DNA of 64,000 nt, from the NCBI GenBank assembly GCA_026770025.1, contig JAMXDE010000018.1, positions 868,001 through 932,000 of the forward strand, given 5' to 3'. The notes beneath the pieces are model-generated. The model did no database searches, was not told the DNA's origin, and saw only the letters and a list, made by a program, of their open reading frames with translations. Shown here one piece after another: positions 1 through 64,000 of this stretch; position 1 is the stretch's first letter; the number at the start of each line of letters is the position of its first letter. This DNA is from Craspedostauros australis (taxonomy: Eukaryota > Bacillariophyta > Bacillariophyceae > Mastogloiales > Achnanthaceae). The position numbers and the translations under genes are program-made.

Positions 1-312
1 GATGTTGCGGTGCGATGATGACGAAGTTCCTGTTTGCGATTTGCCCCTGCCGTTGGAGAACGGTCGCATGGAAGGGATGGATGGCTCCATGCGTGAACCG
101 TCATCATTGATCGACTGCTGACTCTGGGTCCTGTTGGAACGATGCCGCTGTTGCGACAGAGATCTGCCATCATTGTCACGCAATTCGTTTGCGTAGGCGC
201 TCTTTGCCTGCAGGTACTTGAAGTACAGATACGTCATGGAGGCGGTGTTGATGAGCGTGAGGATGATCTCGAACGACGAGAACGAGACCTCTGACCAAGC
301 CACCATCTTCAT
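1..312 (-). CDS. N-terminal part of a membrane-anchored protein of unknown function (runs off left edge)
   Basis: Reading the minus strand from an ATG at 312 gives 104 codons without a stop to the window edge, so only the N-terminus is visible. Residues about 8-30 form one hydrophobic stretch (FEIILTLINTASMTYLYF), consistent with a signal anchor or first membrane helix. It is followed by a polar tail rich in Ser, Gln, Arg and Asn that looks disordered. A second in-frame ATG lies two codons downstream. I do not recognise a family and give no function. The gene is divergent from the ubiquitin protease gene on the plus strand. The coding call rests on the open frame to the edge and its membrane-protein-like composition. 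Confidence 0.5.
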   Translation of the reverse strand, partial: MKMVAWSEVSFSSFEIILTLINTASMTYLYFKYLQAKSAYANELRDNDGRSLSQQRHRSNRTQSQQSINDDGSRMEPSIPSMRPFSNGRGKSQTGTSSSSHRNI

Positions 313-1423
313 TGTTGCAGGAGTGCTGGGTGGCAGTGGTTTCTGTGGTTGCAGTGATGAGGTGTGGTGAGATGAGATGATGTGCGCACGGGACGATGCG
401 ATTGGTACAATTGATGCGGCTGGTGCAATCGATCTTTACGTAGACGCCTCGTAACGTTATTACTAGGCGCTGTGCTGCAATCTCCTTGCCTGTCTTATCT
501 GGTTCATTGATGAGATTCAAGCTGCTGCTGCCAGCGATGCTGGGGATTGAGATGATTGGAGTACTATTCTCTGCTCTGCTTTGCCCGACTCTGAAGCACT
601 CTATTCGAATCACGACGACGGTGGAGACAGCACACCAATGGCATCGACATTGGACATTGGGCACGGAGATGAACCATGGACGTGGATGAGGACATCAGAG
701 TGAAGGGAAGGTACGAGTGGTAGAACACTCAATTCTGTCGTAGTATCGCACGTGATGAAAAACGAACCGCCCCCACAACCGACACTTCCTCTCATGTGTT
801 GATGATGATGGTGATGATGATGCGCAACGGACACATGCGCGCAAATCAAGAGGATGTGCCAAAGAAAAAATGATTGGCCGTCGCCTGCCAAGTCGCGTCA
901 CGTCACAACCAAACGGCAACGTTCGTCATTGCTGTTCAAACTGGAACATTGTAGTCGCATGAGTCAAATTCGGCAGTGTTCTCGGAATCTCCACGATGGC
1001 CGTGCCGAGTCGTTGTCATCCACGCAGTCCCGTCGCAAACATTTCGAAGCGCGAGAAGACGTGGCAACGTGGTGACGAAGTCCCACATTGAACACGACCA
1101 CAAAAAGTCCCAAACAGAGAAAGACGCAAACAGAGAAACAGACACGCAGAGAGAGAGGGCGAAAACTGTATTTTCACGAACCCACAAAGTTCAAGCACTC
1201 AGCTTTGGTTGCGAGCATCAGTAGCAGTACTTCATTGGTAAAGTAGTCGTACGAGCACTCTGCTGCATCGAGACACCACCAATCAATCAATCGATCGATC
1301 AATCACAAACACAAAAAGGACGATACCCAACAAAGACCATCCCAATCGGCACGATCAGCGCAATCAGCGCAATCAGCACAATAAGCACTTAACAGTCCCC
1401 ACACACACAGCGATTTGAAGAAG
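313..1423. other. Intergenic region between divergent genes
   Basis: No convincing coding region. It should hold the promoters of the leftward membrane protein gene and the rightward ubiquitin protease gene. A His-codon-like run of gat/gtg triplets near 800-825 and an (atcA)-type simple repeat at about 1278-1305 are low-complexity. The last 150 bases before the ATG at 1424 are rich in A and C with few G, typical of a 5' untranslated leader here. Confidence 0.6.
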
Positions 1424-4099
1424 ATGGCTCTCGTTGTTCCACCCATGAGCTCAGGCTTCGGCATGAGATACAACTTCGAGCAGCATCACCAAGAGCAAGA
1501 GCCGCACGAGGAGGAGCAATCCCAGCAGATGGCAAACACAGCTGACAAAGAAGCACTCCCAGGCATGCGAATCGAGCCATCTCACCACAATGACGAAGTG
1601 GCCGACCCAAATGTCAGGGCTGAACAGGCGCTCCACGAACAGCAGCCACGAGAGGGCGAATCGGTACTTCAACAATCAAGCACGAATCGAACCGAACTGC
1701 ACGAACAGCATCAAGAGGATGTGCAGTCCACCGACAGCGATGGTTTCGTTGTCGTTCCATCGCGAGAAACGCAAGATGATGATGCTGCTGACAATGGCGA
1801 TCGTAGCAACAATGATGATAACAGCAAGGCTCCCGAAACGGCAGCAGAGGCCACGTCTGAGGGAGAACAGGACGACTCGGACAATGGCGATGAAGAAAAG
1901 GAGCCTTCCGATGCGCAGACATCCGAAACGGAAGCTGCCGAAGCCGAGGAGGAACCGGCAGGCACTGGGCTGTTCTCGTTGTTCGGCAACAGCAATGATA
2001 ACAACGACAACACCGATGATGACGAAGACATCTATGGATTCGAATTCAACGATAACAACGACGGCGACAGCAATGACGTTGACAACGCCCCAGAATCACA
2101 GCAATCCATCACCTTCCCCTTCTCGACCATGTCGACGACCCCGAGCCTTGGCGGCGGCCTTTCCAACCTTGGCAACACATGCTACATGAACTCCGCCTTG
2201 CAGCTCCTGCGCAGCGTGCCAGGTCTGCTCGGAAACCTCCAAAACCACGACCAGCAACCACCCTCAGACAATGATCTCCAGCTGCGCGAGGCCTTCTTCA
2301 AGGTCATGGAGCAGCTCGGCAATGACGAGACGGTGGAACCCGCGCAATTCAAGCGGATGCTGGATCAGCGATCATCGTTGTTTGTCGGATACCGACAACA
2401 GGATTCGCACGAGTTCCTCACCACCTTGCTCGACCTGCTCGACGAGGATTATAAGGTGAAGAAGCCTGCTGTGGAACCTGAGGCCAGCGCTGCTGTGGAT
2501 GTCGCCATGGGAGCAGACAGGGATGCAACGGAAGGTGTCACAGATGGCGACAACAAGTCGGCGTCCAACATCGATCACGACAACGATGATGGTAGCGAAA
2601 CGAAGAGTGATGCAGGTTCCACCAACGAAAGCAATGATTGTGGCAACGACAATGACGCAAATGAGGATGCTGAGGTTGCACAGTCCGACAACGAGCAAGC
2701 CATTGATCAAGCCATCGATCAAGCCATCGAAGACCTCAGTGACGACGACGACGACGACGGCGACGACACTGCCAGTAGCAGAAACAACCAAGACTACAAT
2801 GACGACCATGTTCACAACACCGAAGATGAAACGCCGGCCAAGAAGCTCCGAACGCAGGAGTCCATGGATGAAACCATTATTGTGTCTGGTATCCAACCCT
2901 CCAACTCGGCAGCAGACACCGAAGAGTCAGAATCGAAGTATTCGCAGGATGCATCATCCACCAATGACAAGTTGGCATCCAGCGAAATGAGCTTCGTGCC
3001 AATATCGAGATCGGGATCGTTGATGGATCTGCGCAATGACGACATTGCAGAGTTGCTGCATGGGGACGGGACTTCCATCAAGTCTGCCATAAACAGATCT
3101 TCAACAATCACGGCCGGATCTGCTTCGATGAGCTTCGACGATGATGATACCGACTCCCTGTTCACGAAGGCAACGGCGGCTCATTCATCGTGCAGGCTCG
3201 TTGGAGGTCGCATGAGCACGAGCAACGTGGTTCTGACGCCATTCAGCAACACGTCGAACGAAACCTGGGTGAAGATCTCAATGCCAGGCGACAACGAGAC
3301 ATCCACGGAGTCTTCCAGTGACACAGTTGATGCTGTGGAAGATGGAGCAGAGTCCGATGTTGCCATGGAGGATGCGACTTCATCCGCTCATGCCGCGACC
3401 GCAACGCCTGGATCTGCCCCTGCCAATACTGTTGGCAGCGATGATAGTCAGGAGGCCGACCATGAAGCAAAGCCGCTGTCACCGATCGATCAGCAATTCG
3501 CAATGAAGACATGCGTCAGCCTGACATGCGACTCATGCAAGTACGCCAGCAGACACAACGAGACCTTCCTGCACCTGTCCCTGGACATCGGCTCCGACGA
3601 TTGCAACAGTATCGAGGACGGTCTGCGCAAGTTCTTCGCACCAGAAAAGCGCGAGCTCAAGTGCGAGAAGTGCTTTCACGAATCAGCGACCATGACGACG
3701 TCCATCACCCGGATGCCGCCATCCATGCTCATCCACCTCAAGCGCTTCATCGTCGACATCAGCCCCGATTACACGTCCATCACGTACCGCAAGGACAGAT
3801 CGTCCGTGGATTTGCCAGAGAGGTTGGATATGGAAGACGAGCACGGTGTGCTTGCAGAGTTCATGGCACCAGATGTCACGCTGCCGCAACAATCATCATC
3901 GCGGGGTGCCTACGAAATCCAGAGCATCGTGAACCACATCGGCTCTTCCGCATCGTGCGGTCATTACACGGCAGATGGCATGAAGAACGATGCATGGACG
4001 CGATTCAATGATTCCTACGTGTCCGTCCTGCCCAAGAAGGCGGAGGCACTTGGTGAGGCATCGGAAACGGCCTACATGGTCCTCTACCAATGCAAGTAA
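1424..4099 (+). CDS. Ubiquitin-specific protease (USP/UCH family, peptidase C19)
   Basis: This 891-residue cysteine deubiquitinase should hydrolyse ubiquitin isopeptide bonds. The catalytic Cys box GLSNLGNTCYMNS places the nucleophile at about residue 253. The His box (SCGHYTADG) gives His about 847, and the third triad position is Asp about 863 in FNDSYV. A zinc-ribbon-like pair of CxxC motifs lies at residues 702/705 and 747/750, followed by MLIHLKRF. The N-terminal 240 residues are acidic and disordered. Between the Cys subdomain (ends about 342) and the zinc ribbon (starts about 685) sits a 340-residue acidic insert with a three-fold QAID repeat and a poly-Asp run. The first true ATG at 1424 has a good context (GAAGATGG). 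No intron is needed. Which USP subclass it belongs to is not clear. Confidence 0.93.
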   Translation: MALVVPPMSSGFGMRYNFEQHHQEQEPHEEEQSQQMANTADKEALPGMRIEPSHHNDEVADPNVRAEQALHEQQPREGESVLQQSSTNRTELHEQHQEDVQSTDSDGFVVVPSRETQDDDAADNGDRSNNDDNSKAPETAAEATSEGEQDDSDNGDEEKEPSDAQTSETEAAEAEEEPAGTGLFSLFGNSNDNNDNTDDDEDIYGFEFNDNNDGDSNDVDNAPESQQSITFPFSTMSTTPSLGGGLSNLGNTCYMNSALQLLRSVPGLLGNLQNHDQQPPSDNDLQLREAFFKVMEQLGNDETVEPAQFKRMLDQRSSLFVGYRQQDSHEFLTTLLDLLDEDYKVKKPAVEPEASAAVDVAMGADRDATEGVTDGDNKSASNIDHDNDDGSETKSDAGSTNESNDCGNDNDANEDAEVAQSDNEQAIDQAIDQAIEDLSDDDDDDGDDTASSRNNQDYNDDHVHNTEDETPAKKLRTQESMDETIIVSGIQPSNSAADTEESESKYSQDASSTNDKLASSEMSFVPISRSGSLMDLRNDDIAELLHGDGTSIKSAINRSSTITAGSASMSFDDDDTDSLFTKATAAHSSCRLVGGRMSTSNVVLTPFSNTSNETWVKISMPGDNETSTESSSDTVDAVEDGAESDVAMEDATSSAHAATATPGSAPANTVGSDDSQEADHEAKPLSPIDQQFAMKTCVSLTCDSCKYASRHNETFLHLSLDIGSDDCNSIEDGLRKFFAPEKRELKCEKCFHESATMTTSITRMPPSMLIHLKRFIVDISPDYTSITYRKDRSSVDLPERLDMEDEHGVLAEFMAPDVTLPQQSSSRGAYEIQSIVNHIGSSASCGHYTADGMKNDAWTRFNDSYVSVLPKKAEALGEASETAYMVLYQCK

Positions 4100-4749
4100 G
4101 CGGCTCGCGATTTCATGGGTGTACCATCCGGTGCGGTACGAGTAGTGTGGCACGAGTGCCCGTAGACTAGACAGTTAGTATGGTAGTTGAACTGAGACTT
4201 GTACACACAAGAGTATTCTGTATAATATGATGGTAGGAACTACGAGTAGTGGCATGAGTGTTGCAGTTGTGGTGTCGTCGATGCGAATAATCGAGCATGC
4301 AATGTCCACGACCTCAAGGAGATGGAGCAATTGCGCAGAGGGATGTTGGGAGGAGAGTCGCGGTGGCATTGCCCACAAGGGTTCTGCCAACGCTCCGACA
4401 AATGCTGACGATGAGAACAGTTTGAAAGGATTCGTTGCTTGGCTGCAATTATCTGTTGGCTTTTCCGCTCGATGATGGCTTGTGCTTTGAGTGTTGACGA
4501 CAAGTCGACTGGACGCCCTGTGGTGATAACACCGCGGCAGGCATTGCGTGATGTTGCTCGAGAGTTCACGTCACCACGTTCTTGCCGATTCAGATCAACT
4601 GGACACAGCACAACGCACCATGCTCACATTGTACATCCAAATTGTGCGGGGCATGCGATTCTCGGGTGTCATGATTGCACAAAGGACTCACACCAACAGA
4701 ACAACAGGCTGCTTCAGCGAAATTGGATCAAGGTAAGACGTAAAATTAT
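4100..4749. other. Intergenic region between convergent genes
   Basis: 3' flanks of the USP gene (+) and the PDI-like gene (-). Only short overlapping ORFs without family resemblance are present; I see no gene. Confidence 0.6.
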
Positions 4750-6009
4750 TTACAGTTCGTCGCTTCCGGAGACGGCGGCAGCCTTGACGGCCTTCATGAG
4801 TCCAAGTCCAGAGTCCTTGATGGCGGCGAGGGTGGCATCCTTGTCGGACATGAGCTTCTGGTAGGTCTCCTGGAGCTTCTGGACCTCGGTCTTGAAAGTC
4901 TCCTCGGCCTCCTCCATCTCGGCTTCCTTCTCCTCGATGGCCTTGGTGAGGTCAGCATCGGACATGGCCTGGAACTTCTCGATCTCGGCCTTCTTGTCAG
5001 CGTCGCAAAGGTCGATGTTGCTTGGGGAGCACATTGGCTTGAGGTTGTCCTCGGCGAAGGCCTTGAGGTCGTCGTAGACGCGTCCTCCCTGGTAGTCCTC
5101 GAGGGCAGCTGGATCTCCCCACTTGATGGTTGGGTATCCGCGGACACCGTTGGCGTCGCAAAGTGGCTTGCCCTCGCCGGTGCAGTCAACATCGGCGATG
5201 AGCTTGGTCGGGCTGTCAGCGAACTCGCCCATGAGCTTGTCCCAGTCTGGCTTCATCTTCTGTAATTTTGCCAGTACGTTATAGAATGTGTCATTGCATG
5301 CCCGATATAGTGTTAGCATCGTGTTGATTGCGAAAACGCGGTGATTCACGTGTTGTTGGCACAGCAACGTCGGAAATTGCGCGCGGAGATTCGTCGGTAG
5401 GATTTAGAAAAGGGAGACGCGATGGTGGATGTGAGATGACAAGCTCAATTCATTTGTTAGTTCTGCCGCTCGATCGATGGTGCTCATGGTTGCCACCATG
5501 CTGCATGTGCCGTGCGCCAGTCGCCATGAGCTTGCCAACAAGCAGTGCAGTTCTCGTTGCCGAAATTTGGATATCTTTCGCGCAGTGTCGTGGTTGGGGC
5601 ATCGGCGGTCATTGGTCATTGTTGGGATCGTGCTCGTCGCATGCTCCACCTGTCGACGATGATGTGTTGCATGCAAAGACACCCTGCACTGGCTCATCCG
5701 CACCCTCATGCGAGGCGATGCAGTCGGCATGCAAGTAGGCAACCATCGCAGCACACAGTCACAACAGAACCGAACAATCACCATCTCCGAGCGTCCAATG
5801 CGATCCATCTCGCAGAATCATATCTTCAGGTTTCACCCTTTCGTGCTCCGCCTTGTCCAACTTGCCTTGCAGTGTCCGCACCATGGGGCGAAGAACTTGA
5901 TCAACACAGTCTTTCCTGCGGTCTCAGTGTCGTAGTTGTCTGGTGTGAGCTCAACGGCGTTGGCTCCGGCCATGAGGCCGAGGGTGATAAGGGCGAGGGA
6001 CTTCATCAT
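4750..6009 (-). CDS. PDI-like ER thioredoxin-fold protein with C-terminal coiled coil and SDEL signal; exons 6009-5866 and 5259-4750
   Basis: A 217-residue secretory thioredoxin-fold protein likely to catalyse disulfide formation or isomerisation in the ER lumen. Exon 1 (48 codons from the ATG at 6009) encodes a signal peptide (residues about 1-18) and the active site APWCGHCK (Cys 44 and 47). Exon 2 supplies the rest of the domain (KMKPDWDKL start, cis-Pro loop in GYPTIKWG), then a Glu/Lys-rich coiled coil of about 90 residues, and ends in SDEL, a KDEL-type retention signal. The exons join in frame as HCK-KMK, as expected for the family, across a 606-base intron (5865-5260) with a GC donor (GCAAGT) and AG acceptor. 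With one thioredoxin domain it is far shorter than canonical PDI. It is transcribed divergently from the importin gene. Confidence 0.9.
5260..5865 (-). other. GC-AG intron in the PDI-like gene
   Basis: The exon/intron border reads CAAG|GCAAGT and the acceptor reads TTACAG|AAG. A GT donor 4 nt further in would break the frame relative to the family's HCKK continuity, so the GC donor is the simplest model. Confidence 0.8.
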
Positions 6010-8373
6010 GATTGCGACTTTGTGCTTTTTGTATTTTTATGGCTGAGGACGTTGTCGCGGATTGTTGCGAGTTGTTGTGCAGCGAAGACGAAGGAAAACC
6101 GCACCAACTCACATCAAGCAACATCGTGCGCAGCATTCTCAAAAACGCACACAACGGCAAAACACACCCAATGCCAGCAACGGACACAAACAACCTTGTG
6201 GCGAGATTGTGTTGTGGACATTCGTCGTGCTTCAGGTCATTTCTGAACGGTTCGATCGTCTGTACGTCGATCTCAGAGCAGCATTTGGAGGCGAATCTAG
6301 CGCTCGTGGGTGGTGTACCGCTTCTGAAGTATTCCATGCTTCGCACAACAACAGCTGCGCATGGTTCTCGCAGATGGCAGTAGTAGTACCAATGTCATCT
6401 GTAGCGCAGTTCTCTGCGGTCGAGGTATTTATGGTACCTCCACGTGGTATTAACGGTCAAGCACACAATCGAGTAGAATAGGACTCCGGCACAACCTGCG
6501 AACCCGAGTTCTCCCGCCATCTGTGCGCGTTGTCCTTCGTGGATGTTCAAAGATGACCCTTGGTCACGTTTCGTGTGCGACACGTTTCATGTGTGACACG
6601 TGTCGCCTCCGAAAATCGACGCAACACACAACACACACGACTGACGAGAAACGATTGGCGATGCTGCCAACGAACACGATCGAACATTGGCCGAATGATC
6701 GTCTGGGTCCAGTCCTGATTTCACACGATCACGAGGTCGATACTCTCTTGAAGAGGTCGACAGAGTTCGGTCATGGATACAACGAGTCACGAAGCTCTTT
6801 GTGTCGTGTTGGCTTCTTGGTGAATCGAAACGAAATCAACGCGGTCGCACAAACAAGAAGAGATGAAGGGTGGAGGAAGACACAAGAGGACGAAGCTGAT
6901 GAGACCAATCGGCGAACTTGGGGATACAAAAGGAGTATTGCAATGGAACATGTGGCCATGGAAGGATGCTGAACATTTAGCACTCTTTCCGACAGTGGCA
7001 AAGCACAATAAACGACGACAATGATGGCAAATGCCGCAGTGTGCCAAGCTTCGTTGCTCCGGATGGCCACGTGTCATCTTGCATCAAATCATCAGGCTCA
7101 GCAGAGCAACGTGAATCATTCTGCGTTTGGAGTGCGGCGAAGGATGTTGCACATGGGTGGGAAGAAGGTGGTGTGCGCAGACCAACGTCACAGAAGCAGA
7201 CGTAGACGCACCAGCATCGACATCCAGCGTATCACTATTCCGCGCGACGTGAATTCACGGTGATGGATGCAATGCGGCCGCACATGAGACACAAAAAGCA
7301 CAGCGATCATCTCTACCATATGTAGAATAGGTTCGCGGAAGGCGTCGTATTCTCCAAGTACTCTGTCTTGGCTCCTCTTCAGTCCATGACTGTGGAATAC
7401 GACAAAGTCTGCTTCGCTCTACTGAAATTGTGCAACTGCCACAAATCAGCGCTCAACGATGCATGCGTCGTGCTCGCTGCGACCTTGTGACTCTCTCTCG
7501 CCATCTTTCTTGCCGCATCTAATACCTGGCTCCTCCCGAGAGATCAGTGTCGCAGACCGGCACCGCCGATCATTCGCCCATCATGGTCACGTTGCCTCCA
7601 CAGGTTGGTCTTTGTGGATGAGGTTGGTGTGCGTTTCTGCGTTTGGCGCGCGATTGTGGTTTCGCATGAACCGAATCCTTCGACCCCACAGAATTTCATA
7701 CAGCGGATGGTAGCACAGACCGTTGAAAGTGTTTGCGTTTTGCGTCGCTGATTGACTGGTTGTTGCGACCACCACCTCGTGATGTCGCTGAAAGGAGGAC
7801 AAAGACGGAAATGGAGGCGCAACAAGCAGCAGCGCCTGCGCAGTTCGTGGCGGAGACCTTCAGTTCGCGCCGTATCACGGACCGGAGTAGCTCGCAGGCA
7901 CATTGCAGTAAGAACTGCGACGACGCGGACACGACAAGAGAGAGGCATCGGCCATCACAACACGGCATCGTGTTTGCGTTGATGGTTGCCTGCGCCCACC
8001 CAAGAGGCATCAGCACACCACACATCACCTCCCGCAAGTCATCAGCGATCCATTCCACAACTGTCCACAACAATCCACAAGAGCACCTTGCATTCGCAGT
8101 TTCATTTGCGCTCCTCACAGCTGCACTTGTATCATCAGATACCAAGCAAGAAGATCACAAAGGAAAAGAGGATCTTGGAGACGTGAAGAGAGTCTGGACG
8201 ACACGAACATCATTCCACAGATCAAAGGAGATCAAAGGAGACCAGAGCAGAGCAGTCCTCTGACCAGAAGTTGGGGCGGAAGCAGACAATCAACTGGGGC
8301 ATCAGCAGACTCAAGTGCGAATTCATCCTCTCTCTTGCTCTAGACAGAGCCTTCGTAGTGATAGAGAGACATC
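6010..8373. other. Long intergenic region between divergent PDI-like and importin genes
   Basis: About 2.4 kb with only short ORFs on both strands, none resembling a known family and none longer than about 180 codons. It should contain the promoters of both flanking genes. I see no RNA gene or repeat worth naming. Confidence 0.5.
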
Positions 8374-11300
8374 ATGGACGTCGAACAGCTCCACGTGATC
8401 CTCCAGCAGTCCTTCAGCCCAGATGCTGCGCTGCGGAACCCAGCGGAGGACACCATCCGCAACCTCAAGCACATGAAAGGAGCCACCATCCTTCTGTTGC
8501 AGGTCACAGCGGAGAAGCAGGTGCGTTTGCTTACTGTCACCCCCATTCCATGTCAATGTCAATATCGATGTCATGCACTATTCCATGTCGTCTGTTGTGC
8601 CCATGCTTCTCCATGTCATCCGCGTGGCGTGCGAGCTACGAACATGGCAGCTTCCATTCTGGCGTGTTTGGTTGTCCACGATGGCAAAGGAGACACCAAA
8701 GATCCAATCCTCTTGTGTTGGACAGACCTCATCCATGCCACAATCCAAATCTCACCTCGATCGTTTCATTCATCCAACCATGCATCAATCCATCAACGCA
8801 TTAATTCGTCATATGCCCTCTCATTCCGCAACATCTATGCCATCTACCTCTCTTTCCAATGCAATGCATGCAACGTAATGCAATACGATGATGGCAATAC
8901 GGACTATTCTACATCTCAATTCCAATCCACTCCCATTCTCAAATGGCCCATCAAACCAAACGTCGCAACACAACACAACCACAACATAACCACAATGCAT
9001 TTCATTCCATTCCATGCAACATAATAGGTCCAATTTGAGGTCAGACAGGCAGCTGCGATCCAGCTCAAGAACATCTGCCGAGAATGCTGGGCGGAACGGG
9101 TCAGCTTCGCGGGATATCCATTGTCAGACGGCGAAGGCAAGAAGCCACCCATCCTGGACGACGATGATAAGTCCAAGATCAGGCCAGGACTCGTCACGGC
9201 GCTCCTCGACGAGCCGGAGAAGAGTCTCAGAGATCTGCTGGCGGAAACACTGCACACCATCGTCATCCATGACTTCCCGGCCAATTGGCCAGACCTCATC
9301 CCCGCTCTCCTCACCACCGTCCAGAGCGGCGCCAACGATCCATCCCAGGCATTGCGCGTCCACAACGCCCTCCTCGCGCTGCGCAAGGTCTGCAAACGCT
9401 ACGAGTACAAAAGCAAAGAGCAGCGCGGTCCCTTGAACGAGATCGTCGCGCAGTCATTCCCCCTGCTACTGCCGCTGGCACAGCGCCTGTCGCTGCCGGA
9501 GGAGCATTCTCTCGAGGCGGCCATGATGCTCAAACAAATTCTCAAGATCTTCTGGTCCTCCACGCAGTTCTACCTGCCCGGTGGCGATGGCAACACGCCC
9601 TCGCCAGCGCTCGCCAACCCGGAATCCATGCAACCCTGGTTGACCATCCTGCAGCAAGCCCTCATCAAGCCACTGCCCGAGGCCAACACCGGATTGGAAC
9701 CGCGCGGTCAGCCGACCACCGTCGAAGAACGCAACGCCTGGCCGTGGTGGAAGGTCAAGAAGTGGGCAGTGCAAATCATGAGCCGTCTGTTTTCGCGATA
9801 CGGCATCCCGACCTACGTCGAGGACGATGCGAAGGAGTTTGCCAAATTCTTCTCGCAGCAGGTCGCCACGCAGTTCCTCGGTCCTGTCTGCGAGACCCTC
9901 AATCTGCGACCGAGCGGCGCATTCTGCACGGACCGCGTCGTCCATCTCTGTTTGTCATACGTCGATCTGGCGGTGGAGCTGTCCTCCACGTACAAGCTGC
10001 TCAAACCCCACCTGGAGTTCCTCCTCTACAAGGTCTGCTTCCCAACCATGTGCCTCACGCAGGAGGATATCGAAACGTTCGAGAATGACCCGCACGAATT
10101 CGTGCACCGTCAGAACAGCCCGCTCGCTGACTTTTACGACCCGCGCATGTCGGCCATCACCCTCGTCACAGACCTCGTCAAGCACCGCGGTCAGGACGTC
10201 ACCCAGAACTTGCTGGGCAAGATGACGGAGATCCTGCAGCTCTACAGGGCCGCCGCGCCTGAAAGCAAAAATCATGTCGAAAAGGACGGCGCGCTGCTCA
10301 CGTTCGGATCGCTGTCCAAGTTCCTCCTCGCCAAGGACAAATACGCTCAAGAAATCGAGGGCCTGCTCGTGGCCTCCGTCTTTCCTGACTTCAATTCCCC
10401 AGTCGGCTTCCTTCGGTACAGAGCGTGCTGGATGGTGCAGCAATTCTCGACGGTCACGTGGTCCGACGATGGCACCAACCTGAGAAATCTCCTGCAGCTC
10501 ACGTTGCAGCGTCTCAGCGATCCGGCCCTGCCCGTGCAGATCGAGGCCAGCAAGGCCCTTCGCTTCCTCATCGAAGCCGACGGTGCCGAGGAAACGCTCC
10601 TTCCCGTCCTGCCGCAGCTGCTCACGGAGTATTTCAGAATCATGAACGAGATCGGCAACGACGAAGTCGTCAGTGCACTCCAAGTTCTGTTGGACAAATT
10701 TGGGGACCACATTGAACCGCACGCCGTCGCCCTCGTCACGCAGCTCAGCACCGCATTCAACCAGTACTGCACGGCAGGCGAAGATGAAGACGACGATGAC
10801 GCCGCCATGGCAGCAGCGCAGTGCCTCGAATGCATCGCCACGGTCCTCAAGGGAGTTTGCGACAAGCCTAGCCTTCTGAAGACATTGGAACCGCTCCTCG
10901 TGCCGCTCGTGCTCAAGATCATGGGCAACGACGGCGAGTACATCGAATACCTAGAATGCGCCCTGGACATCCTCACCTTCCTCACATACTTCCCCGACAC
11001 CATCTCGCCGGAGCTCTGGCAGGCCTTCCCGCTCATCTACAACGCCTTCGATAACTGGGCCTACGACTACCTCAACATGATGGTCCCGTGCCTCCAGAGC
11101 TACATCGCGAAGGCGCCCGACTTTTTCCTCCAAGGCAAGGCGCAAGTGGATCAAGGGCTGGCACCGTACATCGATTTGATTGTGAGCATCGTCGCCAAGA
11201 CGGTCACCAACGAGAGAGCGTCGGAGTCGGAATGCCGGTACGCGCTCTCGTTATTCATGAGCATCCTACACAACTGCCAAGGCAAGGTCGACGGGTACAT

Positions 11301-12111
11301 ACCGATCATCAACGAAATCGTCCTGGGCAAGCTGGGGCAGCAGGTGGAGGCGCAGATACCGCTGACGCGAATCTCCATCTACCAAGTCCTTGGCTCGGCC
11401 CTGTACTACAACCCGCAGCTGGAATTAATGGAGCTGGAAAAGAGAGGCGTCACGCAGCAGGTCTTTGGAAAATGGATGAAGGACGCGGAAGGAATGGACC
11501 GCTGGTTGCCACGCAAATTGACCGTGATGGGACTCGTCTCCCTCCTGCAGCTGCCAACCACCGTATTGCCAGCATCGGTCGGCGCCTCCATCCCGCAGCT
11601 CATCCACTCCGTCGTCCAGATGACCATCAAGCTGAAAGAGGATTCCGAAAAGCAAGACGGCCCATCACAGCCGGAAGATCATGACATCACGGATGGCGGT
11701 CTGGGAGATGACGTCGGCGATGTCGACCAAGGCTTCGGAGAGGATGAGGACGTCACGAACGAAGTCGACGAGACCTACCGCAAGGCATTGCAGGGCGTCA
11801 CCAACTGGGACGATGACATGGCCAAATTCTTGTTGGGCAGCGATTGGGATGACGACAGAGAGGATGTGGATGAAGACTTCACATCCCCGTTGGATCAAGT
11901 GGACGAACTGTTTTACCTGAGCGATGTCCTGAATGGCGCCTTCCAGCGCGAACCTGAGGCCTACCAGCAAATACAGGCAGCCATGCCACCAGAGTCCGTT
12001 GCCAACGTCCAGAAGGTGTTCCAAGCAGCAGAGGCCCTTCGAGCGCAGATCGTGCAGCAACAGCAGCAACAACAACAACAGCAGCAGCCACAGGCTCCTC
12101 ATCAAGCGTAA
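8374..12111 (+). CDS. Importin-beta family karyopherin, importin-7/8 (Nmd5/Sxm1) type; exons 8374-8520 and 9028-12111
   Basis: A nuclear import receptor that should bind cargo with its HEAT repeats and RanGTP with its N-terminus. The 1076-residue protein starts MDVEQLHVILQQSF. The importin-N region spans the splice junction (TAEKQ|VQFEVRQAAAIQLKN), which is the conserved VRQAAA..LKN segment of the family. The intron (8521-9027, GTGCGT donor, ATAATAG acceptor) is 507 bases and phase 0. HEAT-repeat helices fill most of exon 2. An acidic region (about 890-970, including NWDDDMAKFLLGSDWDDDRE) followed by SPLDQVDELFYLSDVL matches the C-terminal layout of importin 7/8, and the total length fits (about 1040 in animals). 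The C-terminus ends in a poly-Gln run. No frame damage is seen. Confidence 0.93.
8521..9027 (+). other. GT-AG intron in the importin gene
   Basis: Donor CAG|GTGCGT and acceptor AATAG|GTC restore the conserved VRQAAA region in frame. The intron has a pyrimidine/A-rich, G-poor composition unlike the exons. Confidence 0.85.
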
Positions 12112-12448
12112 ACATCGATACCGGGCATTGTTGAAGAAAACACGAAAAGACGAAGAGACAGCGTGTGGATATTCCATGCGTCGGACTTGGCGTGGAACCA
12201 AACGAAACGGACATTGAGTGTGACGGGAGTGAGTTGATATTAGAGACAGGAAGCATCCACTGATGCCGTTGACATTAATACCACGGTGCTCTACCATGCT
12301 CATAAAAGAGTCTCTACCAACACATATGTACGGAACGCCTCTGCTCTACTCAACGCCCTTTATTCTGTACCCCCTCATGCCTTTCACTGTAAAAGCGTTT
12401 CGCGATACATCAGCAACTGCTTTGTGAATCCCAAACGATGCAGTGCCG
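12112..12448. other. Short intergenic region between convergent genes
   Basis: 3' flanks of the importin (+) and MFS (-) genes. Nothing else is recognised. Confidence 0.6.
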
Positions 12449-14685
12449 TTACACGAGGGTCGCGTTGCGTTGGATGGATTGTCGCAAGTACGCGCTGCCC
12501 CGTCTCGGAATGCCTAACCCAACAGCGCTGTTGTGGTCATCTTCGAGTCGTTGCAAGGTGAGAGTGGGAGTAAGAGCAATGCCATGATCGTCGTACTGGC
12601 CGCTACCCATCTCGCCGTCATCGTCGCCGTCACCGTCGCTGTCACTATCATTTGTTCTCACAGCTTCATGCCCTTGTGTGAGAAGCTCTTTTGTTGATTG
12701 GATGTAATACGCTGTCCAGCATGTCACCACGAACATTCCCAACATGGCACCGATACGGGCCAGGTCGTTCTTGGAGTAGCCGGCATCCTGAAGGCTTCCC
12801 GACACGGACGAGCTCAGGGCCTCGCTGAGCGTCGCAAGCGTGAACTGGACCGCCAGCACGCGACCGAGAATGTTCTTGTCGCACACCTCTTGCAGGATGA
12901 GGTTGGCGTACATCCAGGCGATGCCAGATCCGATGGTGCGCACGAAGGTCCCCATGAGGAATTGCTCGAAGGTCTCCACGAACGAAATGATGCACCATCC
13001 CGCGGTGAGCATGCTCAATCCGATGATGCAGGCACGTTGCATGCTCAGCAGGTCGTTGGGATTCGTAAATGTATTGACAATCATCGGTCCTGTCATGCAG
13101 CCGCAACCAACCACGCAGAAGAGGTACCCCATGCGCTCCGCAGATGCCTGCTTGTTCTCTTCGCCTGTGACGGGATCCCGGACAGTGGAAAAGCTGGCGC
13201 CGACGATATCTTCGATGCCCCAAACCAACGACGCGGATGCCAACAGGAATACGAGCATGCCGAATCCGCACGTCGTGAGGTATTTGTAGACTTGCTGGAA
13301 GTCTTCACAGGGCATGCTGTGCAAGTAGGGAGCGGTCGTGGCGTTGGGTGGGGTGGTTGATGGAGATGTTGCGCCGCCATGATCGCAACTCAATCCATCC
13401 GCGTCGCTGTCAGTCCCTTGCGTTACATCCATACTACTGTTGCTGACACTGCTTCTCACGATGCTTCTTTGTTTGCCACCATCTAGCGTTGAGACATTGA
13501 AGTTGCCTTGGATGCCCCAGTAGACGAACCCCGCACTACACAAGAAGGTGATGAAGTCGACCAGGTAACACGTTGACAGCCCGATCTTGGCCGTCGCAAA
13601 TCCTGCCACCAATCCACCGACAATTGACGAGCAGCTCCACGCCCAGGTGTTCATGGTGATCCCGATCTGCAAATCCCGCGCATCAGGAATGAGCAGCGGC
13701 ATCATCCCTGAAGACACCGGTTGGTAGCACGACGCCACGGCGCTCCGCAGCATCGACACGATGAAGATCAAGGGCAAGGATTCGAAGTGGATGCCCAGCA
13801 AGTACAACAGCACCACGATTCCGCTCACTAAATCCATCCAAACCATGAGCCTTCGACGATCGTACCGATCCGCGAGGATGCCACCAAGTTGCGAAAAATG
13901 GCTTTGGGCAACAGAACGCTGAGCACCAGATGCGACATGGAGGAACCTTTGCCACCGGATAGCTCCTCCACCAAGAGAAGGCTCGCGATGCGGACGAACC
14001 AATCTCCCATATGCTGGCAGACGTGGGAAACGAAGTAGGCTCTGTACATTGGGTACCGGTGCATCAGATTCCAATACGTAGTGGGCTCGTCGTGTTGTGA
14101 GTGCGAAGCTGCGGTGTGCTTGATCGTGTGCGTGTGCGTATGCGTGTATGTGCCATCGCTGTCGCTGTTGATGATGCGGTCGTTGCGATGCGTGGATGTG
14201 TCATGGCCATTGCCGATCCTGGCAGATGCATTGATGTCCTCCAATGCTGCACCTCGGTCGTCGCCATCTTCATGGTCATCAATCGATGACGGCAGAGAAT
14301 CGTATGCGACCCCTGAGCGCGATCCGATTCTGGCATTGATCAGACTGCTCCGTCTCCGGACACCTGCGTCTTGTTCTGTTCCTGTTGTTATTGTGATTGT
14401 TTGCGTCGCACTCATTGTTGTTGCTTTCAGTGTTGCTGCTGTTGCTGCTGTTGCTGCTGCTTGTGTTTTCTCTCTTTCGACCAGTACCACCATTTCAAGA
14501 ATGTTGATGTGTTCGATTTGTGACCCTCGTGAGGTTTCGTTGTTGATGCGAGTGATTCCTTCCTGTTGCTTGACGCATGCAGCCAAATACATCGCGGAGA
14601 TACCAGTACCGTCTGTTCCTCCTTGGTAATCATGATGTTGACGATGTTGACGATGTGTGGACCAGTCACAGAGACAAGATGGCAT
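12449..14685 (-). CDS. Major facilitator superfamily transporter (MFS_3-like) with a 1-nt frameshift at 13894-13898
   Basis: A polytopic secondary transporter; the substrate is unknown. The N-terminal frame (ATG at 14685, or more plausibly the internal ATG at 14416) encodes about 150 low-complexity residues and then the first membrane helices (YRAYFVSHVCQHMGDWF, then LVLSVLLPKAIF). The motif-A loop GGILADRYDRRR and all later helices are in another frame (open 14074-12449). Adding one T to the five-T run at 13894-13898 (minus-strand sense) would give the expected helix-to-motif-A transition, so the gene carries a one-base homopolymer deletion or an assembly error. The helices are split by a polar Ser/Thr-rich central loop of about 60 residues, and the C-terminus is acidic. 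The architecture resembles bacterial-type MFS_3 exporters. It is convergent with the importin gene. Confidence 0.8.
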
Positions 14686-15125
14686 TCACACACGATGAGA
14701 ACATGAACACTCAAGAAGAGATGTGAGCGCCGCAAAACTTCGTGGATGGTTGAAAAAGTGACGCAGGTGAGGACGGGATTGCAGTCTTGTTTGAATCATG
14801 GATGATTTATCATCTCCTTCTCGTTGTTGTTTCAGAGCGGTGTGGAGGTCTGCGCTGGCGAGATGCTCCTCGTTCAACCGCAGCCTGTACTACCAACACC
14901 CACAAGATCCCTCCCCATGTTCAACGTTTCCTATTGTGTTATGTACCAGGCTGTGTGGTAGTTGAGCACCCCGCGAATGGAAGGATATGCCATACTCGTT
15001 GGTATGGTGGTATGGTTCCAATCTCGCCAATCCTGCAAGACCTTCCACTCATCATCATAATTGCACTTTACATATGGTACGAGCGCGAATGTGTACCATG
15101 CACTCTTCAGCAATTGCATGCTCAT
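14686..15125. other. Intergenic region
   Basis: 440 bases between two minus-strand genes: 5' flank of the MFS gene and 3' flank of the membrane protein gene. No feature recognised. Confidence 0.55.
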
Positions 15126-16175
15126 TCACATTATGACAACGAAGTAGCGCGGCCGTTCGTCATCCAGGACCCATCCCCAGAATCCGTAGAGTCCTAAGTA
15201 CAGACCCAGCAGCAGCGCCCACATGATGACGACCTTGGCCTTGCGCGGCGTGAAGATGGGGTACAGATGCACGCCAAGACGGTCCAGCACCAAGTAGTAC
15301 AATGCAAAGTAAGTCATGAAGTGGAAGACGCCAATCCAAAAATCCACCGGGCCGATCTGTCGCTGCGGTTCCGTAATGACGCCGTTGATGATGGCGTAGA
15401 AGATGTTGCACACGTGAAGCTGGACCAATCGGAAGTTGAACATGTAGCCGATGAACCGTTGCCGCATCTCATTTCCCTTCGGCATCAGGAAGATCGTGAA
15501 TGGCATGATGACGAAGTTCCACACAAAGAACGTCGCGGATGCCGAGAACAGGACGTAGAACCTCAAGGTCTCTGCCACAAGTGCCGCCGTTGGCGAGAAC
15601 GGGGCGACGATCGCGAGGCCGAATCGGCACATCATTCCCGTCCAGCTGTGCACCGTGTAGGTCACCCAAGCACCGAACCCCGCAGGGCTGAAGCAGATTA
15701 TGTGGAGAGCGATGTAGACTGTCCACACGAACCCCATGATGTTGAAGTACCATGAGAGGGTGAAGGCCTCGTACGCGCCATCCGCCATCAGCTGCTCCTT
15801 CCAGCTCGTGTTCGTAACTCCATCCACATCGACAGATGCCAACGAAGTCGATCTCGCGACCGTGAAACCCATCGCGGCCGAGTAGAGGCCACAGAAGGCG
15901 ACGAGGAAGGAGATGAGCCTCCACGCCCCCACCCTCATGTCGAGTGGCAGGAAATTGAACACACCCTTGAAGGATCCGTCTTTCATCAGCACCCATGGTT
16001 GTTCCGAATCGAACAGATCCATCAAGGAAAGTTCTTCCAATGATTTGCGCCGCACTCTTCGATAGCTTGGGCCGTCCTCGTCATCACTGCAATCATGGTG
16101 ATGATCGTAGTGGTTGGATCCTTGGCTGACGGACGACGTCATGATGGCGCAGCAGCGAATGCGAGATGGGGGCAA
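15126..16175 (-). CDS. Polytopic membrane protein of unknown function (349 aa)
   Basis: A single open frame of 349 residues. An N-terminal hydrophilic tail (about 75 residues with a His/Asp-rich patch and RRVRRKSLEELSLMDLFDSE) precedes about seven hydrophobic segments, for example WRLISFLVAFCGLYSAAMGF, FNIMGFVWTVYIALHIICF, FYVLFSASATFFVWNFVIM, FWIGVFHFMTYFALYYLVL and VVIMWALLLGLYLGLYGFW. The sequence LDRLGVHLYPIFTPRKA between the last two helices is faintly like the DRE..YP turn of FAR-17a/AIG1-type proteins, but too weakly for a name. A second Met 11 codons in (MTSSVSQG) is an alternative start. Clean frame and strong hydrophobic periodicity make it a real gene; the function is unknown. Confidence 0.8.
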   Translation of the reverse strand: MPPSRIRCCAIMTSSVSQGSNHYDHHHDCSDDEDGPSYRRVRRKSLEELSLMDLFDSEQPWVLMKDGSFKGVFNFLPLDMRVGAWRLISFLVAFCGLYSAAMGFTVARSTSLASVDVDGVTNTSWKEQLMADGAYEAFTLSWYFNIMGFVWTVYIALHIICFSPAGFGAWVTYTVHSWTGMMCRFGLAIVAPFSPTAALVAETLRFYVLFSASATFFVWNFVIMPFTIFLMPKGNEMRQRFIGYMFNFRLVQLHVCNIFYAIINGVITEPQRQIGPVDFWIGVFHFMTYFALYYLVLDRLGVHLYPIFTPRKAKVVIMWALLLGLYLGLYGFWGWVLDDERPRYFVVIM

Positions 16176-16529
16176 TGGGTACAGTACGAGTACGGACTAC
16201 TTGATCAATGTCGACTAGGATGGAATCTGAAAGCGAAGGCGTGGCGTGATGTTGTATCTGCGTTTGCAGTTTGACTCAGGCGGAGATTGAATGTTGCTGT
16301 TGCTTCTGCCAAGGTCATCGTGCCGTTCGTCTGTTGGTTCGCGACAGCTCTGATGTTGTCATCGATGGCAACGATGGCGAAGGAGTATCTTGTGAAGCGC
16401 TTGCAAGGAGCTAAAATAGTCCCGAATCGAAATAGCACCGAATCGTGCCAGTCGAAGACATGCGAAGTAGCGTGCGTGCGAGTCACGGATGCTGTCCACA
16501 TTCTGCTCTCCAGAGCGGCGACTTCCGCA
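16176..16529. other. Intergenic region between tandem minus-strand genes
   Basis: 354 bases; 5' flank of the membrane protein gene and 3' flank of the C78 peptidase gene. No feature recognised. Confidence 0.55.
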
Positions 16530-18245
16530 TCATCGCCGGGATGCCGCAACCGCACCTTTGTTGGCTGTGAGGACGCTCATGGTGGCCTTCCTGGAGGATC
16601 GTTGGTGGTAATCCAAAGACTTGGCAGAGCACAGGACGACCTGGCAATCCCGATTCTTCTTCTGTATGTACTGCAACGACAGGAAGACTGGTTTGCAGGA
16701 CTTTCTGCTGCGGATGCAGTTGTTGTCCAGCTGCTGCTTCAGCCGCTTGCCGTCTTTGAGTGGATCGAAGACGAGGAAACCGAAGGAGCTGGTGCCGAGT
16801 GTGCCTTGCACGCCCACGATGGTGACGGAATGTCCCTCCCACTGCAGATAGATGGGTAGTCTATTGCAGTTACACGGTCGTATGTGACGGCCGTTCGTCT
16901 GGCGGTCGTTGATGCTCTGCATGGACTCCTTCAAGAGCCTCTGTGCGTAATGCTGCACGTTCGCAATGTCGGAACAGACCAGGCACTCATGAGCCGTCCG
17001 GTCTTCGAAGTAGGCATGGACGAAGGGAGCCAACCAACGACGGGATGCGTCGCATCTCACGAACTGGACGACTGTGGAATCGATGCCGCAGTACGTGAGC
17101 ACGGACAGGACTTCGACAGCGCCGATCTGCGCCCCCTTGCCCGTCTTACCGACGATGGCGTGATTGTAGAACCTCGCACCTTGCGGATCCCACCCGTCTC
17201 TCCAGGCCGATTCCAGCAGGTGTTGCAGGCGCAGCATTGTCGGAATGGCGACGGTTCCTGTCTCTGTATGGCATTGTCGCTGTCGCTGTTGTTGTTGCTG
17301 TTGCTGTTGCGTCGATGAGATTGTTGATGAACGGTATGTCTTGACAGCCTTGACGGATCTGGTCGGAACGATGGAAAAGAAAGAATGGTCGGATTGCAGG
17401 ACGCAGAGCAACGGCGCCAGCAGCATCTGCATGTTCCGAAAACCGCAGCTGTTCTTGTCCGATTGTTGGACGTGAACGAAGCATTCGTTGGTCGGGTTGG
17501 AGGGAAATAATGAATATCGTGGCGGATCTTCGCCTGTTGAACACTCAGATGATGTCGCGCGATGAATTGCGTGGATACTTGGCGATTTGTGGGTCTTGGT
17601 GCATGTGGAGCAGACTGCTGCGGCTGCTCCTGATGATGTTGGTGCGGAGGTCGCCAGGACGTTGTTGTTGATGCTCTCAAGCAGAGAGTGGGTCAACACG
17701 CCGTTATCATCCGCATGGTCATCACCAAATGACGGGATTATTGTGCGTGGCATCGCTGCGTGTTGCTGTGGTGGATGTTTGCTGATTCCACCATTCGATT
17801 GCGTCTCATCTTCTTGAGAAGCGGCGATGGCAGCGGCCAGATTCCTGTCTTCCTGTTCGGAGGGAATCGCCAACCTGGCTCTCTTGCGTTGATGCATCTG
17901 TTGTTGCATCTGTTGTTGCACTCGTTGCTGATGTTGATGTTGCGCAGGCGATGGTGGAACAACGCCGATAATCTCCACTGACTCGTCATCATCCTCATCA
18001 TCTTCATGATGATTGTGGCGCTTGTGGTTGTGGGCGTTTGTGGGAGCATCGTTCCGCCCGTCGAATGCTCTGCGTCTGTTGGAAGTCATCTCGACAATGC
18101 TTGATGCCTCTGGCTGATGCGATCTCTTGACATCGTGTCGCGCACACTGTTCGGCTTCCTTTTCATCAGCAGACGACGTCAAGTCGATCACATCACCACC
18201 GACATGGTCGGACATGATGAGGATGCTGCGCGAAGGTGCGCTCAT
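16530..18245 (-). CDS. C78-family (ZUP1/UFSP-like) ubiquitin or ubiquitin-like cysteine peptidase
   Basis: A 571-residue protein with a C-terminal C78 papain-fold peptidase domain, the family of ZUP1 deubiquitinase and UFM1 proteases. Visible core: the nucleophile Cys about 267 in DKNSCGFRNMQMLL; AWRDGWDPQGA and AQIGAVEVLSVLTYCGI in the middle; His about 472 in QWEGHSVTIVG; Asp about 494 in LVFDP. The N-terminal half has VIDLT (19-23) and VEIIGV (90-95), both SUMO-interaction-like, a basic NLS-like RKRAR (120-124) and EDRNLAAAIAASQ (about 132-144), which fits a ubiquitin-interacting helix. No zinc fingers are seen, unlike animal ZUP1. I chose the ATG at 18245; the frame is open to 18479, but the upstream part is repetitive and hydrophobic and is probably leader. 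A poly-Gln run lies within the catalytic domain. Confidence 0.85.
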   Translation of the reverse strand: MSAPSRSILIMSDHVGGDVIDLTSSADEKEAEQCARHDVKRSHQPEASSIVEMTSNRRRAFDGRNDAPTNAHNHKRHNHHEDDEDDDESVEIIGVVPPSPAQHQHQQRVQQQMQQQMHQRKRARLAIPSEQEDRNLAAAIAASQEDETQSNGGISKHPPQQHAAMPRTIIPSFGDDHADDNGVLTHSLLESINNNVLATSAPTSSGAAAAVCSTCTKTHKSPSIHAIHRATSSECSTGEDPPRYSLFPSNPTNECFVHVQQSDKNSCGFRNMQMLLAPLLCVLQSDHSFFSIVPTRSVKAVKTYRSSTISSTQQQQQQQQRQRQCHTETGTVAIPTMLRLQHLLESAWRDGWDPQGARFYNHAIVGKTGKGAQIGAVEVLSVLTYCGIDSTVVQFVRCDASRRWLAPFVHAYFEDRTAHECLVCSDIANVQHYAQRLLKESMQSINDRQTNGRHIRPCNCNRLPIYLQWEGHSVTIVGVQGTLGTSSFGFLVFDPLKDGKRLKQQLDNNCIRSRKSCKPVFLSLQYIQKKNRDCQVVLCSAKSLDYHQRSSRKATMSVLTANKGAVAASRR

Positions 18246-18700
18246 GTTGATTCGCGATGGAGTGAAGTTATGAACCAAACGTGCGCCGAAGGAAGAGAAA
18301 AGTCGCGACGAAGCGAAAGATGATGAAACGGAAACCAGAGAGCGTTCGACAATACGTCTGTCCGTCACACCAAGAATGATTACCCAACACGAGAACTTCC
18401 CCAACCAACAAAAAACGCAGACACGAACAAAACAACACACAAACAGAGACACATCAAATGCATCAAACGCATCAAACACAAAAGGATCGTTGTCTCATCC
18501 CTCTTGTTCATTCCATCACCACCACCATCATCATCACCATCACCATCATCAATCACAGGTGGACTGTTCTACTCAGTTCAACTCACTCCTAATACGCTTA
18601 CTCCACAAGTAACCCAACCTCAGCACGGGCCCATCACATTCCTTTATAATAACACGACAAGAGAACAGACCACACAACACACCACGCAACAGACATCACC
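18246..18700. other. Divergent promoter region
   Basis: 455 bases between the C78 peptidase (-) and the RRM gene (+), with A/C-rich leader sequence and a CAC/CAT triplet run at about 18523-18553. Confidence 0.55.
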
Positions 18701-19183
18701 ATGACATCCGCAAAAGAGCAACAGCAGCAGCAACAGCAATCATCCATCGCGTCCGACCCCTCCATCCTGCTGTCGAAGCGCGCCGTCTACATCGGCGGAC
18801 TGGTGCCTGACGTCACGCAATCCATCCTGCGCGCCGCCTTCATCCCCTTCGGCCACATCCAGACGGTCGACATTCCCATGGACTACGAGAAGGGCACGAC
18901 GCGCGGATTCGCCTTCCTCGAGTTCCAGGATGCTGATGATGCCGCCGAGGCCATCTTCAACATGGACGGCGCCGAACTGCTGGGCAAGACCCTGCGCGTC
19001 AGCGTGGCGCAGGTCAACCAGGTCAACAAGCTCATGGGCGGTGCCGGCAAGAAGGGCAGCGGCGCTATTTGGGATAGCGACGAGTGGTTTCAGAACAATG
19101 CGGATGGTGGTGCCAAGGACGCCGAGATGCAGCGCGATGATCAGGAGACACTCACAGACGTCAAGCCTTCGGCGAAGCAGTAG
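18701..19183 (+). CDS. RRM protein resembling the N-terminal half of PPIE/CYP33
   Basis: A 160-residue RNA-binding protein. After a poly-Gln tract it has one RRM (about residues 26-105) with RNP2 VYIGGL (29-34) and RNP1 RGFAFLEF (68-75). The wording KRAVYIGGL, AAFIPFGHIQTVDIPMDYE and the tail IWDSDEWFQ closely follow the RRM and linker of human PPIE (CYP33), a spliceosome-associated cyclophilin. The protein stops shortly after the linker, so the peptidyl-prolyl isomerase domain is absent; no cyclophilin motifs appear downstream on this strand. The ATG at 18701 (CACCATGAC) is well placed. It is either a true one-domain version or one half of a split ancestral gene. Confidence 0.9.
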   Translation: MTSAKEQQQQQQQSSIASDPSILLSKRAVYIGGLVPDVTQSILRAAFIPFGHIQTVDIPMDYEKGTTRGFAFLEFQDADDAAEAIFNMDGAELLGKTLRVSVAQVNQVNKLMGGAGKKGSGAIWDSDEWFQNNADGGAKDAEMQRDDQETLTDVKPSAKQ

Positions 19184-22100
19184 GCGGTGGTCGTCGAGCC
19201 AGGCAATGGAGATCGACTTCATCTATTTTGGAGGCTCGATAGTCTCGGGTATGCTTTGATTCCATTCAAAGGAAGCGGCCGATTATTGGCGAAAGGGTTG
19301 GGTGAAGGAAAACAGAGGTCAGCGTTGTCAATCGCAACGGGTGCCGCTGTTGCCGTTGCTGCAGCGCGTCGTGATCATGACTTGACGAGTTGGGGACTGA
19401 AAGTATCAAGGGAAACACCTCCATTGCGCCAGCAACGAGAACACCTGAGAATAGGCGTCACCGGCCGGTGCTGATCTGCATTCATCTCCTTAGCTCGTAT
19501 ACTTGCATCACATCTACGGATACATGCGGATACCAAAACTTGGAGCATGATGGTGCAGAGTCCAGAGCGTGATGAAATCAACCCGTCACGAACGAGACAC
19601 TTTCACGCAGACACCTTGCGACACCATGTGACAAGGAGCAGCGGACATCGAACCGACAAACCAGCCAACGACTTACCTAGTGAATTGATCCATCGGTCGG
19701 TGGATAAGCGATTCGTCAAGGCGAAGGAGACAGCGATGGTCCGCAATCAAGGAAAGACCAGAGGGCTCGTTACGAGTATGTGCGAGTATATGTGGGAACA
19801 TAGAATCGAATTGATGATAGATTGAGCAGTGCACACGATGTCCGCTCGTCGTCCTGCTTCCACGAGTTGACGCAATGGCGACATCCGCAAACAGGATGTT
19901 CTTTGTATTGCTTCATTCGGATTTGTCCTGGAGTGGGAGGGAATCAACGTCTGTGGATAAGTGTGGAGCAGAGCTGCTCGTGCACTTCTCTGGGAGACAT
20001 CATGTGTTTGGTGTATTAGGTCGTAGATGCAAGCCATATGTACGATCTATAATGGTGCACGAATGTCTGATAGTATTGCCAACGCATCGTGATACGAGGA
20101 TAGCCGCGCAGACCTTCGAACTACACATCTCTCCATTTGTCGACTTGCCTGTGGCCAACTCAGTTGTGATCGTTGATGGCTTCGGCGTCTCTGCCTGGAG
20201 AAACGATTGCTGGGACCCATTCACCTGTATGATCGCCTCCCATGCGACCTTCTTGCTCTTGTGCAGAACCGCCATGCATCAGTATCTTCAAGTTCAAGCA
20301 TACCCATGCCCAGCTGTGTCGGAAAGTGTCAACGTCTGTCTCCACCAACTGGCGATGTTTGTGCTTGCCTCGGCGTTCTCGTCGTGGGTTCTCGTTTTGT
20401 GAAGCAAACGTGACGCACAAAGAGCTATGGCAAGTATCTCAGGTCCTACACACTGCAGCTGTGCGAAGAAACTGAACCAAATCAGATCAGCCATGAGGAC
20501 CTGATAGAAGTTTTTTTCGCGCTTTGTCTCTGTCCATCTCTTCACGAGCGGGAAGTCGCTTTGGTTTGGCGAGCGTAGGAGTAGGTTGTAGTCCACCCGC
20601 GCAAATGAAGTTCTGCAATGGATATAGTACGCAAGTCGTCAAGCGCATGCCTGGAGTATGAGACTATGATGCAAAGAGGCAAAGAAATGGAAACAGGGGA
20701 TCAGAAAGGCAAGAACGCCAATCATCCTCAATCACCATGTTGCTGTCTTGACAAATGAAGGGCATCTATAGCGACACGATCAATTGCATAGATCGTGGCA
20801 GCCGTGGTTGAGGACGAAACCTGGGTTGGTCATGGATCCGAACATTCTCGCATCATGTTGCACAGTGGTGTGTATCTTCACAAACGTGTGTTATACTTCA
20901 CGGATGTGAATGAGTCTCTCTCACGACCTTTTAGCTCTCTCTGGGACTTCCATCCGTGCACCTCACCGACAGAGTTGTCGTTGGGATGCTGTGGCTGCCT
21001 GTGGCTGCAACCGCAATTGTAATTGTGACGACAAGCCAAGCTACGCGCAGACGACCATACCTTAGGTATTGCCGTGGATGAAGACGCCATCCGCTTCTAC
21101 ACAACATGGGTCGAATTGGGGAGGCCAACTGTTGTTCTGGTGGCATTCTGCTCTGGCTACATTTAAACTGGGATAGCATTCTGTTCTGCTGCGCATACGA
21201 CTATGTGGAGGCGCCGGACGAGCACGAACACGAATCAGACAACGATCATGTAGTGAAAAAGCCACGCCCACGTGCGTTTCCACACTTCTGCCATGCTCGA
21301 ATGGAGGTTACAGATAGGTGGGTGGGGTATGTACCGTGCTCGTAGAACGAAGTACTGGAGGGGTATGGGATGGCACAACTGCGTGATACGAGCACTCCGG
21401 ACGGCCCATTTTGTCTGTTTCCGAACCAGAGCATGACCCGAGGAACACGTGCGTACAAAGTCTACTGCGCGTTTGCGTCAATCACGACCATGTACGTGAG
21501 TGGAACAGCGTCCATTCATGACTAGCGCTTTGAAAAGCCTCTGGGTAGTCATAAATTGATATTTGTAGCATCAGTAGATCATAATAGTTGACGAATCTTC
21601 AATAGTTCGATGACCTGATGACGCGAGACGTTGTGTCCTTGAGAAGAAATACAAATCTGTGTAGAAGGCAGTAGTGGTTCTACTTGCACGGACATGCGCT
21701 GCGCCAAATGATCCCGAAATTTTCGGAACAACCCGTATTGCGTAACGGTCCGACCGCGGAAAGGACCACGATCAACGCAACGCCGAAGAATACACAACGA
21801 CGCAGTTAACGGTGGACGCGTAAACGGCAGTACTGGAGGGTACGTGTGTACGAGACGACGCAGCACGAGCACACACGCAGCGAGGCGCAAAGCACGCGAG
21901 AGAGAGAATTGGTTGGTTTGCTCGTGTCCAAGTTGGACCTGCGCGTGTGATACCGAGGTTGCGCGGCGGCAAAGGACGAAGGGCAGTGGCGTGCGAAATG
22001 AAACAGCGGAGGCGACACAGCCAACAACGACAAACGAAGACCAACCACCAAAAACACAGAACAGCCTCAACACGGAGGACCAGCGCGACAACGAGGGACC

Positions 22101-22483
22101 AACGAGTACGCGTGCTGTTGAACAACAACAACCCAGGCCACCGACATCACAGACAGCACGGACAGCATTGACCAACTGCGAGAAGTCACATCGCCACTCA
22201 ACTCATCCAGCAACGCCCAACAGCATCTTCTTCATTCGAACACAAACAAGACAAAGCAGCGAAGGACAGTGACAACAGCGATAGCAGAGGCAGAAAGAAG
22301 CAAAGAGCAAGAACAGAACACGAGCAGAGCAGAGTAGAGTAGAGCAGAGTACTACACCAAGAACGGCCAAAGCACGCAGACTCGCAGCAGCAAGAGAAGG
22401 AAGAGCCTCCAGCAGTTCATCCGTCGTTGCGCCATACTGTCGCACCATCTCACACAGAGACGCAGCCACAGAAACACAGCAAG
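19184..22483. other. Long intergenic region
   Basis: 3.3 kb without a convincing gene on either strand. The last 700 bases are A/C/G-rich with purine-rich AGAGC-type repeats (about 22318-22355) and probably contain the promoter and leader of the Asn-rich protein gene. Intron-split small genes cannot be excluded by eye. Confidence 0.45.
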
Positions 22484-24769
22484 ATGCTGAACGAGAAGGA
22501 CCTCGACTCGTTCGCGCTGGACGATGAGATGGAGATGCTGGATGACATCCAGTTCTCTGATCCCAAAGAAAAGGAACTCATGAACAGCGTTCTCATGTCA
22601 AACGGTGGTGACGGTGACGGCAATGGTGACGGCCATGGCGGTGGCAACAGCAGCGGCGACCAGTCCAGGACGCCAGCAGGACCGACGAAAGGGACGGGAG
22701 CGTCATCAACACCTTCGGCAACTCCTCCAGCTTCCGCACCACCCAAGCCACCGTCTTCCACCACAGTAACACCCACATCCACACCAACCACCACGGGACG
22801 AAGACGCAGCAGCACAGTCAAAGCCAAAGCAACGCGGACAGGCCAGAGCAGCAAACCCAAGGCGGCGAAAACGTCGCGTGCAGCCAAGGTCAAGGCGCGC
22901 AACCCCAAAACTAAAAAGCCAGCACGCAAAAAGTCTTCAACGTCCTCTGCAACGACGAAGACTGCAGCAGCTGCTGCTACTGCCGCCACCACAAAAGCAC
23001 CTGCAGTCAAGGGCAAGCGGAATGGGCCCGCCAAACGAACATCTGCTGCAGCTGGCACCACCAAGGCTTCCACTACCACAAGCACCACCAACAAGAGCAA
23101 CAAGAGCAACAGTAGAAGCACCACCAAGACCAAAGCCAGCGCCACCCGCAACAGTAGCAGCAACAGCAACAGGGACAATGTCAAGACGTCAGCATCCAAG
23201 ACCTCCTCCGGCTCTAACTTCGTTGCTCCTCCGCTCGGCGCCACCACCAAAACAACCAAATCTGCCAACGCCACCAACAATCGCACTGCCAGCCGCAACG
23301 TGAGCCGCACTGGTAGAAGTAGCGGCAACACAGCCACCACCACAACGAATAGCAGGAGCAGAAGTAAGAGCAAGACCACCACCAACCGCACCAGAGGCAC
23401 AGCCACCACGGGAAGTATGCGACCGCCTCCCAACGTCACTCCCATGAACACCAGCAACAGCACTAGTTCCGCCACCACCACCACCAACAGCAACAACACT
23501 GGCAACAGCAACAACAGAGGCAACAACAACAACAGAGGCATGATGAGAATCAACAACATGAACAGCATGGGCATGAACATGAACATGAACATGGGCATGA
23601 ACACCCATAGCAACCAGAGTGGCGCAGCAGCTATGATCACTGACAACAGTAGCAACAGCAGCAGCAGCGCCAGCACCGCAACTACCGCGGCCGCATCGCT
23701 CACCAGCAACAACAACGACAGCAGCGCTATTAACATGGCCATGAACGCTATCAACTCAGGAATGCCCATGAACACAGGCATGAACGCAGGCATGAACACA
23801 GCTATGGCTATGAATATGAACATGGGAATGAACATGAACAACAACAACAACAATGCCATGAACACCAGCATGAACAGCAACAACAATGCCATGAACACAA
23901 GCATGAACAGCACAACCAACAACAGCATCAACATGAACATGAACACAAACATGAACATGAACATGAACACAAACAACAAACAACAATCAAGCTCCATGGA
24001 TGATGACCTCATGAACTTCGACCCAACCCCGATCGCCCCCAGCGGCTTCCAGGTGGTCAACAACTACTCCTTTCTTGGCGGCAACAAGCCAAACAACAAC
24101 ACCTCCAACTCCCACTCTAATAACAGTGTTGGTGGAGGCGCAGTGCCTATGAACACGACCATGGACACAGACATGAAACCCAACATCAATGCCAACATCA
24201 ATACCAACATCAACATGAACATCACAAACAACAACATCAACAACAACAATATGAACATCAACAACAGATCACAGTGGCAGCAAATGCAACAGAAACGACT
24301 GCAGCAGCAACAACAACGCCAACAGAGACAGATGCAGCAAATGCAGATACAGCAGAGACAAAGTGGCATGTCATCCTTCCCACCTTCCAACAGACCTGGG
24401 GCACCAGCCCGAAGCAAATCGGCTGCAGCAAGCACCCCCGCCGCCGCCACCAACAACAACAACCCTCTATCCTCATCTTCCATGCACCTACCATCTTCAT
24501 CCTCCATGATGCAGACCTCCAACCTCAAGGACGCCAACGGCTTGGGCCGTCACAGCAGCCACAGTGCAAGCGGCAACGCTGCCGCCACCTCCAACCAATC
24601 CGCCTCCATGGACAGCATGATGCTCCTCCTGGATCCCACGCCCATCGCCCATGAAGGCATCCGAGTTGTTGAAAAGATCGCGCCCGCGGAATTCACACCC
24701 ACTCTTCGCCAGGACGATCTCTCCTTCCTCCTCTCAAGAAACCAGAACCTCAACCGAAACAACAATGTC

Positions 24770-24803
<34 letters not shown>

Positions 24804-25201
24804 CCAGTGTGTTCAATGGTATCGGCAACATGAACAGAAACAGAAACATGATGAATAACAACAACAGCAACAGCAACAACCAAAACAAGATGAACCCAAA
24901 CGTCAAGATGAACATGAACATGAATGTGAACACAGCCATGAACCTCAACATGGGCATGAATATGGGCATAAACTTCAACAACGGCGCTGTCAATGCTGCT
25001 CCCAACAACAGCAACAGCATCAATAACCCGAATGCCGCGGCCATGGGCAACCATGTCGGCCGACAGATGATGCCACCGAGACGCACCTTCAGCGCGCCGC
25101 AGTCCGCCCTGATGCACGCCATTAACGCATCTGGGCAAGTAAGAGGAGGACCTGGTCAGCCCAATCCCTTCCAATTCACGCAACAGCAGCAACAACGATG
25201 A
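22484..25201 (+). CDS. Asn/Met-rich low-complexity protein with a duplicated DPTPIA motif (905 aa)
   Basis: The first ATG of the frame is at 22484 (AAGATGCTG). Layout: an acidic N-terminal segment (MLNEKDLDSFALDDEMEML, then FSDPKEKELMNS, about 1-45); a Lys/Thr/Ala-rich region (about 100-330) resembling linker-histone tails; then Asn, Met and Gln homorepeats with MN-M-N hexanucleotide arrays (about 350-505 and 560-640). Two short ordered islands stand out: DDLMNFDPTPIAPSGFQVV (Asp of DPT at residue 513) and MMLLLDPTPIAHEGIRVV (residue 717). The second is followed by EFTPTLRQDDLSFLLS. The C-terminus has a further MPPRRTFSAP island. No known domain is recognised. The repeat of the DPTPIA island suggests a binding motif; a nuclear role would fit the basic region but is inference only. 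Confidence 0.75.
23559..23971 (+). repeat. Met-Asn hexanucleotide repeat tract
   Basis: Imperfect arrays of ATGAAC units, interspersed with AAC and AGC triplets, encode MN repeats inside the Asn-rich protein. Smaller arrays follow at about 24170-24260 and 24855-24975, and a pure AAC run lies near 24770-24800. These are likely length-polymorphic. Confidence 0.85.
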
Positions 25202-25781
25202 TGACAACGGACGTTCTCTTTCTGATGCGATGGGAACAACCAAGATACTTGGCATAGATACTGTAAAATTGTGTACTACTACTACAACTAGAGAGAGAGA
25301 AACCAGATTTTAGCGTCGACGAGAGTACAGCGTTCGAGTTTTCGAGTATCATGTATCAGCCAATACATTGCATTCCGGGCGGAAGTCCCAAGAGTACTCT
25401 GGTACAATCCATATCTTGCGTTGCATCGCGACTCTCGAGGACGAGCAACACGACACTCTCACAGAGTGACTAAACCTGGGCACCATGTATGTACAAGTAC
25501 CATAGAGTAATTCGTCTCTCTCTAGATTATATAATAATAGAATAGTATAGGAGTTTCACGTTACCAACCACTTGGTCTCTCTCTCTCTCCACTCGTACGT
25601 ATGTGGAGACTGTGAGAGAGAAAGAGTGATGATTCGGATGCGCCGGTGCTGAATATCGTTCTCAGGCAACCGAGCTGTCTCGTGTGCACGGTGCACAATG
25701 AGGACTAGTGTATGAGAATCGAGCACAGCTGTCCTTCGGTGTCAGTTGCAGTCCAGCCCCGGCCAGCTCAGTGCAATGCGT
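25202..25781. other. Intergenic region between convergent genes
   Basis: 580 bases; contains CT/GA-rich simple sequence at about 25575-25630 that could pair with itself (a tctctctctctc run facing gagagagaaagag). No gene seen. Confidence 0.5.
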
Positions 25782-27167
25782 CTAGACCGCCGCGGACAGA
25801 TTGCTGGACGTCGCGTTGCTGTCGTACCGGCTATACCGCTCGGTGGCATCGTCTGATTCCTCCTTCTTGTCTTCATCCTTCTTGTCCTCCACGACATCAT
25901 CGTACCGCGGCGCCGCGACGTCCTGATGCTGACACAGCGGACAGACGTTACGGCGCTGCAACCACTGCTTGAGACATTCCTTGTGGAACTTATGACTGCA
26001 CGGCAAGAGACCGACGCGATCGCCATCCTCCAATGGCACGAAGCAGATGGTGCACGTCATCTCCTTGTCCTCGTCATCCTCGCTGCGATGCGAATAACTG
26101 CTGCCCGTGCTGAGACGGCGCCCGGGTTTCTTGTGGGCCTTGCGGTAGATGCTCGTGCGCAAGGTGAGGCCCGTGGGGCGCGGCTTGGGTTGGTCCGGGG
26201 CTTCGGTTGGCGCATTGGCATTTGCGTTGGCGTTGCTGGTGGCCTCCGTGCCGTTGATGGCCGCGTTCTGGCGCGCGAGGCGCTCTTCTCGTCGTCGTTC
26301 GCGTCGGATGCGATTCTCGAGGACGCGCTGGTTGCGCACGACGTAGTTGCGGATGAGGCTGCGGGCTTGCGAGCGGTCGTTCTCCATGAGGTGATTGACG
26401 TGGAAATCGTTCCAGCCCGGAATCCAGCTGATGAGGAAGCTGAGGCAGTATCGGCCGCAGGAGGTGAGGAGGATGCACATGGTGATGGCCGGGTACAAGG
26501 CGAGGATGTAGAGGAATCGATTCCTGTTGTTGCTGTTGGACTCTTCGTATCGCAAGCAGCCAGGGTACGGGAGACCGGAGCTTCTGGAGGGTTCGTGGCA
26601 AGTGGCGGTGGTGAACGGACAGTACACGGTGGGGTAGCCGTCGTTGTTGAAGCAGTCGCACTCCCGGGCGTAGAAGAGCTGGTTGCCATTCTCATCCTCC
26701 TTCATGGATCGCATGTCAATGTCGAAGCCTTCCAGACCGGCCTGCGTCAACGGCTCCTGCTGTCCTTCAGATGCTAGCGTCACCATCAAGCCTGGCTCCA
26801 CAACACCCCCACCCTCGGTCTCATCGAAGAAAGCAGGCAACTGCAACGCATCCGTCTGCTCTCGTGCTCCTGATCGCAGATTGGCGCCAACGAGAGGCTG
26901 CGCGCTGTCCGAACCTCCATCCTGCCTCCAACCATCGAGATCTTCGAAAGTGAGCCCGCGACGGAAGGATCCCTCCTCAAGCTCCTCCGTGCCAGGTTCG
27001 AGCGTCTTGATGACGGTGAACTCTCCCGAGGTGGCATCGCGCGACAGCAGGACGATGGGCTGCTGATCCAAGTGACACATCTGAGACCGCCGCGTTGTGT
27101 ACTGCGCCTGCGCGCATGCAAACACCACGGCCAGCAACAGAATCGGAACGCGCCAAGCTGATGCCAT
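25782..27167 (-). CDS. Membrane-anchored RING-H2 E3 ubiquitin ligase-like protein
   Basis: A 461-residue single-pass membrane protein. A signal peptide (about residues 1-21, ILLLAVVFACAQAQ) opens a lumenal or extracellular region with a Cys-rich cluster (about 170-204: ECDCFNNDG, YCPF, TCHEP, GCLRYEE). A hydrophobic helix follows at about 218-237, then an Arg-rich cytosolic stretch. A RING-H2 finger occupies 372-412, with the order C-x2-C, C-x-H, H-x2-C and C-x2-C (CTICFVPLED start, RRNVCPLC end). The acidic tail is disordered. It should recruit an E2 enzyme on the cytosolic face of the secretory pathway or plasma membrane; the substrate is unknown. The ATG at 27167 (ACCATGG) has a strong context. 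Confidence 0.88.
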   Translation of the reverse strand: MASAWRVPILLLAVVFACAQAQYTTRRSQMCHLDQQPIVLLSRDATSGEFTVIKTLEPGTEELEEGSFRRGLTFEDLDGWRQDGGSDSAQPLVGANLRSGAREQTDALQLPAFFDETEGGGVVEPGLMVTLASEGQQEPLTQAGLEGFDIDMRSMKEDENGNQLFYARECDCFNNDGYPTVYCPFTTATCHEPSRSSGLPYPGCLRYEESNSNNRNRFLYILALYPAITMCILLTSCGRYCLSFLISWIPGWNDFHVNHLMENDRSQARSLIRNYVVRNQRVLENRIRRERRREERLARQNAAINGTEATSNANANANAPTEAPDQPKPRPTGLTLRTSIYRKAHKKPGRRLSTGSSYSHRSEDDEDKEMTCTICFVPLEDGDRVGLLPCSHKFHKECLKQWLQRRNVCPLCQHQDVAAPRYDDVVEDKKDEDKKEESDDATERYSRYDSNATSSNLSAAV

Positions 27168-27961
27168 GGTCTCAATTATCTTCGTTGCTTGCTTTCTTCC
27201 TTCTTGGTTGCCTCCTGCGGTTGTTGCGACGCTGTCCTGGTTTGTGTTGGTATTTGATATAGTACTCTATGAACTACGACTACTCTACGATTATCCAACG
27301 CAACGGATGTCGCAGATCTTCGTCTTTCCCTCTTTGTGCAGAGATGTCGAGACGCCTGTTTCTGTTGCCGTTACTGCTTCCTTTTCCCGTTGGGGATGAT
27401 TGTGGGCTGACGATGTGGTGCACAACGCCCACCGCTCAACGCGTTCGTAACAGGGGTGCAAGAGGAGAGAGAAAAGTCGGAACTTTGGCGCGCCTTGGAA
27501 TCAACGGCGAACACACATATTATATGTATTTTGCATATCTGTTTGTTTCTGGCACACATTTGGACGTGCGATTGTTCTGAATTGCTCATAATAGTCTGCA
27601 ACGACAATGATATAACATAGTATTTTATGTATATACCACATATACCACATGAATTTCGTGCACGCACGCCTAAGTAACAACGTGCAAAAACGAACTGTGT
27701 GTTGGTGTGGTGGACAGCGAGAACGAAGTTGATTTCGTTGTGGTCATTTAACGACTGACGAAAACAGCGCATGTCGCAACGACTGAGGCAATTGGCCAAC
27801 ATTCATTCGAGATTCTCCCTCCGCCGCTCCACAAAAATGAGACCAGGGAGGAATCAGGCTCGAGCAGGGATCATCGTGTGGGCAGAAACGCGTTGCATGA
27901 GTAGTAGTAGACTGGCGCAAGGGTTAGGGAGAATCATCTGCTGTGTTGCAGTACTCTACTA
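27168..27961. other. Intergenic region upstream of the RING gene
   Basis: About 0.8 kb, partly AT-rich (27590-27650), with no recognisable coding region. Contains the promoter side of the RING-H2 gene. Confidence 0.5.
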
Positions 27962-28022
27962 CTGGTGTCTCGTGGCTAGTTTCCGTTTTTTGGTAATTAT
28001 TGGTAATTATTGGTAACCATTG
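27962..28022 (+). repeat. Left inverted repeat of the candidate transposon
   Basis: Matches the reverse complement of 30462-30518 at 15 of the first 18 positions and again over the TTTTTTGGT..TATTGGT block. It contains a short internal tandem duplication of AATTATTGGT. Confidence 0.55.
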
Positions 28023-29112
28023 GCGTATCGCCGACAGCACAAACTGCCATTCAATGAGTTGATGACCGTTGTCTGACATCTTTGCATCATTGGAAAGAGC
28101 AGGGCGAGAGCTCTCTGTTGATGAGTTCATTGTTGGCAAACAGTCTCCGCTTCCTGTTCATGTTGATGCCTGTTTTAACCCTTTATCGGCTTTTTTATAC
28201 GGACGACGTACGGCCAAGAATCCGGGATTTTTTCTTTGGTATCCATTGGTAGCCGCGTAGAGTCTACGGCATTCTGGTACAGAAATTGGTTGCGTTTTCG
28301 TCCAATCTTGACCGACGACCTCCCAAAGACCCGCATCCAATTCTGTTTCGTCTATTGTTCAAGTGGATGCCATGGTTGCGTTCGTCACTTCATTCTGCTT
28401 CGGGTGGTGTGCTGGTCAGTACTCCAGAATGTTTGTGTGTGTTGCCTTGTGTGTTTGAAGTCAGTCACGAATGTTCGTGACAGCCATGATCATCAATTCG
28501 TGAACACACAAGAGTTCGCGCCAAAAATTATCGTGTGGTTTTACGTGTTGTCGATTCTGACTGTGCTTCTCATCTGACTCTCTCTGCTTGATGCAAGGTT
28601 GTGCATCGCCCTGACGTCGGATCATCGTGCTGTTGCTTTCAATCGACACAGTATCCTCTCCTGCACCTGACCATGTAGTCCTAGTCTTCGAATCTCACTT
28701 CCTCCAAAGATATACCAACTGCAAGCTCTTTTCGTTGCTTTACCATGTGCTATGCTGGCGAGGAAACATCGCTTCCTGATCACGCACCACAACTGTCTTC
28801 ATTGGCAGTGGTTGGTACACCGTCGCAAAGACTAGCCATTGATTTCATGCTCATGCCATGGATGAATTTTTTGACGCATTCGCTGTTCGTGCTGATAGAA
28901 CACAGATGAAAGTGGGTACTTACCTAAAAATTGGGAGTGATCAAGTCCGTCAATGAAGTAGAGTGAAACTGTGTGGTAGTGTTATTGTGCTCTGAGTGGT
29001 TAATTGATGTTAGATGGTATGTAAGCTGGCCCAATTCAGAACTGTTGGAGTCTGAATTGTGAGCAGATGGAGATGAAATGATGAAAAATGATGCTGAGGC
29101 AACATGTGTTGC

Positions 29113-29161
29113 AACACACAGCAGAGCATGAAGTGCAGTGCATGAAGTGCAGAGCATGAAG
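29113..29161. repeat. Short tandem repeat
   Basis: Three near-copies of a GCA(G)(A/T)GCATGAAGT unit in the otherwise non-coding interior of the candidate transposon. Confidence 0.5.
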
Positions 29162-30461
29162 GTGTTGTCAAATTTGCAAGACTGAGGAGGTTCATGGCGC
29201 CTCCAATACTGATCTTGCTTCTTGGAACAACAATGATGCATGCAGCAAATCCGATCATTGCAGAAATGCGATCTTGCCAAATTTGATGGGATTGATGAGC
29301 TTGTATCTGAGCCAAGATGCTCAGGTACATTCACTCACCAAGACAGTAGACATGTATGGTCATGTGCACATAAGGAGGATGACAAGCAGGGCCTGACATC
29401 CATCCTTCAACTCATTACCATCTTCAGATACCAAGACAGGTATCTGAGCGCCGTTGGGAGTTTCGGGAAATGAGGTCAACAGCGAAAGATAAAACGGTTC
29501 ATGACCAAAAGTCTCATGCGTGACCTGACACAGTCTACGGAGAACAAGACTAGACATAGACTGAGGTGAATATAGACTTTTGATCTGATACGTGCTCCAT
29601 CAAACCATGTTCGAACCGTTCTGTGGAGGAAGCCTGATGTTCTCTCCTGATCTTCAGTGCCGCTAAGGCCAATCAAACACTGGCATCTACATTGCGCATG
29701 CGATACATGCTACAATGCGCGCACATGGCGTGGAAATTATGCGCAGCGCAGTTGCACATGCTCAGCGATGTGGAAGATCCAATGAAGAGCGGTGAGAGCA
29801 TGGCGAGATTGAACTCCTTGGTGTGAAACAGTCCATTCTGATCTATTCTGGACTGCTCTTGTGTGCTGCTGATATCCATGGGACCATTGCTCCCCCAAGA
29901 AGGATGGATGCAACGATACACATACATCCAAGTTGCTGTTGCCAAGAAGGTTGCTGGTGTACGGTATTCTGGAGTAGAACTGAAACGTGATTGCAGAAGT
30001 TATCAACTATATCATCAACTACAATGCTATACGATGAACAAAATCACAATAGATGACATCAGGATGTAAGGAACTGATCATAGCATGCAAAGAACACATT
30101 GGTTGGCACCACATTGTATTGGATCATTTCAACCGCGTGTCAACACACGTTGGGGCACACAGAAATTCGCCACGATACATCGAGGTGATATGCATTCGTG
30201 AATGACAATATCGAGTTGTGGCCCCAGAGAAACGAGCAGATCTCGACAACCACCCAACCAATCACCACCAAAGTTGGAGAGGGTGATGAAAAGCCACACT
30301 TGAGAGTGATCACGAAAGGAGAGCTCAAACGGACGGAGCGGAATGGACTTGCCGAGGAGGTTCGTGGCAGAAAAGATGGTTTTGGGCTGCTACACGCGGG
30401 ACTGACGTACAAAATGGAACAGCGTCTACAGAGAAAATGACTCATACAACTAAATATAATA

Positions 30462-30518
30462 CCAAATGTTACCAATAGTCACCAAAAAATGACCTCCCTT
30501 CAAGCCACGGGACACTAG
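30462..30518 (-). repeat. Right inverted repeat of the candidate transposon
   Basis: Inverted partner of 27962-28022. It lies about 110 bases downstream of the ornithine decarboxylase stop codon, so it may affect that gene's 3' end. Confidence 0.55.
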
Positions 30519-30627
30519 AGTTAGTGTTTCCACGCCTCTTGATGCCATCGACATCCCCACTGATTGCCGCGCCGCAGCAATCGCAAACATGCTCTGCTCT
30601 TGTATCCGCCCTTGCGCTGATTGGAAT

Positions 30628-31471
30628 CTACTCCTCCAACATCTTGGGCAAAACGCTGCAGGTGTAGTACTTCTTGGCCAGACTGAATCCATTGAAGGTG
30701 CACGCCGAGCTGCTAGTGTAGGCTCCCAGGTTCTTGTAGTAGAGGCAGTCGCCGATCTCCAGCTGCGGCAGGAGGACCGACCGGTTGACAACATCGCCAG
30801 CATCGCAGGTGGGGCCGAAGATGGTGGAGGGGTAGAGAACGTCTTCGTTGTGATTAGTAGACTTGATGGGGTTGCTGCGCAACAACCGTGGTCTCACGTG
30901 GAGGGTGTCGTCCCAAATTAGATTGTTGAATGGACCATACACGCCTTCGTTGAGGTAGTAGGCGAAGTCGTCGCGGGCAGCAACAGCTGTCTTGTCTGAG
31001 CCCTCGGCATTGTCTTTGTTGGCAAGGTTGCTGCGGACGCTGGTGACAGAAACGACGACAGCAGAGCAGGCGGACACCAGGTATCGTCCTGGCTCGCCCA
31101 TGACTTGGACGCTGTCCTCAGGGAAGATCTCGTCGATGAGGGGCGAGATCTGATCGGCCATGCCGGGGAACGACATGAGGGACATCGCCCTCTCGAGCGC
31201 CTCTTCATCTTCCTCCAATTCCTTGGGATGATCCTCATTGGGGACCTCGGAGAGGTTGGCCGGATTCCAAGGGGAGATCGTGTCGCCAGGGAAGCCACCG
31301 CCGATGTCCAAGAGGTTCATATCGAAGCCGAACTCGTTCTTGCCCATATCGAAGATTTCGCGGGCATCGTTCAGTGCCGTCTTGTAAGTGGATGCAGTGC
31401 GGCAGTTGGAACCAACATGGAAGGCAACACCGACGACGGGCAAGCCGCATTCCTTGGCAGTGCTCAGCAGA
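30628..31471 (-). pseudogene. Ornithine decarboxylase, 3' (C-terminal) part, separated from its 5' part by retrotransposon A
   Basis: Group IV PLP-dependent decarboxylase, converting ornithine to putrescine, the first step of polyamine synthesis. This part encodes GLPVVGVAFHVGSNC, the phosphate-binding Gly loop LDIGGGFPG, the EPGRYL segment and the second-subunit active-site Cys in GPTCDAGDVV, ending PKMLEE at the stop 30628-30630. The frame enters from the target-site duplication GCAGA (31467-31471) and is intact. Together with the part at 54617-55445 it accounts for about 555 residues, and one copy of the duplication restores the reading frame exactly (829 plus 839 bases, divisible by three). 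As sequenced, this half lacks a start codon and promoter and the catalytic Lys. Confidence 0.92.
31467..31471. repeat. Target-site duplication of element A (left copy, GCAGA)
   Basis: GCAGA abuts the LTR start at 31472 and is repeated at 54617-54621 immediately after the other LTR. Confidence 0.93.
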
Positions 31472-31917
31472 TGTTAGACTTGAGGAATTGGTTGTAACTT
31501 AGGAAGAACGCGTCCTTCTGCGATTGATCAGGTCGAGAAGGTGGCGTTCACTGGTAGTCTGTTGGGAACTCAAATGTTATTACAAACTTAAGAGTTGTGA
31601 GCTTAATCTCTGACCTCTGTTCATGTCCATGCCTCTGCTCTTGCATTCCTCTGCTCTGCAAGCATCGGATGGGATCCTTAGATCTCTTCAAGTTCAACTT
31701 GTTTGGGTCAGTAGCTATCTCACAGTATCGTTCTTGTATCGTGGTACCTTGTCTCTGGTACCCAGTACCTTGGTACATCTTCATTTTCGTTTCTCGTCGA
31801 GCTATTCGCTCGTAATGTGACCATTTCATGGTCCGTGTTGGTTCAGGATACGGTTCATACGCACAACTAAGCTGGAACACGAGAGAGAGCTGTGCGGAAT
31901 AAAGCATAATGCTAATA
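31472..31917 (-). repeat. 3' LTR of element A
   Basis: 446 bp, starting TGTTAG and ending CTAATA on the plus strand. One visible difference from the partner LTR at 54171-54616. Confidence 0.95.
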
Positions 31918-31925
31918 CTCCCCGA
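31918..31925 (-). promoter_or_regulatory. Polypurine tract of element A
   Basis: On the minus strand the sequence just upstream of the 3' LTR is purine-rich (CGGGGAG), the expected plus-strand primer for reverse transcription. Confidence 0.6.
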
Positions 31926-31943
31926 AGCGTATCTCTGTGCCTG

Positions 31944-34664
31944 TCACTCATGTGTTGACGTGTTCGTGTCTCCTTTCCAGAATAGGAGCGGTTGCACCAA
32001 ATCCCAGAAGATTGATCTGGGAAGAAGCTTCGTGAGTACGTCTGCGACGTTCTGGTGTCCATGGATCTTCACGAAGTACATGATCCCTGCAGCGATGGCA
32101 GACCGAACTCGGTGGTAGGCGAGCGCGTTGTGCCGCTTGGTGAGGGTGCTGTTCGGGATGTTCGATGAAGAGAGAACACCTTGGTTGTCTCCAAACATCC
32201 AGCTTGGTCCGTCGATGGGGATGCCCATTTCACAGAGCGTGAGACGTAGAGATATGATCTGTTCAGTAGCCAGGCGTGCAGCCACGAACTCAGATCCGTA
32301 GGTTGCTGTCTCCACGGTTGACTGTCTCTTCGAGAACCAATCGATTGGTGTCTGATTTACGAGGTGGAGTATGCCAGTGGCAGACTTCCCGGACGCTCTG
32401 CAGTGCAGCAAGTTCGCATCCACAAAGGTGGTTGTCCTCATGGCCTTACCGCGTGGTGCAGGTGCATCTGATGGGAGTTCTTCTGTGGTGTCGCCGTACA
32501 CGGTGTACGCCCAATCCTGTTTTGGGGTATCGTAGTGATCTTCATGTTTGGGAATACCAGTGCGGAATCGGATGGATGCGTCAGGGTATTTTCGCAGGTA
32601 TCCATACACTTGCTTTGCTCGATCCAGGTGTCCCTTTCGTGGTGCAGATCGGAATCGGGAGAGCGTCATGACCGCGACATGGATATCGAATCGTCCAAGT
32701 GTGACACACCATTGGAGAGCTCCGATCAAAGACATGTACTGTCGTTTCTGGATCTCACCAAGCTCTGGGGTAATGTCGAGTTCAGGACTGTCGTCCTTGT
32801 CGAGGGGACTGCTCCGTTTGTGGGGTGGCCCATCAAACATGGTCTCGAAGTTGGTCAACATCCGCTTGATGTATGACCGAGCGCTGATGCGCATGGTTCC
32901 GTCTGTGTCTCGGCCGAAGTCAGCTCCCAAGTGGTATGAGACTGGGCCGACTCCCTTCAGCTTGTAACCGTACTGTGCCGTCAGCTGATCGAAGAAGGAT
33001 CGGGGATCTGCCATCACAGCCATCAGGTCGTCCACGTATACGCATACGTATTCCCAATGAGTGTTGGCGTCACGCATCCAGACGTCAGGATCTGCTCGGC
33101 ATTGAATGAATCCCATGTCTCGCAAGGTATCGGCCAGTGCCTCATGGAATCTGGCTCCGGATGTGCGTAGACCATACAGCGCCTTGATGATGGTGAACAT
33201 GTTGCCTGCCTTGTCTCCAAATTCTTCTCCTGCGATGAAGCATATCTTCTCTCTGGTGTACGCCTCGAGGTACGCGTTTCCGATGTCGCCTACCATGGTC
33301 TGTAGACCATTGGTTTCACCAGCTAGTAATGCGATTCGAAGGGATTGAAGACTCACGACTCCGGCGTAGGATGTATCTCCGCACGGATCTGTCAGATGTC
33401 CACCCGCAACACACCGGGCCTTGTGACGCAAGTCATGCTTGACTGCGTACACCCATTGGAGTCGGATCTTTTGGTATCCATCTGGCACTTCAGTCGTCTT
33501 TCCGAGAGACTTGAAGGTACCGTAACCAAAGAGTTGCTCCATCTCTGTTTGCTCTGCCCTTGCCCAGTTGTTGTTGCCATTCTTGGTATCCAGACGCATG
33601 GCTTCTTGGTGGTTGCGTGGCACCTGCACACCGAATTGGTAGATGGGTGTGTTGGTGTGTCGTTTGGACTTGGTCTTGGCAATGTGTGCTTGCCGTTTCA
33701 TGCGTCCTTGCCGTTCAGCAGTCTTCTTGAGACGCTTCCACCCTGGCTGTTCGAGAAGGTCATGCTTGCGTCCGTAGACAGCACACGACACAGGATCGTC
33801 TTGGATCATCAGCGAGAGCGGTTCTGTGGTCAAAGATCCATCATCCCATTGGACAATCACATTGTATTTGGATCCTTTGTATCGGTTGGAGGTTGGCACC
33901 AGAGGTCCTTCATGTCCTGTGATGCTGTGGAATCCCCACTTGGCGTCTTCTCCATTGGTGTTGCTGTCTGCCTGTTGTTCAATCAGGTCGGACAGTTCCA
34001 CATACGAGATGAGGTCGTTGACAGCTCCGTCGTCAATGGAAAGGAGCATCTTGATGCGTTGGTGGTTTGCGGCATCAGCATCGTTCACACGTTGGATGAC
34101 TTCTGCCTTGACTTGCTCACCATCACGATCATACACGAAGGTCTTTCCAATCAGTTCCTCAGGTGTGAAGTGCGGCACCTTGACGACTCCCCCGTCCGTC
34201 GCTCCTTTGTCGGCTCCATCAGAAGCGAAAAGAACGGCGTCTGAGAGGGAATGGACGACCGGGTCGGCAGTGGACTCGATGAAAGAGTCGTCTTGGAGCT
34301 CCCCATCAGCGGATGGGATCTCAGCCAAGCCGTCATCCTCCCCAGCGTCGGGCATGGGGAAGTCGGCACGAAGGTTGGACTCGGGTGGGAGGTCGGCAGC
34401 GCGGATAGCAGATCGCGGTAGGAGCTGCTGCGTCTCGTCGTCGAGCACCCAGTACGTCAGATCGTCGCCCTTGTGGAGACACGGACCCGCCCAGCGCCCC
34501 TTTCGCTCGCGAGACTGGCTGGGAAAGCCAGGTTTCTCGACTCGGTAGTACACTGGCTGCCACCAGTGGTAGCACATGAACTTGCTCACGTCGGGGCGAT
34601 GCCCGTAGGCAGCCTGCATTGGCGTGACGTTGCCAGCAGTTCATTGCGCCAGGTGGTTGAAGAG
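31944..34664 (-). CDS. Element A Gag-Pol polyprotein, C-terminal part: end of integrase, reverse transcriptase, RNase H
   Basis: Continues the frame of 51263-53941 after the B insertion; 907 codons including the stop. An in-frame TGA (34641-34643) interrupts it 7-9 codons in, followed by NVTPMQAAYGHRPDVS, the end of the integrase region. The copia-type reverse transcriptase (RVT_2) runs from WARAEQTEMEQL, with KHDLRHKARCVAGGHL, the catalytic motif CVYVDDLMAV (around 33030) and SYHLGADFG. RNase H follows with FVDANLL, ATYGSEFVAARLA and MFGDNQGVL, ending near the HGHQNVADVLTK motif. Apart from the TGA the domains look complete, consistent with a young insertion. TGA may derive from CGA by transition. 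Confidence 0.9.
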
Positions 34665-34670
34665 GACGAT
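34665..34670. repeat. Target-site duplication of element B (left copy, GACGAT)
   Basis: Six bases, repeated at 51263-51268. The duplication lies in the coding region of element A, and one copy removed restores A's frame. Confidence 0.9.
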
Positions 34671-35324
34671 TGTTGAGAAATCCGGGTAACCCAGCCTTAT
34701 TAGTTGTATCTGATTACCTATTCCTGTTGTTGCATTCTCAGAACTGTGAGCATAACATCTCCATCTCTTTCAATTCCATTGCCATAGCATGCATAATCCA
34801 TGGTAGTATCGTGAGATACTGCTGTATTCATCATGTCATGCAGCATGTACTTCATGTACATTTCATCATGCATCTCATCATGCACTTCATCGTGTATTTC
34901 GTTTCGCCCTGCATTCTTGCGGCAGGAGTCCACAGTCGTGCATCCATCTTGTCACAGGTTTCGTCTTGAAACCCGCGACACTTCTGAATCTTTCTGATGG
35001 TCCAAACCTGCGGCTTTTCTTGTCCGCAAGAGGGCGCATGCTTCGTTTCTCTTGATGGGGTGATCACAGACCTGTTGGTCATCGATGTTTCTCCCATGAC
35101 GTCGTCGTTTGATCTGTTGCGTTGTCATGGTTCTTCTTGTTAGAGGAGGACAGGCTTGTTGTCTTGTTACGACTGAGATCAGTCACGTTTGTCTTGAGTC
35201 ACGGGTCGAGTCACGTATGTGATGAGTCTCGGGTTTGAGTCACGGATGTGAGTCACGGATGATGTTATTGGGAGGTGCGGCAATCATGGGTATCTTGGTA
35301 AAAGCGTACCCTCGATTCCTGACA
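34671..35324 (-). repeat. 3' LTR of element B
   Basis: 654 bp, TGTTGAG..CCTGACA on the plus strand, matching 50609-51262. It contains a short array of ATCATGCA-type repeats (about 34845-34885) and repeated GAGTCACG motifs (about 35195-35260). Confidence 0.95.
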
Positions 35325-35406
35325 CCCTTCCATTGTCGCATCGACAATATATCATTCTGACTTCATACTCCCTTGACTCTCATCACCATTACTTCTCTCT
35401 CTTTCT

Positions 35407-36997
35407 TCACCTTTCTTTGACTCCCATCACCAATCTCATTCTCATCATTAATCCATTGGGAATCGCAATTGGATGATGTGGCCCTTGTGTCCTCAACCCG
35501 ATGTTGTTCATCAGTTGAGTCTGGAAGCGGATCTCATTTCTGGCCTCCAATAGTGCAACGTGCTCAGCCTCCATTGAGCTCAGTGTCACACTGTGCTGTG
35601 CCCTTCGATCTCCAGATGATCGGCACTCCTTGTAGTAGGACGATGTGTCCTCCCATACTGATGCGATTGTCCTTGTCACCACCGAACTCGTTGTCGGTGT
35701 AGATCACAATCTTCCATGCATCGTTCTCGAATGGACTTGACTTCATCCGTGGTCCATATTCTCTCGTGTCCGACATGCACTTCATGATCCTCAGCATTTC
35801 CTTGTATGCTGCAGCCGTTGGTCCATCCAACACCTTGGTCAGTTCGCGTGTTGCGTTGGCGATGCCGGGTTGCGAGTGCTTCATTTGATATAGCAGCATA
35901 CCTACTCCACTTCGGTATCTGCTGTGTCGGTCTTTGTCCACCTTGGGCGAATCGCTATCCCTTTTGGATGCCTTGCCCTGGTGTTCCTGGTGTACCATAC
36001 TGTTGCAGCTTCATCACGTTGTCCTTGAATGTGATGATGACGTTCTTGATGATGTGCGGTTGGCTCATCCAGCAGCTCGTCTTGTCGCGGTTGGATACGA
36101 TCTTGCAGCTGATGTAGTCTTCCTGATCATCCTCCACCTTGGTATCGAACCGCTCTGCTTTGATGTCTCCCTTGGGTTTCTTCAACTCCTGTTCGTCCTC
36201 GATGCATAGGCAGTCGCCGACGTAGGTTCCAATCAATAGCAGTCTCCCTTCCTGATTCCGAATCAGAAGGCATGGATCAACTTGGCTTGGTCCGAATCCC
36301 AATTTGAGTAGGATGTCGACCAGCTTCTTCCATTGTCGTGCCCTTTGCATGATTCCGTTGATCGTCTTCTTGAGCAACAGTCATTCGCTCTCACCATGCT
36401 CCATGCCCTTCTGGCAAAGCATGTATACCTCCTCTTCGAGATCTCCATGTAGAAATGCTGTCTCAAGGTTGATAGTGATGCTGTCCAATGTTCAGTAGCA
36501 TCTTCATTGTGAGCATTCCGCAGTAGGTTGCGTCATGCATCATGGGTTAGTTGCGTTGAGAAGTCTATTCCTGCGATCTGCGAGTATCCGCATGCCACAA
36601 GTCTGGTGCGGAACATGCCATTCCTCTTCTCCTTGAAGGCCCACTTGGTCTTCACGCATCGCCAATCCTTCGGCATCTGGTCCTTCTTGATCTTCTGCCA
36701 GACTCCTCGTCTGACCATGTCGTAGGACCCCTTATTGATGGCATCTCGCCATTCCTTTCGCTTTGCTGGATCCACATGATCCCAGTATTCTTCAAATGTG
36801 GTGAGGTCCAGCATCATAGTCGTGTATGCATGCTTCGGACGTCTCATACCCTCTCTCGCGGTTGCTGAGGTCTGCTCTGCTTCCTCAGCTGACTCACCAC
36901 CTCCGCTGTTTGAGTCTGAGTCGGAGTGGTGTTCTGGCGTGTTGTTGTGCGGTGCCAAGCCGCGTGGCATCCGTGGCATCTTCGCCACTGGTCTCAT
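35407..36997 (-). pseudogene. Element B reverse transcriptase/RNase H remnant
   Basis: Pieces in several frames read in order from 36997 down to 35407. First come DLTTFEEYWDHVDPAKRKEW and WQKIKKDQMPKDWRCVKTKW (start of copia RVT_2). Next is LIGTYVGDCLCIED, where the catalytic YVDD is YVGD. Then RSGVGMLLYQMKHSQPGIAN, and finally VTLSSMEAEHVALLEARNEI of RNase H. Frameshifts occur near 36380-36530, 35955-36000 and 35560-35680, and the distal RNase H is lost. It cannot encode an active enzyme. Confidence 0.85.
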
Positions 36998-38480
36998 GGG
37001 AGAGTACTCGAGGTCCGTGCCTTCAGCAGCTTGCCTCCAAGTCGCTCATACTTCGTCCCTTCTGCTGGTCAGGATCCACATGATCCTATCATTCCTTAGG
37101 CGCATATACACTCGGCATCATTCCAGTGTTGATGTGCACAAATCTCTCTCGCCGTCGCGTTCGCTCTCAACATCCTGACTCGAAGCGATGAAGTCGACCA
37201 CTCTCATCCTTCATTGGATAGCATCGATCCTCATACCTGCGACGTTGTTGTTGATGATTGACCCGTCTGTTTCGAAGTTGGGTCCGTCTCTTGCAACTGG
37301 AGCGGTCATTGTCTCCTGTGCAATTGCGTAGCCATCGTCATCTCCTGATTCTGATGCTTCGTTCGTCACCCTCGTTGGGTGTTGGCATATTGTGATAAGC
37401 TGCCAGCTCTGTCGTCGTGTTGCCTTGCAACCATGTTGTCGATCGCCTTCATCCTCTTCTGGATAGCATCAATTCATTATGCTGCAGCTTCTTCGTCATG
37501 GGAGTTGTTGGTGGCCTCCTGCCATTCATCCTCCATTCATCTGAGGTTCCTCCCTTCCGGCTCTGTCATTGGATTCTTCATCTGACATGCCCGCGTCTCT
37601 CTCATTGATCGCATATCGATGCGTCTTGACTCACTGTATCTGAAATCCGCCGTTCATGGTTCGCGCTCTCATAGCTGTGTCCTTTCCAGATCCGAGTCTC
37701 TCTCGTCGATTTCATTCTCATCGCACACCGATCTCATATCTGTGCTTGTGGTATCTCGCCGATCATTCGGCGTCCGGTTCCTCTTGATCTTCTGCCATGC
37801 TCATGCTGTGGCCTTATCACTGAACCGTTCCATCGTGGCCTCCCGCCATTCATTGCTCTTCTTGGGATCCATATAACCCCGTCATTCGTCAATTGTGGTT
37901 GGATCCAGCATCATTGCGTCATTTGCTTGCTCGGATCCCTCTCTGTTATGTTGATAGTTCAATGCTTGGTTCACAGTGATGAAGTCACCCAAGCTCATCC
38001 TCTCATGAGTGGTGTCATTCATCATACCTGCGATATCTCTGTTGAATGTTGACCCATCAATATGAAAGCTAGGTCCTCCTGTCGCCGGTGGTGTGGTAGT
38101 TGTCTCTTGAGTGGTCTCATAACCCTCATTATCCTCTGATTCTCATTCTCCACTTGATCCAAGGTCTCGCTCCTCCTTCGGATGGGCGTATAATTGTACC
38201 CTGCGAGAGCACTCAGCATCCTCGGCATGCGCGCAACAGGTTCTGCGATTGGGACCGTGTTTGGTTCACCTTCGACCATATCGTATCGTCCCGTCTCATC
38301 GTCCCTTCCGGATTCATCGTCGTCGTCATCGTACGATTCATTGTCCCCTTGGGTAGGGAGCAAGTCATCTTGCCCACGAGCAGCGTCTTCTGTATCTATA
38401 TCTTCTCCGGCTCTTCTGCTCTGAATAGCGTCGTCGGTCTCCATGCTTCGGATGGTATCCGCACGTCGCTCCCAAGTCAC
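36998..38480 (-). repeat. Degenerate tandem duplications of the element B pre-RT region
   Basis: Segments resembling 36533-36997 recur: 37780-37920 repeats the part giving IKK..W and the LDLTTF region, and 38200-38260 repeats PVAKMPRMPR as PVARMPRML. The stretch 37215-37370 also resembles 38020-38150 (shared catacctgcg.., ..gttgacc.., ..cctctgattct). Spacing is about 0.8 kb. All copies are too decayed to translate as one protein. Confidence 0.6.
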
Positions 38481-41121
38481 TCATCTATTTGGGGAAACCG
38501 TCCCCAATGTAGAGTTGTCATTTCCCAGGTCTATCAGTACTGGCCTGTTGGCGTTCTTAATACTCTCGAATCACCCATTTGACTGATCCATCCATGTCAT
38601 GTCTCTCATGATTAGGATTCTGGTCGTTGCCAGATTCATCATGCGGTGCATACCGCTTGCGTGCGACCCATGTATCCAATCAGCATCTGTTGGATCGGGG
38701 TGGCGCTATTGTTTTACAGCATATCGTTGATTGCGTACGCGTTGCGAATCACATTGAGTGTGCTCCGCACGCCAATCTCACGCATCATCTAGTGCAACGC
38801 GCGTGTGTACACGCACCTGCACGGTCAACTTTCGAAGTCATCGATCGCATCATAGTAGATCGTCGAAGACTCGAAGTGCACATCGTTGGCAAACATCATG
38901 TTGCTCAACGGATATCGAACCGAGAGGCAGATCGGATCTGCATCCATGAGCAGTCCTCTGCACTCCTCCCTTTCCGCTTTGGTCCATGGGATCGCTCCTC
39001 TTGGACCGTCCGGAATCTGAATAGAGAATGGGATCTCTGGGTAGTCCATGCACCATGCATTCGATGGTCCACGCTTAGAGCGACGGACGCCATGTGCATT
39101 ATTCATGTCCCAGTGCGACGCCTCATCAATCTTCCTGTCGAGGAAGCTCCGAATTGTAGTGAGATGTTGTACCGGCTCTTGGATAGCTCGGTCAGTCTCC
39201 TCGTCCGCGTTCACTCCATTCAATTCCGTTTCGATCTCGTCTGCGCCCACTTTACTTGATACGCCTTCGTAGTACTTGGCATCCTCCTTGTTGTCATTGG
39301 CGCTGCCGTCTTCCTCTTCATTCTCGGATGGAGAGAGTTCTCGGTCGATCAACTCCTCGTGGTCGTTCGCAGACCTGTAGTAGCCATGCACTCCTGAAGT
39401 GTACTCGGCTGTCTCCTCCCTGGTCCACTCGTAGTCGTTGACTGGTGTTCTGCTGTTGAACTCGCAGACGCCGTCGTTGACGATTGTTGCAAGAGCAACG
39501 TTGATCAAGATCGCGTGGTCGTCGCGCATCATCGCGTGGTTTCCTGTGGTCACATTGTTGTTTTGTTGTTCGCGATTTCGGTGATGGCCACTAATTTCGC
39601 GTTGGTCATCGCGCATCATCGCGTGGTTTCGGATGGTCACATTTTTGATTTGCTGTTCGCGATGTCGGCGATGGTCACAAATTTCGCCTCGGTCACATTT
39701 TTGATGTCGACCGCGTTTTCGTTGATGGCTGCGCACATCGACTCGTCAATGATGAGAGCGATGTCCTCCATCTTGTCAATCATGACGTTGGTCTACTCGG
39801 CCTCCTGCATTTCAGCCATTGTTTGTCATCGCGGTTGCTCTGCCTCTTGGCATCACCGCTATTCTTGCTTTTGCCTTTCGTTGTTGGCAAGCGTTGACCC
39901 GTCATCTCACTGTCGTGGACATCGCAGTTAGGACTGTTACTCCCGAACCGATCGATCCGTAGTCAGTATCATCTCTCTCTCGCTGCTGTTGCCTTGTGCG
40001 CACTTATAACCGTTTTGGATACGGTGGCGGTCGTCGATGAGGCTCACAGCTTCATGGATGTCTTGAATCATCATCTTCATTGATGGCAAGGATACCTCCT
40101 GTTCCTCGTCTTTCGTCTTGAGCTTGGGAATGAAGCGATGTGGGACCTCCTGTCCAGCTTGTCGCAGCGATGTCCCTTCTCACCGAAGCACACACTTCCT
40201 GTGTTGCTATTGATTGTTGTTGTCGCCAATTCATGGCTGGTAGGTTACATCCTTACCTCCTTGATCATATCGCAGTAGGAATTGCAGCCAGCACTCGAGC
40301 TCTGTATCACACGATGGCCAACAGTGCCACGTGATCATCTCGATGCTTCCATTGCTGCTCCTCGCATCACACTTGATGTGATGACAACGATGGGCCATGC
40401 CCATGCCTGCATATATCTTATTTGTTCTTTATCATATCCTTCCTTTCTGCATGCTTAAGCTCGATGCGTCGCACATGCCATGTGCACGGACAATCCGCAT
40501 CAGCGATCTACGTTGCTCCTCATCCATCTCGGCTTCGATGTCGACCGAGTGGTTCCGAGGCAGCTCCGCGCCTTGCAGGGGTAGGTAGGAAGCTCTCACC
40601 ACTTCCTCGATTGCATCTCATTGAGCTCCATCAGCTATCTCGCCTTCATGGCGCAGTCTGCTGAGTCTGATGCGTCCGAGAGCGTCGCCTGCTGCGTTCA
40701 AATCTCTTCTCTTGCGCAGCTTGCTCTCGTGCTCCAACATAGCCGTGAAGGTCTCCATGTGCCTCCCTTGACTTCATGGTCGCATGACCATGGACAGTTC
40801 TTCCAATGCATGTGTTGAGCGCCTCCTTGCTTCCAGCAGTACATGCAGTGCTTGTGCTTACCTCAGCTGCGGTCTCCACTCTGCTGGTGGACTCGCGGTG
40901 GTGCTCGACTCGATCATCATCATCTCGACGTCGTCGTTCGTGTGTGGGTTGCCATGGCGGTCTGTTGGCAAGGAGCATCATGCTCCAGAGCGTCCTGCTC
41001 TCCTCTCTCTTGACACAGGGGACCATTACTTGTGATAGTCTTGGGTGTAGTTGATGGCCATGTCGACGATGGTGATGTTGGCTAGTGTTGGTGGTGGTGG
41101 TGGAAACGTTGGATTTCAATC
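38481..41121 (-). other. Non-coding or decayed interior of element B
   Basis: About 2.6 kb. The only sizeable frame is 38825-39736 (minus, about 300 codons, acidic middle section, no recognised domain), which may be a remnant of the B polyprotein. The interval 38481-38824 and 39737-41121 contain only short ORFs. Confidence 0.45.
39523..39715 (-). repeat. 87-bp tandem repeat inside element B
   Basis: Two near-complete copies and a partial third of a unit beginning CGCGCATCATCGCGTGGT (39523 and 39610). It is translated in the 38825-39736 frame as repeated NHAMMRDD and HHRNREQQ-like blocks. Confidence 0.75.
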
Positions 41122-41126
41122 ATAAC
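41122..41126. repeat. Target-site duplication of element C (left copy, ATAAC)
   Basis: ATAAC is repeated at 50593-50597 directly after the other LTR of C. Confidence 0.85.
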
Positions 41127-41886
41127 AGCGAGAATAGAGGGCAAATGAAGTCCGGTTGTGTTCGGCTTTGCCTTCCAGTGTCGGACTTTGGCAGGTCAAA
41201 AGGGGAAGTGAAACTGCCAACGTCAGCGCGGTTAAACGTAGTGTGACCACGAACGTAGATGAGACGATTGAGAATGTGTTTTGAGTTGATTTGGTGGTTG
41301 TAAAGCTTGAGTTTTGTAAGATTGTTGTTTTTATGAGATTGTTTTGGTTGAAGGTTGGAGAGGAAAACGAGATGGGCTGGTCATCACACTGCTCTGCTGT
41401 TGGTTGTCGCTGTTCATGGTCTTGTACATTTGAAAAATTGCTCCACAATCCCCAGGCGATGAAACCACGATGCTTCATCGCTCTTGGCAGGTTTGAGAGC
41501 TGATTCTCCAATTGTTGGAGTGAAGGTGCGAGTGTTCCATGTCTTAGTCTTGTTCCAATTTTGCAGGATAGTCTTGCTTTTGATCCAAGACCGGCACATC
41601 CTGCATGGAAGATGTCAGTTTCATACATATGTAATCTTGGAACACATGGCAAAGAGGCAAGTGAGAAGCATCAACTGTGCATGCAGGATGAGCCATGCAC
41701 TTGTATTCTTGCAGACAGATGCCTTCACATATGTAGTCTCTTTTGGAGGTAGAGTGCCTGTCCATTTGTTGCTCAATCGTGTGTACTGGTGGTAGTACAG
41801 ACAATTCGGTCACCGGTCAATGGGGGCATGAAGGGAAAATACCAATTTTCAGCAATGTTTCAGTGACATCATGGTATATTGCAACT
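41127..41886 (-). repeat. 3' LTR of element C
   Basis: 760 bp, AGCGAGAATAG..TTGCAACT on the plus strand. No difference from 49833-50592 seen. Confidence 0.94.
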
Positions 41887-41895
41887 CTCCCTCTC
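41887..41895 (-). promoter_or_regulatory. Polypurine tract of element C
   Basis: Minus-strand GAGAGGGAG directly before the LTR end AGTTGC. The same tract abuts the LTR of element E. Confidence 0.8.
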
Positions 41896-41953
41896 GACAA
41901 GCAATGGGACCCGTATCGTGAAAAACCTCTTCTTCTTCAAACCATCTCACCGT

Positions 41954-44900
41954 TTACCATCCCATGAGCAATTTGCGAAGAGACTCAAATATCTCCCGCA
42001 CTGAGCCCTTGGTAAAGATGTCGGCGATTTGTTCTGCGGATGCCACGCGCTGGATCTTGATGAAGCCCTCCTTCACCCAGTACCAGAAGAAATGCCACTT
42101 CACAAGAAAGTGCTTGGTGCGATTTGTGATGTGATGCTTCGTTGCGAGTGAGATACACGCATTGTTGTCTTCAAACACGGTGCACTGGAGATGCGTGAGC
42201 AACTCCTGCTTGAGTCCGGTGCGGGCGGCGACCTCCCGAATGAGCTGTTGTAGTGGAATGAGGGCTCGCATTGCCATTGATAGCGCAGCATATTCGGCCT
42301 CAGTTGTAGAGAGAGCTATCTCGGTCTGCAGCTTGGACCGCCAGATTAGAGGACATCCTCCAAGGATAATGATGTATCCAGTACGCGACTTGACTGATGT
42401 AGGATTATCGTCGGGCTCTCGATGATGTAGCCCAGCAAAATCAGCATCGACGTAGCATTGCAGGTCCAGCTTGCCAGATGGCCGGATGATGGTGCCTTGT
42501 GCCTTGGTTCGCGCAAGGTACCGCACGATGGTCTTAAGCGCCCTGGCGTGGGATTGCTTGGGAGAGTGGCTGAAGCGTGCTGCTTGGGACACAGCAAACG
42601 CAATGTCTGGCCTTGTGTTGGTTGCCAAGTACAGCAGCATACCGATGATAGACCGATAGTTCCAAGATTCCTTCATCGCTTCTCCATCCGGATCACTACC
42701 AAGAGCTGCTTTGGTAGCAGGAATCCAGTTTGGGTTGCACGCTTCCATTCCAGTTGCCGCGATGATCTTATCGATCAGTCCTTGCTGAGACATGTGGATC
42801 GATCCGTCGCGGTTCTTATCCAGTTTGATTCCAAGGAACTCGTTGAACGTTCCTTCCTTGGTCAGCTCGAAGCCGCGTCTGGTCATTGACTGGATGAAAT
42901 CGTCGATGTCCTTCTCGTGTGGTGCTGCAATGCCTGCGTCGTCCACATATAGTGCCAGCATCATCCCAGGGCGCAAGAACAGACAGGGGTCCTGCTCGCT
43001 GGCCTTGAACCCTTCAGCTGTTAGTGCTCGCAGTAGGTGCTCATGCCAGAGCCGAGGGGCCACTGTCAAGCCATATAGGCTCTTTCGGAGCTTGAGACAT
43101 ACATTGGGTCCGTTGGTTGACCGAAAGCCCCGAGGTAGGTGGATGTAGATGTCTCGATGGATGGCGGCTTGGACGAAGGCGCTCACAAAGTCGATTGACA
43201 CAGTGACCCATCCAAGGAGAATTGCAGTGATTAGGAAGACGCGGACCGACGGCCAAGCGACCACAGGAGCAAGAGTGGATTCCGTTTCGTCCACAAGGTC
43301 GCCTCGAACGCAGAACCTGGCCTTGTGCTTCTTGATGGATCCGTCAGGTCGGCGCTTGCGACGGAACACCCAGGTACCCGGTGCAATCTTGCCAACTGCT
43401 TCGGCCTTGCTGACCTCGACCCATGTGCCCTTGGAGACCAAGTCTGTGACTTCTTTCTTGGCTGCTTCCATCCATTTCTCTCTGTCTTCGTCCTTCATAG
43501 CTTCATCAAAGGAAAGGGTGTCGGGGTCTGTTGGTGATGCTTTGAAGCTGCTCGGTCCCTCGCTCAGCTCCAGGTGGCCGTTAGACATCAGGAAGACGGC
43601 TTCGGATCCTGAGATGGATCTGCCAGATGGGTCGGATTCGCCGTCCTCATTCATCGTCAGAAACGCATATTCCTCTGCTCCGTTGGTGTCGCAGGCGGTC
43701 ATGGATGGATCTGCGAGCTGCGGGATGGAGTCGATCCACAGGCATTGCTCAACGTCATCTGGATCATGGTCGCTGGTGTCTTGTTCAGCGGAATCGGGCA
43801 TGTTGCTGTCGGGGTTGTCACTGGACCTGGAGGCATTGGATTGGGAGTTCTCTTCGCCATTGGGAGAGACTCGAGGCAGCCCTTCCGGAGGATCTATATT
43901 GTGGCCTGCAGCTACCTGAGTCCACCAGTCTCTGAGCTCATCAAAGTCGAAGTTGGTTGAGTATGCGTCAAGTCCGTAGTGCTCAATGATGTGAAGCGCG
44001 GTGAGGAGATTTGCGAGTTGATCGATCTCATTTTGCAAGTCCTGAGGCAGAGCGAACTCCTCTTCCTGTTGGTCGTCTCTCCTGTCTGGATCTCTCCCAT
44101 CGTCTTGTACAGCCATGTGCACCATGATTCGATCTCCTCCTTCATCGATATCATCATTGTCGCTCCAGTCTTGCTGCAGCAAGCGACCATGTACTGCGTA
44201 GATGGTTTCAGACATGTCTGCGATCTGCCAGCGAAAGTGGTTGTCCGGCGAGTCGTAGAGAGCCAAAGTGGAGAGTGCAGTCCTGATCATATCGCAGGCA
44301 GCTTCTTCAGCGGCAGTCAAGCGGGCTCTGGCATTGCTGTCCACTTGTGCGATGTGTGGATTGATACGTCCACAGGAGTCCTGTTTGAGTTTTTCAAGCT
44401 CGGACATGGAAGTTGTCATGTGGATTGCTGCTTCCTCAATGCTGTGCAGTGGTTCAGTGATTGGGCTGTTGCTTCCATTGGCTCCTTTCAGGAGTTCAAT
44501 CGCTGAGAGAATCGAGCTTGACAAGTGGGCGGCCGTCACAGCATCAATGGATGGTGAGGTCTGGTGAATTGGTTGGCAGACGAAGGCCTGAGCCATGCCA
44601 CCCATCTGGCTGTATTCAAGGCGTTGTGGAGGAGCTCTCTTTCTGGGGTTGGATCGTCTTGCTTCAATCCGTGCCGATCGACGGACTGGTTGCTGCTGTC
44701 GATTTCGTCTGCGACGCTCCCTCTGTTGAGGTGCTGGGTTCGATGCAATTGGAGATGTTTCTGGCTGAGCCTTCGCTGAGCTAGCATCAGGTGTCTCCAC
44801 GCTGGGTCTGTCATGGTCCATGGTGTCCTGATCGTCAGATGGGAGTGGTATGTTGTCGTTGTCGTCACCCTTGTCGTCATGAGCAGCCTCCCTGCGCGAT

Positions 44901-47900
44901 GGTGGGACTGAGTCTCGCAAGTTGGCCTTCTCCATATTGTTCTGGCCTTCTCTTGGTGCATCAGTTGCAGCACTTGTTGGTTGAGCTGTTGGTGGTGCAG
45001 AGACTTCATCCGGCACTGGTGCAGTATCTGATGGTGATGGTGGGAGCTCCGGTCCAAGTTCCACAGGAAGCGGCTCTGATGGTCGATGATCCGCATTTGC
45101 TTGCTCTGCGAGTTGGCGATTCAGATCCTGGTCATGGCTGTCCTGCTCCTCTGTTTCCTGATCCTGCTGCTCGAGGCGTTCCAAATCTTCTTCATCAAAA
45201 GGGAACTTGTACTCGGTATCTCCAAACAGATTCCTCCATTGATCCGAGTTATAGTTGGGAAGGTTGGATGGATCCGAAGGCACTGTGGCAAACCAGTCGT
45301 CAAACACCACATGAAATTGAGGTGTGATGCTTCCAGTCTTGAGATTCAGAACCAGTGGGACGGTAGAGGAGTGCTTCTCGGAGAGGCCGACGTGCACAAA
45401 ACGATCGCTCCGGGCCTTCCATTTTGGAATCTTCTTCCCATCTCCAACTCTGTGATCCAGCACATAAGTGGGGCATCCCCAGACGTGTAGGTTGTGGAAA
45501 TGCTTCTGTGGGAAGCGAATTCGGGCAAGGATGTCGAAGGGAGAGAGGCCGTTCGCGAGGTTTGGCAGCCGATTGAAGATGAATGCGGAATGACGAATTG
45601 CCATGGGCCAGAGTGGCACGACGTCCAGTTCGGGCCAGTGCAGAGTGGCATGGAGCATCATGGTTCGAGCGCTTGACACCACGGTACGAATGCTTCGTTC
45701 GGCGATGCCGTTGTGGTGATGCGCTCCGCGTCCTGCATATCGATGGGATTGATGGAAGTGTCGAAGGTGGTCAGCATAGTCTGATGAGGTGAATGCCCTT
45801 CCATTGTCGCTTTGGTATTGTTGGACAACAATGCCGAGATCTCGACACATGCTCTCGAACTTCTCCTTTGCTCTGATCATGTCTTGAGAAGATGTAGACA
45901 GGACTGGCTCAGCGAAGATGAATCCTGAAGCATGGTCGACGAATACGATGCCGGCTCCGTACATTTCGTCATCGCTCCCTTTTCCATATCCCGAGAAGAG
46001 TCGTCCCTTTCCACCCCCTTCAAAATGATCCACAGAGACGAGTTGGCCAGGCCGAAGATTACCGAACTTGATGGCTCCCTCTCGATCACGTACTGGTCGG
46101 TGCAGATGGCCCGGGCTTGAGCGACAGACTTGTTTCCCAAACTGGCATGCTGCGCACTTTGGAAGTGTGGCGAGGCGGGAGGCGCTTGCTTGTAGCTTGC
46201 GTGCGGCTTCGGTGTGCGCCAGGGTTCCCGAACGAAAAAGGTGCTGGATCTTCCGCATGTCATTGTGGCCCAGGCGTTGGTGCCAACGCAGCAGCTCCTT
46301 CTGTGGTTCGGACAGGTTGCGGTTGGCGGAGGAAACAGTAGTGATGGTTGCATTGAGGGCATGTGGAATGTGCTCGGTCAATGACTTCATGTTGTATGCC
46401 TTGGAAGTTGGAAGCTTGTTCTTGGGATTGATCTTGATGTTGATCTCTCCCTCTCTTCCTTGGACCTTCCACCTGCCATTCACATACTGCAGCTCGCCTG
46501 GATACATTCTTTCGAACACAGAGGTGCTGATGATCTTGGCGTTGCTTCTTGGCACATAGTATGCCGGGAATTTGAGACGGCGAATGTTTCCTCTCGTGTC
46601 TTGGATGCCCCATTCCACGGTTCCCACCAAGTGGTCAGATCGTCCTCCAAACAGCCCTGTCAGTTTCTTGGCTTGGTTTCCAATTGGCCTTCTGGGTTCG
46701 GAGACGAAGTCGGACTTGTCATGTGAGATACAGACGGTGGATCCGCTGTCCCAAATGACATCACATATCATCTTGGCTGGAAGGACGTTGGCGAGCTCGT
46801 CTGAGCTGTGACGGACAGCCGAGAAACTCGTGATAGAGGATGGTCCATCGTGTGTGCACACAGAATTTGACGGAGGCGCGTCCTCAGGCTTGAAGTAGGT
46901 GCTGAGGATCTGGGCCAGTCTGCTGGTTTGTTTCTCGGTGAGTCGCTGTCGCTGAGCAGGAGCAGGAGCATCAAATACCATCATTCGCTGACGCTGATTG
47001 CGATGTTTCTTCTTGGATGGTCCTTGCACTTCATGTCGACGAATAGGAACGGCTCTGGTTCCGAACCTGGCACCATGGCTGATGGAATTGGCTCTTGGCC
47101 GTGGGTTGGAGAAAGCCGTGCTTCTGAATCTGTGCTTGTTCGGGTTGTTCTCAAGACCGATCACACGATGACTGCGTCGCCTCAACCCAGCTGCTCTTGC
47201 TCTGGGATGCATGTTGGTTGATGCATGCATTGCAGATACTGGAGGGTCGAAGCGAGAGCGGTGGTGGCGGAGACGAATCGGAGCACGACGATGAAAGTTG
47301 ATCCAATCCTTGGGTTGGGCTCGGTCACGACGGCGACCTTTCTTTTCCCAATAGGCTTCGCAGCGGCGTTGCCAACGAGGCTTGGGAACTGGACCATCAG
47401 GGTGGCGAGGCATGTCATGGTGCTTGCGTGCCAGGTATGTTGCAGTGACCATCCATGCTGCAATCGAGGCTGTCTCCCACCCATGCATGATTGCAAAGAT
47501 GAGGACCTGGATGAGCAGCGGAATGAAAAGAGGAAAGGCACCAATGAGGAGAGCCAATGGACCAAGGTAGGCCTGGATGATTTGGAACCACCCAGATGGA
47601 CTTTCTTCCGTCACCTTGTAGACGTGCCATTCGGTGGAATCGAATGTGACTGTGTTGGCAGCGGTCTCGCTCTTGTTCTTGTTCTTGTCCTTGAAGTCGC
47701 TTCTGTGCTCGCTGGTGCCATGGGAGGTGAGCCAACGCTTGCACTTGGCACACCACTTGAAAGTGGAGCTCCTGACAACCTTCTGGTGCGGTTCACCCTT
47801 GGAAGGGGGAACAGAACGCCAACTGGTGTTGGAAGAACCCTTCTTCGCGTTGTTGGAACCCTTCTTGCCCTTGCTGCTGTGGTTGGAGCCTGCACCTTTC

Positions 47901-49324
47901 TTCAGATTGGGGCAGTTGGCCTTGACATGACCAGGTTCTCCGCAGTTGTGGCAGATGATGGGCGTCTTTCCACCATTCTGCATCAGGGCCAGCGCCGTGC
48001 TTTCGTCGATCTCGATGCCTCCATTTTCTCCAGAGAGGAAATACCCAGCGTTGCTGTTCTTGCGATTGCGCAAGTAGGAGGCAGCATGCCATTGTCCAGC
48101 ATGGAGCTCTTGCTTGTACAGGTCGGTGGCAAGATTGCAGACATCACGCCAGTGAAGGCGATCCTTCAAGATGCGTCGGTCCTTCTCGGCCTTGGTGCAG
48201 CACCCGATTTGGATCAGCACTTCCTTGAGGTTGCCGAGTTTGCTGTGGAGACCAAAGCGGTAGCGCTCCCCGGATGTGCCAGAGCCGCCAGCAGAGAGAA
48301 ACTTGGTGAGGATGTCCGCAGTGAGGGCGTGGTCATATTGGCCAGCATCTTCGAGAACTTGGGCGTCCTTGCGGGTGTCATCAGCAAACTTCTTGATGTT
48401 CTCACCGGCATAGGTCTTGGGAGTGCGACGGCGGATGTTCTGCTTGATGCGATCATACTTGTCGAAAGTGGTGGTTCGCAAGTCCTCGATCAGCTCCATC
48501 CAAAGAATGACAAAATCCTCGCGTTGATCCGGATGGACCCGCGCCAAGATGTCGTCCTTCAGGCTTGGCTGGAGAGAGTTGAGGAGAAAGCGGCAGGCAG
48601 TGATGTTGTTGCGGCGGTCGTACTCATCAAAATGGCTTGCCATTTCGGTTGCTTCTTCCATGATGGTCTTTTGGTTGAAGCGGTATGGATGGGCAACGAC
48701 GCTGGTCGTGTCTTCGGGGTCGGATGGCTCCTTGAGGTAGGAGATGGTGTCGAGCCCTCTGGCTTTGAGTTCGGACATGAAGTCGCGCTGGAAGGCTTGG
48801 AGATCGCTCTGGCGGTGGAACTTGGGTTCAAGGCCCTTCTCCATGTCGGGTTGGCTCTTGACATCGGCTCCGCTTGCAGTGGAGCGCTTCTGGAGAACGT
48901 AGAGGTAGGTGTTGGGCTCGTCAACAAGCCCAGACCAGTCAGCTTTGGGCTTTCCCCCGGTGAAGGGGAACCAGTTCTTTCCCACCTTGACGATGTTGCC
49001 CATCACCGGCTTGGTTGGGCGATTGGCGAGTTCACGTTCCGTCTCGGCTGCGGTGCGGCCCAGTTCGAAGATTTCCTGGGAGGTGTTGACACCAGATACC
49101 TCGGTTTGAAGGAGACGCTCGTGGGCTTCCTCCCTCTCAGTCAGATTCGCGAGTCGTTCTTGAAGGACTTGGCTCGCTTCGTTCAGTTGTTGTTGCTGGG
49201 CCAGAAGGCGGGCCTGCATCTGGCTGAGTTGTTCCAAGGTTGCTGCTTGAGTGGCAGCTACCTCGGCTTGAGTTGTGGTGGCTCCACCTTGGGTGACGGT
49301 GGCCTCCGGTTGATCATCCGCCAT
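41954..49324 (-). CDS. Element C Gag-Pol polyprotein, intact (2456 aa)
   Basis: One continuous frame from the ATG at 49324. Order of domains: an N-terminal Gln-rich coiled coil; copia Gag; a CCHC zinc knuckle (CHNCGEPGHVKANC, about 458-471); a hydrophobic segment (about 575-635) with two predicted membrane helices, unusual for this family; an Arg/His-rich stretch; aspartic protease (VIWDSGSTVCIS, about 859); the HHCC zinc domain (HQRLGHNDM, CAACQFGKQVC); and integrase core D,D,E (SVDHFEGG, YQSDNGRAF, NGIAERSIRTV). An acidic linker of about 550 residues follows, then reverse transcriptase (LALYVDDAGIA, about 2124) and RNase H (CYVDADFAGL, TTEAEYAALSMA, VFEDNNACIS). No stop or frameshift. It should be cleaved by its own protease. 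Confidence 0.96.
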   Translation of the reverse strand: MADDQPEATVTQGGATTTQAEVAATQAATLEQLSQMQARLLAQQQQLNEASQVLQERLANLTEREEAHERLLQTEVSGVNTSQEIFELGRTAAETERELANRPTKPVMGNIVKVGKNWFPFTGGKPKADWSGLVDEPNTYLYVLQKRSTASGADVKSQPDMEKGLEPKFHRQSDLQAFQRDFMSELKARGLDTISYLKEPSDPEDTTSVVAHPYRFNQKTIMEEATEMASHFDEYDRRNNITACRFLLNSLQPSLKDDILARVHPDQREDFVILWMELIEDLRTTTFDKYDRIKQNIRRRTPKTYAGENIKKFADDTRKDAQVLEDAGQYDHALTADILTKFLSAGGSGTSGERYRFGLHSKLGNLKEVLIQIGCCTKAEKDRRILKDRLHWRDVCNLATDLYKQELHAGQWHAASYLRNRKNSNAGYFLSGENGGIEIDESTALALMQNGGKTPIICHNCGEPGHVKANCPNLKKGAGSNHSSKGKKGSNNAKKGSSNTSWRSVPPSKGEPHQKVVRSSTFKWCAKCKRWLTSHGTSEHRSDFKDKNKNKSETAANTVTFDSTEWHVYKVTEESPSGWFQIIQAYLGPLALLIGAFPLFIPLLIQVLIFAIMHGWETASIAAWMVTATYLARKHHDMPRHPDGPVPKPRWQRRCEAYWEKKGRRRDRAQPKDWINFHRRAPIRLRHHRSRFDPPVSAMHASTNMHPRARAAGLRRRSHRVIGLENNPNKHRFRSTAFSNPRPRANSISHGARFGTRAVPIRRHEVQGPSKKKHRNQRQRMMVFDAPAPAQRQRLTEKQTSRLAQILSTYFKPEDAPPSNSVCTHDGPSSITSFSAVRHSSDELANVLPAKMICDVIWDSGSTVCISHDKSDFVSEPRRPIGNQAKKLTGLFGGRSDHLVGTVEWGIQDTRGNIRRLKFPAYYVPRSNAKIISTSVFERMYPGELQYVNGRWKVQGREGEINIKINPKNKLPTSKAYNMKSLTEHIPHALNATITTVSSANRNLSEPQKELLRWHQRLGHNDMRKIQHLFRSGTLAHTEAARKLQASASRLATLPKCAACQFGKQVCRSSPGHLHRPVRDREGAIKFGNLRPGQLVSVDHFEGGGKGRLFSGYGKGSDDEMYGAGIVFVDHASGFIFAEPVLSTSSQDMIRAKEKFESMCRDLGIVVQQYQSDNGRAFTSSDYADHLRHFHQSHRYAGRGAHHHNGIAERSIRTVVSSARTMMLHATLHWPELDVVPLWPMAIRHSAFIFNRLPNLANGLSPFDILARIRFPQKHFHNLHVWGCPTYVLDHRVGDGKKIPKWKARSDRFVHVGLSEKHSSTVPLVLNLKTGSITPQFHVVFDDWFATVPSDPSNLPNYNSDQWRNLFGDTEYKFPFDEEDLERLEQQDQETEEQDSHDQDLNRQLAEQANADHRPSEPLPVELGPELPPSPSDTAPVPDEVSAPPTAQPTSAATDAPREGQNNMEKANLRDSVPPSRREAAHDDKGDDNDNIPLPSDDQDTMDHDRPSVETPDASSAKAQPETSPIASNPAPQQRERRRRNRQQQPVRRSARIEARRSNPRKRAPPQRLEYSQMGGMAQAFVCQPIHQTSPSIDAVTAAHLSSSILSAIELLKGANGSNSPITEPLHSIEEAAIHMTTSMSELEKLKQDSCGRINPHIAQVDSNARARLTAAEEAACDMIRTALSTLALYDSPDNHFRWQIADMSETIYAVHGRLLQQDWSDNDDIDEGGDRIMVHMAVQDDGRDPDRRDDQQEEEFALPQDLQNEIDQLANLLTALHIIEHYGLDAYSTNFDFDELRDWWTQVAAGHNIDPPEGLPRVSPNGEENSQSNASRSSDNPDSNMPDSAEQDTSDHDPDDVEQCLWIDSIPQLADPSMTACDTNGAEEYAFLTMNEDGESDPSGRSISGSEAVFLMSNGHLELSEGPSSFKASPTDPDTLSFDEAMKDEDREKWMEAAKKEVTDLVSKGTWVEVSKAEAVGKIAPGTWVFRRKRRPDGSIKKHKARFCVRGDLVDETESTLAPVVAWPSVRVFLITAILLGWVTVSIDFVSAFVQAAIHRDIYIHLPRGFRSTNGPNVCLKLRKSLYGLTVAPRLWHEHLLRALTAEGFKASEQDPCLFLRPGMMLALYVDDAGIAAPHEKDIDDFIQSMTRRGFELTKEGTFNEFLGIKLDKNRDGSIHMSQQGLIDKIIAATGMEACNPNWIPATKAALGSDPDGEAMKESWNYRSIIGMLLYLATNTRPDIAFAVSQAARFSHSPKQSHARALKTIVRYLARTKAQGTIIRPSGKLDLQCYVDADFAGLHHREPDDNPTSVKSRTGYIIILGGCPLIWRSKLQTEIALSTTEAEYAALSMAMRALIPLQQLIREVAARTGLKQELLTHLQCTVFEDNNACISLATKHHITNRTKHFLVKWHFFWYWVKEGFIKIQRVASAEQIADIFTKGSVREIFESLRKLLMGW

Positions 49325-49817
49325 CCTTCAAAAGCTGCGCTTGAAGAGGTTGCGGATTTTCTGATGAGCAGCTGAGCTGCTGGTTCGCAGATGTTCTGCT
49401 GGAGTATCGATCGATGGTCGCAACTGCGTTGCGAGTTGTGATTGCTGAGCTTCAGTCAGCAGGTGTCTGGGAGTGAGGCAACTGTGTTGCGGGCAGTCAG
49501 CTGCACTGCTGCGGGTAGATCAGTGGGTGCCTGTGGCAGGAGCAACTGTGTTGCAAGCAGTCAGCTGCGCTGCTGCGGGTAGATCAGCAGATGATCGGCT
49601 GATTATTGTCGGAGCAACTGCGTTGCTGGCGTTCGGACAGCTGGACTGTCAGTGGGCGGCTTGACTCTTGCTTCCTGCAGTGAAGCTCACAGGGTCCAAG
49701 CCACGGATGCGGGTCGCTGTGGCAGCGACTTAGTTGGATGAGGAAGTCTGAGACTTCGTGGGATCGGTTCTTGCGCTATTGATGAGGCTCTCTGTCGAAT
49801 CTTGACTTCAGCGTAAG
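49325..49817 (-). promoter_or_regulatory. 5' leader of element C with short tandem repeats
   Basis: Between the primer site and the Gag ATG. GCAACTG(T/C)GTTGC recurs at about 49416, 49478, 49542 and 49614, each within a related 62-72 bp unit containing GTCAGCTGC..CTGCGGGTAGATCAG. A packaging or dimerisation role is possible but unproven. Confidence 0.6.
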
Positions 49818-49832
49818 ACCAGGCTCATAACC
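49818..49832 (-). promoter_or_regulatory. Primer-binding site of element C, resembling the anticodon arm of a Met tRNA
   Basis: Directly next to the 5' LTR the plus strand reads ACCAGGCTCATAACC. It has the form of positions 27-40 of a tRNA: stem CCAGG, seven-base loop CTCATAA with anticodon CAT, then CC pairing with the two last stem bases. The element RNA would pair with an internal tRNA fragment, as known for Drosophila copia and yeast Ty5. No CCA-type 3' end match is visible. Confidence 0.7.
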
Positions 49833-50592
49833 AGCGAGAATAGAGGGCAAATGAAGTCCGGTTGTGTTCGGCTTTGCCTTCCAGTGTCGGACTTTGGCAG
49901 GTCAAAAGGGGAAGTGAAACTGCCAACGTCAGCGCGGTTAAACGTAGTGTGACCACGAACGTAGATGAGACGATTGAGAATGTGTTTTGAGTTGATTTGG
50001 TGGTTGTAAAGCTTGAGTTTTGTAAGATTGTTGTTTTTATGAGATTGTTTTGGTTGAAGGTTGGAGAGGAAAACGAGATGGGCTGGTCATCACACTGCTC
50101 TGCTGTTGGTTGTCGCTGTTCATGGTCTTGTACATTTGAAAAATTGCTCCACAATCCCCAGGCGATGAAACCACGATGCTTCATCGCTCTTGGCAGGTTT
50201 GAGAGCTGATTCTCCAATTGTTGGAGTGAAGGTGCGAGTGTTCCATGTCTTAGTCTTGTTCCAATTTTGCAGGATAGTCTTGCTTTTGATCCAAGACCGG
50301 CACATCCTGCATGGAAGATGTCAGTTTCATACATATGTAATCTTGGAACACATGGCAAAGAGGCAAGTGAGAAGCATCAACTGTGCATGCAGGATGAGCC
50401 ATGCACTTGTATTCTTGCAGACAGATGCCTTCACATATGTAGTCTCTTTTGGAGGTAGAGTGCCTGTCCATTTGTTGCTCAATCGTGTGTACTGGTGGTA
50501 GTACAGACAATTCGGTCACCGGTCAATGGGGGCATGAAGGGAAAATACCAATTTTCAGCAATGTTTCAGTGACATCATGGTATATTGCAACT
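49833..50592 (-). repeat. 5' LTR of element C
   Basis: Partner of 41127-41886; it would contain the element's promoter. Confidence 0.94.
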
Positions 50593-50597
50593 ATAAC
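50593..50597. repeat. Target-site duplication of element C (right copy, ATAAC)
   Basis: Repeats 41122-41126. Only 11 bases of element B lie between it and B's 5' LTR. Confidence 0.85.
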
Positions 50598-50608
50598 GTT
50601 TCGAAACG

Positions 50609-51262
50609 TGTTGAGAAATCCGGGTAACCCAGCCTTATTAGTTGTATCTGATTACCTATTCCTGTTGTTGCATTCTCAGAACTGTGAGCATAACATCTCC
50701 ATCTCTTTCAATTCCATTGCCATAGCATGCATAATCCATGGTAGTATCGTGAGATACTGCTGTATTCATCATGTCATGCAGCATGTACTTCATGTACATT
50801 TCATCATGCATCTCATCATGCACTTCATCGTGTATTTCGTTTCGCCCTGCATTCTTGCGGCAGGAGTCCACAGTCGTGCATCCATCTTGTCACAGGTTTC
50901 GTCTTGAAACCCGCGACACTTCTGAATCTTTCTGATGGTCCAAACCTGCGGCTTTTCTTGTCCGCAAGAGGGCGCATGCTTCGTTTCTCTTGATGGGGTG
51001 ATCACAGACCTGTTGGTCATCGATGTTTCTCCCATGACGTCGTCGTTTGATCTGTTGCGTTGTCATGGTTCTTCTTGTTAGAGGAGGACAGGCTTGTTGT
51101 CTTGTTACGACTGAGATCAGTCACGTTTGTCTTGAGTCACGGGTCGAGTCACGTATGTGATGAGTCTCGGGTTTGAGTCACGGATGTGAGTCACGGATGA
51201 TGTTATTGGGAGGTGCGGCAATCATGGGTATCTTGGTAAAAGCGTACCCTCGATTCCTGACA
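50609..51262 (-). repeat. 5' LTR of element B
   Basis: 654 bp, matching 34671-35324 with no difference seen. Confidence 0.95.
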
Positions 51263-51268
51263 GACGAT
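51263..51268. repeat. Target-site duplication of element B (right copy, GACGAT)
   Basis: Partner of 34665-34670. Confidence 0.9.
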
Positions 51269-53941
51269 GACATACATCGTGCAGATCAACCAGAAACAAG
51301 CAGGGGTTCCAGTTCGGTCCATGACGCCGTTGGTCATCCTCTTGATGTCCTGGATGCGTCTCTCGGCGGCGTTCTGGTGTTGATGCTCGGGTTCACTTTG
51401 GTGGTCGGCAATAGCATATTGCCGGAGGATGTCTTGCATCTTGAATCCGATCTCTACCTTCGCATTGTCTGACATCAACAGATCCGGAGCTCCATGGCGC
51501 CGGATGAACTCCTGAAAGGTGCTGGAGACCTGCTTCTCGGATGCCATCGGGAATCCAGCGGTGAAGCGAGAGTCCACAGCAACGTAGATCTGAATCATGG
51601 TGCACCCACCATGTCCTGGAACACCATCATCGTGTGCTGGTGTATCGGAAAAGAGCGTGTCCATCGCCACGGTCTCATGGAGACGGTTGACGTTGGCTGC
51701 CGGGAATCTGGTCTTGAAATGCTTACGCATCGCAAAGCGCTCGGAGGAACGGTACCATTGGGAGGTACAACGGAGTGTGTCTCTGATGCGTAGAGCGGGG
51801 ATCCAACCGAAACGTGGGCGGAGCGCCTCGTAGTCGATTGGTGTACGCTGGATGGAAAACGGTTTCACCGCTTCGTCTAGTTTCCGGGTTTTCTCGAAAA
51901 TCCGGGTTTCTTCGAAAATCCGGGTCTCAGAAATTGGAACATCGTCGTTAGGTGCGATAGTTTCCTCAGAAAACTCATCCTGGGAACTATCTGCCGCCCG
52001 GGTTTCTTGATCGAGTGCGGATGGGTCCCAAACCTCATCCGCCGTGAAGTCAACGTGAGGATAGGATTTCATCTCTTGGATCGTGGGTGGACGCATGTCC
52101 ATATACGACAGACCTTGTCGGATCGCAAGAGGAATGATGTGCCCATCTGGCACAATGATGGATTGACGACCACCTGGAAGGCTGCTTGGTCGCTCGTTCA
52201 CGTCCAACCCAAACGCTCCTAGTTGGTTGGAGGAATGGATTGTCTTACCTTTCCCATGAATGGCATACTGGTAGAACTTCGCGATGATGGGTCCTTCAGT
52301 TGACATGACGAGGCCAGCCACGGTGCCGATTTCGAGGTTGACAATCGTGGTATCACCAATCCCGTTGATATCCGCTGTGTGTCCGGTCCTGTCCAGGACC
52401 ACAACATCGTCTCCAGCGAGACCTCCGTTTGCTCCACTGTCAATCAGGGAACCAGACATGTTGGTGGTTGCCTTGTTGAAGCTGTAGCGAACGTCAGTGA
52501 TGTTCACAGCACGATAGACCTTTCCATCAACTGTGATCTCTTCACTCTTGCTTGTTTGGGTGTTCGCTAGCATACGCTTGATAGCGTCACCAGGGTCAGT
52601 GCTTGTCTTGGTACCGGTCTCCCCAGAAGAGGATCCTGATGGGGTCTTGTCAGTGCCAGCGGTCTTGTTGGCCTGACGCTGGGACTTGTTCTTGCTCTTG
52701 TTCTTGGAAGGGTCCCATTGACCACGCACCTCCATGTGCACTTTCTTCTGAGGCCAGGTCATCTTCTTCCATTCGTCATCCGGGATGCGGTGGGTTCCGG
52801 TCTTGTTCTTGTTGGCGTTGTCTCCGCCTTTCTCGCTGTCCTTGTTGGTGTTGTTGATCCTGCGCTTCGTCTTGTTTCGCGGGTTGCGCAGGTCGTTGCG
52901 TTGTGCAGAACGACGCACAATACCGAGGAACGCATCGAAGTCCAGAGAGAAGTCCATCTTGCCTGTGGTGAGGCTCATGTTGGTTTGGAGAGCGTCAGCG
53001 TCATCGAGAGCACGGCAGAGATCGTTGTCTGGAGCGATGGCTTCACGCAACCATTGCATCTTCCAGTCATCAGCGACTGGGCTGTCTTGGATCTCCTCCA
53101 GGTCGTTCACCTTCGACAACCAGCTATTGACAAATGTCTCACGGCTGCTGTTCCAGGTGTTGTTGAGCTTCAGGTTCCTGATCTCGGCTTGGATCATCTG
53201 GGCCTTGTTGGTTGCCGCTACGCCAGAGGCGTACTCCTCCTTCAACATCATGTAGAAGCCATGTCCATCCTCCTTGTCGGCGTACGGCAAGAGGCAGTTG
53301 CGGCTCTTCATGGTGCGAAGGGAGTTCGAGAGAACATAGTACAGGAACGTACGTTGCTCTTCGAACAGTGCAAGCTCTTCACTCGCTGGTAGGTACTCCG
53401 GATCGACGGCGTTCTTGATTCCATGAGCAGCTGCGGTGGCTCGGAGACGTCGATCGAACTGCAGGAACTGCTCGTCGTTCTTCAGGGTTGGGTAGTCACT
53501 CAGGTTGCGCTTGGTACCACGCTTGAATAGAGCGACATCATCCGAGGTCGGGGTAGACGAGAGGACCACGTCAGGTGTGGGTACCTCTTCTTCGGTTGTC
53601 TTTGGTTCTGCCTTCTTCTCCTTCTTCATGAAGGTCTGAAGGCGAGCTGCGTTCAGCTCAAGCCAGGTGCTGGCTTCCATGCCTTCTTGGTTCTCGTACC
53701 AGCGCTCCAATGCAAGGATCTTGCGCACATGCAATGCAGCAAGCTTGCAGTCATAGGGTTCGCTACCCTCCTTGGAGATGGTGATGTGGAGGCCATCCAG
53801 GTCCTCCTTCGTCAGCAGCGTGAGGTCGTCGATGTCCTCTATGCCAGATGAGGTGATGACTCGACGCTCATCGGAGTCTCCCTTGATCCCAACCGCCTTG
53901 AGGGCGTGGTTGAGGATGTCCAGTGGGTTCGTGGATGTCAT
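51263..53941 (-). CDS. Element A Gag-Pol polyprotein, N-terminal part: Gag, protease, integrase core
   Basis: 893 codons from the ATG at 53941 to the B insertion, exactly in frame with 34664-31944. The Gag region is about 480 residues and basic near its end (NKSKNKSQRQ), with no CCHC zinc knuckle visible. Aspartic protease: GSLIDSGANGGLAGD (about residue 500). A linker has a three-fold 18-nt repeat (51884-51936, ETRIFEETRIFEKTR). Integrase catalytic residues: VAMDTLF, LLMSDNAKVE, and NAAERRIQDIKR, spaced as a D,D,E core. No HHCC zinc-binding motif (no CxxC) precedes the core. The protein breaks off at CTMYVIV where B is inserted. Confidence 0.9.
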
Positions 53942-54156
53942 CTTGGAGATGATCAGGTTCGTTCTGTCTCTTCACAGCGGATGCGCTCGGGTGATGAGGG
54001 TTCAGTTGGTCGGCAACAGGCTGTTGCGGACTCGTTCAATGCAATTGCGGTTCAGGTGCTATCACGTCGTCACGTGATGCTCGTTCGGTCAGCTGGGATG
54101 CAGCTGTCTTGATATGGGGTTGTTCGTTCACTCAGTCAGCTAGGGACGTAGGGTAT

Positions 54157-54170
54157 TGCGACTGTTAATC
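54157..54170 (-). promoter_or_regulatory. Putative primer-binding site of element A, resembling an Asn tRNA anticodon arm
   Basis: The 14 plus-strand bases abutting the 5' LTR read TGCGACTGTTAATC. They can be laid on tRNA positions 27-40: stem TGCGA, loop CTGTTAA (U33, anticodon GTT, A37), then TC pairing with the last two stem bases. This is the same geometry as in element C, with a different tRNA. Confidence 0.55.
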
Positions 54171-54616
54171 TGTTAGACTTGAGGAATTGGTTGTAACTTA
54201 GGAAGAACGCGTCCTTCTGCGATTGATCAGGTCGAGAAGGTGGCGTTCACTGGTAGTCTGTTGGGAACTCAAATGTTATTACAAACTTAAGAGTTGTGAG
54301 CTTAATCTCTGACCTCTGTTCATGTCCATGCCTCTGCTCTTGCATTCCTCTGTTCTGCAAGCATCGGATGGGATCCTTAGATCTCTTCAAGTTCAACTTG
54401 TTTGGGTCAGTAGCTATCTCACAGTATCGTTCTTGTATCGTGGTACCTTGTCTCTGGTACCCAGTACCTTGGTACATCTTCATTTTCGTTTCTCGTCGAG
54501 CTATTCGCTCGTAATGTGACCATTTCATGGTCCGTGTTGGTTCAGGATACGGTTCATACGCACAACTAAGCTGGAACACGAGAGAGAGCTGTGCGGAATA
54601 AAGCATAATGCTAATA
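54171..54616 (-). repeat. 5' LTR of element A
   Basis: 446 bp, partner of 31472-31917. Confidence 0.95.
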
Positions 54617-54621
54617 GCAGA
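54617..54621. repeat. Target-site duplication of element A (right copy, GCAGA)
   Basis: Partner of 31467-31471. Confidence 0.93.
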
Positions 54622-55445
54622 TCCCTCCAGTGCGCGCGCGTCGCACCAAACTTGGTGGAGAGTGGGTATTCCGAGCCGGAGTCATCCGTGACGATGTGCA
54701 GCACAAGCTCGATGTCCTTGGATATCTCCGCGCACTTTCGGATCTCGTCAGCATTGTCGAATGTGACCCTGCATACATTCTTTTTGATGGCGGCCTGGAT
54801 GTGCGAGCGCTGCTTGCAGGGGTTGGCGAAGATGATGTCGGGGCGCTGCGGCAGATCCGCGGAGCATTCTTCCACGAGAGTAATCTCGCCCAGCGACGCG
54901 CAGTCGAAACCAGCCCCAAGTCTGGCAAGCATCTTGACAATCACGGGATCTGGGTTGGACTTCACAGCAAAGTACGGCGCAACGCGGGGTAAGCGATGCT
55001 TCCATTGCATGTACTGCTGCACAATGCTGCCCAGATCGCACACGTAGAATGCCTCGTCGGTGATATCGGACCCATTCGTCTTGGCAATGGCCTGCTCCTT
55101 GCGGAGGAAATGGCGAGTGGCGTGGCGCAGGCCCTTGCCAATGGCCGAGCCTTCCATGAACACCTTGTTGTCCTGGAGAATGTCAGCAATCACACTGTGT
55201 TCGGGTGAAGCCAGCGAAGGGCGGGCGCTGCCTGTCTGCGTTTGCATTGTTTCTTCGTTGTCTCTCACTGAGTCATAATTGGCAGTCGTCGGCATGATGC
55301 TCATCGACATGCCCAGTGGTTGGCGAGGCGTCATTGATGGTCGATGGATCGACACTTGCATTCGTCCCGTCCTGATACGTGTGGGCGGTGTCAGTCCACA
55401 ACGGAGTGATCTGCATGTGACGACACGTGCTGTGGCAGAAATCAT
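54617..55445 (-). pseudogene. Ornithine decarboxylase, 5' (N-terminal) part, interrupted by element A
   Basis: Encodes the N-terminal half of the PLP-dependent decarboxylase: FYVCDLGSIVQQYMQW, the Schiff-base lysine in YFAVKSNPDP (AAG at 54962-54960), GAGFDCASLGEI, IIFANPCKQ and LSTKFGATRAHWRDLL. It ends at the duplicated GCAGA (54617-54621), after which the frame runs into the LTR of A and stops at 54525. I prefer the ATG at 55445; the frame is also open to an ATG at 55637 with an unlikely low-complexity extension. Without the insertion the gene would be about 555 residues, near the size of other eukaryotic enzymes plus an N-terminal extension. No other lesion is seen, so the gene was functional until recently. 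Confidence 0.92.
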
Positions 55446-55678
55446 CTTGATGTGTCTGATGTGGTGTTGTATAGTACGGTATGTCTGTGGTGGATTGTTG
55501 TAATTGTGCTGCACGTATTTGTGTGCAGTCGAGGCTCGATCGCTGTTTGGTTTCTGCTTGTGGCAGTATTCTGGGTTCGCTGGCCGAGCGCCAACAACAA
55601 TCCGACACACACATGCACACACACGAAACATCAACAAAAGACGGCGAGCGAGGACGAACCAAAGGGTGAGACAAAAGA
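55446..55678 (-). promoter_or_regulatory. 5' flank and leader of the ornithine decarboxylase gene
   Basis: About 230 bases between the decarboxylase start and the proposed edge of element D. In minus-strand sense it is A/C-rich, like other gene leaders in the window. The normal promoter may extend into or have been displaced by element D. Confidence 0.45.
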
Positions 55679-55777
55679 TGTCAAACAGTACAAGTAACTA
55701 CGGAAGACGTATTGGCCCGTTGTTGCGTGCCCTGGTCGGAGCTCTTGTTGTTTATTTGTGAGTGCTGCCCGAAGACA
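55679..55777 (-). repeat. Possible short 3' LTR of element D
   Basis: TGTC..GACA ends and position just after a purine tract. Unconfirmed, because the partner LTR is not in the window. Confidence 0.3.
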
Positions 55778-55845
55778 GCCCCCGACCAGTATTTGACTAG
55801 TACGATTAGTAAAGAAGTAAGAAGTAAGGAATTCTGTGAGAATTG

Positions 55846-56081
55846 TCACGCCCCTTGATCTCGAGGTAGACCTGCATAGAACAGAGTTGTGACAAATGAT
55901 GTGAGTTCTGGCTTTGCCAGCGCCTTTGTGAGTATATCTGCAAAGTTCCGCTTCGACGGGACATAGACTGGAACAAGGATTCCAGCTCCCACCGCTTCGC
56001 GGACTCTGTGGAATGAGATTGCCACATGCTTCTTTTGGAGCAAGCTGTCTGCAATGGTCGTGTTCGATATCACTGCATTGT
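55846..56081 (-). pseudogene. Element D RNase H, C-terminal fragment
   Basis: In frame: AVISNTTIADSLLQKKHVAI, then VPVYVPSKRNFADILTKALA, the standard end of copia RNase H, and a stop at 55846-55848. It is separated from the rest of RNase H by the solo LTR. Confidence 0.85.
56076..56081. repeat. Target-site duplication of the solo LTR (left, CATTGT)
   Basis: Repeated at 56874-56879. Confidence 0.8.
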
Positions 56082-56873
56082 TGTCAGGAATCGAGGGTGC
56101 GACTATGTCGTATTATCCTAGATTGCCGCACCTCCCATAATACCAAAATTAGACTCACCGATCTATCAAAGTCGGACACGCTTCCAAGTCTATTGTGAAC
56201 CTCCTCCTCTGTGTGTCAAGAGTATGACGGACGACGGACAGACTAATCGTGAGACATGGTTTGAGTGGATTGACGAACTGGTATGGCGAACGATGGATGT
56301 GAAAGGGAGACTGGAACACCGAAGTGTTCCAAGCATGAGGGTTGACCGGTTAACTTGAAACATCTATGCAAGAACGCAATCACGGATTGAATCGCTCGGA
56401 ACCCAGAACATGATTACGTGACCGATAGAGAACCAGCGAAGGAGAACAAAGCGCGGACTGGAACAGCATTGAAGGACTGGACTGATCGTGCCAGAACCCC
56501 ATGTTCTGACCAAGTGTGATTGTCGGTGAGCATGTGAGAGGAGTGAGTGAACAACACGGAAGAGTGTACCGAATGAGTGATGGATGCCTGATGAGAAGAG
56601 AATGAATCAAGGATCAACATGCATGCACCTCAGGAGTGTAGACGGATATCTCAACAGATGAGCATGGTGAAATGCACTTGTCATGAGCTATGAAATGGAG
56701 ATGACAGAGAGAGATTGTAATGATGATTATGAGGGGGCAACTACAGGAGGCCACCAGCATCATCATGGGCAAACGAGTTGATGATTTGAGAAATGAGTGT
56801 GTTGTTCTCACAGTTCTAAAACGGTACAGTTTAATAAGCATTAGACTATATCTATAACCCCGGATTTCCAACA
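56082..56873 (+). mobile_element. Solo LTR related to element B, inserted in element D
   Basis: 792 bp with TGTCAGG..TCCAACA ends and a 6-bp duplication, the same duplication length as element B. The first 70 bases (TGTCAGGAATCGAGGGT, then GATTGCCGCACCTCCCA) and the last 20 (CCCGGATTTC..CAACA) match B's LTR read on its coding strand, so this copy is in plus orientation. The middle differs. No coding region inside. It is either the product of LTR-LTR recombination or a minimal non-autonomous element. Confidence 0.8.
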
Positions 56874-56879
56874 CATTGT
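56874..56879. repeat. Target-site duplication of the solo LTR (right, CATTGT)
   Basis: Partner of 56076-56081; removal of one copy restores the RNase H frame of D. Confidence 0.8.
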
Positions 56880-59800
56880 TGTTGCCGAACGTGATCGTTG
56901 GTGCTTTGACTGTGACTCCCAGAGATCGGAGTGCGTATCGGAGTGCAATGATTTCCTCGGTAGCCAAGCGCATTGCATTGAATTCTGCTCTGTATGTTGA
57001 TGTTGCGACTGATGTCTGGCGTTTGCTGGAGAAGTGTACTGGGGTGCGCCCCAGGAAGATGATGATGCCGGTGTTCGATCTCCACGTGACCAGATCATGT
57101 GCATGGTCCGCATCGACGAATGCGCACATCTGGATCCCAGGATATATCGCTGCCGGCGCCTGGTCATCAATATCCTCGGCCGCTTCGGGGTACTCTTCCT
57201 TCATCTGTGCAACCATCTCTGGGTTGTGCGATTCTGGATTGGAGTTCTCGAATGCGATGGGCTTTGAGTCGATCATGGTTCTGAGCGTTGATTTGTTCTT
57301 GAGGTATCCCCATATCTTAAGCGCTCGTGTGAGATGCCCTTTCCGTGGTGTCGACGTGAAACGCAAGAGAGAAGAGGTTGCAAATGCGACGTCGAAACGT
57401 CCGAGCTGTACAACCCAGTTCAGCATGCCAATGAGCTGCTGGAACTGTTGCTGCTCGTCAGGTGTTAGTAGTGGTGTATCATCCGTTTCCGGGTGATCCT
57501 TGCTCTTCATGGGTACATGTTGGTCATGCAGTTCCCCATGGAGCCATTCGATCTTGTCCAGAGCATTGGAAATGTATTTGTTGCATCCGACGCTCCATTT
57601 TCCTTTTGCGTTCCTGGAATAATCGTTGCCAAGATAGTACTTCGGTGGTCCAATGTCTTTGACTGTGTAGACTTGTTGGATCGCTTTCATGTACTGATCT
57701 GGGTCTTTGGCGACTATCTTGAAGTCGTCCACGTGGGTGCAGATGTAATCGTAGCCAGAGTCGTCTCTTCGCTGGATCCATACATCTTGATCATGCCGTG
57801 ATGGCGTGAATCCCATCGATGAGAGAGTGTTAGCGAAGTGTGCATGGAATCGTTGAGCGCTCAACCGAAGACCGTACAGTGCTTTCTTGAGCACAATGAC
57901 TTGTCCTTCTTTGTCGTCGAATGCCTTTCCTGCTGTTGCGTAGATCTTCTCATTGGTGTACGCATTAACAAATGCATTGCCGACGTCGCCACATAGCTGT
58001 TGCAGGTTGTTGGCATCTGCAATCGCATCAAGGATGCGGACGCTTGTCGACTTGACGGTTGATGAGTAGACTCGGATGTTATCCGCCAGCTCGATGAGAT
58101 GCCCGCCTGCTACCAAGCGCCCCTTACGTCGCAGGTCTTGTTTGACCGCGAATATGAGTCGGAGTTTCGTGCTCTGGTAGTCTGCTGGTGGTTGGTATGT
58201 CGATGGGTGGAATGTGAAGCAGTCGAGTTCGATCAATGCGTCGATCTCTTTCTTTGCCACGTCTCTCCATTGGTGATCCCCATTGGCTTCATCCAGTTGC
58301 AATGCATGTTTCATGTTGCGTGGGACCTCGACACCATATTGGTATACGGTGGCGAAGTAGTCTCGTTTTGGCTTCTTCTTGCCTGGACGGATTCGTCTGA
58401 TGATGATGATGATGTTGTCATTGTCATCCGTTGTGAAGACTCGAGTTTGTTCGATTCTTCGGATTCTGCGCCTGATGGCTCGCAGAGCATGTTTCGCCCA
58501 CTTGAGTAGGACTTGCGATTGTCGATTGTGTCGACCGTTGCGTCGTGGCTCGTTGTCGATGATGTACCGCGCTACCATTTCGGGATGGTCAGCTCGGATC
58601 ACGTCGTAGCGGAACCATTGCGTTTCAATGTTGGACCATTGTATGTTGAAGTGTAGATGTCCGTCTCTGAATGCGTGGCTGAGGATTGATTAGATTGCCA
58701 AGTCGTCAGATTTCTCGTTTTCGACCTGATTTCGGAACAGCTCGTCATGCTCTCTCTCGATGAGAGAGGACTCACGCCCCTGAGAGCGGTGCTCCGGAGG
58801 ATCTGGCATCGCCGTGACGTCGGAGTCATCGGCCTCCTCAGAGATGTTACCCGTGGATGCGTCGCCGTCGTCATCCGAGATGACGCCGTGTGCATTATGT
58901 TCCGGCCTGTCGCCGTCGTTGGGAATTATGTTGGGTTGACCAAACCATCGGTCAGCCGTGCCAGCTGGCGTATTATTAGCGGACACGCCCCTGACCTCCT
59001 GCGTCTCCGGCTCCGGTGGATCCGCCGCCGCCCCTGATTGCACAGCAATCGCGTCGATGGCCTCGCGGACCTGTCGAGCGAGCTCCGCCGGCAATGTCTT
59101 GGTTCTGGCGCGTTCGCCGGACTCGCCGCGCGTAGTGGTGTGGACGATGTCAAGTTGAGCGATGCGGTTGATCTCCGCGTCTGTGATGCGTGGAGGAACG
59201 GCATCCTCGATGACACGCGGCTTGACGATGTTGCGCACAAGCGCGGTGCCCTTCATGATGTCGTCGCCCCGTGGCGACCAGATGTTGTAGGTGAATGGAT
59301 CGCCGTGGTTCCACGCGATGCCAAGGAAGTATCCTGGCTTGAATGGATGATTGGGAAATTTGGTCATGGGTTCGAAGAACCATATGGGTTGGAAGAACGT
59401 GAAACGAAACATCGAGATGTCGGGAGTGTTGCCACGAAGAATCTCGATCGGAGTCCGCCATTGAAGGCTTGCCTTCGCCGTGTAGTTCCATGCGTCGATG
59501 GCGTGTTGCACAGCGTAGCACCAGAATGAGAGTGGCACCGAGGCCGCCCACAGTAGTTGGTATGCATGCCGCTTGACATCACCGATCGCCCGTTCTGCGT
59601 GGTTCTGATTCTGATTCATCGGCACGGTGAACTGATGCTTGATGAGATACCGTGTCGTCACCGCATTCCATGCCTTGCCCGATTGCACTTGCGAATTGTC
59701 GGATACGAGTAGATCCGGAGCGCCGACGCGGACGATGAAGTCCGTGAGCGCCCCTGGCGCCATGGCCTCGCGGCTCAGTGGCTTCGCCCAAATGAATTTC

Positions 59801-60642
59801 GATTGGCTGTGCGAGAAGAGCTGAAAGCATTTGTAATGCCGGATGGACTGAATCGTAGAGAAGAACGTGTCCGTGTCGACTCTGCCATTGACTCTTGTGG
59901 GTTGCAGCACTCCTGCTCGCTGTGCTCGATACTGCCGCGGGATAAGCCTTGACTCTGCCTCGATCGGAGTATCCGCCAGCTGAGTGGATGCCGCCATTGT
60001 CTTCTCCACCACGTGTGGTGGAAGGTGTCGGAAGATTCGCTTGAAATCGATTCGACCCGCGTTGCGTCGTAGACGCTGATGTCTGTCGCATATGATAATA
60101 TGCCGTGCCGTCGCCATCTCGTGGGCTGTTGGCTTTCTGATGGGAATTCGGAGCGTGTTGCCGTCATGGTTGTCCAGTGGAATGCTGATTTCGTCCGATG
60201 AGACCCGCTGCTGTCCCTGATGTTCAATTAGGCGATCGTAAACGTTCAGTCCGGACGCGCGCATATGATGTGTGTTAAACAGTGATTCCGTCTGCTGTGG
60301 ATGCTTGTCGAGAGCCACGTAGTTCGCTTTGATGAGGATCACGCCGCCTGATGGGGGCTCGTATGCTGCCACCGCGTCGACCATCTGGAATGTCTCGATT
60401 GGTGAGTTGATCGTCGCCCCTCGGGCACGAAACTCTTGTTGGTGTGTGTGGGTCACCTCCCAGCCCGACGCATGAACGATGTCTCCGTCCGCCCCTGAGT
60501 CTAGGATGATAAAGCCTTGGCTATTGGTCGTTACTCTTGCCCTTCGGATGCAGTGCTCCACTGTCGGGTGGGTTGTGCACGGACGGGACTCTTGTGGTAC
60601 CTCCGGACGTGCACGTCCGGGCATTCCCGCTGCGGTCGTCAC
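56880..60642 (-). pseudogene. Element D Pol: protease, integrase, reverse transcriptase, proximal RNase H
   Basis: One frame broken only by a TAA at 58690-58692. Protease: FIILDSGADGDIVHASG near 60490. Integrase core: VDTDTFFS, LLVSDNSQVQSG and NHAERAIGDVKR, without an HHCC domain, as in A. Reverse transcriptase: WRDVAKKEIDALIELDCF, KQDLRRKGRLVAGGHLIE, ICTHVDDFKIV (HVDD in place of YVDD) and YYLGNDYSRNA. RNase H: AFVDADHAHDL, TSTYRAEFNAMRLA and TFGNNN, where the usual GDN aspartate is Asn (56881-56883). The protein is clearly closer to A than to C, with shared wording around the integrase second Asp and APDLL. Reads as recently disabled. Confidence 0.87.
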
Positions 60643-61327
60643 GCTCGCCTCCCTACAGTCGCGGGGTTTGAGGTGGATGACAATCTCCGACTGACAGCGA
60701 GTTGTGCCCGTCTTTGATTGTCAAGAACCGGCGTTCCATGGTCCTTGGGTGCCGGGTCGTCCGGTCTTGTGGTCGCCCTCGCTGGGTCATTGGCAACTCG
60801 AGGTTGCGCGCGTACTCTGTTGGCTTGTTGCGCTTGAGGGTGTCCTCATCAATTGGTTTCCCGGTGGTGCGGAAGTGACGAGACGCTTCGACGAGGAGCA
60901 CTTGAGTGCTCACCGGCATGCGACGGAAGATGGAGTCCGGCAACCAAACGATGCGGTGCCCTTGCGATCCCACTTGGAGGATTCGCATGGCCTCTTGCGG
61001 TCGTCCTTGGTGTCCTTCTGCTGGTAGCGACGGTTGCGCTTGGGAGAGTAGTGTCCTTCCGACTTCGTGAGGAGCGCGTCATGTTGCATGAACGCCTCAC
61101 GGATTGCGTTGAAGGATTGTTCTGTGTTACGGAATCTGGACATCTCGCTTGTGAAGCGATCGTCAGTGATGTTGCGAAAGAACTTCGCGATCTTCTGCTG
61201 GTCGGTCATCTGCCTTCCGTTCTGCTCCATGACACGAGTTAGGATTCGAGCGTAGGCGTCGCGAATCGGTGGAGAATGCCTCGTGAATCTGCCGGCTTCG
61301 GGATAGCCGTGTGATGCAGTTCAAGAG
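60643..61327 (-). pseudogene. Element D Gag remnant
   Basis: A Gag C-terminal half is readable at 61312-60910 (RDAYARILTRVMEQNGRQMT, QQKIAKFFRNITDDRF, then a Lys/Arg-rich tail). The following sequence is in other frames, with frameshifts between about 60910 and 60643. The N-terminal half of Gag is missing beyond the junction with element E. Confidence 0.7.
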
Positions 61328-61922
61328 AGGTGTGCTGTTTGAAGAGTTATAACTTGTAACGATGAGAAGTAGAGTGCTTTGTAGCTAATCCTTGTCTGTT
61401 ATTATGAGTAAGCTTATTGGTGTTAGTAGGGTGAAGAAACGATGCCACACAACTAGGCGAGACCCTGCACTGATGCACTTGATTCAGTGCAACAGAGTAG
61501 ACAGTCAATACAGTGCCTTGCTCTCCGCACATGTAGTTACACTGCAGTGTAGGTCATGACAATCAGTGATGACGGTCATGAAGCAGTGGCTGTGGCTGAA
61601 GCTGACACTCGGATTCCATTGCTTGAGTTGAAGCAAGTTGGATACGCATGCTGAGACCACGGTGGTAGTGTGATGGTCATCAGCAATGAAGGAATCGAGG
61701 TATGTTTTAGTAAGGAGGATCTGAAGAGCATATAGTTCCCAGGTGGGGTGTGAGTCAGGTCGGTCGGGTTTGAGTCATGACGGATTCGTGAATGGAGGAG
61801 AGAAAGGAGGAGAAAAGATTTGGTGGTCAATCAAGTCGGAAGATTTCGCGCCAAAACAGGAATTTCTCCCATTGGGTTGATACCGTGTTCGGTAGTAGTC
61901 TGTCCCTCATTGAATCTCAACT
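61325..61922 (-). repeat. 3' LTR of element E (left edge approximate)
   Basis: Right edge set by CTCAACT|CTCCCTCTC, the same LTR/purine-tract border as in C. The left edge is placed where D's Gag frame ends, in an AG-rich run (61325-61329). Its partner LTR lies outside the window. Confidence 0.65.
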
Positions 61923-61931
61923 CTCCCTCTC
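61923..61931 (-). promoter_or_regulatory. Polypurine tract of element E
   Basis: GAGAGGGAG on the minus strand, identical to that of element C. Confidence 0.8.
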
Positions 61932-62005
61932 AGTGTTGGGTCGTGATTGGAGTTGTGGTATCGATGAAAACTTCATCCTTCGTTGTTGTTTGTTGTTGTT
62001 GGTTG

Positions 62006-64000
62006 TTACCAACCCATGATTTTGAACCGTAAGTACTCGAAGACCACGATGGATAATCCCTTTGTAAAGATGTCGGCGAGTTGCTCCGGCGTGGAGATGT
62101 GTTGGATGCAAATGAAGCCTGCCTTGACCCAGTACCAAAAGAAGTGCCACTTGGTCAAGAAGTGTTTGGTGCGTGCTGTTGGCTGATGATTGGTGGCAAG
62201 GGAAATGCAGGCTTGGTTGTCCTCGAAGACAGTGCACTGGAGGTTGGTGTGCAGCGGCATGTTGGTGCCTGCGTTGTCAATCACTTGTCGGATGAGCTGC
62301 TGAATTGGGATCAATGTGCGCATTGCCAGAGAAAGAGCGGCGTACTCTGACTCCATCGTAGACAGTGCGATCTCAGTTTGAAGCTTTGATTTCCAAATGA
62401 GAGGACATCCACCAAGTGTGATAAGGTACCCTGTGCGTGACTTGACCGATACAGGGTCTTTGCTGTCTTCTCGTTGGTAGAGGCCTGCGAAGTCAGCATC
62501 CACGTAGCACTTGAGATCGAGTTGCCCAGTGGGGCGGACGATGGTGCCCATGGTCTCCGTGTGTTTGAGATATCGCATGATGCGCTTGACGGCCTTGGCG
62601 TGTGAGCGGCGAGGGTCCTGTCCAAAGCGTGCGACCTGAGAGACTGCGAAGGCGAGGTCTGGACGAGTATTCGTTGTGAGGTACAACAGCATACCAACTA
62701 CGGAGCGGTAGTTCCATTTCTCGTTCATGGCTGGTTCATCTTTGCACTGTCCGAGTGCGAGCTGGGTTGTTGGAACCGGGCATGGATTGCAGTTGGTCAT
62801 TTTCGTCGTCTCTAGGATCTTTTTGATCAATCCCGATTGTCGAAGGTGAACCGTGTCCGCCTTTGGATTGCGGCAAAGCTCAATTCCCAGAAACTCAGTG
62901 AAGCTGCCTTCCTGAGTTAGCTCGAACCCCAGTTCACGCATTGATGCGATGAATTCATCGGCATCCTGCTTGGTCTTCGAGGCGATTCCTGCATCGTCAA
63001 CGTAGAGAACGATCATGATGTTGTGCTTGATGAACAGGCATTGCTCTTGATCACAGGCTTTGAAGCCGACTGTGATCAGGGCCCGGATGAGGTGCTCATA
63101 CCACAGGCGCGGAGCGATCGTTAATCCGTAGAGGCTCTTGCGAAGTCTGAGACAGGTGTTGGGTCCTTTGCTTGATTTGAAGCCGCGAGGGAGGTGGAGA
63201 TGTACGGGCTTGTGGATTGAAGCCTGTACGAATGCGTTGGTGAAGTCGATCGATGTAGTTGTCCAACCCATCACGATGGATGTGCTCAGGAAGATGCGAA
63301 CGGATGACCAGGCCACGACTGGCGCGTATGTGGATGCATCCTCATTCATGAGGTCTCCGCGGCAACACCAGCGACCCTTGTATTTCTTGATTGTGCCGTC
63401 TGGCAAGCGCTTGCGGCGGAAGACCCAGGTCCCCGGGAAGATTCGGTCGTTAATGACGTCGGCCTTTTGGATCTCTTCCCACGTTCCCTTTTCCGTGAGA
63501 GCCTTGATTTCCTTTTCGGCTGCTTGCATCCACTCGTCCTTGTTGTCGTCGCGGATTGCTTCGTCGAAGGAGAGGGTATCAGGATCACGGTTGGAAGCCT
63601 TGTACACGGATGAACGCTCAGCGATGTTTAGGTCGCCTCCTGTTGCAAAGTAGCTCATCATGTGTCCATCGACGTATGTTGGGAAGTTCGTTGAGTCTCG
63701 CTGCGGCTCGATGATGGAGACAGCGTAAGCGTGTTGTTCGATGTTTGCCCATGCGTGTTCTGGAATACATGTCGCTGTGTCGAGGATGGATGATGGGTCG
63801 ACTTCAAGTGTTGATCCGTTTTGATCAGAGGCTCGCGTTGCTGGAGCCTCCTTCAGAGGTGCCGTGTTGGTTTCGATCATTCCTTGGATGAATTTCTCAA
63901 CTTCGAATTCGCTGGGCTGTGGCCATGGTCCTGGGCGGATAGTCGTGACTTGGCGACGGAGCAGCTCAAATGCGAGACGATAGCGGTGATTCTCAGTGAT
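62006..64000 (-). CDS. Element E Pol polyprotein, C-terminal part: reverse transcriptase and RNase H (partial)
   Basis: Open from the window edge to the TAA at 62006-62008, 664 codons visible. Copia RVT_2 starts at DPDTLSFDEAIRDDNKDEWM, with WVFRRKRLPDGTIKKYKGRW, SIDFTNAFVQASIH, the catalytic VLYVDDAGIAS, and FTEFLGIEL. RNase H follows: CYVDADFAGLYQ, TMESEYAALSLAMR, VFEDNQACISLA and STPEQLADIFTKG, ending KIMGW. It aligns almost throughout with the C polyprotein (DPDTLSFDEAMKDEDREKWM, LMGW end) but with many substitutions, so E is a distinct lineage. No stop or frameshift is seen in the visible part. Confidence 0.93.
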   Translation of the reverse strand: MTENHRYRLAFELLRRQVTTIRPGPWPQPSEFEVEKFIQGMIETNTAPLKEAPATRASDQNGSTLEVDPSSILDTATCIPEHAWANIEQHAYAVSIIEPQRDSTNFPTYVDGHMMSYFATGGDLNIAERSSVYKASNRDPDTLSFDEAIRDDNKDEWMQAAEKEIKALTEKGTWEEIQKADVINDRIFPGTWVFRRKRLPDGTIKKYKGRWCCRGDLMNEDASTYAPVVAWSSVRIFLSTSIVMGWTTTSIDFTNAFVQASIHKPVHLHLPRGFKSSKGPNTCLRLRKSLYGLTIAPRLWYEHLIRALITVGFKACDQEQCLFIKHNIMIVLYVDDAGIASKTKQDADEFIASMRELGFELTQEGSFTEFLGIELCRNPKADTVHLRQSGLIKKILETTKMTNCNPCPVPTTQLALGQCKDEPAMNEKWNYRSVVGMLLYLTTNTRPDLAFAVSQVARFGQDPRRSHAKAVKRIMRYLKHTETMGTIVRPTGQLDLKCYVDADFAGLYQREDSKDPVSVKSRTGYLITLGGCPLIWKSKLQTEIALSTMESEYAALSLAMRTLIPIQQLIRQVIDNAGTNMPLHTNLQCTVFEDNQACISLATNHQPTARTKHFLTKWHFFWYWVKAGFICIQHISTPEQLADIFTKGLSIVVFEYLRFKIMGW

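Follow-up and report, generated by a model that had tools for sequence, protein, structure and literature searches.

We analysed a window of 64,000 nucleotides (positions 868001–932000 of contig C16) that holds an ornithine decarboxylase (ODC) gene, designated copy A, in two parts. No tRNA genes were found in the 64,000-nt window using the bacterial-code setting. The parts of copy A and its 3' flank are located as follows.

54617..55445, reverse strand: N-terminal part of ODC copy A, codons 1–276, with the Met at 55445 and the Schiff-base Lys motif YFAVKSN
30628..31471, reverse strand: C-terminal part of ODC copy A, codons 276–555 and the stop codon (280 residues), with GPTCD containing the active-site Cys
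29591..30627, no strand assigned: 3' flank of copy A, common, wholly or partly, to other units of a tandem array

Structure of the Divided ODC Gene

The N-terminal part of copy A matched positions 1–138 of the PF02784 profile in a Pfam search, and the C-terminal part matched positions 143–247 of the same profile, followed by PF00278. Solved ODC structures aligned with both halves in a structure-chain search, and the halves mapped on codons 1–276 and 276–555 of the sister gene B. These results agree with the sequence-only reading, which had placed the two halves 23,145 bp apart and described the frame arithmetic as exact. Sisters B and C, both uninterrupted, comprise 555 codons before the stop, or 1668 bases with it. 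The domains and the Lys and Cys residues of a eukaryotic-type ODC are present in copy A, but they are distributed over two frames with 23 kb between them.

The same reading held that neither half was otherwise damaged, which is correct for the reading frame but not for the protein. Copy A carries 15 amino-acid changes that are specific to it in comparison with B and C. They include R250H and E521K, at which B, C, the diverged copy D, and the human ODC chain all have R and E, respectively. Counted on the alignments, these residues align with positions 154 and 384 of chain 9b8m_A. We take these two positions to follow human ODC numbering, and ODC residue 154 is presumably located at the active site.

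Because the break interrupts the barrel domain, which binds PLP, and leaves the catalytic residues Lys and Cys on different halves, neither half should work. From the known structure of ODC, we infer that copy A would yield no working enzyme.

Other ODC Genes in the Assembly

The assembly (74.8 Mb in 90 contigs, one haplotype) was searched for other ODC genes, as the sequence-only reading had proposed, and three were found.

C16:946252–947916, approximately 48 kb from A, start to start: ODC sister B, 555 aa, unbroken
C16:1031592–1033256, approximately 133 kb from A, start to start: ODC sister C, 555 aa, unbroken
C6:1415203–1417470, on another contig: ODC D (L018), diverged, open frame of 755 aa

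The search using the C-terminal half of copy A gave five matches at four loci, namely A, B (C16:946252–947091), C (C16:1031592–1032431), and D (in two pieces). The PF02784 search gave seven matches at five loci, comprising two pieces of A, one match each for B, C, and D, and two pieces of a locus on contig C9, which, judged by eye, looks like a diaminopimelate decarboxylase. The 555-aa frames of B and C start at a Met matching that of A, and C is 97.5% identical to B. Furthermore, B and C carry the exact empty site: on either sister, the alignments of the two halves of A overlap by five bases, which is the length of GCAGA. In regard to D, residues 493–641 of its frame (approximately 149 residues) lie between the parts that align with the human chain, which has approximately 14 residues there.

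B, C, and D each have one open frame with both domains and retain the Lys and Cys, C being judged through its identity to B. Their conserved residues lead us to infer that all three would be active. These genes bear on the view that A was a working ODC and that its insertion removed the entry step of putrescine synthesis. The dN/dS of copy A against B and C was 0.14–0.37, and this value and the open frame indicate that A was under some constraint. However, the uninterrupted B, C, and D keep their Lys and Cys motifs, and D scores higher than B on the human ODC chain 1d7k_A (331.0 and 312.3 bits, respectively), which makes a loss of putrescine synthesis most improbable. The concern raised from the window, that the entry enzyme for putrescine was lost, is not supported, and its own proviso of another copy applies. 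The cell probably still makes putrescine, as judged from these predicted enzymes. Loss of a sole ODC is rejected in view of B, C, and D.

Tandem Array

A self-comparison of 184 kb gave repeated units, all on the same strand. The unit-marking flank is located as follows.

27973..28893, no strand assigned: flank marking each unit, four copies on C16 with approximately 89% identity, the others at extended coordinates 76432, 119496, and 161627

Two of the four array units have an intact ODC, one has the split copy A, and one (unit 3, approximately 119.5–121.3 kb in extended window coordinates) has the 3' flank only and no ODC. A tblastn search of the 184 kb using B gave 10 rows, of which four correspond to B, C, and the two pieces of A; the remaining six had E values of 0.14 or more.

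Retroelements Between and Beside the Halves

The sequence between the halves consists of three elements, one within another, and a further block lies upstream of copy A.

31467..31471 and 54617–54621, no strand assigned: target-site duplication GCAGA, present once at the corresponding position of B and C
31472..54616 (23,145 bp), reverse strand: outer element E1 with its nested contents; LTRs 31472–31917 and 54171–54616, RVT_2 in the frame 31944–34640
34671..51262, reverse strand: second element E2; LTRs 34671–35324 and 50609–51262, identical at 654/654 positions, duplication GACGAT
41127..50592, reverse strand: innermost element E3; LTRs 41127–41886 and 49833–50592, identical at 760/760 positions, duplication ATAAC
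55679..64000 and beyond, no strand assigned: retroelement block X; left LTR 55679–55848, duplication AAAGA

The block splits copy A near codon 276, and E1 contains E2, which contains E3. The 446-bp LTRs of E1 differ at one of the 446 positions (C at 31654, T at 54353). E1 is assigned to Ty1/copia by its LTR pair with the GCAGA duplication and by an RVT_2 match of 82.3 bits in the frame 31944–34640; its other long frame (51203–53971) matched no Pfam family at E 0.001 and a single one, at chance level, at E 1. The coding part of E2 consists of short frames with one RVT_2 fragment of 29.3 bits, below the cut-off of 31.6. E3 has a single open frame of 2457 aa with zf-CCHC at 458–474, gag_pre-integrs at 995–1066, rve at 1092–1198 (25.7 bits, under its cut-off of 32.6), and RVT_2 at 1969–2205. 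The integrase thus precedes the reverse transcriptase in the Copia order and the gag zinc knuckle is present, which, together with the paired LTRs and the duplication, places E3 in Ty1/copia as well. An LTR element flanked by GCAGA, a nested block of retrotransposons, and a recent disruption had all been read from the window, and each is borne out by these LTR pairs and duplications, the last by the single difference between the E1 LTRs.

The LTRs of E2 are identical although its coding frames are short, which suggests that E2 is a defective element mobilised by the proteins of another element. The LTRs of E3 end in AG...CT, not TG...CA, and the same ends with 5-base duplications were present in all five other copies examined. 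At least 18 LTR pairs of the E3 family, including the pair in copy A, were present among 40 listed matches at 99–100% identity; this count is a lower bound because 40 of the 51 candidates were scored. The number of such pairs suggests a recent burst. The E1 family gave 40 LTR matches in the assembly, with three further pairs approximately 6.07 kb apart and 5-base duplications at 4/4 other places examined. The E1 family is mobile.

The 5' flank of A is homologous to those of B and C up to 55678, which is 233 bp from the ATG; at this insertion point, both sisters are continuous (empty). The right LTR of block X is at C16:939299–939468 (extended 71299–71468), and AAAGA is present on both outer sides of the pair. 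We read these 170-bp repeats, which differ at two of 170 positions, as the paired LTRs of a further element, which holds other repeats inside it. One stretch of 9129 bp with LTR-like ends runs from 61237 to C16:938365 and has a copy 36 kb further on. Unit 3 without an ODC and copy A with the second block X represent turnover of transposable elements across the ODC array.

The halves could be contiguous in reality, with repeats misjoined between them by the assembly. The region is repeat-rich, and the 9.1-kb stretch of block X is 99.98% identical to the one 36 kb away. However, each junction of E1 has the 5-base duplication expected of a real insertion, the LTR ends of E1 match those at four other places of its family, each with its own 5-base duplication, and the nested E2 and E3 have duplications of their own. 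A misjoin would not produce such duplications, and the exact empty sites in B and C also speak against misassembly. The insertion is therefore taken as real, and we hold an artefact to be very unlikely.

In another alternative, the block would be removed like an intron or read through, or an LTR would drive a regulatory, truncated half of ODC. The reverse transcriptase frame of E1 is on the same strand as ODC, so that an LTR is predicted to be able to start transcripts into the C-terminal half. Such a role fits poorly with a break within the barrel domain, where the PF02784 match breaks off at profile position 138 and resumes at 143, and with halves of which the C-terminal one has no Schiff-base Lys and the N-terminal one no active-site Cys; we give it very little credence. 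A search for antizyme gave no match and is uninformative, since 0/14 control genomes matched either.

Timing and Selection

The synonymous divergences (dS, NG86) between A and B were 0.070 (N-half) and 0.077 (C-half), those between A and C were 0.065 and 0.083, and that between B and C was 0.043. The difference between the E1 LTRs was 0.0022, with a 95% range of 0.00006–0.0125. Comparison of the LTR and synonymous divergences gives the split an age of approximately 3%, and at most approximately 17%, of the separation of A and B, assuming one rate. The E1 insertion is thus shown to be younger than the tandem duplication. The order of X before E1 was not significant (2/170 against 1/446, p = 0.19).

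Changes assigned by the majority of the three genes were 15 nonsynonymous and 19 synonymous for A, 8/8 for B, and 6/8 for C; these branch counts include no outgroup, so that part of the changes counted for A lie on the stem of B and C. The counts for A did not differ significantly from those of B plus C (14 nonsynonymous and 16 synonymous; Fisher p = 1.0), so that a relaxation of selection on A prior to the insertion is not demonstrated. If A were unselected since the insertion, about 1–2 missense changes, and at most about 8, would be expected in it. Most or many of its 15 changes should therefore predate the insertion.

Genome Context

A silica-forming alga had been assumed as the host, and the silicon transporter genes (PF03842) and RuBisCO matches of the assembly support this. 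The PF03842 search gave 88 matches including fragments, on many contigs; 32 rows exceeded 760 bits, 28 of them without an internal stop, and the one control genome that matched was below the cut-off. Three examples are given below.

C11:710408–712021: silicon transporter
C9:2024068–2025684: silicon transporter
C54:11563–13182: silicon transporter

Comparison of a single pair, L051 and L052, gave 96% identity over 1,768 bases, which covers the coding region and little else. In regard to the RuBisCO large subunit on contig C90, the five best PDB matches scored 1049–1072 bits and the sixth 926; we take the five best chains to be those of diatoms. The light-harvesting family gave 61 matches in the assembly. 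Taken together, these three sets of matches indicate a silica-forming ochrophyte, most likely a diatom and less likely a close silicified relative such as Parmales. Excerpts of a 2026 study (PMC13403384) give more than 30 silicon transporter copies for some diatoms or Parmales.

Discussion

The evidence is best explained by the LTR retrotransposon E1 having split one ODC of a tandem family, with E2 and E3 nested later, the sisters covering for copy A, and the redundant copy being tolerated; we assign this explanation a probability of about 0.93. The Copia element E1 would have inserted its copy within the coding region of a redundant ODC gene, and two further insertions, one within the other, would have enlarged it to the 23-kb block. 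Copy A, perhaps weakened beforehand by block X 233 bp upstream of its ATG, would have been tolerated as a redundant duplicate, and the sisters, as predicted from their sequences, would supply the enzyme in its place. The array also allows a broader interpretation, in which LTR elements dismantle it stepwise, so that ODC dosage and the putrescine for silica-forming polyamines vary among strains or haplotypes. This interpretation draws on the one unit without ODC and on the other with elements at both its 5' end and its coding sequence, and we regard it as unlikely.

According to excerpts of the study by Maumus and others (PMC2806351), many of the Copia insertions of Phaeodactylum are confined to a single haplotype. 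By this precedent, and because the assembly shows one haplotype only, the insertion in copy A may be heterozygous. Excerpts of PMC6356823 describe more than one ODC gene as usual in microalgae, with two ODC accessions each for Phaeodactylum tricornutum and Fragilariopsis cylindrus and one for Thalassiosira pseudonana in its table 2. A raphid-specific ODC of Seminavis robusta is upregulated in reproduction, according to excerpts of PMC7335047. Among the titles returned for ODC, diatom, and retrotransposon, none was about a split ODC; this concerns titles only and is not a claim of absence from print.

The E1 insertion and its consequences constitute retrotransposon decay of a duplicate gene, an event of a well-known and ordinary kind, and the split of copy A does not open a long-standing question. 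Its value is that of a clean, datable example from a silica-forming alga in which two sisters retain the empty site. It also illustrates that a single disrupted locus does not amount to the loss of a pathway until the assembly has been searched.

Pseudogenes can arise by LTR retrotransposon insertion into redundant duplicates. Copy A resembles such pseudogenes in general in its target duplication, the empty site of its sisters, and its otherwise open frame, and it differs from them in the three-level nest and the second block beside the same gene, and in nothing more. E1 and E3 are like the diatom Ty1/copia (CoDi) elements described in excerpts of PMC2806351 in their Copia class, near-identical LTR pairs, recent mobility, and, for some, insertion in other elements. 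In contrast, those excerpts report none of the sequenced accession-specific insertions inside genes, whereas E1 interrupts a coding sequence, that of a redundant copy. Compared with the ODC multiplicity of microalgae, as excerpted from PMC6356823, the genes described here form a local tandem array, with one unit split, one without ODC, and two intact, and a diverged copy elsewhere.
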